The notes under the pieces were generated by a model. It ran no database searches. It worked only from the letters and a program-made list of their open reading frames with translations, and was not told the DNA's origin. Source: a virus. From it: 31,306 nucleotides of DNA. Shown in pieces: positions 1 through 31,306 of the stretch. Positions within the stretch are counted from its first letter, which is position 1. Each line of letters opens with the position of its first letter. The stretch lies in the IMG/VR virus record IMGVR_UViG_3300023179_000343, positions 1-31,306 of that record. One strand, 5' to 3'. The translations under genes and the position numbers were made by a program.

Positions 1-1221
1 ACTAGCTGTAATAGCATATGTTCCTACTGGTAAGAAAGATGCAGTTAAAGTGTTTGTAGCCCAACTTGCTGTTCCAATTAAATTACCAGTAAACGATCCA
101 CTGAATGAGCCTGTATTACTTAAAAATGTATCAACACGTTGTGCTGTTAAAATTAATGAAGGTGTTCTTGGATGGGTTGGGCTTACACCAGCTGCTATTG
201 TTTCTAAAGTTACGTCATTATTTGTATCTGTATGCCATAACAGTTGAATAAAATCCCCAGCGGCTAATGATATATAATAATTCCAACTAATAATTATTTG
301 GCCTGGGGTAGCTCCTTTTTTAGCTGGAACTGTGCAAATACCTGAAGAATCTGCTATATCATTAACTGATGATCCATCATTTTTTCTAACCCATACAGTC
401 ACATCTACTGGATTATTTCCCGCATTTCTAAATTGGGCAGAAAATTGTATGTTATACACTCCAGCATTAGTGACTTTAACATATGTGTTATATGGATCTG
501 TAGAACCACTTATATATACTCCATTAGAAATGTCTGTTGTAGATAATGACATTGAATATATAGTAGTAGCACTAACAGCGGTTTGAGAACCGGTATCATA
601 AAAACTACCGTATGAACCAGTAGCTGTATTATATGAGGCTGCTGTAGAGTTTACAGTAACATTTCCTAAACCATTAGAGGGAGATATTACTACACCAGTT
701 CCTGCTATTATTTGAGTTACTCCTCCATTCAAAGCATATGATGCTGTTGAAGCATAACTACTACTTAAAACATAAGAAGCACTTATTGCTTGTGAAGCAC
801 TTTGAGCCCATGAAGCTGTTATGTTATATGTTCCTGTGGGTAAAAATGATGCTGTTGAAGCATAACTACTACTAACGGCGTTTAAAACATACGACGCTGT
901 AATAGCTTGTGAAGCACTTATAGCAAAAGATGAAGTTATTGATCTTGATGAACTTATTGCTTGTACAGTATTTAGAGCCCAACTAGCTGTTCCATCTAAA
1001 TTACCTTTAAAAGAACCAGTATTGTATGATGAAGTAAAAGTATTAAAACTAGCAGTAAATAAATTAAAAGATGATGTATTTACAAAACTGCCAGTATCAA
1101 TATTTCCATTTAAAATATAAGAAGCAGTTAACGAAAAACTAGCACTTTCAGCATATGAAGATGAAAGTATTGGTTTAGTATATGTTCTATTTTTTGGAAA
1201 TCCATAAAATCCGTTTTCCAT
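1..1221 (-). CDS. Tail-fibre-like repeat protein, 3' end cut by the window edge
   Basis: The reading frame is open from an ATG at 1221 to base 1, so the C-terminus is missing (407 codons visible). The N-terminal half is a low-complexity beta-type repeat of Ser-Ala-Ser-Tyr and Thr-Ala-Ser units (SASQAITASYVLN and similar), with GSFKGNLDGTASWA and later GSFTGNLIGTASWA modules. Between them, roughly residues 205-365, is a non-repetitive beta-rich domain with VKVTNAGVYNIQFSAQF, VWVRKNDG, NYYISLAAGDFIQLLW and PSLILTAQRV. I recognise this as the C1q/TNF-like jelly-roll often found in aquatic phage fibres. It starts 1 nt after the stop of the upstream 147-residue gene. It is probably a fibre or other surface virion protein contacting the host; the exact position in the virion is unknown. 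Confidence 0.8.
   Translation of the reverse strand, partial: MENGFYGFPKNRTYTKPILSSSYAESASFSLTASYILNGNIDTGSFVNTSSFNLFTASFNTFTSSYNTGSFKGNLDGTASWALNTVQAISSSRSITSSFAISASQAITASYVLNAVSSSYASTASFLPTGTYNITASWAQSASQAISASYVLSSSYASTASYALNGGVTQIIAGTGVVISPSNGLGNVTVNSTAASYNTATGSYGSFYDTGSQTAVSATTIYSMSLSTTDISNGVYISGSTDPYNTYVKVTNAGVYNIQFSAQFRNAGNNPVDVTVWVRKNDGSSVNDIADSSGICTVPAKKGATPGQIIISWNYYISLAAGDFIQLLWHTDTNNDVTLETIAAGVSPTHPRTPSLILTAQRVDTFLSNTGSFSGSFTGNLIGTASWATNTLTASFLPVGTYAITAS
740..873. repeat. 26-bp direct repeat inside the fibre gene
   Basis: The 26 bases at 740-765 recur exactly at 848-873. Both copies encode the same SSSYASTAS stretch on the minus strand. The exact DNA identity, beyond protein similarity, suggests recent duplication or recombination within the repeat domain. 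Confidence 0.7.
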
Positions 1222-1222
1222 A

Positions 1223-1666
1223 TTAATTTATGATATAAGTTCCACCTTCTATTGTAACTGACAAATAATCACCATAACTACCATTTGTATTATAGTCTAC
1301 TGAAGACTGAATAGAAATAGTATACCCCGATGGTACTATTAATCCTCCTTCAAAATTCCATATTATAGAAGGAATATTAGATCCTGGGGTGTAACTTCCT
1401 CCAACTATATCTTCTCTTTGATATTCTGAGTAATTTCCTGTATTACTATCATATATGATTATATATATAGTTTTTGAACTCCAATCAGGGTTTGCATTAT
1501 TAACTGGAATTTGAACTGTTATTCTGTCTATTAATGTTGTTTCAGTAGTAGTATATAATAAATTATTCTGAGTAGGATTTAAAAAATCCCAAATATCAGG
1601 ATTTCCTGTTTGATTGTATAATACAGGAGTAATAGTAAATATTGGTTGTTTATTCAATGTAGGCAT
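1223..1666 (-). CDS. Hypothetical beta-rich virion protein
   Basis: A 147-residue protein rich in Thr, Ile, Tyr and Asn with alternating hydrophobic strands; no signal peptide or membrane segment. I do not recognise the family. It begins with an ATG overlapping the stop of the upstream gene (TAATG) and is followed after 1 nt by the next fibre-like gene, so the three are translated as a block. Position between fibre-like proteins and the predicted beta-sandwich character suggest an accessory tail or fibre protein. The motif ATATTTAT on the coding strand lies 20 nt before the start. Confidence 0.6.
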   Translation of the reverse strand: MPTLNKQPIFTITPVLYNQTGNPDIWDFLNPTQNNLLYTTTETTLIDRITVQIPVNNANPDWSSKTIYIIIYDSNTGNYSEYQREDIVGGSYTPGSNIPSIIWNFEGGLIVPSGYTISIQSSVDYNTNGSYGDYLSVTIEGGTYIIN

Positions 1667-2595
1667 TATGTAAAATTATTATAATTATAAATATTTAAAG
1701 TAGTATATTTACTTTCTTCTAATTCTCCAGGTCTTATAAATACGTCTGCTGTATCTCCAACATTGATTTGATCTACGGTAGCATGATTACTTAAAGTACC
1801 AGCAGTTCCAGCTGTATTTGCATAGTTAGCATTTTCAGCATAATTAGTGTATGAAGCTGATATAGCCATACTACTACTTACTGCTCTTGAAGCTGTTAAC
1901 GCGTACGAAGCACTAACTGCTACTGATGAACTTAAAGCATATGAAGCACTTACCGCTACTGATGCTGTTAAAGCATATGATGCACTTATAGTATTATTAG
2001 ACCAACTTGCTGTACCATTAAAACTACCTGTAAAAGAACCACTAAAGGATCCAGTATTGTATGAAGCTGTAAAATTATTAAAAGAAGACGTGGTTACAAA
2101 ACTACTAGTATTAAATGTTTGTTTATCAAACAATGGAATAAAAGATATAGAACATATTGCATTTGATAGTAACGATCCTTCTTTAGTTATAATTTCTAAA
2201 GGAAAGGTAACATAATTATAACCTCCTGAAAATGATCCTATTCCTGTAGTTTTGTATATACTGAAAAAATCTGAGTTGTTTTCAGAAGAAATTTGTATTA
2301 AAAAATTATTTTCAGTTCCTATCAAATAACTAAAAAAATTAGTTAAATCAGTTTGATCATTATCAATAACATTTATGTTAATTTCTGCGTCACCATCAAT
2401 CCAAGCCCAGGCTCCTGTTGAAGGAATGGTACTATTAGTTTTAAAAATCCAATGTCTAGTTAAACTACCATAAGTATCATTTGATATAGAACTAGTACTA
2501 TAATATAATCTTTTTGTATTAGAATCATATCCTATTACACTAGGTAAAGACGATGTTTGTTCAAAATTAATTTGTTTACCAAAAAACTTACTCAT
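1666..2595 (-). CDS. Fibre-like protein with 12-residue SASYALTASVAV repeats
   Basis: A 309-residue protein. Residues 1-170 form a unique N-terminal domain (MSKFFGKQINFEQ, VIGYDSNTKRLYYSTSS, WIFKTNSTIPSTGAWAWIDG) that may attach to the virion. Around residues 175-200 are GSFSGSFTGSFNGTASWSNN units, followed by about four copies of a 12-residue repeat (SASYALTASVAV, SASYALSSSVAV, SASYALTASRAV). The tail reads TAGTLSNHATVDQINVGDTADVFIRPGELEESKYTTLNIYNYNNF. The repeats match those in the partial gene at 1-1221, so the two are likely related fibre components. It overlaps both neighbours by one base (TAATG). Function as a tail fibre or baseplate-associated protein is inferred from composition and location downstream of gp13-gp15. 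Confidence 0.7.
   Translation of the reverse strand: MSKFFGKQINFEQTSSLPSVIGYDSNTKRLYYSTSSISNDTYGSLTRHWIFKTNSTIPSTGAWAWIDGDAEININVIDNDQTDLTNFFSYLIGTENNFLIQISSENNSDFFSIYKTTGIGSFSGGYNYVTFPLEIITKEGSLLSNAICSISFIPLFDKQTFNTSSFVTTSSFNNFTASYNTGSFSGSFTGSFNGTASWSNNTISASYALTASVAVSASYALSSSVAVSASYALTASRAVSSSMAISASYTNYAENANYANTAGTAGTLSNHATVDQINVGDTADVFIRPGELEESKYTTLNIYNYNNFT
1687..1694 (-). promoter_or_regulatory. Class II motif ATATTTAT before the 147-residue gene
   Basis: Coding strand AAATATTTATAATTATAA, 20 nt before the ATG at 1666; it lies inside the end of the preceding gene and encodes part of IYNYN, so codon constraint could explain it. Confidence 0.35.
1862..1990. repeat. Imperfect 36-bp tandem repeat encoding 12-residue units
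   Basis: Units at about 1898-1933 and 1934-1969, with partial units on both sides, share the pattern AAAGCATATGAAGCACTT followed by CGCTACTGATG. On the minus strand they encode SASYALTASVAV-type repeats. The open frame seen on the plus strand here is only the antisense of this repeat. Confidence 0.75.
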
Positions 2596-3866
2596 TATGT
2601 GCTAAATTTACCTATTGCTATTATTTCATCTGTATTATTCAATGTAAATCCTAATTCAGTAGTATCCACAGTTAGTGTACAAGTTCCATTTCCATTATCA
2701 ATAAATGAAATCACAGCTACTGGTTCTACAAGTTGGCCATTAATATAATATAAGAATGAATTTTTACTTGTAGCAGGCAGTCCTGTTGGAGCAACTAAAA
2801 ATGCCCCATTAAACACCGCTGTACTAGTTGTTGGTACATTTGATGTTTGTATAGCTTTATTTGTATTTAAATAATCTAATATCACTTGTGTTGTTCCTGA
2901 TACTATTGTTGTATTATTTACTATATTAGGTGAATCAATTATAGTTGATAAACCTCCACCTTGAGCATTTGCTCTAGTAACTGTAGTGTTAAATTGTTCT
3001 TTATCACCTTGAACTGTCTCTAAAGTAAATGTTAATTTATTCTTGTTAGAGAATTTCTTTAAAGCATTTAAGTCTTTTTGAGGTACATCAGGTATAATAT
3101 AACCATATAAAGTTATACTTAAAGCACATCTTACTACACGTTCTTGATTATCAGATAACTCAGTTGTTGGTGTAAATGAACTTATAGTTGCTTTAAACTT
3201 AAAACGTTCTGGGTCACCCCAATATGAATCTGAAGCGTATTCTAATGCTTCTATTATTTTATTTAATTGGTCGTTATAATAAGTAAATATAACACAATCG
3301 TATGTTATGTTTAAATAATCTGGTACTACTGTAGCATAATATGTTTTCTCAGGTGTAACATTATTTAATATATTAAACTTACTATACTCGTTTTGTTTAC
3401 TATAACGTTTACCATAAACTGAAATATTATGAGGAGTATTAGCGTCTAACTTATTAGTTAAGTTTCTAACTTTTTCAATATTATTTTTCTTAAACATGAT
3501 AAGAGGAGCCATTATCTTACCTTGTAAATCTCTATAGTATCCATCTTTTTGGAATGATTTCCATTTTTCTGGTGAACCATAGATAACAGGTACAGCTATT
3601 CTTTCATTATTTTGTATTACAAAAGGTTTAATAACGTTTTGAAAATAATACATTACTGACTCATCTATATCTTGAATTCCAATAGATAAGGGTTTAACTG
3701 TGTCACCTCTAAAGGAAGTTTGCTCCGCTCTGTTAAGTGAATTATCAGAGTTAGGATTACCCATAGGAGAAAAACCAGGTGCTCCAACTGGTGGAACATA
3801 TGGATTTTCTTGAGAAATACTTATTTCTCTTTGGGTTTTTGGTATTGGTTTTCTTCCTTTTGCCAT
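2595..3866 (-). CDS. 15: Tail sheath stabiliser / tail terminator, T4 gp15-like, with extra C-terminal domain
   Basis: A 423-residue protein; T4 gp15 is 272. The middle part aligns by eye to T4 gp15: YYFQNVIKPFVIQNNERIAVPVIYGSPEKW corresponds to the T4 segment with RVPITYASKEHF, APLIMFKK to the following strand, and YDCVIFTYYNDQLNKIIEALE to YELSIFTRYEDDMFQIVEQIL. VVRCALSITLYGYIIPD matches the T4 strand ending in GWMYP. gp15 caps the tail tube and sheath and binds the neck. Residues 1-65 are a Pro/Asn-rich leader. From about residue 290 there is a Thr/Asn-rich linker and a domain with FLYYINGQLVEP and GTCTLTVDTTELGF, a type I associate with aquatic phage structural proteins. It follows gp14 with a TAATG overlap. 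Confidence 0.82.
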   Translation of the reverse strand: MAKGRKPIPKTQREISISQENPYVPPVGAPGFSPMGNPNSDNSLNRAEQTSFRGDTVKPLSIGIQDIDESVMYYFQNVIKPFVIQNNERIAVPVIYGSPEKWKSFQKDGYYRDLQGKIMAPLIMFKKNNIEKVRNLTNKLDANTPHNISVYGKRYSKQNEYSKFNILNNVTPEKTYYATVVPDYLNITYDCVIFTYYNDQLNKIIEALEYASDSYWGDPERFKFKATISSFTPTTELSDNQERVVRCALSITLYGYIIPDVPQKDLNALKKFSNKNKLTFTLETVQGDKEQFNTTVTRANAQGGGLSTIIDSPNIVNNTTIVSGTTQVILDYLNTNKAIQTSNVPTTSTAVFNGAFLVAPTGLPATSKNSFLYYINGQLVEPVAVISFIDNGNGTCTLTVDTTELGFTLNNTDEIIAIGKFST

Positions 3867-4375
3867 TATAATCTTTGTTGTATTATATTGATTTTATCAG
3901 CAGTTGTATAATGGGTTTCACAAACTACGCTTACATTATAACCAAACTCAGCTAAGCCTGGGTTTAAAGGATTTGGTTCATATGGGTAATCAGGATCTTT
4001 ACCTACAAAGAATTGTCTAATATTTGTATTGTCTACTTCGAAATAACTTTCTTGATATAAGATAATATCACCAACTTCAGGGTGAACATTAGCTTCTACT
4101 AAATCATCTCTTAAAAAAGCTACTTTAATATCCCAATTAAAATCAACACCAAAATCATTTGTAGGAGATGTATTATTGCCTACAGTAATTAAAGCATTTA
4201 ACAATACAGGACCATCATAAAATTTACCTCCTGATGCTTCTCCGTACATATTTACTATAGTTTTATCTATAACAAATTTATAAAAAGCACATTCTTGAGT
4301 GATAATATTCCCTAACAGCTCTCTGTTAATATGTCTAAACATTGATATGTCTCTTGAACCTCCGAATAGTGCCAT
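3866..4375 (-). CDS. 14: Neck protein, T4 gp14-like
   Basis: A 169-residue protein, shorter than T4 gp14 (256). Diagnostic stretches are ECAFYKFVIDKTIVNMYGEA (T4: ECYYVPREY then DLIFGED) and VHPEVGDIILYQESYFEVDN followed by RQFFVGKDPDYPY (T4: PKEGDLIYFPMDNSLFEI followed by FYQLG). gp14 joins gp13 to form the neck that closes the filled head and accepts the tail. It is placed exactly between gp13 and gp15, as in T4, with one-base TAATG overlaps on both sides, which implies coupled translation in fixed proportion. Identification rests on the motif match plus gene order. Confidence 0.78.
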   Translation of the reverse strand: MALFGGSRDISMFRHINRELLGNIITQECAFYKFVIDKTIVNMYGEASGGKFYDGPVLLNALITVGNNTSPTNDFGVDFNWDIKVAFLRDDLVEANVHPEVGDIILYQESYFEVDNTNIRQFFVGKDPDYPYEPNPLNPGLAEFGYNVSVVCETHYTTADKINIIQQRL

Positions 4376-5574
4376 TATCCTACAAATATTACCATTGGTA
4401 CGTTTGCTATTTCTTTATTTCTATAATCAGATTCTAATGATCTTCTTTCAAGTAATGCTTGTTTAGAAGTATCATCAAAATATCCTCTTAAACGTTCTAT
4501 TAAGGCTGTTTTTTCCGCGGTAGCAGCTGATAATAAGTCAGCTTGGTTCATAGTCACCTCTCTGTCTGGAATAGGGACTGTACTGTATTTACCTCGGTTA
4601 TAACCAAGTATTTCTTTAACTAAAGCTAAAGTAAATTCAAATATCCATTGACGACCAACTGAATTAATTTGTGTATAAACTGGATTAGTATATGGAACAT
4701 TTGAAACATTAGTTACACTTCCACTACCAACTTGGTTTATACTGTTATTAACTCTATCAGTTACTTTAATATATTCAAACCATAAAACTCCTTGTCTAGA
4801 ATCATTCCATGATGGTATAGGAAATATTGTTAAATTGTTATTTATTATCTCAAATGTATATTGAGACAAACGAATTGTATTACTTAATTCTATTCCTTGT
4901 ATTACACCAGCATCATAAGCTACAGGCATCATTAGGTAACCTCCACCGTATCCACCTCCGTACATACCACCATATAAACCAGCAGCAGGTACACCTCCTA
5001 AACCAGCAAACCCACCAAACGGTGCATACATTTGATTAATAGCAGGAACATCTTGATAAAATACTCTTTTAATTTCAATTCCACCTGATATACTTTGGCT
5101 AATAGCCCATTCTTTCATATCATAGGTTTGTTGACCAGGTGTTAAATTTAATGAACCACTATACCAAGTTACATTTCCACCCACACCTGCTTCTTCAGCA
5201 TACTGTTGAGATAACTTTATTATATATCCTAAGTTAGGAGTTATAATAGCATTATTAATAGGTGTGTTGGTTGGTGCTCCTTCTAAAGTAAGCATATTAT
5301 CTCTTACCTGATATGCGTATAATTCATTACCATAAACTGTAACTGCTTCTTCAAATGCAGCCCAAAAGTTTATATCCTGTAATTCAATGTCAGTAATAGG
5401 ATAACCTAATCTTCTAGCACAGAAATTAGCTACTTTATCAGCATCTGCTACAAACTGAGTATCACTATCATAAAATCCAAATGGAGTAGGAGCACTACCT
5501 GTAGAAGGAGTATTATAATAAGAAGCGGAATAGGCCGCAAATGAGCTTGATCCTGGCCAAATAGGAATATTCAT
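4375..5574 (-). CDS. 13: Neck protein, T4 gp13-like
   Basis: A 399-residue protein (T4 gp13: 309). The N-terminal NFCARRLGYPITDIELQDIN and EEAVTVYGNELY match T4 LKDVILRRLGAPIINVEL and ALELYGEYH. The C-terminal RQWIFEFTLALVKEILGYNR, LLSAATAEKTALIERLRGY and the final VPMVIFVG match T4 NRWVKDYATALAKELNGQ, LIEEARLEKEALREEL and the final FGILVG. A Gly/Tyr/Met-rich loop (GGMYGGGYGGGYLMM, near residues 200-215) corresponds to a Gly-rich region also present in T4. gp13 sits under the portal and forms the neck with gp14. The coding-strand motif ATATTTAT is 15 nt upstream of the start, suggesting its own late promoter. Confidence 0.85.
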   Translation of the reverse strand: MNIPIWPGSSSFAAYSASYYNTPSTGSAPTPFGFYDSDTQFVADADKVANFCARRLGYPITDIELQDINFWAAFEEAVTVYGNELYAYQVRDNMLTLEGAPTNTPINNAIITPNLGYIIKLSQQYAEEAGVGGNVTWYSGSLNLTPGQQTYDMKEWAISQSISGGIEIKRVFYQDVPAINQMYAPFGGFAGLGGVPAAGLYGGMYGGGYGGGYLMMPVAYDAGVIQGIELSNTIRLSQYTFEIINNNLTIFPIPSWNDSRQGVLWFEYIKVTDRVNNSINQVGSGSVTNVSNVPYTNPVYTQINSVGRQWIFEFTLALVKEILGYNRGKYSTVPIPDREVTMNQADLLSAATAEKTALIERLRGYFDDTSKQALLERRSLESDYRNKEIANVPMVIFVG

Positions 5575-5589
5575 GTGTTTGTTTTAATT

Positions 5590-5597
5590 ATAAATAT
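5590..5597 (-). promoter_or_regulatory. Class II motif ATATTTAT before gp13
   Basis: The coding strand reads AAATATTTATAATT, ending 15 nt before the ATG of gp13. No -33-like TTTG element is seen upstream. It is one of eleven such sites in the window; putative late promoter. Confidence 0.5.
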
Positions 5598-6293
5598 TTA
5601 GTCTCTATAATCTGAGTATAGTTTAAGGATTGGTTCTACTATTTCATGACGGTGATTTGTTTTTAAAGTAAATATTTTTACTCCTTTAATATTTTCTTCT
5701 AAACGAGTAAAGAATCCAATACCACTGTCTTTTTTAGTTTTTAAGTCTGTTTGAGTTATGTCTCCACAAAATACCATTTTACCACCTTTACCTAAACGAC
5801 CTAAAATCATCTCAGTTTGACCGTGAGTAATATTTTGACATTCATCTACTATTACAAACGCGTTAGGAAATGTTCTACCTCTCATAAATGCAAAAGGCAC
5901 AATTTCAATTACTCCATCTTTAATCATTTTATCTATTTTTTCTTTATCATATAACATGTAAAGATTAGCATAAATAGGAGCTAACCAAGGATCCATTTTT
6001 TCTTTTAAGTCACCAGGTAAAAATCCTATTTCTTCTTTAGATACAGTAGGTCGAGTTATAATAATTCTTTCTACTTCTTTTTTAAATATCATATCTAAAG
6101 CTACCTGACATGCTACAAGTGTTTTACCACTACCAGCCATACCTTTTAATAAAGTAACTGGGTTTTCTAAAATTAATTGTTTAGCTGATTTCTGTTCCTC
6201 GTTTAATGTAATTTTAAATGTAATTGGGTTTTTAGGCTTCCTCTTTTCTTTGAAGATATTTTGAGCCTCTTCACTGCGATTGAAATCTGTCAT
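5598..6293 (-). CDS. phoH: PhoH-like P-loop ATPase
   Basis: A 231-residue protein with Walker A GMAGSGKT (residues 51-58), Walker B FVIVDEC (146-152) and the PhoH signatures ITRPTVSKEEIGFLPGDLKEKMDPW, PFAFMRGRTF, GQTEMILGRLG and FCGDITQTDL. Length and motifs fit the PhoH domain (helicase superfamily 1-like NTPase) common in aquatic phages. Its role in infection is not established; RNA-related NTPase functions have been proposed for the family. Here it lies between the homing endonuclease gene and gp13, inside the structural region. A class II motif ends 15 nt before its ATG. Confidence 0.95.
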   Translation of the reverse strand: MTDFNRSEEAQNIFKEKRKPKNPITFKITLNEEQKSAKQLILENPVTLLKGMAGSGKTLVACQVALDMIFKKEVERIIITRPTVSKEEIGFLPGDLKEKMDPWLAPIYANLYMLYDKEKIDKMIKDGVIEIVPFAFMRGRTFPNAFVIVDECQNITHGQTEMILGRLGKGGKMVFCGDITQTDLKTKKDSGIGFFTRLEENIKGVKIFTLKTNHRHEIVEPILKLYSDYRD

Positions 6294-6308
6294 GATTTAT
6301 TTTTGTTG

Positions 6309-6316
6309 ATAAATAT
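6309..6316 (-). promoter_or_regulatory. Class II motif ATATTTAT before phoH
   Basis: Coding strand TAATATTTATCAAC, 15 nt before the phoH ATG and overlapping the stop codon of the endonuclease gene. Putative late promoter; no -33 element visible. Confidence 0.5.
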
Positions 6317-7671
6317 TAAATATTTGGGCTAACCCATTCAAATTTATGATTTCCTGTATTCCATACTTTATAATATCCTCTACTAAGCATTATTTCATAT
6401 TCTGTTTTTGATTCATCTTCTCCTTGTTTTACAAGTATATCTTTTCTAAAATTAAACCTATTATATTTTATTTTAGATTTATACCAATGATAACCAGGTG
6501 GAGTAGGTTTTAAAGGTTTCATATTTAATTTATGATATAAACCTCCATCACTCCAATCTCTATTAGCATATGATAATATATTACTTGGGTTATATTTTTT
6601 AATAAAATATTTAAATAATTTAGAAGCGCCTCCTACTACATTGGTATTTAGTTTATTACAAAATCTTAGTAATTCGTATTTTCCTTCTACGTGATTTTGT
6701 TTTAGATTTTTTCTTAGTTTACTAAAAGTCATAACACTCACTAATTCATCTTTATAAAACAACCCTATATTATGTTTTGATATAGCATTACCTTGAAGAT
6801 GATTTGTTTTTAAAAATAAAACACTATCCTGTTTAGATATTTCTTTTACTACACAGTTACGAGCATATATTTTATTATCAGTAACATTAAATTGATGTTT
6901 AATCATAGATTTAATTATATTTTGATTATATATCCAATCACTATCCCATATATGGATAAGTTTTATCCCTAATTTATTACATTCTTTGGTTTTATTTAAA
7001 TGATAGTTTTTATCTTTTTTAAATAAATCTGAGTGATAATATGTTCCATTAAATTCTATAGCTAATTTTAATTCTGGGATATAAATGTCTATTTCTTTAC
7101 CTGATAATAAAGTATTATCATTTAGTATTATTTCTTTATGGTATATTTGTTTTATAAATTCTACTAATTGTTTTTCAGATTGTGAAATTCCTTTAAATAA
7201 TCCTTTTTCATTTTCTAATCTTTTAATAGCACTTAACCTCATTTTATTTTTAGTATCATCTGAGTGATTATGGTAACCAGGTTTAACCCAATCCCAGTGT
7301 CCTTTTATATATTCTCTAAACCATATTTCATCTCCGTTGTCATTTTTCCCAGAAGGTAGAAAAGAAGTAGGTTGATTACATCCACATTTACATAAAGGAG
7401 TAATATTATTATAATAATGTTTTAATATATATTCTTTTTTAGACAGTGAATGTTTTTTAGTAATATGGAACATTAAATTTCTCTGATCTGGAAAAGGGTT
7501 CCCACATTCTAAACATGTAAATTTATCAATGTTTAATTTTGTGTTTATTTTAGATGGATGAAATTCACCATATGTTTTTACATATTCTTTAGTATTAGTA
7601 TTATGTTTCCATTTTAGATGCATTGCTAAAGATCTAAAAGTAACTTCATCTTGACATATTTGACATTTCAT
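6316..7671 (-). CDS. Free-standing homing endonuclease: zinc fingers plus Vsr-like (EDxHD-type) nuclease
   Basis: A 451-residue protein. The N-terminus has two C2H2-like zinc fingers (C3-C6-H18-H23 and C53-C56-H69-H74) and a third Cys cluster (CKCGC near 94-98), likely for DNA binding. From about residue 165 is a Vsr/EDxHD-type nuclease core: SQSEKQLVEFI, GKEIDIYIPELKLAIEFNG, YYHSD, YHLNKTKECNKLGIKLIHIW, DSDW, with probable catalytic residues among E166, D195, E206, H213 and D243. The C-terminal half contains FLKTNHLQGN, LVSVMTFSKLR, YELLRFCNKLN, VVGGASKLFKYF and ILSYANRDWSDGGLY, a conserved extension I know from phage endonucleases of this kind. It is inserted between the capsid gene and phoH and is more AT-rich than the capsid gene, as expected of a mobile gene. 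Probably cuts a cognate intergenic or gene target in phages lacking it. Confidence 0.8.
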   Translation of the reverse strand: MKCQICQDEVTFRSLAMHLKWKHNTNTKEYVKTYGEFHPSKINTKLNIDKFTCLECGNPFPDQRNLMFHITKKHSLSKKEYILKHYYNNITPLCKCGCNQPTSFLPSGKNDNGDEIWFREYIKGHWDWVKPGYHNHSDDTKNKMRLSAIKRLENEKGLFKGISQSEKQLVEFIKQIYHKEIILNDNTLLSGKEIDIYIPELKLAIEFNGTYYHSDLFKKDKNYHLNKTKECNKLGIKLIHIWDSDWIYNQNIIKSMIKHQFNVTDNKIYARNCVVKEISKQDSVLFLKTNHLQGNAISKHNIGLFYKDELVSVMTFSKLRKNLKQNHVEGKYELLRFCNKLNTNVVGGASKLFKYFIKKYNPSNILSYANRDWSDGGLYHKLNMKPLKPTPPGYHWYKSKIKYNRFNFRKDILVKQGEDESKTEYEIMLSRGYYKVWNTGNHKFEWVSPNI

Positions 7672-7702
7672 GCTAAAAAAATTATAAGGTCTGAATTTTA
7701 TA

Positions 7703-7710
7703 ATAAATAT
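7703..7710 (-). promoter_or_regulatory. Class II motif ATATTTAT before the homing endonuclease
   Basis: Coding strand ATATATTTATTATAAAA, 31 nt before the ATG, the longest spacing of the set. It begins directly after the U-tract of the capsid-gene terminator, so it could restart transcription beyond that terminator. Confidence 0.4.
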
Positions 7711-7738
7711 ATAAAAAAGAGGGAAAATTAATTCCCTC
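7711..7738 (-). terminator. Intrinsic terminator after the major capsid gene
   Basis: On the minus strand GAGGGAA, loop TTAATT, TTCCCTC (7-bp perfect stem, 7719-7738) is followed by a run of T (7711-7718). It lies about 20 nt beyond the stop codon of the capsid gene. Confidence 0.88.
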
Positions 7739-7759
7739 CTTTTAAATTATTTTTTACTA

Positions 7760-9508
7760 TTAAAGAGTATTTAACCCACTAACGTATATTTTTCCATAAA
7801 ATTCCGGACGTAACATCTTCTTAGCGAAACGAGTTAACAATCCTTTACGTGGTGTGAAGGTTTGTGGATCGTAGATAAGAGGAGTCATGATCAATGGAAT
7901 GTAAGGAGCAAATACAGCACCTGCTTCTAAGAATTGCTTACCACGGAAACCAATCAAGATTGTGTTTTCAGTCATGTAAGGGTTTTTATAGATAGTGTAA
8001 CGGCTGTTAAATGAACCTGCTTTTTGTACACCAAATGCATATTCCATATCTGAAGTATCACCATTGCTGTTAGAAGCAAATCCTGGGATTGATTCGATAA
8101 TAGTAGCTACAGTTGGAGAACATACTAAGAAGTTAGCACCACCACGAAGTGTTAATTGGTGAATCTTGTTACTTAATTTTTGGAATTTAGTACCAAGAGT
8201 TTGGAACCAAGCACCTTGAGTGTTGTAGAATCCTAAACTTGCAGTGAAGTCAGTTCCACCAGCATTCAATGTAGTGTTGTTAACTGCGCTCCAATACTCA
8301 GTACCAGCAGCAGCGTCTTGGATCAACATATCCATGATTTCAAGGTCAATTTCTAATGAAATATACTCACTCATGATGTTTGTTAATTCAGCTTCCGCGT
8401 CTAAGTTTTGGTAAGCGTTTAAGTCTTGAGCGAATTCAGGTGTCCAAACTGCTTTTAACTTTTTAGTTTTAGCTGTAATAGCTTGTGATTGAAGTTGAAC
8501 GTTAATCTCTGGGATAACAATTGTAGTAGCACTTTCAGCGTTAGGAACTGAGTACGCGTTAGACGGTACTGCGTTTTGACCGCTGTTAGTAACATCTTCA
8601 AAATCACCACGAGTTGACATACCAGTTGTTTTGTTGAAGAACAAGGTATAAGATCCAGTTGGAGCAAGAGCATTACCTGAACCTGTGAAGTAGAATGTGA
8701 TGATTGTACCAGCAGTGTTTACATAAGTAAACGCAGATAAACTGTTAGCTACAGTAACTACAGAACCAACACCAGTTTCAGTTGTAGCAGAACCTGATAC
8801 TAATACGAAAGCACGAACACCTTCAATATCGTAGTTAGGTATAGCTGAAGTAGAAACTTGAGCTTTTAAAATTTGACCTGCAGATAATGAAGCTGATAAA
8901 GAGCTATCATAGTTTAATTCAGACCATGCTGTTACTGTTCCGATAGAACCTGTAGAAGCGTTAGCTGGAGCACCAGTTGAACCTGAAATTAAACCAAGTA
9001 CTGAAGATGAGAATTGGTTAGTAGAGTAAGCAAAACGACCAGCACCATATAAACCATTTGTTGTTGTGTTAGTAGCAAATGGATAAGTTGATGTTGAAGT
9101 CGAAGTACCACCATACATTGAGTTACCGTTAGTGAATGGGTTCTTAGTAGTACCATATTGGAAGTCTAAGAAGAATACAAGACCTGAAGGTAAGTTCATT
9201 GGTTGAACGCTAACGAATTCCTTCGCTGCGATTTGACCAAACACCTTACGAACTAAAGGTAATGCAATACCAGCCCATTGTTCACCAGTACCTACTGTAA
9301 ATGTAGCACCAGTACCAGTTGAAGAGTTTTCAACTACTAATTGCTTTGCTTGGTTTTCCAACATCAAAGCCATGTTGTTTTTGTTGACATCGTCACCCAT
9401 ACCTTCTAAAAGGCCGGTTACTTCCCATTTTTTAGCTAAACGGGCAGCATCACTTTGAAGTGATTTCCATGGGTTTGCAGATTCAACTAATGATTGAATT
9501 GATTCCAT
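7760..9508 (-). CDS. 23: Major capsid protein, T4 gp23-like
   Basis: A 582-residue protein (T4 gp23: 521). The region ALPLVRKVFGQIAAKEFVSVQPMNLPSGLVFFLDFQYG matches the T4 segment with NLIAFDICGVQPMNSPTGQVF. ITAKTKKLKAVWTPEFAQDLNAYQNLDAEAELTNIMSEYISLEID is the gp23 core signature, and GGANFLVCSPTVATIIES and the C-terminal LTRFAKKMLRPEFYGKIYVSGL also fit. Residues 1-60 look like a removable N-terminal segment; LVVE followed by N61 lies where T4 gp23 is cut by the gp21 protease (after E65). A Ser/Thr/Gly-rich insert (about 125-310) accounts for the extra length and may form an exposed insertion domain. Its transcription unit with gp22 is closed by a strong terminator; base composition is less AT-rich than its neighbours. 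Confidence 0.95.
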   Translation of the reverse strand: MESIQSLVESANPWKSLQSDAARLAKKWEVTGLLEGMGDDVNKNNMALMLENQAKQLVVENSSTGTGATFTVGTGEQWAGIALPLVRKVFGQIAAKEFVSVQPMNLPSGLVFFLDFQYGTTKNPFTNGNSMYGGTSTSTSTYPFATNTTTNGLYGAGRFAYSTNQFSSSVLGLISGSTGAPANASTGSIGTVTAWSELNYDSSLSASLSAGQILKAQVSTSAIPNYDIEGVRAFVLVSGSATTETGVGSVVTVANSLSAFTYVNTAGTIITFYFTGSGNALAPTGSYTLFFNKTTGMSTRGDFEDVTNSGQNAVPSNAYSVPNAESATTIVIPEINVQLQSQAITAKTKKLKAVWTPEFAQDLNAYQNLDAEAELTNIMSEYISLEIDLEIMDMLIQDAAAGTEYWSAVNNTTLNAGGTDFTASLGFYNTQGAWFQTLGTKFQKLSNKIHQLTLRGGANFLVCSPTVATIIESIPGFASNSNGDTSDMEYAFGVQKAGSFNSRYTIYKNPYMTENTILIGFRGKQFLEAGAVFAPYIPLIMTPLIYDPQTFTPRKGLLTRFAKKMLRPEFYGKIYVSGLNTL

Positions 9509-9539
9509 AATTTGTTAATTGTTTTGTTTTTGTTTTAAA

Positions 9540-10628
9540 TTATTTTCTAAGACCAGCAATTTTTTGCATACGAGCAAAAGCTTCGTTTGTTTCAATTATT
9601 GGTTGTTTTGGGGTAGCAGGAGCGATTGTTCTAGAAGCTGAACCTAAAGATTCTTTAACTGGAGATTTTTTAACAATTGAAGTTGTCTTTAAGTTCTCAG
9701 TTAATGTTTCGTATACAAGTTTAACTCCTTTAACATTTTCTGCTTTGTCAAATGCGTTTAAAACCTTTACTTTGTCTGATTCGGTAAGATTTTTGGCTTT
9801 AAAGATTTTGTTAGTGTAAAGTAACTTAGCGTTTAAAAGGTTTACTTCATTTAACTCATTTCTTAATTCGTTAATTGTTTCTTCCATTTCTTTAGCTTCA
9901 GGTAAATCACCACCACCTGTATTTCTAGGAGCTGTAGCTTTACCTGCTTTTTCTAAGAAGTTAATTATAGATTTACCAGCACTACCTAACTTACCTGCTT
10001 TAGCCATATCTGATAATTTAGATACAGAAGCAGCTACTACAGGTAATCCAAAAGCTGATAGTACAGCTACAATAGCTGGATCTAAAGCTTCTGATACTAC
10101 TGTTTCTTCTTCCATTTCTTCAGTTTCAGATAAAAGTTCAGCTAACATTTCGTCGATATCTTTTTCATCATCCATGTCTTCCATGTCTGTGTCATCCATA
10201 TCTTCCATGTCTTCTTCACCTTCTTCTTCACCTTCACCTGCCATTAACTTACCAGATGCGATCATGTCATCAATGACTTGAGTTACAAGTGCTTCAATGT
10301 CTTCGTCTGACATTTCTTCAAGCATTAGATCTTCATCTAATTCTTCTTCCATGCCTTCTTCCATTTCTTCACCTTCCTCTTCCATTGATAACTCAGCTAG
10401 GATTTCATCGATATTGAAATTTTCATCCATACCTTCTTCTTCCATACTGTAATTTTCTTCAACACTCTCTTCTTCTACTTCTTTATCCATTTCGTTTAAC
10501 TTCTCAGCAAACATAGCGGTTAATTGTGGAGTAAAAGCTTCTTCGAGTGCTAATTTTGCGTTCGCGATAGCTGTTTCTTTAATAGTTTTAGCATCAGCGA
10601 TTGCTTGTTTAAGCGTTTCTCTGTTCAT
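9540..10628 (-). CDS. 22: Prohead scaffold protein, T4 gp22-like
   Basis: About 362 residues. I choose the ATG at 10628 (MNRETLKQ) rather than the TTG nine bases upstream; the bases before it, TTGAGGACA, include one of the few Shine-Dalgarno-like stretches. The protein has a helical N-terminus, then a very acidic Glu/Met-rich stretch (roughly residues 50-190), a hydrophobic segment (DPAIVAVLSAFGLPVVAASV), a coiled coil (ELRNELNEVNLLNAKLLYTNK), and KNLTESDKVKVLNAFDKAENVKGVKLVYETL, which I recognise in T4-like scaffolds. The end, NEAFARMQKIAGLRK, resembles the FLKMQKLAGI motif of the gene at 26241-26726. It supports head assembly before removal by the prohead protease. The gene sits directly upstream of the capsid gene, as in T4. 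Confidence 0.85.
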   Translation of the reverse strand: MNRETLKQAIADAKTIKETAIANAKLALEEAFTPQLTAMFAEKLNEMDKEVEEESVEENYSMEEEGMDENFNIDEILAELSMEEEGEEMEEGMEEELDEDLMLEEMSDEDIEALVTQVIDDMIASGKLMAGEGEEEGEEDMEDMDDTDMEDMDDEKDIDEMLAELLSETEEMEEETVVSEALDPAIVAVLSAFGLPVVAASVSKLSDMAKAGKLGSAGKSIINFLEKAGKATAPRNTGGGDLPEAKEMEETINELRNELNEVNLLNAKLLYTNKIFKAKNLTESDKVKVLNAFDKAENVKGVKLVYETLTENLKTTSIVKKSPVKESLGSASRTIAPATPKQPIIETNEAFARMQKIAGLRK

Positions 10629-10770
10629 TGTCCTCAAATAAATTTTGTTTTGGAAATACGTTTAATAGGAAACGTAATAGATTTGTTTACGTGTAATGCT
10701 ACATAGAGATGTGGGTAGCATATTTGAATATACATATATCAGTGTTCTTCAAAGTCGCGTTTTGTTGAAA
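10629..10770 (-). promoter_or_regulatory. Hairpin-rich leader of the gp22-gp23 unit
   Basis: About 140 non-coding bases between the gp21 terminator and the gp22 start. Three inverted repeats are visible: 10657-10676 (7-bp arms TACGTTT/AAACGTA), 10672-10692 (6-bp arms ACGTAA/TTACGT) and 10696-10721 (7-bp arms ATGCTAC/GTAGCAT). The first two share bases 10672-10676 and so exclude each other. The promoter must lie here or just upstream, but I cannot place it: neither class I nor class II motif is present. Confidence 0.45.
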
Positions 10771-10799
10771 AGAAAAATGCCCTACTTTTGTAGGGCATT
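10771..10799 (-). terminator. Intrinsic terminator after the prohead protease gene
   Basis: Minus strand AATGCCCTAC, loop AAAA, GTAGGGCATT: a perfect 10-bp stem (10776-10799) followed by TTTTTCTTTTC. It lies 19 nt after the gp21 stop codon and separates the gp17-gp21 block from gp22-gp23. Confidence 0.9.
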
Positions 10800-10817
10800 C
10801 ACTTTAATTTTTGTCTA

Positions 10818-11426
10818 TTAAAATATCGGGCAAGTTCCATTAGCACATAGTATTTCTGTGATAATAGAGTTTACTGGAGCATATTTGTTATATTGATTAT
10901 TTTTAGACTCGTTCATAGCACCTCTTTCTTTCATATATGAACCTGGATTTGAAGGTGTTGATACAAAGTCCCAACATAATAATTCAAAGTCGTCTTGTAC
11001 TTCCATCAAGTCACCCATTTGTCTTAATGAACCCATACCACGTGATGATACACCTATTGGTATTCTGTTTTCAAATAAGGCTTTTAAGATGTTTCCTGAT
11101 GGTGTAGGTAATATTTCTATAGCTCCCATTACATGGTCTCCATCCCACCAAATTCTTTTTATGTTGTGAGAAACGTTTTTTAAGTTAATAATAGATGAGT
11201 CTGGGTGATCTAATTCACCCAACGCTCTATTATGTTTTACATTGTCCATATATTTTTTAATCTCACGCTCCCACAAATCTCTAGAATAGTAACGACCATT
11301 ACCATTTTTAACCTCAGCTGTAGCTAATATTCCTTCAACAAGTATGTTACCATTATCTACTCCTTCTATAATACGAGCAGGTTTAGCATTAAATAAACTT
11401 GTTTCTATTAATATTTGTTTACTCAT
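10818..11426 (-). CDS. 21: Prohead core protease, T4 gp21-like
   Basis: A 202-residue serine protease of the T4 gp21 type. The catalytic His is in LGELDHPD (H74), the catalytic Ser in GVSSRGMG (S127 or S128) and the third residue is probably the Asp of CWDFVSTPSNPGS (D153). NGRYYSRDLWEREI is the usual N-terminal signature. In T4 this enzyme matures inside the prohead and cuts scaffold, capsid and internal proteins after L/I-x-E motifs. Several proteins in this window carry such sites. Its ATG overlaps the stop of the upstream 397-residue gene (TAATG), and an intrinsic terminator follows. Confidence 0.93.
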   Translation of the reverse strand: MSKQILIETSLFNAKPARIIEGVDNGNILVEGILATAEVKNGNGRYYSRDLWEREIKKYMDNVKHNRALGELDHPDSSIINLKNVSHNIKRIWWDGDHVMGAIEILPTPSGNILKALFENRIPIGVSSRGMGSLRQMGDLMEVQDDFELLCWDFVSTPSNPGSYMKERGAMNESKNNQYNKYAPVNSIITEILCANGTCPIF

Positions 11427-12619
11427 TATCCTTCAAATTTTTGAATTAAATGTTGTTCTAATTCATTTTTAAAACGGATATATGGTTTTGGTAGATTAGC
11501 TATTACATCCTCTACATTACCTAATTTATTATATAATTTTTCAGCAAACATAGCAGCTTTACTAAAAGCTACTTTATCTTCTGGAGTTAGACTTTCTTTA
11601 GCTAAATGTTTCCACATAGCAGCAGCGGCTACTTTTTCACCTGCTTCTTTTGAACCATATTGTTTAGCAGCTGTTTTAGCTACTTTTTCAAATCCTTTTC
11701 CTTTTTTACCTATATCTTTACCAGCGTGAGCTTTTTTAGATATAGTTGATTTTTCTTTCTTGGTTAAACCAGCTGATGGTTTCTTTTTAGTTTCAGCTAA
11801 TACTTCTTTAATTGTTTCTGAAATAAAAGCACGTAATACTGATTCTTTTAAATCACCATATCCTGAAGATTTATGTTTACCTTTAGCTTCTTTTGGAGTA
11901 CCTAAACCAGGTGCTTCAGTTGTGTAACCTATTCCTTTAACTCCAAATTGACCATCTTTAACATAGTGATTAACGTCTTTAGCTAAGTTTTTAGCTACAA
12001 TAGCTTTTAATTCATTAACATTTTTACCTTCGTTTTTAGGATCTTTCATTTCAGTATAGTATCCTTTTAAAAATTCTTGACCAAATACGTTGTCCCAATT
12101 CTTTTCATCTTTATAATCGTAACCACGTGTAGCCATATCAGTTACATCTTTGGTAGTTTCTTTTTCTACTGCTTTAGCTTCAGAAATTAATTTGTATGTT
12201 TTTCCTATTAAGTTTTTATTTGTCTTATTAGTATCACCTACTTTAACTTTTCCTTCCATTCCACCTAATTTAGTGTATTTACCTTCAATATCATTGCCTG
12301 ATATTTTAGTAATTTTAAATTCGGCTCCTGTTGATTTATGTTTAAGAGTGTCTCCTACTTTAGCTTCTTTTTCTTCTTTAAGATTAGCCATATTTTCTTT
12401 AAAAATATTATGCCAATCTTGTTTTTTACCTGTAGTTACTATACCACCTATACCTTCTGATATGATGCTTTTATTTTTTAACACAGTAACAGTATCATTA
12501 TATGATAAAGTAGGAGTAATAAGATCAGGGAAAGTATGACGAACAGTTCTCATAAAATGTTCTTTACTTCCTTTACCTTCTTTAATAAGGTTATATTGTT
12601 CTTGTAGTGTTTTATTCAT
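11426..12619 (-). CDS. Lysine-rich head-region protein of unknown function, possible prohead core or packaged protein
   Basis: A 397-residue, strongly basic protein in the T4 slot of the small prohead core genes (between portal and gp21). Possible gp21-type sites are IISE before GIGG, LISE before AKAV, and VLAE before TKKK. An internal stretch near residues 260-280, LRAFISETIKEVLAE, matches the targeting-like motif seen at the N-termini of other genes here. It is followed by KKEKSTISKKAHAGKDIGKK and YGSKEAGEKVAAAAMWKHLA, a conserved short domain I have seen in phage proteins but cannot name. The middle part (VGDTLKHKSTGAEFKITKI) looks like a small beta barrel. The first bases overlap the preceding gene by 8 nt. 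A role in the head is inferred from position and motifs only. Confidence 0.6.
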   Translation of the reverse strand: MNKTLQEQYNLIKEGKGSKEHFMRTVRHTFPDLITPTLSYNDTVTVLKNKSIISEGIGGIVTTGKKQDWHNIFKENMANLKEEKEAKVGDTLKHKSTGAEFKITKISGNDIEGKYTKLGGMEGKVKVGDTNKTNKNLIGKTYKLISEAKAVEKETTKDVTDMATRGYDYKDEKNWDNVFGQEFLKGYYTEMKDPKNEGKNVNELKAIVAKNLAKDVNHYVKDGQFGVKGIGYTTEAPGLGTPKEAKGKHKSSGYGDLKESVLRAFISETIKEVLAETKKKPSAGLTKKEKSTISKKAHAGKDIGKKGKGFEKVAKTAAKQYGSKEAGEKVAAAAMWKHLAKESLTPEDKVAFSKAAMFAEKLYNKLGNVEDVIANLPKPYIRFKNELEQHLIQKFEG

Positions 12620-13091
12620 GTTGTTTAAATAATTTTATTACGTCGTTTAAAAGTGAAACTGCTAAATCTGTACCATAAACAGCTCTAAATTCAGGGTTCT
12701 CACGATAACTATTTATTGTTTCTTTTTTAGCTTCTTGGAGTAGTTTTATAAGTTCTTTTAATTTACTTGATAATAAATCAAAATCACCTAAACGTCCTGC
12801 TATATATTTTTTTATTTCTTCATTATCAGTTGGTAACGATGATAAATATGATTCTATATCAAATCCAGTACCTTCTTCTTCCCATAGATGTTTAACATCA
12901 ATACCTTTAGCGGCTTTATTTAATTTCTTTTGGTTTACTGGCTTAAATCCTAATTTATAATAATATATAGGAGCTTTACCTGCTACTGGTGTAGCATAAC
13001 CTTCACCGGTGCCAGGAGTAAAAGAAGCACCAGTACCTGTGGCGCTTTCTTCTGATAATTTTTTAAATATTATATCTTTAAGTCTGCTCAT
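12612..13091 (-). CDS. Small head-region protein sharing a post-cleavage motif with the capsid protein
   Basis: A 159-residue protein. The N-terminus MSRLKDIIFKKLSE is a short amphipathic helix ending in L-S-E, followed at once by ESATGTGASFTPGTGEGYATP. The major capsid protein has NSSTGTGATFTVGTGEQW right after its own presumed cleavage site (LVVE). The rest is helical (YIAGRLGDFDLLSSKLKELIKLLQEAKKE) with no recognisable catalytic motif. The gene overlaps the upstream gene by 4 nt (ATGA) and the downstream gene by 8 nt. I infer a component of the prohead that is processed by gp21; it may replace T4 gp67 or gp68. Confidence 0.6.
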   Translation of the reverse strand: MSRLKDIIFKKLSEESATGTGASFTPGTGEGYATPVAGKAPIYYYKLGFKPVNQKKLNKAAKGIDVKHLWEEEGTGFDIESYLSSLPTDNEEIKKYIAGRLGDFDLLSSKLKELIKLLQEAKKETINSYRENPEFRAVYGTDLAVSLLNDVIKLFKQHE

Positions 13092-13942
13092 TTTATCTTT
13101 TCTAACTCTTCTACTAATTGATAATACTGAAGAAGATTGATTAAATGGTCGTCGTTAACTTTATCATTTTTACCTAAACTAGGTAATATATTAATAATCT
13201 CTTTTATCTTTATTTGAGTAGCTTTATCAGTTACTTGTTTATTTAGGTTAGATAAGTGAGATTTAATTTCATTTATTTTAGTGTTGTAGAACTCTTTTAA
13301 TTTGGGAGTACTGTCAACACCATTGATAAATTCTTTAAGAACATTCTTCTGATTAGTATTCAGATTACCATATTGGTCATTAAATTTCTCCAATAATACT
13401 CGGTAAGTTAAAATACGAACGTCTTTATCTTGAGTTTTAAATTCCTCTAAAATATTTTCTTTAACTTCTTTTCTATTTTGAGTTTTAGAAGTTAAATATT
13501 CTAGAAGTGATGTTTTATTTTCTATAATCTGGTCTGGATTAGATAGATTTTCACTGTTATAGACTTCTAATAATGTGAATAAAGCAGCTTGAGCTTTATA
13601 ATTAGGTAATTTAGTTTTAAAGAATTCTTCTAAATTATAATGCTCTTTAATTTCTTTAATTAAGTTATACTTTTGTCTTTTTAAAGCAGAGCGATTTAAA
13701 TGCTTTGAACTCTCAATAAGAGTAGTAATTACCATATCAGCTTTAGCTTCGCTAGTATTCTTATTTTTAAAGAAACTTTCGTATATTTTATATTCTTTAC
13801 CTAACTCAGTTTTACTAAAATATTTTTTTAAAATACCTGTAGCCGGTGATTCTACTCCTGATAAAGTATCAGCTGTGATTTGTCTCACAAGTAGTTCAAA
13901 AAGGATACCTGTATTCTTATACTTCGAATGTTTGATAGTCAT
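13088..13942 (-). CDS. Conserved helical protein next to the portal gene, unknown function
   Basis: A 284-residue, Lys/Glu/Leu-rich, almost wholly helical protein. The N-terminus KYKNTGILFELLVRQITADTLSG followed by ILKKYFSKTELGKEYKIYE is a pattern I remember from aquatic T4-like phages in the same place after the portal gene, but no function is known to me. No membrane segment or enzymatic motif is visible. A class II motif ends 19 nt upstream of its ATG, and the gene overlaps the next one by 4 nt. Candidate prohead core or portal-associated assembly factor by position. Confidence 0.6.
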   Translation of the reverse strand: MTIKHSKYKNTGILFELLVRQITADTLSGVESPATGILKKYFSKTELGKEYKIYESFFKNKNTSEAKADMVITTLIESSKHLNRSALKRQKYNLIKEIKEHYNLEEFFKTKLPNYKAQAALFTLLEVYNSENLSNPDQIIENKTSLLEYLTSKTQNRKEVKENILEEFKTQDKDVRILTYRVLLEKFNDQYGNLNTNQKNVLKEFINGVDSTPKLKEFYNTKINEIKSHLSNLNKQVTDKATQIKIKEIINILPSLGKNDKVNDDHLINLLQYYQLVEELEKIK

Positions 13943-13961
13943 TCTAATCGTTATTTTGTCT

Positions 13962-13969
13962 ATAAATAT
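13962..13969 (-). promoter_or_regulatory. Class II motif ATATTTAT before the 284-residue gene
   Basis: Coding strand TATATATTTATAGAC, 19 nt before the ATG in the 38-bp gap after the portal gene. Putative late promoter. Confidence 0.5.
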
Positions 13970-13980
13970 ATATGAAAATG

Positions 13981-15867
13981 TTATTCACGTATCTGTGATT
14001 CATCTAAAAGCGAAGAATCATCTTTCTTAAATACTAATTTTTTATCTAAGGATTCAAGTAATTTAGAGTTCTTTTTAGCACTCTCCATAGCTAATGGTGA
14101 GCCACCTTTATAGTTAGGTTTTAAACTTGGACCTTCAGTGTCATCTACTTTCATATCATGTTTACCTAATCTGTCTCTACCAAAAGCATTACCCTGAGTG
14201 TTGATATTTGATACTTTTTCTTCAGGTCTACCTAAAGGAGAATCTTTATCATATCCATCCGGAACACCCATTCCATTTCTTCCTGAGCCATATAATGCTG
14301 CTAAGTCATGAGGTGTACCATATGATTTACCTGATTCAAGTGGATCGTTACCTTCATTTTCAATTTGTTTAAATCTGAAAGTACGTTTTTGGTCTTCAGC
14401 TATTAACGCTCTATATTCATCAAATTGATCCTCGCTTAAGTGGAATATATTATCATAAATCCAATCTGTTGGCAATAATTTAGTTTCCATAATATTGCGG
14501 GCTAAATCCACTTTTTCCTTCATTAAAGCCACTCTTTCTTGGTCGTATATTATAGAAGGTGTAGTTAAAGACAATTCAAAGTTAGTTAAATTTTCATTTC
14601 TATAACCTTGAGTATATAAGTGAACTAAAGCTATTTTGTATAGTTCTGAAAGAACAATACGTTGCAATCTATCAATTGTACGAGCAAAACGAATATCTTC
14701 TGCTGCTAAAGTTGCTTTACCTGTTAAGTCTTTTTCATATCCCATGAACGCTTTAGGTACTTTTAATGCAGCAAATAATTTATCTCTTAAATAAACTACA
14801 TCATCAATAGCTGTATATTCTAATCCTTTAGTAGGTTCAATCTTAGTTGTTGTGTCATTACCTCTCATTGGAATATAAAAGTCTTCTAATGAGTTTTGTA
14901 AGTTATATTTTAAATTATATTCACCTGTTTGTGGATCAATAAACGGAGTTCTCTTCATTGTTGAGATAGTCTTCTGCATGAAGTTTTCTACTTCGTTTGG
15001 TGGAATAGAACCTACATTAATATAGAAAATACGTTTTTCTGGGGCACGAACAATACGATGGATTAACATAGCGTCTTCCATTAGTATATATTGTTTAAAT
15101 AATTTACGTGCTGGTTCTAGATAAGAACGACCATAAGGAAGATAATTAGTGTCAGCTATTAATCTAAAGTGAGCCATTTCATAATTATCAAAATAAATTG
15201 CTCCTGCTTGTTTTTCCTTACTGTAAGTAGAGGCGGCATTCACACCACCATATCCACCTGTCACACCTGAATTATAACCATCTGGGCTGTATCTGTATCT
15301 TACTTCAGCTGGACTTTTAGGATCCATACCTTCTTCTCTAGATATATGATATGCGGTGTAAGGTATAACATTATATACACCAAATTTTTCAGCTATTTCT
15401 AATTTTAAGAAAAAGTCTCCATATTTGCACATTTGACGAATCCAACTCCATAAGTTAAATTCGATATTTAATACATCATAAAATAAGTTATATAGAATTT
15501 TCTGTGTATCTTCATCACTACTTCTAATTTGAAGTACTTCTCCCATATCGTTTTTTAAAGTACACTCATCAGCTATAATATCTAAAGCAGAAGCTACAAT
15601 AGCATCTGTATCCATAGCGTCATAGTCTGAATAAACCTGAGTACGTAAGTATCTCCAGTTTAAGTTTAACTGTGAACCGTATAATGATGTGGTATTACTT
15701 GAGTAAATACGACTGTATCTGTCTACTAAAGCATTTGTTTTAAATTCTCCTGTAGATTGGATACTATTAACGTCCATTACTTTTAACTGGTTACCACCAG
15801 CGTTTCTAATTATGACGTCTGTGGAGAATAATCTCTGTAATCTTGAAAATAAGCCTGTATCAGCCAT
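13981..15867 (-). CDS. 20: Portal vertex protein, T4 gp20-like
   Basis: A 628-residue protein (T4 gp20: 524). Recognisable portal stretches include YSDYDAMDTDAIVASALDIIADE, GEVLQIRSSD, WSWIRQMCKYGDFFLKLEI, MAHFRLIADTNYLPYGRSYLEPARKLFKQ, MLIHRIVRAPEKRIFYINVG and KVPKAFMGYEKDLTGKATLA. It forms the dodecameric ring through which DNA is pumped, and nucleates prohead assembly. The extra length is mainly a Gly/Ser/Lys-rich C-terminal tail (after about residue 500) ending DDSSLLDESQIRE. It follows the terminase gene by 26 nt, with a class II motif in the gap; tail sheath and tube genes, which separate gp17 and gp20 in T4, are absent here. Confidence 0.95.
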   Translation of the reverse strand: MADTGLFSRLQRLFSTDVIIRNAGGNQLKVMDVNSIQSTGEFKTNALVDRYSRIYSSNTTSLYGSQLNLNWRYLRTQVYSDYDAMDTDAIVASALDIIADECTLKNDMGEVLQIRSSDEDTQKILYNLFYDVLNIEFNLWSWIRQMCKYGDFFLKLEIAEKFGVYNVIPYTAYHISREEGMDPKSPAEVRYRYSPDGYNSGVTGGYGGVNAASTYSKEKQAGAIYFDNYEMAHFRLIADTNYLPYGRSYLEPARKLFKQYILMEDAMLIHRIVRAPEKRIFYINVGSIPPNEVENFMQKTISTMKRTPFIDPQTGEYNLKYNLQNSLEDFYIPMRGNDTTTKIEPTKGLEYTAIDDVVYLRDKLFAALKVPKAFMGYEKDLTGKATLAAEDIRFARTIDRLQRIVLSELYKIALVHLYTQGYRNENLTNFELSLTTPSIIYDQERVALMKEKVDLARNIMETKLLPTDWIYDNIFHLSEDQFDEYRALIAEDQKRTFRFKQIENEGNDPLESGKSYGTPHDLAALYGSGRNGMGVPDGYDKDSPLGRPEEKVSNINTQGNAFGRDRLGKHDMKVDDTEGPSLKPNYKGGSPLAMESAKKNSKLLESLDKKLVFKKDDSSLLDESQIRE

Positions 15868-15886
15868 TCTATTATTTTAATTTATT

Positions 15887-15894
15887 ATAAATAT
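15887..15894 (-). promoter_or_regulatory. Class II motif ATATTTAT before the portal gene
   Basis: Coding strand GTGATATTTATAATAAA, 19 nt before the portal ATG and overlapping the last base of the terminase stop codon. Putative late promoter. Confidence 0.5.
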
Positions 15895-17480
15895 CACAAA
15901 AGCCAGCTCAAATCTTCATTTCTTCCGTTTATATTAATATTATACGGATTTTGATTCATGTTAGGCATGTATGCTCCGTTAAGTTGAGTACGAACTGCTT
16001 GTATATTATTTAACGCAGCTCGAGCTAAATCCATGTTTTGTGATTTAAACTTTAATGCTGTATCACGAACGAACATTGCTGTCGCCATACTCATAACTAA
16101 ATCATCATTATAACCAGATTGAGCTTCAGCTCTACCGTTTTTCCATAAGAATACTCTCATTTCTTCTAATAATCGTTTAGATCGGATAACAACACTTTTA
16201 TCACCCACATATTCTCTAAACTTATTAATCACAAGTGGTCTTGTTCTTAAAGACATTGTAAATCCTGGTACCATTTTTGACGGATCATCTGATCTATCTA
16301 AATAGTTTTCAGCAGTTAATGCGTCACTTTTTGTAGAGTAGTATAAGTTTTTATATTCTCTTTCTTGTATTGCTTCAATAGTTGACCAACCCATATTTGC
16401 GTTTTCAACTACTAACATAGCATTGTTATATTCTGTGGATAAACCGCATAAAAAGTAACCAAATTCACGAGGTGATAATTGTCCTTTATACTCAGCTACT
16501 TGTGTATTTGATTCAATATCAATTACATGACATGCAGATGAATCTTTACCATCACCTCTAGCTACGTCTGCAACAACCATGTAACTACGAGTATAATCTG
16601 GCGACTCCCACACCCATAAGTTACGATCAACTCCCCTTCTCTCCACGGGATCTTTAAGAGAAGTTGCTGAAATATATTCTATTTGCTCATTATAAAATAC
16701 AGTATCACCTGAAGTATTAAAGTCACAGTCACATTCTTGTGCTGCTAGTCTTGGGTCTCCTAATAAACTATCTTGTGTTTTTCTCCACTTTTCATCTCGT
16801 TCAGGGTGAACATACCAAGGTAATTTTATCGGTAAAAAACTAGGAACCCCTTCTTCAACTACACCAGATTCTGCTTTAATCCATGTTTTATGGAACCAAT
16901 TACCTGTACCATATGGAGTAGACAATACAATTGCTCCACCACCAGTTGCTAAGGTTTGTTGAGCAGATGCCCATATTTCCTCTACACCATCAATGAAAGC
17001 AGCCTCGTCTATAATTAAAAGTGATACTGCTTCTGATCGACCTGCGTCACCAGCCGCAGAAACTGCTTTAACTTGAGAACCATTACTTAGTCGTAATGTT
17101 AGTTTATTATTTTCATCTGCTGGTATTTTTAGCCATGAAGGAAGGTTTTCAAACATGAATTTAACTTTCGTTACCATGTTCTTAGCTGTTTCCTGCTTAG
17201 TAGCTATACAAAGAACGTTTTTGTCCTTTTGAAACAACATTAACCATAATGAATAACCTGCTACCAATGTAGATATACCTAACTGACGAGACTTAAGTAT
17301 TATATCATACGGATTATCTCTCCATAAATGTAATACTTTTTCTTGGAATGGGTATAAATTAAATTGAATTCTACCGCGAGTAGGATGTTGAATATAGCAG
17401 TATTTCTTCATGAAGTGTGCTGGGTCTTGAGCACATTTCAAGTATTCTTCCCTAATAATTTGTTTAATATCTTGACTCAT
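15894..17480 (-). CDS. 17: Large terminase subunit, T4 gp17-like
   Basis: A 528-residue DNA-packaging motor (T4 gp17: 610). The N-terminal ATPase has the phage-type Walker A SRQLGIST (64-71), Walker B LLIIDEA (154-160) and the coupling motif LSTPYGTGNWFH. The C-terminal RNase H-like nuclease has acidic residues D305 (VVADVARGDGKD), E359 (LVVENANMGWS) and D459/D460 (GYNDDLVMS). It docks on the portal, translocates DNA with ATP and cuts concatemers at head filling. Start at the ATG at 17480, 20 nt after the upstream gene. Neither promoter class is present immediately upstream, so it is probably co-transcribed with the 157-residue gene before it. Confidence 0.97.
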   Translation of the reverse strand: MSQDIKQIIREEYLKCAQDPAHFMKKYCYIQHPTRGRIQFNLYPFQEKVLHLWRDNPYDIILKSRQLGISTLVAGYSLWLMLFQKDKNVLCIATKQETAKNMVTKVKFMFENLPSWLKIPADENNKLTLRLSNGSQVKAVSAAGDAGRSEAVSLLIIDEAAFIDGVEEIWASAQQTLATGGGAIVLSTPYGTGNWFHKTWIKAESGVVEEGVPSFLPIKLPWYVHPERDEKWRKTQDSLLGDPRLAAQECDCDFNTSGDTVFYNEQIEYISATSLKDPVERRGVDRNLWVWESPDYTRSYMVVADVARGDGKDSSACHVIDIESNTQVAEYKGQLSPREFGYFLCGLSTEYNNAMLVVENANMGWSTIEAIQEREYKNLYYSTKSDALTAENYLDRSDDPSKMVPGFTMSLRTRPLVINKFREYVGDKSVVIRSKRLLEEMRVFLWKNGRAEAQSGYNDDLVMSMATAMFVRDTALKFKSQNMDLARAALNNIQAVRTQLNGAYMPNMNQNPYNININGRNEDLSWLL

Positions 17481-17500
17481 AAAAACCCTTTTAAGTTAAA

Positions 17501-17974
17501 TTAACCTATGATATCAGATATCAGAGCTTTAAGGTCTTTACCACCGTCTTTAAACAATTTTTTAATCTCAGGTTTGCTGATTAATTGTTTAACAATAGCG
17601 ATGTTATCTTTAGTTGGATTAGCTAATTTTTTCTTTATACCTGCTTCAACTTTGTTCAAACGTTCTTGATCAGCTGGTGATAATTTTTTAGCTAGTTTGC
17701 TTGAATTGAATTCTTTGTCGATTTTCTTCAATTCTGCTTTTGAAGGTTCTTTTTCAGGAGCATCAAATTCGTCTTCAGTTTCTTTTAATTTTTGTCCACC
17801 AGTAGTTGTTATACTAGTAACATTAGGATCTGTTTTTAAAGGATTTAATTCAGTTGGGTTTTTAACCGGAACTACTTTTGTACCTGTTTTAGTAGCAACT
17901 AAGGCATTTATATCTTCACTTAATATTTCAGTGATTATTTCTTCAATTTGTTTTTTTAACTCTGAGCGTTTCAT
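17501..17974 (-). CDS. Small protein with a targeting-like N-terminus, in the gp16 (small terminase) position
   Basis: A 157-residue protein just upstream of gp17, where T4 has gp16 (164 residues). The N-terminus MKRSELKKQIEEIITEILSE is an amphipathic helix ending in I-L-S-E, like the possible capsid-targeting motif of other genes in this window. The middle is Thr/Pro/Lys-rich and likely disordered; the C-terminus is helical (LSPADQERLNKVEAGIKKKL, KPEIKKLFKDGGKDLKALI). I see no helix-turn-helix or gp16 signature, so a small terminase role is only positional and a head-packaged protein is equally possible. A class II motif ends 15 nt before the ATG. Confidence 0.5.
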   Translation of the reverse strand: MKRSELKKQIEEIITEILSEDINALVATKTGTKVVPVKNPTELNPLKTDPNVTSITTTGGQKLKETEDEFDAPEKEPSKAELKKIDKEFNSSKLAKKLSPADQERLNKVEAGIKKKLANPTKDNIAIVKQLISKPEIKKLFKDGGKDLKALISDIIG

Positions 17975-17989
17975 ACTTAGGATTTGGAT

Positions 17990-17997
17990 ATAAATAT
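17990..17997 (-). promoter_or_regulatory. Class II motif ATATTTAT before the 157-residue gene upstream of gp17
   Basis: Coding strand TTGATATTTATATCC, 15 nt before the ATG and overlapping the stop of the kinase gene. It would drive the gp17 block. Confidence 0.5.
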
Positions 17998-18527
17998 CAA
18001 AACCCTAAATAAAATTTCACTTGTTCTATTCTCTGTTCTATAGTACCTGATATGATGCCAAAATTAGTTATATATGGTAATGCTTCTTTGCAAGCATGTT
18101 TAATAGTTAAGTCAATTAGATTACGATAATCAGCATCTGTTTCTCTAACACCATTATTTTCTATAGGAATCCCTACAGGTGACACATAAAATATATAATC
18201 ATATTCAGGAATAAAAGCAGAAGCATAATTAATAAACTCCTCTTTCTCATCCGCTTCAATAGACTCAGCACAATGAGCAAAAGCCATAACATCAATTACT
18301 GTTCTATCAGTAATAACATTTTCTCTCATCAACTCAGAACAACGTTCAGCTAAGAATATTGTTTGACCTTTCAATGTACTATCAGTATTCAATGGAATAC
18401 CTAAATCACGTAAGTATTTACTACGTTCAGTAGCAAAATAATAGTCTTTAAATTCAGGTAATTCTTTTAAAGCATTAACTAATGTTGTTTTACCTACTGA
18501 GACTGTACCACAAAATCCTATCTTCAT
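17997..18527 (-). CDS. P-loop nucleoside/nucleotide kinase-like protein (AAA_28/NadR-like)
   Basis: A 176-residue protein with an N-terminal P-loop GTVSVGKTTL (G7-K13-T14), then YYFATERSKYLRDLGIPLN, a lid-like helix with QTIFLAERCSELMREN, and ITDRTVIDVMAFAH, whose Asp resembles the DR-containing Walker B region of deoxynucleoside and NadR-type kinases. YDYIFYVSP is the next beta strand. This fits the AAA_28 group of small ATP-dependent kinases; substrate (deoxynucleoside, dNMP or nicotinamide riboside) cannot be told from sequence. It sits just before the packaging genes and could supply nucleotides. A TATAAATA-like sequence lies 9 nt upstream of the start, which could be a promoter or chance in AT-rich DNA. 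Confidence 0.7.
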   Translation of the reverse strand: MKIGFCGTVSVGKTTLVNALKELPEFKDYYFATERSKYLRDLGIPLNTDSTLKGQTIFLAERCSELMRENVITDRTVIDVMAFAHCAESIEADEKEEFINYASAFIPEYDYIFYVSPVGIPIENNGVRETDADYRNLIDLTIKHACKEALPYITNFGIISGTIEQRIEQVKFYLGF

Positions 18528-18551
18528 ATATTGTTTTATTTATAATGTAAT

Positions 18552-18576
18552 AAAAAAGGCCTGCATTTGCAAGCCT
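18552..18576 (-). terminator. Intrinsic terminator after the 78-residue gene
   Basis: Minus strand AGGCTTGC, loop AAAT, GCAGGCCT (8-bp stem with one G-U pair, 18557-18576), followed by TTTTTT (complement of 18552-18557). It stands between the 78-residue gene and the kinase gene. Confidence 0.85.
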
Positions 18577-18597
18577 AATTTAAAATATGTTTTAAAA

Positions 18598-18834
18598 TTA
18601 AAATCGCTGTTTAGCAACTCCACTCTTGTACCAAGGTAACCCATCACCTGATTTTTTAGCTTTCTTCCAACTATCCTTGGTGTGTTCGAAACCATTAATG
18701 AAATATTCTTCTCTTCCATCCGGATGAACCACAGCTGGACCTTCCCAATTATGTAATTTACCATCTTTCATGTAACGTACTGTTCCATCTGGTGACTTAA
18801 AACGCTTTACTTGCAATGTTTGATCGATACCCAT
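18598..18834 (-). CDS. Small MORN-like repeat protein
   Basis: A 78-residue protein with VRYMKDGKLHNWEGPAVVHP, DGREEYFINGFEHTKDSWKK, the pattern of short phage proteins that read as D/N-G-K-L-H-x-x-x-G-P-A and E-Y-x-I-N-G. These are MORN-like beta-hairpin repeats of unknown role. It has a class I promoter upstream (18850-18885) and its own intrinsic terminator about 22 nt after the stop, so it is a single-gene transcription unit. A second, overlapping open frame on the same strand (18540-18764) is not supported. Confidence 0.7.
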   Translation of the reverse strand: MGIDQTLQVKRFKSPDGTVRYMKDGKLHNWEGPAVVHPDGREEYFINGFEHTKDSWKKAKKSGDGLPWYKSGVAKQRF

Positions 18835-18849
18835 ATGTTTTTTATTTTA

Positions 18850-18885
18850 TATTTAAATATAACATCAAAACTTTGCGAAGCCAAA
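18850..18885 (-). promoter_or_regulatory. Class I promoter A (TTTGGC-N18-TATATTTAAATA)
   Basis: On the minus strand TTTGGC (18880-18885) is followed after 18 bp by TATATTTAAATA (18850-18861), 15 nt before the ATG of the 78-residue gene. It matches sites B and C in sequence and spacing, and resembles the Bacteroidetes -33 TTTG / -7 TAnnTTTG promoter. Confidence 0.75.
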
Positions 18886-18892
18886 CAAAAGG

Positions 18893-19132
18893 TTATATAT
18901 TTTCCAAGTAATCTAAGAAATTTTCAAACACTTTTCGTTGTTCTTCACCTGATTTGGTAATAGCTTCACGTAATAGTGACGGAACATCTTGGTGAGACTC
19001 GACTAAAAGTTGACTAAAGTTATGGAGAGTTAGTTTTTCTGTTAACAAATCCACACTTTCATCACCATAATCTTCTAAGTCATTCAAATATAACTGGATA
19101 TATTCGTTTATTTTACTTTTTGAGAACTTCAT
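18893..19132 (-). CDS. Small helical protein, unknown function
   Basis: A 79-residue acidic, mostly helical protein (MKFSKSKINEYIQLYLNDLE, SLLREAITKSGEEQRKVFENFLDYLENI). No family recognised. Its start lies 20 nt inside the end of the DUF6884-like gene, so it is probably translated by coupling. The phase and helical periodicity look coding; the opposite-strand frame over this area is a shadow. Confidence 0.5.
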   Translation of the reverse strand: MKFSKSKINEYIQLYLNDLEDYGDESVDLLTEKLTLHNFSQLLVESHQDVPSLLREAITKSGEEQRKVFENFLDYLENI

Positions 19133-19586
19133 ATATAATGTTTTTTAATTTAGTAAATATCTCACTTAACTGGCTGTTTAACCATTTTAAACGTTGTCCA
19201 AATCGTTTTCCCTCCATAGGCGTTTCCATGTTTTCTTCTGGGATATATTTAGTTAAAGGCTTTAAGTACTCGCTACCGGTGAGGAATATGAATTTGTCTT
19301 TTTCTGGGTTAATACCCGCTGATTTCATTTGTTTTACTGTCTCCTCACCCCATTTTTCTTTCTCATCTTTAGGCATTTCTTTAAGAGTTTTGTCGTATGG
19401 AGCCAACTCTTTAGTTAAAGGTACCAAGTGATGCTTAGCAGATAGAATAAACATTTTATCTGGTTTCAGTTTTTTTCCGTACTCTAAAGTTTTCTGGAAC
19501 ATTGGGGAAGCAGAATACAGCTCCTGTGCAGGAGCCGTACGATCTATCTTTGATTTAGTGCAACTTAAAAGTACTATTCTAGCCAT
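19113..19586 (-). CDS. DUF6884-like protein
   Basis: A 157-residue protein with VLLSCTKSKIDRTAPAQELY near the N-terminus, FQKTLEYGKKLKPDKMFILSAKHHLVPL and APYDKTLKEM. The order Cys-x-Lys-x-Lys, A-x-x-LY, ILSAK-x-x-L, PYD-x-TL is the signature I associate with DUF6884, a small alpha/beta family found in bacteria and phages; biochemical function is not established to my knowledge. A class II motif and an 8-bp inverted repeat overlap its start region. The following 79-residue gene overlaps its end. Confidence 0.7.
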   Translation of the reverse strand: MARIVLLSCTKSKIDRTAPAQELYSASPMFQKTLEYGKKLKPDKMFILSAKHHLVPLTKELAPYDKTLKEMPKDEKEKWGEETVKQMKSAGINPEKDKFIFLTGSEYLKPLTKYIPEENMETPMEGKRFGQRLKWLNSQLSEIFTKLKNIIYEVLKK

Positions 19587-19607
19587 TTATGATTTATTTA
19601 TCATAAA
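19586..19607. repeat. Perfect 8-bp inverted repeat at the start of the DUF6884-like gene
   Basis: TTTATGAT, 6-nt spacer, ATCATAAA. It spans the first base of the start codon and overlaps the class II motif, so it could be an operator or a hairpin affecting initiation. AT-rich context makes chance possible. Confidence 0.4.
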
Positions 19608-19610
19608 TAT
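19603..19610 (-). promoter_or_regulatory. Class II motif ATATTTAT before the DUF6884-like gene
   Basis: Coding strand GTAATATTTATGATAAA, 16 nt before the ATG. Putative late-type promoter outside the structural block. Confidence 0.45.
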
Positions 19611-19612
19611 TA

Positions 19613-20701
19613 CTACACTGTTATCTCTTTAATCACTTCTCTTCCCATCATATGGTTAAGATGAGCTTTTAAACATTGAGCATAAACACTACTATGTTGA
19701 GGAGCGATTTTAGTTAAACCAACAATTATTTCATCAATAGAACATCTATCATAACGTGAACTTATTTTGAATTTTTCTAGTTTTTTTATCAAAAACTTAT
19801 AATTATCATTACCATTAACTACTTTCAATTTAGGATGTACATTTAAGATATAAGAAAGATATGGTTCTGATGTTTCATATTCTGAATTAGACATAATTTC
19901 TTTGACCATATTCATGTTTTCTTTATCCTCACTATCAACCATAGTTAGTAGATTTGAAAATATGTCAATATCTAATGACATACCTTTATTTACTTCTTCT
20001 CCAAGTACATCATCATATACAACTTCTAAATCCCAATCTCTAATATTTTGTGGTAAATTCATAAAAAACTCATACTGAGAAAATGCTTTAGAATTACCAT
20101 GGCTATTAAATATTACAGCTCCGTTAACTAATGGGCATCTAAGTTTTAAACCACTAAAGTTAGAATCAATTTGAATAGCTTTCTCTAAATCTTCTGATAT
20201 AATTAAAACATATTCTTCATTAACTCTATCCCATTGTGACGTTCCTAATACATTTTTAGGTATATAATTACTAAAGTTTTTCTTTAAAATAGCTGTAGGA
20301 ATGACATAATATTGATTTGTAAGAGCGTTTTTGATCTCAAACATTTCTTCAATAAAATTATCACCAATAACAACAGTATCTAACTCTCTCCATTTACGAC
20401 CAAATGTAACATCTAGTTTATTTTCTTCAATATAATTCTTTAATTTAAAAGAAGGTAATTGAGATAACTGAGTGGAATATAATTTAGTATTAGTTTTTAG
20501 AGTATTACTTTTCCACTTATCACGTAACTCTCGATACTCGAGAGCTACGTTTTGTGGGATAAATAATGGTTGTGTCTTACTCCAAGAGTACTTACTAAGA
20601 CTACTATTAGTAATTACACCTTTATGATTTGTATTAGTATTGAAATTTAGTTTAGTAAAACTAACTTTTTTCTCGACTAATTGCTTAACTATATCTTCCA
20701 T
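19613..20701 (-). CDS. Unknown protein linked to the CobS/MoxR-like ATPase
   Basis: A 362-residue soluble protein I do not recognise. No P-loop, metal-binding cluster or membrane segment is apparent. Distinct stretches are KWRELDTVVIGDNFIEEMFEI, YVIPTAILKKNFSNYIPKNV, LRCPLVNGAVIFNSHGNSKAFSQYEFF and the C-terminal SIDEIIVGLTKIAPQHSSVYAQCL. Its start is only 2 nt after the stop of the AAA+ gene, with no promoter between, so it is made together with the ATPase. I infer a partner, substrate or adaptor of the ATPase/VWA pair encoded just upstream; this is context only. Confidence 0.55.
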   Translation of the reverse strand: MEDIVKQLVEKKVSFTKLNFNTNTNHKGVITNSSLSKYSWSKTQPLFIPQNVALEYRELRDKWKSNTLKTNTKLYSTQLSQLPSFKLKNYIEENKLDVTFGRKWRELDTVVIGDNFIEEMFEIKNALTNQYYVIPTAILKKNFSNYIPKNVLGTSQWDRVNEEYVLIISEDLEKAIQIDSNFSGLKLRCPLVNGAVIFNSHGNSKAFSQYEFFMNLPQNIRDWDLEVVYDDVLGEEVNKGMSLDIDIFSNLLTMVDSEDKENMNMVKEIMSNSEYETSEPYLSYILNVHPKLKVVNGNDNYKFLIKKLEKFKISSRYDRCSIDEIIVGLTKIAPQHSSVYAQCLKAHLNHMMGREVIKEITV

Positions 20702-20703
20702 AA

Positions 20704-21903
20704 TTATTTAGTTAAAAATTTCAATAATGTTTTGTTCAACATCAATGATTTGAAATTAGCTGTATCGCCATTGTAAATTTCTTTTACAATTTTATATTTC
20801 AAATCCACAGCAAACAATTCTTCATTCATCAACATTGCTAAACGATCAATAAGTGGTTTCTCAATTTTGTTATGTTTAGCATAAAACAAACTGTAGTTGA
20901 TAATACGTTGTGAGATGATTGATGCTAAGTCGGCGCGATATTTATCATCTTTACCAATTACACTCTTCAATTGACTAACTACATAATCATCACTTTCATG
21001 AGTCAAAATAGCTTGTGGTGAAATAATCTTGTCCAAACGGTTATTAATAAACATTGTGAACAAAGTTGAGAACTCACCACCAACACTACCTTCACCAATC
21101 ATCTGAATCAAAGGCAAACTACCTTCAAACGAATCAAGTGATGAAATTGAATTGAAGAATGTAGTGATACTTCGTGAGTTAGTATTTGTAGTAACTAACT
21201 CTGGATGTTTCAACAAGAAGTTGATACAACGACTATCTACTTGAGCATTTTCAGCCCACTCACTCCAACAGTTAATATCAAATTTCAAATTAACTGAGAT
21301 GAATCGTGTTTTTTGAGCGTTGTCAATACTATTTACCAAATAATCACCGTTATCAGGATTACTTGTAAGAATAATATGCCAATCTTTTGGTAGTTCCCAA
21401 CTGATATATTGTTGGCGGTCTATCAGTTCCATAACAGCTTGAATGAATCGAATATCAGCGCGGTTCCAGTCATCCAAAAGCAAAATACCTCCAGTTGATT
21501 TACCACTAATCCATTCAGGTGGACAGTAACTCATTCGGTTTTTACCGGTGAATTTGAAACCTAAACGCGTATACTCATCAACAGCATGTTCATCAATCCA
21601 AACTGGTGACTCATCTTTAGTCACTTCAAACTGACGAATTGGAAATCCTACCAAGTCACCCAATTCCTCAATTTGGGCTAAGTTTAACTTAACAAAATTC
21701 AAATCCAATTCTTTTGCTAATTGAACAATAGTTGATGTTTTACCAATACCTGAGTCACCAACTACTTCAACGGCTACAGGTGGTTTGTTTGTTTTTTGTA
21801 GATAACGATTGTTATCAATAATGTGTTTTAAGAATTCTTTAGCTTCTTTAACGTTCAAATCTACTTGACGAGAAGCATTACTTTTAGTTGCTTTTTTAGC
21901 CAT
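20704..21903 (-). CDS. MoxR/CobS-like AAA+ ATPase
   Basis: A 399-residue AAA+ protein: Walker A GDSGIGKT (49-56), Walker B GILLLDDWNRAD (139-150) and sensor-1-like IILTSNPDNGDY (177-188). The pattern matches the AAA_5/MoxR group; aquatic T4-like phages often carry such a gene annotated as cobS. In cellular systems these ATPases work with a VWA-domain protein as chelatases or chaperones. The VWA partner gene lies directly upstream, and the 362-residue unknown gene directly downstream. Class I promoter B fills the 54-bp gap before the start. Real cobaltochelatase activity is doubtful, since no CobN or cobalamin pathway gene is in the window. Confidence 0.85.
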   Translation of the reverse strand: MAKKATKSNASRQVDLNVKEAKEFLKHIIDNNRYLQKTNKPPVAVEVVGDSGIGKTSTIVQLAKELDLNFVKLNLAQIEELGDLVGFPIRQFEVTKDESPVWIDEHAVDEYTRLGFKFTGKNRMSYCPPEWISGKSTGGILLLDDWNRADIRFIQAVMELIDRQQYISWELPKDWHIILTSNPDNGDYLVNSIDNAQKTRFISVNLKFDINCWSEWAENAQVDSRCINFLLKHPELVTTNTNSRSITTFFNSISSLDSFEGSLPLIQMIGEGSVGGEFSTLFTMFINNRLDKIISPQAILTHESDDYVVSQLKSVIGKDDKYRADLASIISQRIINYSLFYAKHNKIEKPLIDRLAMLMNEELFAVDLKYKIVKEIYNGDTANFKSLMLNKTLLKFLTK

Positions 21904-21921
21904 TTTATAACCTATTTATTT

Positions 21922-21957
21922 TATTTAAATATAACATTTAATTTTTGGGAGGCCAAA
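21922..21957 (-). promoter_or_regulatory. Class I promoter B (TTTGGC-N18-TATATTTAAATA)
   Basis: TTTGGC (21952-21957) and TATATTTAAATA (21922-21933) on the minus strand, 18 bp apart, ending 18 nt before the AAA+ gene ATG. The 12-bp downstream element is identical to sites A and C. Confidence 0.8.
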
Positions 21958-23145
21958 TTAATATTGGATTTTGATTGTATGACCCCAACTCTCTTGAACT
22001 TCTTCAACTCCAGCTCCTTTATTACATAAAACCATCATTGTTGGTTTATGACTACGTACTGTTCTATCACCAATAAAACCGTCTGTTAAAATAATCAAAC
22101 TACTATATTGACGATGCTCATTAAAGTATTCAATAATTGGATTCATGTCAGTACCACCTCTACCACGTACTGATTCAGGCATATCTCCATCATATTCCCA
22201 AGTTCTATGAATAGTAGCATCACATTCAGCGACAGTAATTTTAATACCTGTTTTCCACATGTGATAAATTTCACTGAAGAACTCTAATAAATCTGCATCA
22301 CTAACAGAACCTGAAGTATCTACACCTACTAAGACGTGTTTTTTAGTCTTAATTTTAAGAGCTGGATTACCTGGAAAACGTCTGTTTAGTTTTCTACGTG
22401 TTTTTTTAGTGTAAATTTTATTTGAAGTACCAAAGAAACGTCTAAAATACGATTTCCAATCATATGAAGGTGGAACTATTTCAAACAAACTATTAATAAA
22501 AGATTCCAACTCAGATGGAACGAACCCACGTGATCTCTCTTTATTAGACTCAACAATTTCTTTAATCTGGTGTTTAATCTGATTTGCTACTAATTTCTTT
22601 TCAGCATCTGTTAAACTATCAAATTCTTTCCATGTTGGGTGTAATCCACCATTTTCATCTCCTTTTAACGCATCTAGTAAACCATTCAGTTTAGGACTAG
22701 AACCATTTTGAGCAGCTTGTTTCAACAAATCATAGTATACTCGTGTACCTGCTTTAAGAGGCAAATTCAGTTCTGGGAATGTTGATGGTAGAAGAATATC
22801 TTCTGTTGGATAAAATGCTGGGTCAATATATTGATTAATCTCAATATCTGCGGCTACATTATGTAGTTCATGATCATCAAATTTTTCACGGTCTTCTAAG
22901 TGATTGAAACATATATGTAACAACTCATGTTTCAAAAGACCGATTTTTTGATTGTCTCCTTTCAAAGAATCCCAAAATTCTTTATTAACTGCTAATTGAT
23001 AGTTAATGTTGTTTTTACAAACACCGGCTGTTGGTACATCTTTACGTTCTACTTTGTTAAGAGTAGACAAAAACACACCATAAAACGGTTCTTTAAACAT
23101 TAATAACTTACCAATTCTACTAAGATCGTCGTGTAATGTTGACAT
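21958..23145 (-). CDS. CobT-like protein: DUF2201-type metallopeptidase-like domain plus VWA domain
   Basis: A 395-residue protein. The N-terminal half carries an HExxH zinc-binding motif in LKHELLHICFNH (73-77) with HNVAADIEINQYID behind it, typical of the DUF2201 N-terminal putative metallopeptidase. The C-terminal half is a VWA domain with a complete MIDAS: DTSGS (276-280), T332 in GRGGTDMNP and D355 in LIILTDGF. The linker is basic (KKTRRKLNRRF). VWA proteins pair with MoxR/CobS ATPases, and the next gene is such an ATPase. It could be a chelatase-like or protein-remodelling factor; a cleavage function is suggested but not shown by HExxH. Class I promoter C lies just upstream. Confidence 0.85.
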   Translation of the reverse strand: MSTLHDDLSRIGKLLMFKEPFYGVFLSTLNKVERKDVPTAGVCKNNINYQLAVNKEFWDSLKGDNQKIGLLKHELLHICFNHLEDREKFDDHELHNVAADIEINQYIDPAFYPTEDILLPSTFPELNLPLKAGTRVYYDLLKQAAQNGSSPKLNGLLDALKGDENGGLHPTWKEFDSLTDAEKKLVANQIKHQIKEIVESNKERSRGFVPSELESFINSLFEIVPPSYDWKSYFRRFFGTSNKIYTKKTRRKLNRRFPGNPALKIKTKKHVLVGVDTSGSVSDADLLEFFSEIYHMWKTGIKITVAECDATIHRTWEYDGDMPESVRGRGGTDMNPIIEYFNEHRQYSSLIILTDGFIGDRTVRSHKPTMMVLCNKGAGVEEVQESWGHTIKIQY

Positions 23146-23158
23146 GTTTTATAATTTA

Positions 23159-23194
23159 TATTTAAATATAGCAAGAAAGCCTGGTGAGGCCAAG
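23159..23194 (-). promoter_or_regulatory. Class I promoter C (CTTGGC-N18-TATATTTAAATA)
   Basis: CTTGGC (23189-23194) and TATATTTAAATA (23159-23170), 18 bp apart, 13 nt before the ATG of the VWA gene. The -33 element lies within a hairpin (23175-23199). Confidence 0.75.
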
Positions 23195-23199
23195 CTTTC
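23175..23199 (-). terminator. Hairpin after the FAD-dehydrogenase gene, possible weak terminator
   Basis: Minus strand GAAAGCTTGG, loop CCTCA, CCAGGCTTTC: a 10-bp stem with one G-U pair. Only TTGC follows on the minus strand, so the T-tract is poor. It overlaps promoter C and could act as terminator, as an operator, or both. Confidence 0.45.
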
Positions 23200-23221
23200 A
23201 TTTTTGAATATGTTAAAAGTT

Positions 23222-24550
23222 TTAAATTAAACTTTCAGCTACATATATACCATGTGCACCTGATACTGTGATTCCTCTAGCACTCAACGCATCACCAACA
23301 AAATGAACATTTTCATATTCTACTAATGCTAAGTCATTATAGTTCACTAATGGTTCAGGAGACAAATATTTTACTTCAGGAATATACATACCCCAATCAT
23401 CACCAAATTTGAACACTTCGTTCATTTGGTCAATGAAATTAAGAATATAATCTGCATATTCACCAAATGATTCTTTGAACCAAGACAATTCAGCAATTTG
23501 ATAACTATCAACTGTATTGTTTTCAGATGTTAAACTTGGTTTTCTAGTTAAATTAGGTGAATAGTATAATCCTGATTTTTTAGTTATTGGTAAATTAAAT
23601 TGACACTTTTGTACTACATCTCTACACCACTCAAACGGATTTTCAATACCTTTAATTTCCATCAAAATACCAAAGTTAGTCATATCGTTTCTAAATTGTT
23701 CACCTTTCTTAGCGTGACCATTATAAGTGATATCACCATATGTTTCCTCTACTGCTACATAAGCTGCGTTATTATTAGTACAGAATGATCGTAATGATAC
23801 ATTATCAAACTTTTGATATAGTTTAAAATCATAACTAATATCGATTAGTTTTTGAAAATATTTTTGTGGGCTTTCAAATCTCACTCCAATCTGGGTTGAC
23901 TTAGGTTCAGTTGGTAATTTATATTCGTCTGATAGTTTTTGAGCAAAGTCAATACCTGATTTACCTACAGCAAAAATAAGTTTATCATAATTAATCCATT
24001 CACTCTGTGGTTCATAATGCCACATTCTGTTATAGTGAAGTTTATTATTAACGAATTCAATTTTATCTACTTCAGTTTCCCATTCAAATTGAACACCTTT
24101 ATCAACTAGATAATTATACCAATTTTTACCTATTTCATGTAAATAATCAGTTCCAATGTGGTATACTGGGAATAAACGAAGACCAAAGTGAGGTTTGATG
24201 AAGTCTGGTTCTTCTTGAGGATTAGAGTACATAATTTTAGAAGGTTCAGGATGGAAACGTTTCCACATTTCAATAGCTTGATCCATTAAATTATATGCTT
24301 TTTCTTCTCCGCAATACTTAGATAATTGACCTCCGATAGCTGTATGATATGTTAATTTACCATCTGAGAATCCTCCAGCTCCTGCGAACCCAGTCATTAC
24401 TTCCTCAGGTTTACGATTATAAGGATCTTTACCTTTATCAATTATAGTAATAAGTTCACCAGGGTAATTATTATCTACTAATTTTAAAGCAGCACTAATT
24501 CCTGCTACTCCACTTCCTACAATTACAATTTTTTTGTTGTATTTTTTCAT
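23222..24550 (-). CDS. FAD-dependent dehydrogenase, COG2509-like
   Basis: A 442-residue flavoprotein. The N-terminal dinucleotide-binding fold has KIVIVGSGVAGISAALKL (GxGxxG at 12-17) and an acidic residue after the second strand (ITIIDKG). GFAGAGGFSDGKLTYH (54-69) is close to the GGAGAFSDGKL signature I associate with COG2509 dehydrogenases. LIFAVGKSG is a second flavin-fold motif, and the C-terminal NVHFVGDALSARGITVSGAHGIYVAESL is the usual FAD-binding end. Substrate is unknown; an oxidoreductase of this kind in a phage would be an auxiliary metabolic gene. It starts 1 nt beyond the end of the GIY-YIG gene. No defect in the FAD motifs is visible. Confidence 0.78.
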   Translation of the reverse strand: MKKYNKKIVIVGSGVAGISAALKLVDNNYPGELITIIDKGKDPYNRKPEEVMTGFAGAGGFSDGKLTYHTAIGGQLSKYCGEEKAYNLMDQAIEMWKRFHPEPSKIMYSNPQEEPDFIKPHFGLRLFPVYHIGTDYLHEIGKNWYNYLVDKGVQFEWETEVDKIEFVNNKLHYNRMWHYEPQSEWINYDKLIFAVGKSGIDFAQKLSDEYKLPTEPKSTQIGVRFESPQKYFQKLIDISYDFKLYQKFDNVSLRSFCTNNNAAYVAVEETYGDITYNGHAKKGEQFRNDMTNFGILMEIKGIENPFEWCRDVVQKCQFNLPITKKSGLYYSPNLTRKPSLTSENNTVDSYQIAELSWFKESFGEYADYILNFIDQMNEVFKFGDDWGMYIPEVKYLSPEPLVNYNDLALVEYENVHFVGDALSARGITVSGAHGIYVAESLI

Positions 24551-24551
24551 A

Positions 24552-25145
24552 TTATTTATATTTCCATTTATACCCGAAAGCCGTTTTTTGCCTACCTAGT
24601 ATAGCATCTTTTATTTGAGAAGTCAAATTTCCTTGTTTTTTCTTTGTTTCTTTTATCCACTCAGCTGCTTGACCTTTACTTTCCCATTCTTTAATTAAAT
24701 TATTATCTAAATCATACATCAACAATGGTTTAGCTTGCTTACGTTTAGCAATTAACATATTTTGTTGATGTTCTTTAGTAAATGGTTTTAATTTGCCTTT
24801 ATTGCCATTACTTATTTTTTCTTTAACTTCATCTGTATAATATTGAGAATGGTTTTGTAATGATGCTTTTATTTTAGCATTTCTTTCTGGTGGTGAAATC
24901 CATCCTGGTCCTCTTCCACCACCACCATTATTTTTATTCTCTAAATTAAATCCCCATGATTTAAACAGTTCAATATACCATGATTCCCAAAATCTCCATT
25001 CATCATCATCTACACAATCTATTTCAATTATTTCACTGTTTTTATTTTTACCTTTATGAGTATAAAAACGTTCTTTTATTCTTTGTAGTGTTTTACCAAC
25101 ATAAAATGGAATACCATTTCTTTCTAATATATAAATTTTAGTCAT
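24552..25145 (-). CDS. GIY-YIG homing endonuclease with NUMOD3 and NUMOD1 motifs
   Basis: A 197-residue protein. The GIY-YIG nuclease domain starts KIYILERNGIPFYVGKTLQRIKERF (variant IYI/YVG motifs, Arg in the following helix) and continues to WESWYIELFKSWGF with the catalytic Glu probably E54. LKPFTKEHQQN and VKEKISNGNKGK are NUMOD3-like DNA-binding segments; the C-terminus QAAEWI and IKDAILGRQKTAFGYKWKY is NUMOD1. It is free-standing, placed between the HKNHP protein gene and the FAD dehydrogenase, 1 nt from the latter. A class II motif ends 11 nt upstream. Probably a mobile gene that entered this site. Confidence 0.9.
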   Translation of the reverse strand: MTKIYILERNGIPFYVGKTLQRIKERFYTHKGKNKNSEIIEIDCVDDDEWRFWESWYIELFKSWGFNLENKNNGGGGRGPGWISPPERNAKIKASLQNHSQYYTDEVKEKISNGNKGKLKPFTKEHQQNMLIAKRKQAKPLLMYDLDNNLIKEWESKGQAAEWIKETKKKQGNLTSQIKDAILGRQKTAFGYKWKYK

Positions 25146-25156
25146 ATTATTTTGTT

Positions 25157-25164
25157 ATAAATAT
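25157..25164 (-). promoter_or_regulatory. Class II motif ATATTTAT before the GIY-YIG gene
   Basis: Coding strand GGGATATTTATAACAAA, 11 nt before the ATG, the shortest spacing of the set. Confidence 0.4.
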
Positions 25165-25176
25165 CCCAAAATTCCA

Positions 25177-25650
25177 TCAGACCAACACCCATGATGGTTT
25201 ATTGTTTAATTTGTTCCAATTTAATCCTTTAATTTTTACTTTATCATTAATATAAAAATTCTTATAAGCAGCCAAAATATCTTGGCCTTTAAATTCATCA
25301 GGCATACATTGTGGTGGAGCTACAAAACCATTATCTGGTAGATTTGGTTTGTTATCTCTACACCATTCTAGTACTTTTTTAGTAGCGTGTTCTTTACCGT
25401 AACGTTTTTCAAATTCATCACAAATTTCAAGTCCATGTTCTACAAGCCAATTATAATGTTGTATTGACTGTCTAGTCCATATTGTTGAAGGATGATTTTT
25501 ATGAGCACGTTTGTAAGGAGCAGTACCGCCTGTTTCCCAATGTGTAGTACAACACATTTGGGCTGATTCAATTTGCATTTTACGAATATGATCATCAGCT
25601 AATTCTCTAGCAGCGATGATAGGGTCAGGATTTATGTAAAATATATTCAT
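25177..25650 (-). CDS. Conserved phage protein with HKNHP/TIWTRQS motif, unknown function
   Basis: A 157-residue protein beginning MNIFYINPDPIIAARELADDHIRKMQIESAQMCC. I choose the ATG at 25650 because the longer frame to 25725 would read through class I promoter D and a hairpin, and the residues MNIF are the start I remember for homologues. Conserved parts are YKRAHKNHPSTIWTRQS, HYNWLVEHGLEICDEFEKRYGK and CMPDEFKGQDILAAYKNFYI. Aquatic T4-like phages carry this family as a hypothetical protein. The His/Cys/Arg content suggests a nucleic-acid or nucleotide enzyme, but I cannot name a reaction. Confidence 0.75.
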   Translation of the reverse strand: MNIFYINPDPIIAARELADDHIRKMQIESAQMCCTTHWETGGTAPYKRAHKNHPSTIWTRQSIQHYNWLVEHGLEICDEFEKRYGKEHATKKVLEWCRDNKPNLPDNGFVAPPQCMPDEFKGQDILAAYKNFYINDKVKIKGLNWNKLNNKPSWVLV

Positions 25651-25658
25651 ATTCTCGT

Positions 25659-25687
25659 AATATAATAAAAAATTCTTTAAAGCCAAA
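25659..25687 (-). promoter_or_regulatory. Class I promoter D (TTTGGC-N17-TATATT)
   Basis: TTTGGC (25682-25687) and TATATT (25659-25664) on the minus strand, 17 bp apart, 8 nt before the ATG at 25650. The downstream element is less like A-C (TATATTACG), but the upstream element is identical to A and B. Confidence 0.6.
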
Positions 25688-25700
25688 CTAGCATAGAGAA

Positions 25701-25723
25701 GGCCCAATCTTTTTGATTGGGCC
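25701..25723 (-). terminator. Hairpin upstream of promoter D, likely terminator
   Basis: Minus strand GGCCCAATC, loop AAAAA, GATTGGGCC: a perfect 9-bp stem followed by TTCTCT. The T-tract is imperfect, but the position after the preceding gene and just before a new promoter fits termination. Confidence 0.65.
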
Positions 25724-25777
25724 ACAGCTCCTTTAGTTTTTTAGTTTAAGTCGACAGGCTATGAATCTGTCTGTATG

Positions 25778-26098
25778 TTATTTATTTTTTAATTTATTAT
25801 AAACTTTTTTAGCTAATACTAACAAAGCAGCTCCTGCTATACTTCCCGCGACAGTAGCTCCCATATGGGATGGGGATTGCCCCATCATTTTCATATATGG
25901 TGTTATAATATCTCCAGCACTAGCTAAATAATTAGTTACAATACCTCCACCAACTAAACCTGTCCAAAATGCTCCACCATAATCAAATCCTTCATCTAAT
26001 GTTTGAGCTTTTTTAGCAAAAGCTAATGCTAATTTATTAGCATCTTGAGGATTAACATCAACATCTCCCTCATTTAAAGAAATATTAAATTTAGACAT
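25778..26098 (-). CDS. Second half of a frame-split gene, with small hydrophobic C-terminus
   Basis: From the ATG at 26098 this is 106 residues (MSKFNISLNEGDVDVNP). The same frame is open and coding-like well upstream, through IENQEETSPEEAAKAISQN, ADKIAADPKATEELNKL, back to the A10 run at 26251-26260. I think the ATG is internal and that the natural product continues from the 161-residue gene at 26241-26726. The C-terminal part has two Gly/Ala-rich hydrophobic segments (FWTGLVGGGIVTNYLASAG and ATVAGSIAGAALLVLAKKVY) that could span a membrane, like a holin or pore, or pack as helices in a virion protein. No homologue is recognised. Confidence 0.55.
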   Translation of the reverse strand: MSKFNISLNEGDVDVNPQDANKLALAFAKKAQTLDEGFDYGGAFWTGLVGGGIVTNYLASAGDIITPYMKMMGQSPSHMGATVAGSIAGAALLVLAKKVYNKLKNK

Positions 26099-26240
26099 TA
26101 ATTTATTTAATTCTTCTGTAGCTTTAGGATCAGCGGCTATTTTATCAGCTATGGCGTCTAGTTTAGGATCTGATTCTAACTTGTCTGTATTTTGAGAAAT
26201 AGCTTTGGCTGCTTCTTCAGGTGATGTTTCTTCTTGATTT

Positions 26241-26726
26241 TCAATTAAGCTTTTTTTTTTGACGATACTGAGTTTCAGTAATAATACCTGCTAATTTTTG
26301 CATTTTAAGGAATGACTCATTTAATGCTTCTTCTTTCATGCCTTCGTCTTCTACTTCCATTTTCTCCATCACATCAGCTTCATCAACTGGTGATTCTTCA
26401 ACTTTAGCATCAGTTACTACTTCGTCTTTTTTATCTTTGCTTGCTTTTTTATTAGCTTTCTTTTCTTTAGCTTTTTCAAATTTAGCTTTAGCTTTCTTAA
26501 GTTCTTTAATTTCGTTTTCAAGACCTTTAATCTTGCCTTCATCCATTAAATCTTTATGATCACTTTCAGCGATAGCGTTTAATTTAGCTTCACGCATTTG
26601 AATAGCTTCTTCACATTTTGCAATACGAGCTTCCATAGCAGCATCTTCAGCAGCACCATCAATTTCCTTAATATATTCTTGAATTGATTCGCGTATAATT
26701 GAACGTACTCTTTCTATTGTATTCAT
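26241..26726 (-). CDS. Helical protein with targeting-like N-terminus; ends just after an A10 frameshift site
   Basis: A 161-residue, highly charged coiled-coil protein. The N-terminus MNTIERVRSIIRESIQEYIKE is an amphipathic helix like those of other genes here. The middle is Lys/Glu-rich (ENEIKELKKAKAKFEKAKEK), then an acidic section, and near the C-terminus NESFLKMQKLAGIITETQYR, a motif also seen at the end of the scaffold protein (NEAFARMQKIAGL). Translation stops shortly after a run of ten A. In the +1 frame the sequence remains open for another 157 residues, giving a fusion of about 315 residues. Candidate packaged head protein. Confidence 0.65.
   Translation of the reverse strand: MNTIERVRSIIRESIQEYIKEIDGAAEDAAMEARIAKCEEAIQMREAKLNAIAESDHKDLMDEGKIKGLENEIKELKKAKAKFEKAKEKKANKKASKDKKDEVVTDAKVEESPVDEADVMEKMEVEDEGMKEEALNESFLKMQKLAGIITETQYRQKKKLN
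26251..26260 (-). other. A10 homopolymer, frameshift or slippage site
   Basis: Ten consecutive A on the coding strand between CGTC and GCTTAATTGA. The upstream frame meets TGA 9 nt later; one A fewer would join it to the downstream open frame. It may be transcriptional slippage, ribosomal frameshifting, a real mutation or a sequencing error. Confidence 0.6.
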
Positions 26727-26746
26727 TGGGTTAATTGTATTTGTGT

Positions 26747-26754
26747 ATAAATAT
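26747..26754 (-). promoter_or_regulatory. Class II motif ATATTTAT before the 161-residue gene
   Basis: Coding strand CAATATATTTATACACAAA, 20 nt before the ATG. Confidence 0.5.
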
Positions 26755-26766
26755 ATTGGGTTTTTG

Positions 26767-28080
26767 TTATACTGTTTTCTTTTCTACTGATTTAGTTAAT
26801 TTAAAGTTTCTCACACCTTTAATCGCTCTAATATCAGTAAATAATTGTTGTAAATCTTCATCTTTGAATCCTGTAGAGAATGGATGTGGGTCTATTTTAA
26901 TTTTAAGTAAGATGTAATAATTTGGGTTACTAAAAGCGGTGTCATTTGGGTTAATATCTTTAGAAGATACAATTGTTATACCTGGTAATGAACGAATATC
27001 TGATAATATATCTTTTTGAGGGCGTTCTTCAGTGTTAGTAAGAAGTGTTCCTTCAACATAGTATTGAGTTGATTCTTCTTTAATAATATTTTTAACTAGA
27101 TCTGTTAATTTAGTAGATTCATTTACTCCAGTAGCGTCAAAATCATCTGCTCTTAAATCAGTTTCAATATCTGAAATTGTATTTTGAACCCAATCTATTT
27201 GTTGTGGAGTTAAATTTTCATTGATAGCGTTTTCTATAAATGAGAAAAACTCACTGTCTGCTAATTTATAAACATCTTGGAAAAAGAATGATTGTACTCT
27301 ACTATCATCTGATTCAGCAAACGCTGAGAATATGTTATTGATTGCTTTATAGATAAATTTACCATAACGAATATCTTCTGGCTCATTTTCTAATTTGTCA
27401 ACTTGTCTAACAATAGCTTGTTTAGTTTCTCTGTCTCCTTTAAGACCGCTTTGTCCTAAAATACCAAAATATCCTTTAAGTAACTCATGTACTAACATAG
27501 GAAAACACACAGCTCTAGCTCTAATACTTAAAGCCTCAGTTATTACAATTTTAGAAGAACCTCCAGCTAATTTTTGTCCACCAGCTACCGCTGCTAACAT
27601 TAAAGCTATAGCGTCATCATTATCATATATACCAAAAGTATTATTCATTATTTGATTGTACTTATCATATAATGAAGGATTAATCTCGTCTAGATGATTT
27701 CGGAAAATACGAAATAATTCAGTCATACTAACTACAGATGCTCCTTGAGTAATAGCATTGATAACACGACGACGTTTCTCTCCAGGAGTAGCTTCATCTA
27801 ATGATCTTCCTACATCAGATAAACTAACTATTTTAGCATCTATCCCAATATTTTCTTGATCAATAATTGGATATTTTTCTTTAAGTATAGATACGGCTAA
27901 ATTTTCTAATCGAGATTTATATGGACTCTCAGCTGAAATAATGTCATTTAATAGCTTTTGTGAAGACATCATCACCTGCATTAAACTACGATTACCAATC
28001 ATCAGTTGTAAACTATCAGCTGATTTTTGGTTTAATCTATTTAAAGTCTCAGGACTAAATATGTCTCTATATTGTGCCAT
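26767..28080 (-). CDS. Conserved phage protein of unknown function, two-part structure
   Basis: A 437-residue protein. Residues 1-320 are helical (LMQVMMSSQKLLNDIISAES, AIALMLAAVAGGQKLAGG, VCFPMLVHELLKGYFGILG). A joining stretch NESTKLTDLVKNIIKEES (about 320-338) resembles the targeting and cleavage motif found at the N-termini of neighbouring proteins. The C-terminal domain, QKDILSDIRSLPGITIV to IRAIKGVRNFKL, looks like a ferredoxin/ACT-like beta-alpha-beta fold. I have seen this arrangement in aquatic phages as a hypothetical protein. The start overlaps the preceding stop by one base (TAATG). The internal L-x-x-I-I-K-E-E might be a protease site separating the two domains. Confidence 0.65.
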   Translation of the reverse strand: MAQYRDIFSPETLNRLNQKSADSLQLMIGNRSLMQVMMSSQKLLNDIISAESPYKSRLENLAVSILKEKYPIIDQENIGIDAKIVSLSDVGRSLDEATPGEKRRRVINAITQGASVVSMTELFRIFRNHLDEINPSLYDKYNQIMNNTFGIYDNDDAIALMLAAVAGGQKLAGGSSKIVITEALSIRARAVCFPMLVHELLKGYFGILGQSGLKGDRETKQAIVRQVDKLENEPEDIRYGKFIYKAINNIFSAFAESDDSRVQSFFFQDVYKLADSEFFSFIENAINENLTPQQIDWVQNTISDIETDLRADDFDATGVNESTKLTDLVKNIIKEESTQYYVEGTLLTNTEERPQKDILSDIRSLPGITIVSSKDINPNDTAFSNPNYYILLKIKIDPHPFSTGFKDEDLQQLFTDIRAIKGVRNFKLTKSVEKKTV

Positions 28081-28298
28081 TATTTTTTACCTTGTTTAAA
28101 TCTTTGAGCTATTTTTTTAGCGATTGCTTTTGCTGGTTCTTCAACTGGTTCTTCAGGAGAAATAGTTCTACGTCTTGTAGGAGTAGTTGGTTTTGTTTCA
28201 ACATCGGTCTCTGGCTCAGCTATTTGTGGTTGAGGAGCTTCAGCTAATACTTTTTCTATTTCTTCTCTGATAATTCTTCTTAAATCTGATTTTTTCAT
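28080..28298 (-). CDS. Small protein with clear targeting-like leader (LRRIIREEIEKVLAE)
   Basis: A 72-residue protein: MKKSDLRRIIREEIEKVLAE then A, followed by a Pro/Thr/Glu-rich, disordered and finally basic segment (KAIAKKIAQRFKQGKK). The first 20 residues form an amphipathic helix ending in V-L-A-E, and the next residue is Ala, as in T4 internal proteins cut by gp21. The basic remainder could bind DNA in the head. It overlaps the 853-residue gene by 4 nt (ATGA) and the next gene by one base, and a class II motif ends 16 nt upstream, inside the end of the preceding gene. Confidence 0.65.
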   Translation of the reverse strand: MKKSDLRRIIREEIEKVLAEAPQPQIAEPETDVETKPTTPTRRRTISPEEPVEEPAKAIAKKIAQRFKQGKK

Positions 28299-30856
28299 TT
28301 TTTTAATGTTTGTAATAAATATTTGATTTCTTCTAACTCTTGAGGTCTAGTTAAAGTATGCATATGGATAATAGGTGCTTTCATATCTTCAGCTAAATTA
28401 CGTTGTCGTAAAGCATCTATTAAGGCGTTAGCGTTAGGTATAGAGAATGCTGTTTGAGCTGTTACAATATAATGTCGAGCATCTGGTTGCATGGCTACTG
28501 ATCCTATCATAGTACCACTAGCTAAACGAATAACATAAAATTTACTTTGTCCTGCTGTAATAACACCTGTTACTCTACCTCTAGTTCCTAAAGCACCATT
28601 TCTACGAGTAGCTCCTCTATCAGTATTAACTGGGGTTACGCTTCCATTTATTAATCTGTTTCTTACACCTGTTGGTAAAGCGTCAAATCCTGTAGTTAAC
28701 CCAGCTTGAGTAAGTAAATCTATAGTATCTTGGCCTCCACCTTGAGCAGGAGTAGCTGTTGGTTCTGCTTGTCTAGTAGTACCTGCTGTTCTTCCTCTTC
28801 TACCAGTAGCGGCGGGTCTAGCAGGAGGTTCAACTCCTAACATTCTAGCAGCTAAATTAGGTGGAATATTAGCTTTAATTAATTTTCCACTATTAGAAGA
28901 TATTTTTTTACTTTCTCTAGAGTTAGTTTTATTCACAAGATATACTACTCCTTCATATTCAACTATTTTATAAATATTATCTTCAGTTAATGGTGGATCA
29001 GCTTTAGCAAAGTTTTCACCAATATAATATGTGTATCGAAACCTATTTAATAACTGGTTAGTGTCGTAAGCTAGGTTTTGACTTCTTAGATATTCAAAAA
29101 ATGCTTTCCATGAATTCAAATCTGCTCTTGATGGACCAGCAAATCTTCCAGTATCTAACCATTGATTTTCATAATAATTATTTTGGAGAGGGTTATTTGA
29201 TATCCAAGCTTGTATATTATTAGTTTCAGGTACAGCTATAAAAACATGACTATTACCATCATGAATTACTGTTCTTCTATTATAAGGAGTAGAATTAAGA
29301 ATAGGAATTATATTTGATATAGGTACACTACTAATATCTGTAAATTGTGATAATAATCTTACTACACCATCTTGAAAACTATTATTACCTTCCTCGCTTG
29401 TTAATATACTTTGTACTGAGTCATCATTAAAAGGTACAGATTTAAATTTACCATCTTCGTACTTATATGCTTTAAAATTATTTGAATCAAGTAATATTTG
29501 TCCTTCATCTGTATCTTTAATTATAATCGCAGAATTAGGATCTGTTTTAGCTTTTTCAATTACTTTATCTAAAGATTCTTTAGGTAAAATATTATCTGAT
29601 ACTAATTTAACTATAGTTTCAAATGGTAATTTATCTAACTCAGGATACTCAGCTAAATATTTACCAGTACGTTCATTTATTTTTATATTTGGGTGACTTT
29701 CATTTTCTGTAAAAATACCCATTTTAACTTCACCTTGACTAAATTTTAATTTAACTATTGCTTTATCATCTTTAGTTATATAATATCTTTCATTTTCTGG
29801 AATTTGTAAAAGATTACCTTTTACCACTGCTTTTTTAGCAGACCAAGGATAAGCATCTGATTCTATAATGTTAGAATTAACTTTTGTAAATCTAGAAGCG
29901 TTAGCTATAATTGATTTTTGGTACTTAGGTACAAAAGAATCAAATTCTTGTAACAAAGTAAGTATATCTATATACCCATAATTCTCAGCTATCATTTCAG
30001 CTATTTGAGGTAATTTAGGTAATACCTTAGCTACAAAATTTTGATTACTTATGTCTGAAAATAGTTGTTGTTCTTTTCTAACTACAAGGTATTGCTCTTT
30101 AAATGAGTATGGAGCTTTAAGCCATTCTCCTACTGTTATGGCTTTATTTTTGTATATTTGAGATAATTTTTCTGATTTAGATATAGGAATATATCTGAAT
30201 ACACTTTGTAATCCACGTACTGAAGGGAAGTTTTGTTCAACAAATGACCATGGTTCCCATCTATTCCATTCTGTATGTCTTCCACCTACATCATTATTTG
30301 ATCTATCAGAAACTTTATATGTGTTATCACTACCAACTACAACGACAAAGAAACTTTTTCTATCATCATTTGGTAAATTTGTATCTTTTACTAAATAGAA
30401 TGTTGGGTTTTTTCTATTTGAATCATAACGATAGGTAGCAAATGATCCTCTAGTAATACACCATTTTTCTCCTCTACCAAAATTTAAACAGTTTTCTTCA
30501 TTACTACCATTATAAATGATAAGACCATTTTCATTATAAACAACATCAGGAGTGATGTCTGCTGCATCTGGTTCTTCTTCAGTTGAACCTTTATATGAAG
30601 ATACAAGTTTAATTAAAGACTGTAGTGAGTATTTATTTAAATCTTTTTCTGTTACTTTAGGATTATTTTTTAATCTTGAGTCAAAAAAGTCAATATAGTC
30701 ACTTAGTTGTTTGTCAGTAATTTCAACATTATAGTCATCAGCTTCTTGTTTAAATTTATCTATTAATTGTTGTTTAACTCTAGGAGCTAAAGCTTCAGAT
30801 AAATTATTTTGCCAATTATTAACTAAGTGTTCTATTAATTTATAAATATTCTTCAC
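28295..30856 (-). CDS. Large multidomain protein with WCITR domain; candidate packaged or ejected protein
   Basis: An 853-residue protein with a GTG start overlapping the preceding TGA (GTGA). The N-terminus MKNIYKLIEHLVNNWQNNLSE before ALAP looks like a cleavable capsid-targeting segment. A domain at about 100-240 contains VVYNENGLIIYNGSNEENCL, EKWCITRGSFATYRYDS, PTFYLVKD and FFVVVVGSDNTYKVSD; I have met this W-C-I-S/T-R domain in large aquatic phage proteins, function unknown. Middle regions are helical and beta-mixed. A Pro/Ala/Arg-rich linker near 680-712 (RPAATGRRGRTAGTTRQ) leads to a C-terminal alpha/beta domain ending MKAPIIHMHTLTRPQELEEIKYLLQ. Size, leader and linker recall T4 Alt-type internal proteins, but no ADP-ribosyltransferase motif is seen. 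Confidence 0.65.
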   Translation of the reverse strand: MKNIYKLIEHLVNNWQNNLSEALAPRVKQQLIDKFKQEADDYNVEITDKQLSDYIDFFDSRLKNNPKVTEKDLNKYSLQSLIKLVSSYKGSTEEEPDAADITPDVVYNENGLIIYNGSNEENCLNFGRGEKWCITRGSFATYRYDSNRKNPTFYLVKDTNLPNDDRKSFFVVVVGSDNTYKVSDRSNNDVGGRHTEWNRWEPWSFVEQNFPSVRGLQSVFRYIPISKSEKLSQIYKNKAITVGEWLKAPYSFKEQYLVVRKEQQLFSDISNQNFVAKVLPKLPQIAEMIAENYGYIDILTLLQEFDSFVPKYQKSIIANASRFTKVNSNIIESDAYPWSAKKAVVKGNLLQIPENERYYITKDDKAIVKLKFSQGEVKMGIFTENESHPNIKINERTGKYLAEYPELDKLPFETIVKLVSDNILPKESLDKVIEKAKTDPNSAIIIKDTDEGQILLDSNNFKAYKYEDGKFKSVPFNDDSVQSILTSEEGNNSFQDGVVRLLSQFTDISSVPISNIIPILNSTPYNRRTVIHDGNSHVFIAVPETNNIQAWISNNPLQNNYYENQWLDTGRFAGPSRADLNSWKAFFEYLRSQNLAYDTNQLLNRFRYTYYIGENFAKADPPLTEDNIYKIVEYEGVVYLVNKTNSRESKKISSNSGKLIKANIPPNLAARMLGVEPPARPAATGRRGRTAGTTRQAEPTATPAQGGGQDTIDLLTQAGLTTGFDALPTGVRNRLINGSVTPVNTDRGATRRNGALGTRGRVTGVITAGQSKFYVIRLASGTMIGSVAMQPDARHYIVTAQTAFSIPNANALIDALRQRNLAEDMKAPIIHMHTLTRPQELEEIKYLLQTLKK
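28315..28322 (-). promoter_or_regulatory. Class II motif ATATTTAT before the 72-residue gene
   Basis: Coding strand CAAATATTTATTACAAAC, 16 nt before the ATG and within the final codons of the 853-residue gene. Overlap with coding sequence weakens the case. Confidence 0.35.
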
Positions 30857-31306
30857 GACTTATATATCTTTAATTTTAATGTTCCTGTAGTACCTTTAAT
30901 AAGACGATGCCATTGCCCCTTTGATATAAATATAGGTTTATTCATAGAAGTTGGTAATTGGTTTTCAAGTTGTACTTTCCAATCTGTTTCTCCTATTATT
31001 TCTATAGTACGGTTCTCTAAATCACGATGCCAAAGTTCTTCAGTTCCTAAATCATTCTTTTCAAACACACGTATCACTTCGTTTTCACTGATAATGTATT
31101 CAAAATATGGATTCTCTGGATGTTTATATATCCAAATATATCCACCTGCTGTTTTCTGTAAACCTGCAGCACAATTTCTAATTCCATTAATTTGAGTTTG
31201 TTCTTGGGCCTCTATTATAGATGGAAAAATTTTTAAGGGAATTAAAGTTTTAGCATCTATTTGAAGAACTTTTTTTCCTTTCTTATTTCTAAAATTTTGT
31301 TTTAAT
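30853..31306 (-). CDS. Truncated ORF: NUMOD1-type endonuclease remnant fused in frame to a small conserved phage domain
   Basis: The frame is open from the stop at 30853 to the window end, so the N-terminus is missing. The upstream part reads KKVLQIDAKTLIPLKIF, then SIIEAQEQTQINGIRNCAAG and LQKTAGGYIWIY, a NUMOD1 motif (ktAGGYiWky) of homing endonucleases. The last 74 residues, from a GTG at 31077 (VIRVFEKNDLGTEELWHRDL), form the domain WKVQLENQLPTSMNKPIFI, then KGQWHRLIKGTTGTLKLKIY; I remember this as an independent small T4-like phage protein. So either the endonuclease carries this domain as its C-terminus, or the small gene starts at the internal GTG. Next gene overlaps by 4 nt. Confidence 0.6.
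   Translation of the reverse strand, partial: LKQNFRNKKGKKVLQIDAKTLIPLKIFPSIIEAQEQTQINGIRNCAAGLQKTAGGYIWIYKHPENPYFEYIISENEVIRVFEKNDLGTEELWHRDLENRTIEIIGETDWKVQLENQLPTSMNKPIFISKGQWHRLIKGTTGTLKLKIYKS

Follow-up and report, generated by a model that had tools for sequence, protein, structure and literature searches.

The closest described counterpart of the system presented here is that of phage T4, in which IPI, IPII, IPIII and Alt carry a capsid-targeting sequence (CTS) that is removed by gp21; in the parts of the sources consulted, the internal proteins of T-even phages are diverse, only the CTS being conserved, and at least 10 of them have been reported (PMC3012670, PMC9026906, PMC12373910). 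In SPN3US and phiKZ-type phages, the propeptides of inner head proteins are cut by a protease after Glu, the motif being A-x-E in SPN3US (PMC5694885, part of the text), and DarB of phage P1 has an N-terminal packaging signal, its first 30 residues being sufficient for a reporter (PMC9024508, part of the text).

The proteins described here resemble those carrying the T4 CTS (MKTYQEFIAE) in their short N-terminal leader, their unrelated bodies, the L/I-x-E end and the presence of an S77 prohead protease in the phage. However, the three classes of leader that we distinguish (A, B and C) have other sequences, the leaders are about 20 residues long instead of 10, there are at least three types of tag, and one of these is the C-terminus of the scaffold itself. 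A single sample comprised at least 108 body families, compared with the at least 10 T-even internal proteins reported in the source parts consulted. We regard the tags as CTS-like in their working and not as homologues of the CTS, because there is no sequence resemblance and no class A profile match was found among the 278 ORFs of T4. The likeness to SPN3US and the phiKZ-type phages lies in N-terminal propeptides on inner head proteins with a cut after Glu, predicted in our case, although their propeptides are mostly far longer with another motif, and the part of that work consulted describes no scaffold-end tag. As in P1 DarB, an N-terminal signal is predicted to direct proteins into the head, but the P1 Dar proteins lack a consensus (in the portion of that source consulted), whereas the tag found here is common to many bodies.

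Judged by its genes, the window (the whole stretch of DNA analysed, 31,306 nucleotides) is a fragment of a far-T4-like phage with a gp21-type protease. Its terminase has its best named matches in Flavobacterium phage immuto (Immutovirus, 60.5–60.7%), followed by Mel-JY01 (49.8%), with RM378 at 34.5%, and its head-gene order is the same as in the far-T4/Immutovirus-like group, so that both terminase similarity and gene order place it in this group; no match to named phages was obtained when 20.3 kb of the window was searched by megablast. Two genes serve as references throughout:

10818..11426, minus strand: gp21-type prohead protease (Peptidase S77), identified by PF03420, phrog_207 and comparison with T4 gp21
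15894..17480, minus strand: terminase large subunit, beginning with IKQIIREEYLKC, a leader look-alike that was left out of the tag counts

The initial annotation had proposed that the phage encodes a gp21-like protease, and this is well founded. The gene product scores 100.6 bits against PF03420 (curated cut-off 27; E 1e-28), matches phrog_207 and is 31% identical to T4 gp21, the alignment retaining GEL[DN]HP and GVSSRG, which we take to be the catalytic motifs of gp21-type proteases; we assign it to the Peptidase S77 prohead proteases.

The class A leader comprises 20 residues (MKKSELKQIIKEEIxKVLxE), is amphipathic and stands at the start of unrelated proteins. Three copies open genes of the window:

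28239..28298, minus strand: class A leader MKKSDLRRIIREEIEKVLAE of a 72-aa protein (gene 28080-28298), score 31.2 with the first leader profile
17915..17974, minus strand: class A leader MKRSELKKQIEEIITEILSE of a 157-aa protein (gene 17501-17974) directly upstream of terL, recognized by sequence and profile
26664..26726, minus strand: class A leader MNTIERVRSIIRESIQEYIKE of a 161-aa protein (gene 26241-26726), recognized by sequence and regular expression

All seven leaders and internal copies named in the initial annotation are present on the minus strand in the genes to which it assigned them, and the bodies are mutually unrelated, as it had claimed (best pairwise blastp E 0.04, across 23 residues). 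The family that it had drawn together extends beyond chance and proved larger than first described, both by regular expression and in the IMG/VR sample described below. A strict regular expression matched 21 times in 2371 ORFs, 15 of the matches starting by residue 13; applied to three shuffled sets, it matched 4, 2 and 6 times, and 0, 1 and 0 of these matches were N-terminal. Amphipathic N-termini rich in Lys and Glu could resemble each other by chance in AT-rich phages, and this probably holds for single matches: both the terminase start and a protein preceding a baseplate gene score on the class A profile, and these are probably look-alikes and unlikely to be cargo. For the group as a whole we reject chance, to which we give hardly any credence, on the basis of the shuffles (far exceeded by the N-terminal matches), the endpoint controls given below and 120 random viral stretches (1.0 Mb), which gave five profile matches, at least one of the baseplate-adjacent type, and none with the exact tag patterns.

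For class A, IMG/VR contigs were fetched using DNA for residues 1–14, a pattern that stops before the site, and yielded 116 proteins in at least 108 unrelated body families; the motif search suggested in the initial annotation thus found the leader on varied bodies. An L/I-x-E ending lies at residues 17–23 in 78 of the 108 families and is absent from the tested window in the other 30. The same test on three windows further along gave 4, 3 and 4 of 108, and 500 shuffles averaged 9.5 with a maximum of 18. Because 66 terminase starts had contaminated the leader profile that we built first, a second, family-weighted profile was built without the terminase cluster, and in it conservation falls from 1.81 to 0.35 bits right after the E. 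The distribution of class A is uneven, with 0 or 1 profile matches in 6 of 14 relatives; among 39 distinct proteins encoded immediately ahead of terL, 17 have a profile score of at least 12. Searches with the leader consensus against named phages gave 2 and 1 weak matches (E 7), and against plasmids none. The comparison of starts within each genome also returned shared starts unlike tags, e.g., MLYSGIIKN in one genome (G002).

Leaders can cluster, reaching seven pattern matches in a 13.9-kb contig of L295, as would be expected if the common start were a DNA recombination seam spread by homology, the peptide having no function. However, within one contig the leaders agree at 1152 of 1482 residues and the next 14 residues at only 65 of 1092, while synonymous differences at matching degenerate codons are nearly as frequent within contigs (358/1151) as between them (13212/37888). 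Leader residues are therefore kept while codons and downstream residues diverge, which indicates selection on the peptide, and we reject the seam as highly improbable.

Two further tags, sampled like class A by patterns stopping short of the site, share its ending. The class B motif, FxRMQKLAG, occurs twice in the window:

26274..26312, minus strand: class B motif FLKMQKLAGIITE close to the C-terminal end of the 161-aa protein (gene 26241-26726)
9543..9578, minus strand: C-terminus FARMQKIAGLRK of an acidic scaffold-like protein (gene 9540-10637), class B motif without cleavage site

Of the N-terminal copies of the motif, 64 of 70 are followed by L/I-x-E, as are all 6 internal ones, and the site is found in only 2 of 43 C-terminal ones. 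These C-terminal copies belong mostly to acidic proteins (36/43) encoded just upstream of gp23 (30 of the 37 testable); the motif also forms the C-terminus of the gp22-like scaffold, with nothing downstream. By family, class B comprises 54 (47 representatives being N-terminal), with L/I-x-E in 47 of 51 testable representatives and low controls. The class C tag, FDLKKFLVENKLT, is followed by L/I-x-E in 42 of 58 cases, again with low controls. The C-terminus of T4 gp22 is unlike the T4 CTS, and the exact tag strings had no match in an open-paper collection.

On the evidence of these counts, three unrelated tags each end in the gp21 consensus L/I-x-E. This bears on another reading, in which the leader is a helix of general use that docks to or pairs with a different partner, from the phage or the host, and L-x-E is where this helix, never cut, ends. 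Class A is indeed amphipathic, and a low-confidence model (mean pLDDT 52) has a single helix at residues 2–17 passing through the site, but three unrelated tags would then have converged on an L/I-x-E whose middle residue varies and whose spacing shifts, and terminal copies of the class B motif almost always lack the site; we find this reading improbable.

The remaining carriers of the window, and the boundary in its capsid protein, are the following:

13050..13091, minus strand: leader MSRLKDIIFKKLSE of a 159-aa protein (gene 12612-13091), placed as T4 genes 67/68 are, with portal and protease on either side
13002..13049, minus strand: ESATGTGASFTPGTGE, directly following the putative cut of the 159-aa protein and resembling the capsid protein past its own putative cut
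9329..9355, minus strand: NQAKQLVVE, a putative protease site that closes the conserved delta region of the major capsid protein (gene 7760-9508)
11792..11836, minus strand: internal leader-like helix LRAFISETIKEVLAE of a 397-aa protein (gene 11426-12619; residues 262-276), followed by variable modules in relatives
27073..27108, minus strand: internal copy LTDLVKNIIKEE in a 437-aa protein (gene 26767-28080; residues 325-336), preceding a mobile cassette of about 100 aa
30794..30856, minus strand: leader MKNIYKLIEHLVNNWQNNLSE of an 853-aa protein (gene 28295-30856, GTG start), another leader type

In the 159-aa family, E14 of the leader is invariant in 18 aligned sequences (window included). 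At the putative cut before ESATGTGASFTPGTGE, an E stands four residues ahead of TGxG in 38 of 39 contexts; counted by nearest E, 31 are at -4 and 7 at -3, the latter all reading EE. The AlphaFold model of the 159-aa protein (pLDDT 52) is too weak for use. The major capsid protein scores 247.6 bits against PF07068, and the E of NQAKQLVVE is conserved in the 60 rows shown of an 83-relative alignment; this putative site reads V-x-E, not L/I-x-E, and the sequence after it is common to the 159-aa family.

In the 397-aa family a class A-like helix is followed by an endpoint and then by shuffled modules or variable tails, with [LIVM]-x-E as the endpoint in 29 of 35 relatives whose helix matches the expression (the other 27 of the 62, with a helix outside it, were left uncounted). 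We do not propose a fixed C-terminal block after the variable insert for this family (2/35 by regular expression, 9/33 by local alignment). The cassette of the 437-aa protein is also found by itself, headed by a class A leader, in L021 and L025, and ends proteins of the 853 type, [IL]-[KQ]-E preceding it in 16 of 17 aligned copies. The 853-aa protein has its own L-x-E end, with variable x, in the window and in 7 of the 7 homologues examined (of 13 found); its AlphaFold model (pLDDT 71, pTM 0.42) had no PDB match at E <=0.001.

The initial annotation had read its seven segments as one family of possible capsid-targeting and cleavage tags. What stands is a modular tag on unrelated bodies, with L/I-x-E kept while the middle residue and the spacing vary, in a phage that has a gp21-type protease, a V-x-E at the end of its capsid delta region and a second tag equal to the C-terminal motif of its scaffold. 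Two members have to be set apart: the 853-aa leader ends in L-x-E as claimed but its sequence differs from class A, and the internal copy of the 397-aa protein is present in a gene that looks like a conserved core protein with a similar helix, probably not a simple cargo gene.

Tagged proteins could also be core or scaffold components that help to build the prohead and are then degraded, instead of surviving as injected cargo. The 159-aa and 397-aa carriers lie between portal and protease and the 157-aa one adjoins terL, and at equal map positions T4 has gp67, gp68 and gp22, annotated as prohead or scaffolding proteins. On the other hand, the bodies are very diverse: most of the 193 body families in the sample were found once, and Pfam, PHROGs and PADLOC scans of 147 bodies gave few or weak matches (best 25 of 32–38 families per list), while several leader genes form small clusters apart from the head genes. 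Because bodies are diverse, mostly single and partly away from the head genes, accessory cargo fits better than a conserved core, and we consider the core or scaffold explanation unlikely.

Among contigs >100 kb, an S77 protease was found in 18 of 20 that bear tags and in 4 of 10 random ones (Fisher p 0.007), and at <=100 kb in 17 of 64 and 3 of 42, respectively. Over all sizes only 17 of 49 and 18 of 35 contigs have it in the two tag-bearing sets; many of those lacking it may be fragments, few having been inspected, and a search for lineage marks in 16 of them found the window terminase in one and the immuto sheath in two. None of 26 large random contigs contained the class A leader or FxRMQKLAG pattern. 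Having the protease does not suffice for tags, because six large random contigs with an S77 match had no class A or B patterns. Leaders equally common in phages without gp21, named at the outset as contrary evidence, were looked for and not seen; the tags track one lineage, and their relation to gp21 is therefore an association only, inseparable from lineage. Among named phages, the cultured phage immuto, whose host is Flavobacterium sp. LMO8, is closest to the window by terminase. Class B occurs in its KNV73_gp083 and class C in gp003, gp076, gp077 and gp092, and gp080 has a class A-like start without a clear end. The immuto record lists the tagged proteins as hypothetical, except for one cob(I)alamin adenosyltransferase, and notes no head cargo, and no virion proteomics of immuto was among the matches listed.

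The tags, their boundaries, their mobility among bodies, the common motifs and the protease gene are seen directly, and from them we infer docking, cleavage and retention in the head. We think it quite likely that the leaders are tags that dock proteins to the prohead and are clipped off by gp21, CTS-like in action and not homologous in sequence. By mimicking parts of the phage's own head-assembly proteins, the short N-terminal helix would attach to the core or shell while the head is being built; class B matches the extreme C-terminus of the gp22-like scaffold, and class A resembles a helix within the core-like protein encoded just ahead of the protease. The tagged protein would then be incorporated into the prohead, where the gp21-type protease would cut past L/I-x-E, so that the tag is lost and the freed body remains in the head. 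More tentatively, by analogy with T4 internal proteins, many bodies might enter the cell along with the DNA and affect the host early in infection.

Aquatic relatives of T4 thus seem to label many unrelated small proteins with clip-off tags that resemble their own head-building proteins and that probably load them into the virus head. Whether this amounts to a general loading code of far-T4 phages appears to us evenly balanced: any gene gaining one of several detachable tags copied from scaffold or core proteins would become head-carried and gp21-freed, giving each phage a changing first-strike arsenal. The lineage as a whole would then have hundreds of families, and each genome its own tag dialect following the local head proteins.

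Injected phage proteins are among the first to meet bacterial defences. In T4 the internal proteins Ip1–Ip3 block GmrSD restriction enzymes (PMC12373910, part of the text). If the tags do mark head cargo, simple sequence searches would turn many unannotated genes in this aquatic lineage into candidate delivered proteins, each with a predicted mature start, and the scaffold-end motif would indicate a docking site common to scaffold and cargo. In phages that infect aquatic Flavobacteria and related bacteria, the tags could act as loading signals, and they could expose an unseen set of proteins delivered into bacteria.

The 31,306 bases of this IMG/VR virus record carry their large genes on the minus strand. 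Among named phages, terminase identity is highest to Flavobacterium phage immuto (60.5-60.7%), followed by Microcystis phage Mel-JY01 (49.8%), with Rhodothermus phage RM378 at 34.5%. By terminase identity the surrounding group lies close to the far-T4 phages, as these are described in parts of PMC4360716. The head genes run in the order terminase, portal, 284-aa, 159-aa and 397-aa proteins, protease, acidic scaffold-like protein and major capsid protein (gp23), an arrangement like that of immuto and resembling 20-67-68-21-22-23 of T4. The gp21-like protease reported in the initial annotation is indeed encoded, with a Peptidase_S77 match of 100.6 bits (cut-off 27) and 31% identity to T4 gp21. 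The protease and some other genes of the window are as follows.

10818-11426, minus strand: gp21-type prohead protease (S77).
6316-7671: 451-aa protein between the capsid and PhoH genes, with REase-like and zinc-finger matches below cut-off, possibly a homing endonuclease insertion.
20704-23145: AAA ATPase-like protein (matches below cut-off) adjoining a DUF2201 metallopeptidase-VWA protein, a phage-encoded pair of MoxR/VWA-like type.
23222-24550: FAD-dependent oxidoreductase-like protein (Pyr_redox_2), unexpected beside phage structural genes.
25177-25725: pyrimidine dimer DNA glycosylase-like protein (PF03013, E 1.2e-5).

The initial annotation had also described proteins sharing a leader that closes in L/I-x-E; all the leaders it named are found in the window, the bodies behind them are mutually unrelated, and the tag feature is real and unusually well marked. 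Among 2371 ORFs of relatives found via terminase and capsid protein, a strict expression for this leader (class A) gave 21 matches, 15 of them beginning by residue 13, against 4, 2 and 6 in shuffled proteins (N-terminal 0, 1 and 0). The family-weighted profile, for which 37 body families were used and the terminase cluster was excluded, has the consensus M-K-K-S-E-L-K-Q-[LI]-I-[KR]-E-E-I-x-[KE]-V-L-x-E, and its information drops from 1.81 bits at the last E to 0.35 bits one residue on. At scores of 20 or more it collects 299 proteins in 193 body families (viral loci L002-L353), including look-alikes, namely at least one representative (terminase) and one family preceding a baseplate gene. The density of class A across relatives is uneven, with 7 and 6 profile matches in contigs G001 and G002 and at most 1 in 6 of the 14 relatives.

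The endpoint was examined by scanning IMG/VR with DNA coding for residues 1-14 only. Among the 120 stretches listed, 116 distinct proteins of at least 60 residues formed 108 body families, and 78 of these have L/I-x-E ending at residues 17-23, most commonly at residue 20 (53), then 19 (14) and 17 (8). Control windows at 27-33, 37-43 and 47-53 gave 4, 3 and 4 of 108, and 500 shuffles a mean of 9.5 and a maximum of 18. The other 30 families have no L/I-x-E at 17-23, some carrying V-x-E or M-x-E and others nothing similar. Another short start closing in L-x-E, MSKFNISLNE-GDVD (26069-26098), begins a 106-aa protein of the window (25778-26098). Recent DNA copying as the source of the shared leaders is rejected, because synonymous codons differ while residues match: in 78 within-contig pairs of class A leaders the residue is the same at 1152 of 1482 codons, and matching degenerate residues use a different codon in 358 of 1151 cases within contigs and 13212 of 37888 between contigs. 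Over residues 21-34 of the same pairs, agreement is only 65 of 1092, a pattern that places selection on the peptide.

Further shared starts were sought by comparing N-termini within each genome, which picked out the T4 IPII/IPIII leader, serving as positive control, and also MQKLAGIITE in G001, M-x-NFDLKKFLVENKLT in immuto, MKVSQLKKLIREAVKSVLLTE in contig G066 and a few shared starts unlike tags. A search of IMG/VR for F-x-[RK]-M-Q-K-L-A-G, a pattern ending at LAG (class B), yielded at least 119 distinct ORFs in 54 families among the 119 stretches listed. L/I-x-E follows within 6 residues of the motif in 47 of the 51 family representatives long enough to be scored, against 8/50, 3/49 and 3/47 in windows 10, 20 and 30 residues further. 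The position of the copy provides the strongest single result: the site is present in 64 of 70 N-terminal, 6 of 6 internal and 2 of 43 C-terminal copies (70/76 versus 2/43, Fisher p ~6e-23, although copies are not independent and families are fewer). These C-terminal copies are mainly scaffold, being acidic in 36 of 43 cases and lying directly before gp23 in 30 of the 37 with enough downstream DNA; the scaffold-like protein of the window ends in FARMQKIAGLRK and that of immuto in RWQKLAGIIK. The site is thus present almost only where something downstream could be released.

A third tag (class C), searched in the same way with FDL..[FY]L.EN.[LIVM]T, appeared in at least 124 distinct ORFs among the 120 stretches listed, 112 of them 1-4 residues from an ATG. 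L/I-x-E, with a variable middle residue (N, S, K, L and others), lies in the next 14 residues in 42 of 58 families having at least 60 residues beyond the motif; the three following windows gave 1, 5 and 1 of 58, and 300 shuffles a mean of 8.3 and a maximum of 16. A 79-aa protein of the window (18893-19132, no Pfam match) contains LLTE and SQLLVE-SHQ near its middle, like class C tag ends. Immuto gp077 (NC_055915 117631-118632, locus L196), annotated as a cob(I)alamin adenosyltransferase, has a class C tag at its start; a mistaken annotation is possible, as is an enzyme carried as head cargo.

Similar boundaries occur within head proteins. In all of the 60 rows listed from an 83-relative alignment, the conserved delta region of the capsid protein closes in KQLVxE, a V-x-E outside the strict L/I-x-E motif, before a variable stretch. 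The stretch beyond this E, xSSTGTGATFT, is found again, in register, behind the leader of the 159-aa family, whose final E is invariant in 18 aligned sequences, and also within two proteins of 302 and 261 aa, behind QLDE and KLDE. An E stands four residues ahead of TGxG in 38 of 39 contexts, 15 of them capsid proteins (the script took the nearest E, placing 31 at -4 and 7 at -3, and those 7 read EE; the sole exception starts at its own start codon). In the 397-aa family a conserved part leads through LRSQIxLLVKEVLAE to tails that vary between phages, with modules common to several. The helix ends in [LIVM]-x-E in 29 of the 35 relatives matching the helix expression; the other 27 of 62 distinct anchored relatives were left uncounted, some having no helix at all. 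Scored with the class A profile, 29 of 44 such helices exceed the 0.1% null for N-termini. Internal class A matches (83 at score 12, against 11 in shuffles) come most often from a family of 29 proteins that takes in the 397-aa relatives. A separate leader heads the 853-aa family; it closes in L-x-E in the window protein and in all 7 homologues examined, whose starts were read by upstream frame extension (x = S, F, S, L, N, N, V, A). The family of this protein (28295-30856) also has an invariant WCITxG stretch and no Pfam, PHROG or PDB fold match. As a free-standing unit, the cassette of the 437-aa protein follows a class A leader in loci L021 and L025; it also lies C-terminally in 853-type proteins of G002 and G017, and is preceded by [IL]-[KQ]-E in 16 of 17 aligned copies. 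Protease relatives have [LIV]-x-E-T near the start in 79 of 99 and L/I-x-E in the final 32 residues in 72 of 99, as raw counts with no chance control; T4 gp21 has LIE near its start according to part of a review (PMC9026906).

Among class A contigs of at least 15 kb (49 of 79 listed records), S77 was found in 17 and gp23 in 16, and above 100 kb S77 was present in 9 of 11, the exceptions being G037, which near the contig end has a terminase 73% identical to that of the window, and G066, which has replication genes in common with immuto. Class B and C contigs had S77 in 18 of 35, and in 9 of 9 above 100 kb, including immuto, which encodes the protease. Random contigs gave 4/36 and 3/16, and 4/10 above 100 kb (18/20 tag-bearing versus 4/10 random at this size, Fisher p 0.007); at 100 kb or less the values were 17/64 and 3/42, sizes not being exactly matched. 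Neither class A nor class B patterns occurred in 26 large random contigs, of which 6 had an S77 match; 120 random stretches contained no class A, B or C pattern and 5 looser profile matches. Against 50,697 named phage records (E up to 10), the class B and C consensus matched only four immuto records. The tags therefore mark a lineage that has the protease, and the protease alone does not imply tags. In tag-bearing G045, G047 and G050 (loci L275, L277 and L280) the S77 frame has 2-3 in-frame TGA codons, which suggests that these phages read TGA as an amino acid.

Family representatives of the bodies have a median length of 110 residues and a net charge of about zero. Few of 147 representatives matched Pfam (best DUF7678, WYL_2, DUF7717, DUF6934 and weak coiled-coil), and PHROGs and PADLOC scans of the same set added little. 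Leader genes are clustered in some cases. Locus L500 (G066:42860-45085) has four adjoining ones in a genome-specific dialect, MKVSQL[RK][KQ]LIREA..., each closing in L-x-E with a different middle residue; tags may be adapted to the head proteins of the phage that carries them.

Sections of published work on T4 report that the first 10 residues of IPIII are enough for incorporation, with residues 4 and 7 acting in targeting and 8 and 10 in processing (PMC9026906), and excerpts on T-even phages describe diverse internal proteins in which the leader alone is conserved (PMC3012670), many of them recognised through it (PMC12373910), so the tagging principle is already known. Provisionally, from a search of mostly non-subscription literature, the novelty lies in the tags, how many of them there are, their connection with the scaffold end and a core-like helix, and the scale. 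Judging from sequence patterns, these are quite probably detachable prohead-docking tags cut by gp21. The diverse bodies and the leader clusters fit accessory cargo, though they point to no function; by analogy with T4 we infer that this cargo could be injected with the DNA. The broader proposal, in which the host receives most of the bodies, seems about as likely as not.

Follow-up and report, generated by a model that had tools for sequence, protein, structure and literature searches.

A capsid-like segment behind a putative cleavage site in a small head-module protein of far-T4 phages

The head module and the p159 family

The window considered here is a 31.3-kb virus record with a T4-type head module on its minus strand; the gene order is terminase, portal (gp20), p284, p159, p397, prohead protease (gp21), a core-like acidic protein and capsid protein (gp23). 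All head-module genes given below lie on this strand. The portal protein of the T4 gp20 family (13981..15867) is recognized by Portal_T4 (8.7e-66), the prohead protease of the T4 gp21 family (10818..11426) by Peptidase_S77 (1e-28), and the 582-aa major capsid protein (MCP) of the T4 gp23 family (7760..9508) by Pfam Gp23 (3.5e-73) and phrog_138 (6.4e-69), with further matches to T4 gp23* PDB chains. The acidic core- or scaffold-like protein (9540..10637) occupies the gp22 position and is assigned on position and composition. Between portal and protease lie p284 (13088..13942), a conserved head-module protein; p159 (12612..13091), a 159-residue protein defined by its open reading frame and its homologues; and p397 (11426..12619), to which no function is assigned and whose open frame varies from about 220 to 670 residues across homologues (L001-L281). 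Relatives of the MCP among isolates are found in Flavobacterium phage immuto, at 54% identity, in Microcystis phage Mel-JY01 and in Rhodothermus phage RM378, which serves as reference for the "Far-T4" group (PMC4360716), and the window is a fragment of a far-T4 myovirus. By eye, genes resembling homing or Vsr-type endonucleases lie at 6316-7671 and 24552-25145 (minus strand), one of them being the next gene behind that of the capsid protein.

The libraries searched hold no description of the p159 family: p159 has no match in Pfam or PHROGs, its relatives have weak matches or none, and tblastn of p159 in the phage collection gave no match. Homologues occur in 41 further loci, mostly likewise between p284 and p397 or gp21. 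Residues 1-14 (MSRLKDIIFKKLSE; 13050..13091) make up a putative capsid-targeting propeptide, a predicted helix (residues 3-14 in the AlphaFold2 model) that ends in LxE. Residues 15-32 (ESATGTGASFTPGTGEGY; 12996..13049) are the capsid-like segment and the predicted mature N-terminus, and residues 33-159 (12615..12995) carry ATPxAF-type and YYYKLG[FY]KPV motifs followed by a helical C-terminal domain, as judged from the alignment and the model. AlphaFold2 gives residues 15-41 a pLDDT mostly below 50, predicting disorder, and places C-terminal helices at 91-131 and 141-156, outside of which the model is poor. A fold search with this model returned no significant match in BFVD or the PDB. The possibility that p159 is itself a capsid-fold protein of the gp23/gp24 type was rejected, given the lack of a Pfam match and a helical model without fold matches.

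Three capsid searches added many loci to those of the p159 search, and pairing of the segments locus by locus gave 145 p159/capsid pairs, of which 112 were unique; one misread pair was dropped and another put right ahead of the tests, so that 111 were kept. Selection of pairs relied on a TPxAF-type anchor and an upstream Glu, and the capsid sequence played no part in it. Two forms of p159 emerge from this set: a long form with a segment of 18-22 residues, present in 58 of the 111 pairs, and a short form without the capsid-like segment in the other 53, with about 10 residues (MSTTAGVGGYLTPYAF-like) or 14 (ANVTGNLDGGAGPPKTPYAF-like) instead. The form switches at least 14 times on the capsid-protein tree. 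The stretch before the site is exchangeable, at 14-20 residues in many homologues and about 95-140 in others, while the segment and the site stay. In three loci the C-terminal domain is a separate gene of about 97 aa beside a shorter p159 (L038 6067, L039 6157, L041 4883), reflecting gene fission or fusion. The homologues in phages immuto (QQO92116.1) and Mel-JY01 (WWT39308.1), both annotated as hypothetical, share the locus, an LxE-type site and a TPxAF-type motif with p159, but are unlike it in having the short form without the capsid-like segment.

A segment shared with the capsid protein

In p159, KKLSE is followed by ESATGTGASFTPGTGEGY (residues 10-32, with the segment at 13049-12996), and in the MCP, QLVVE is followed by NSSTGTGATFTVGTGEQW (residues 56-78, with the segment at 9328-9275). 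The two segments are identical at 12 of 18 residues in the same register after the Glu, and their DNA is identical at 33 of 54 bases (61%). The original prediction that such a shared segment follows a Glu in both proteins is thus borne out, although its capsid interval, 9283-9330, was a few bases off the 9275-9328 found here; it was also right that the DNA across the block is not closely similar, that conservation lies at the protein rather than the DNA level (the codon usage discussed below agrees), and that the segments are in register behind the presumed cleavage site. E60 is invariant in 39 of 39 aligned MCPs and E14 in 26 of 26 aligned p159 homologues. As a Glu was demanded in the extraction of pairs, its invariance rests on these alignments. 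Position P3 is L, I, V or M in 95 of 102 readable cases. The first 60 residues of the MCP (9329..9508) are accordingly a predicted propeptide ending in QLVVE60, given the invariance of E60 and a location N-terminal to the region alignable to mature T4 gp23*.

Because G, S and T abound in the segment, composition accounts for some of the similarity between p159 and the MCP. One might therefore take it for a flexible Gly/Ser/Thr-rich linker that composition favours in both proteins and that has no specific partner; it is of low complexity and predicted to be disordered, and the short-form relatives manage without it. The Smith-Waterman score of the two complete proteins, 74, however, is reached in none of 3000 shuffles of p159 (mean 34-35, sd 5, maximum 67), whether shuffling is global or within 20-residue blocks, and with p159 as a tblastn-type query on its own record, the MCP is the sole other place hit (E=2.4e-4). 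Nor is the segment widespread among proteins: a profile of the p159 segments run against 17,191 ORF segments from 280 sequences retrieved capsid proteins (best E 2.8e-8) and p159 proteins, the next best protein having an E of 2.0, and a capsid-segment profile had the same outcome. The matches in ten records of 27 to 170 kb lie on frames that agree in size and place with the capsid gene, the p159 gene or both, and no third gene gave a clear match. Together with the position-specific covariation described below, these results make a linker without a partner very improbable.

Covariation of the two segments

In the long-form set, the match of each p159 segment to the capsid segment of its own genome has a centred score of 16.6 (null sd 1.43), which none of 20000 permutations reached, in line with the covariation that had been predicted. 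Relatives at 70-80% capsid identity average 9.0, and the own pair outscores relatives of 60-99.9% capsid identity in 51 of 58 cases (Wilcoxon p 3e-8). The effect persists with one representative per cluster, at capsid identities below 75% (44 representatives, z 9.2), 70% (26, z 8.5) and 65% (15, z 5.3), with 0/20000 permutations in each case; below 60% just 6 representatives are left, and 81 of 20000 permutations reach the score. Because own pairs outscore close relatives and the effect is kept per cluster, relatedness alone does not explain the covariation. Position by position, identity exceeds that under shuffling over a stretch that opens at P1' and stops two residues short of the terminal aromatic, reaching about 20 residues beyond the cut. 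Segment lengths are also correlated (Spearman 0.52), and insertions are common to both segments, as in L085 (TNTIATNSSFTSGTEGENW and INSISSNSSFNSGTEGENY) and L118 (SSQTGAGTAGAAFTAGVGEQW and MSMTGGGTAGAAFSPGVGMNY); a test of length on branch-independent pairs had 4 usable pairs only and hence no power. Tracking is loose among the closest relatives of the window, where SGTNGENW in the MCP stands opposite an AGTGENY-type sequence in p159, and in L029 the MCP segment is kept and that of p159 has diverged. Short forms show no covariation (2340 of 20000 permutations). Absence of the motif from homologues of p159 had been named as grounds for abandoning the idea; the outcome is divided, the 58 long forms carrying it and the 53 short forms not.

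With similarity extending over about 20 residues, insertions included, one could suppose that the MCP gene was simply the source of the p159 N-terminus, through a duplication or recurrent gene conversion, with no function in common. Among 483 identical aligned Gly/Thr/Ala/Ser/Pro/Val/Leu/Arg residues in own pairs, however, 48% use the same codon, where codon usage would predict 51%; between genomes the share is 42%. This lack of an excess in codon identity makes recent gene conversion unlikely, as does the 61% DNA identity in the window. An old copy without function would drift and not go on covarying, and an old copy with continued covariation requires selection. Functionless copying is therefore very unlikely.

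A second proposal, one of two put forward in the original prediction, is that the gp21-type protease recognizes the segment, as an extended P' side or an exosite. The invariant Glu before the segment and the prevalence of L, I, V or M at P3 in both proteins are what such a role would lead one to expect. Against it, other proteins of the window whose helix-like N-terminal stretch terminates in [LI]xE (17501-17974, 26241-26726 and 28080-28298) have no such segment; MKRSELKKQIEEIITEILSE followed by DINAL and MKKSDLRRIIREEIEKVLAE followed by APQPQ are examples of the same type of site. The scaffold, p397 and p284 have no segment either. In the 58 loci taken together, 906 further [LIVM]xE sites close to N-termini never exceed a score of 18 against the capsid segment, compared with a mean of 52 and a minimum of 23 for p159 against its own capsid segment. 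The absence of the segment from third proteins and from these other sites argues that protease recognition alone is an unlikely explanation, as does the strong covariation at 15-20 residues from the cut; protease windows, moreover, are unremarkable in the comparison that follows. We regard this reading as quite improbable, and of the two roles first proposed, it is the contact with the capsid lattice that is favoured.

That comparison covered about 450 windows in six head proteins (MCP, protease, p284, p397, core and portal), with overall relatedness removed before tracking was computed. The windows of the MCP segment track p159 best (0.38), some portal windows reach 0.26, and protease windows reach 0.20. 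As a search for the docking site, this sliding-window analysis singled out the MCP segment alone, the rest being too weak to name a receptor. A window of the scaffold core, DIDEMLAELLSETEE, has the top tracking outside the MCP (0.275 with p159 and 0.386 with the MCP segment). Taken with the portal values, and with the report that the N-fists of T4 gp23 (see below) lack order within the prohead, which also contains core proteins (PMC9958956), this would suit a model in which the two segments have a third binding partner during assembly, such as the scaffold core, the portal region or another head protein. The correlations are well below that of the MCP segment, however, and the core alignment is gappy and acidic at that place, so that a third partner appears unlikely, if worth keeping in view.

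Possible docking at N-fist sites

In its alignment to mature T4 gp23*, the capsid profile covers that chain from residue 10 onward, with the MCP segment at the start. Judged by sequence, and with the position of the cut taken from T4, the MCP segment (residues 61-78) is the positional counterpart of the T4 gp23 N-fist; an AlphaFold2 model of the MCP (mean pLDDT 57) was too uncertain for use. The T4 N-fist comprises gp23 residues 66-91 (PMC7136217), the 25 residues that follow the cut. It touches four subunits belonging to two capsomers, and the N-terminal region, without order in the prohead, gains it on expansion (PMC9958956). The N-fists of the five portal-facing subunits are disordered because they have no neighbouring capsomer (PMC7136217). 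In T4 the N-fist is described in gp23* only, unlike the present case, in which a second, unrelated protein has a copy; the likeness lies in the location directly after the gp21 cut, in the profile alignment of the MCP segment and in the disorder before docking in T4, for which the predicted disorder of the p159 segment between its helix and its helical domain is a parallel. No N-fist twin was found in the head regions of T4, Prochlorococcus phage Syn1 or Methylophilales phage Melnitz, and the open-access literature searched mentions the N-fist for T4 only and no second protein that copies it.

That the two segments change together across phages suggests that p159 docks on the shell by imitation. 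On balance, we lean towards the interpretation that p159 is a head protein that is targeted to the prohead, is processed by gp21 and then docks at lattice sites through a new N-terminus in which the N-fist is mimicked. p159 would enter the head via its short helical targeting propeptide, and the gp21-type protease, the presumed enzyme for both cuts, would cleave it after E14 as it would the MCP after E60. Mature p159 could then use its freed N-terminus to imitate the MCP N-fist and occupy the lattice sites at which N-fists dock, most probably those that are vacant for lack of an N-fist donor or that are filled by sub-stoichiometric replacement, and would thereby anchor its helical body to the shell. 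Cleavage, encapsidation, docking, the exact site and the purpose (at the portal vertex, in vacancies or in an internal layer) are steps that we infer. The short forms, with neither mimic nor covariation, imply that docking is dispensable there or is done otherwise.

Nine large records, reached from L055, L065, L083, L128, L171, L198, L210, L262 and L271, have one Gp23-family gene each and no gp24-like paralogue, so the vertex sites may differ from those of T4. A more specific suggestion, which we consider doubtful, is that in such single-gp23 phages without gp24, p159 is a dedicated N-fist donor that fills empty sockets at the portal or other vertices; it might then tether an internal protein layer to the shell and mark or reinforce the symmetry-mismatched vertex.

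If docking by mimicry is correct, a phage head protein attaches by copying the post-cleavage docking peptide of the shell protein, and the copy is kept by co-evolution. This would offer a testable entry to the organisation of far-T4 heads without a gp24-type vertex protein, predict a maturation site for the uncharacterised p159 family and suggest a peptide for tethering cargo inside such heads. Within-genome covariation of unrelated proteins would also be a sequence-only route to docking mimics in other phages.

Judged by its predicted helix ending in [LI]xE and by the gp21-type protease in the module, p159 may be a T4-type internal head protein that bears a capsid-targeting sequence and is processed by gp21. 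It resembles T4 IPI-III and Alt in its short N-terminal helix ending in [LI]xE, in its place beside portal, protease, scaffold and capsid genes, and in being putatively cut by a gp21 homologue; it differs in that their conserved part is the targeting peptide, whereas that of p159 lies after the cut and is capsid-like. The position of its gene between portal (gp20) and protease (gp21) recalls T4 gp68 and gp67, to which it shows no resemblance by eye, although small, fast-evolving proteins could hide homology. In T4, gp67 and gp68 end up as small peptides through degradation (PMC9958956); p159, unlike them, combines a single conserved site near its N-terminus with a C-terminal domain that is also conserved. 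Four other proteins of the window, at 17501-17974, 26241-26726, 28080-28298 and 28295-30856 (minus strand), open with a short charged stretch, helix-like and terminated by [LI]xE (MKKSDLRRIIREEIEKVLAE is one such); these starts resemble T4 capsid-targeting sequences, and the proteins may be internal head proteins.
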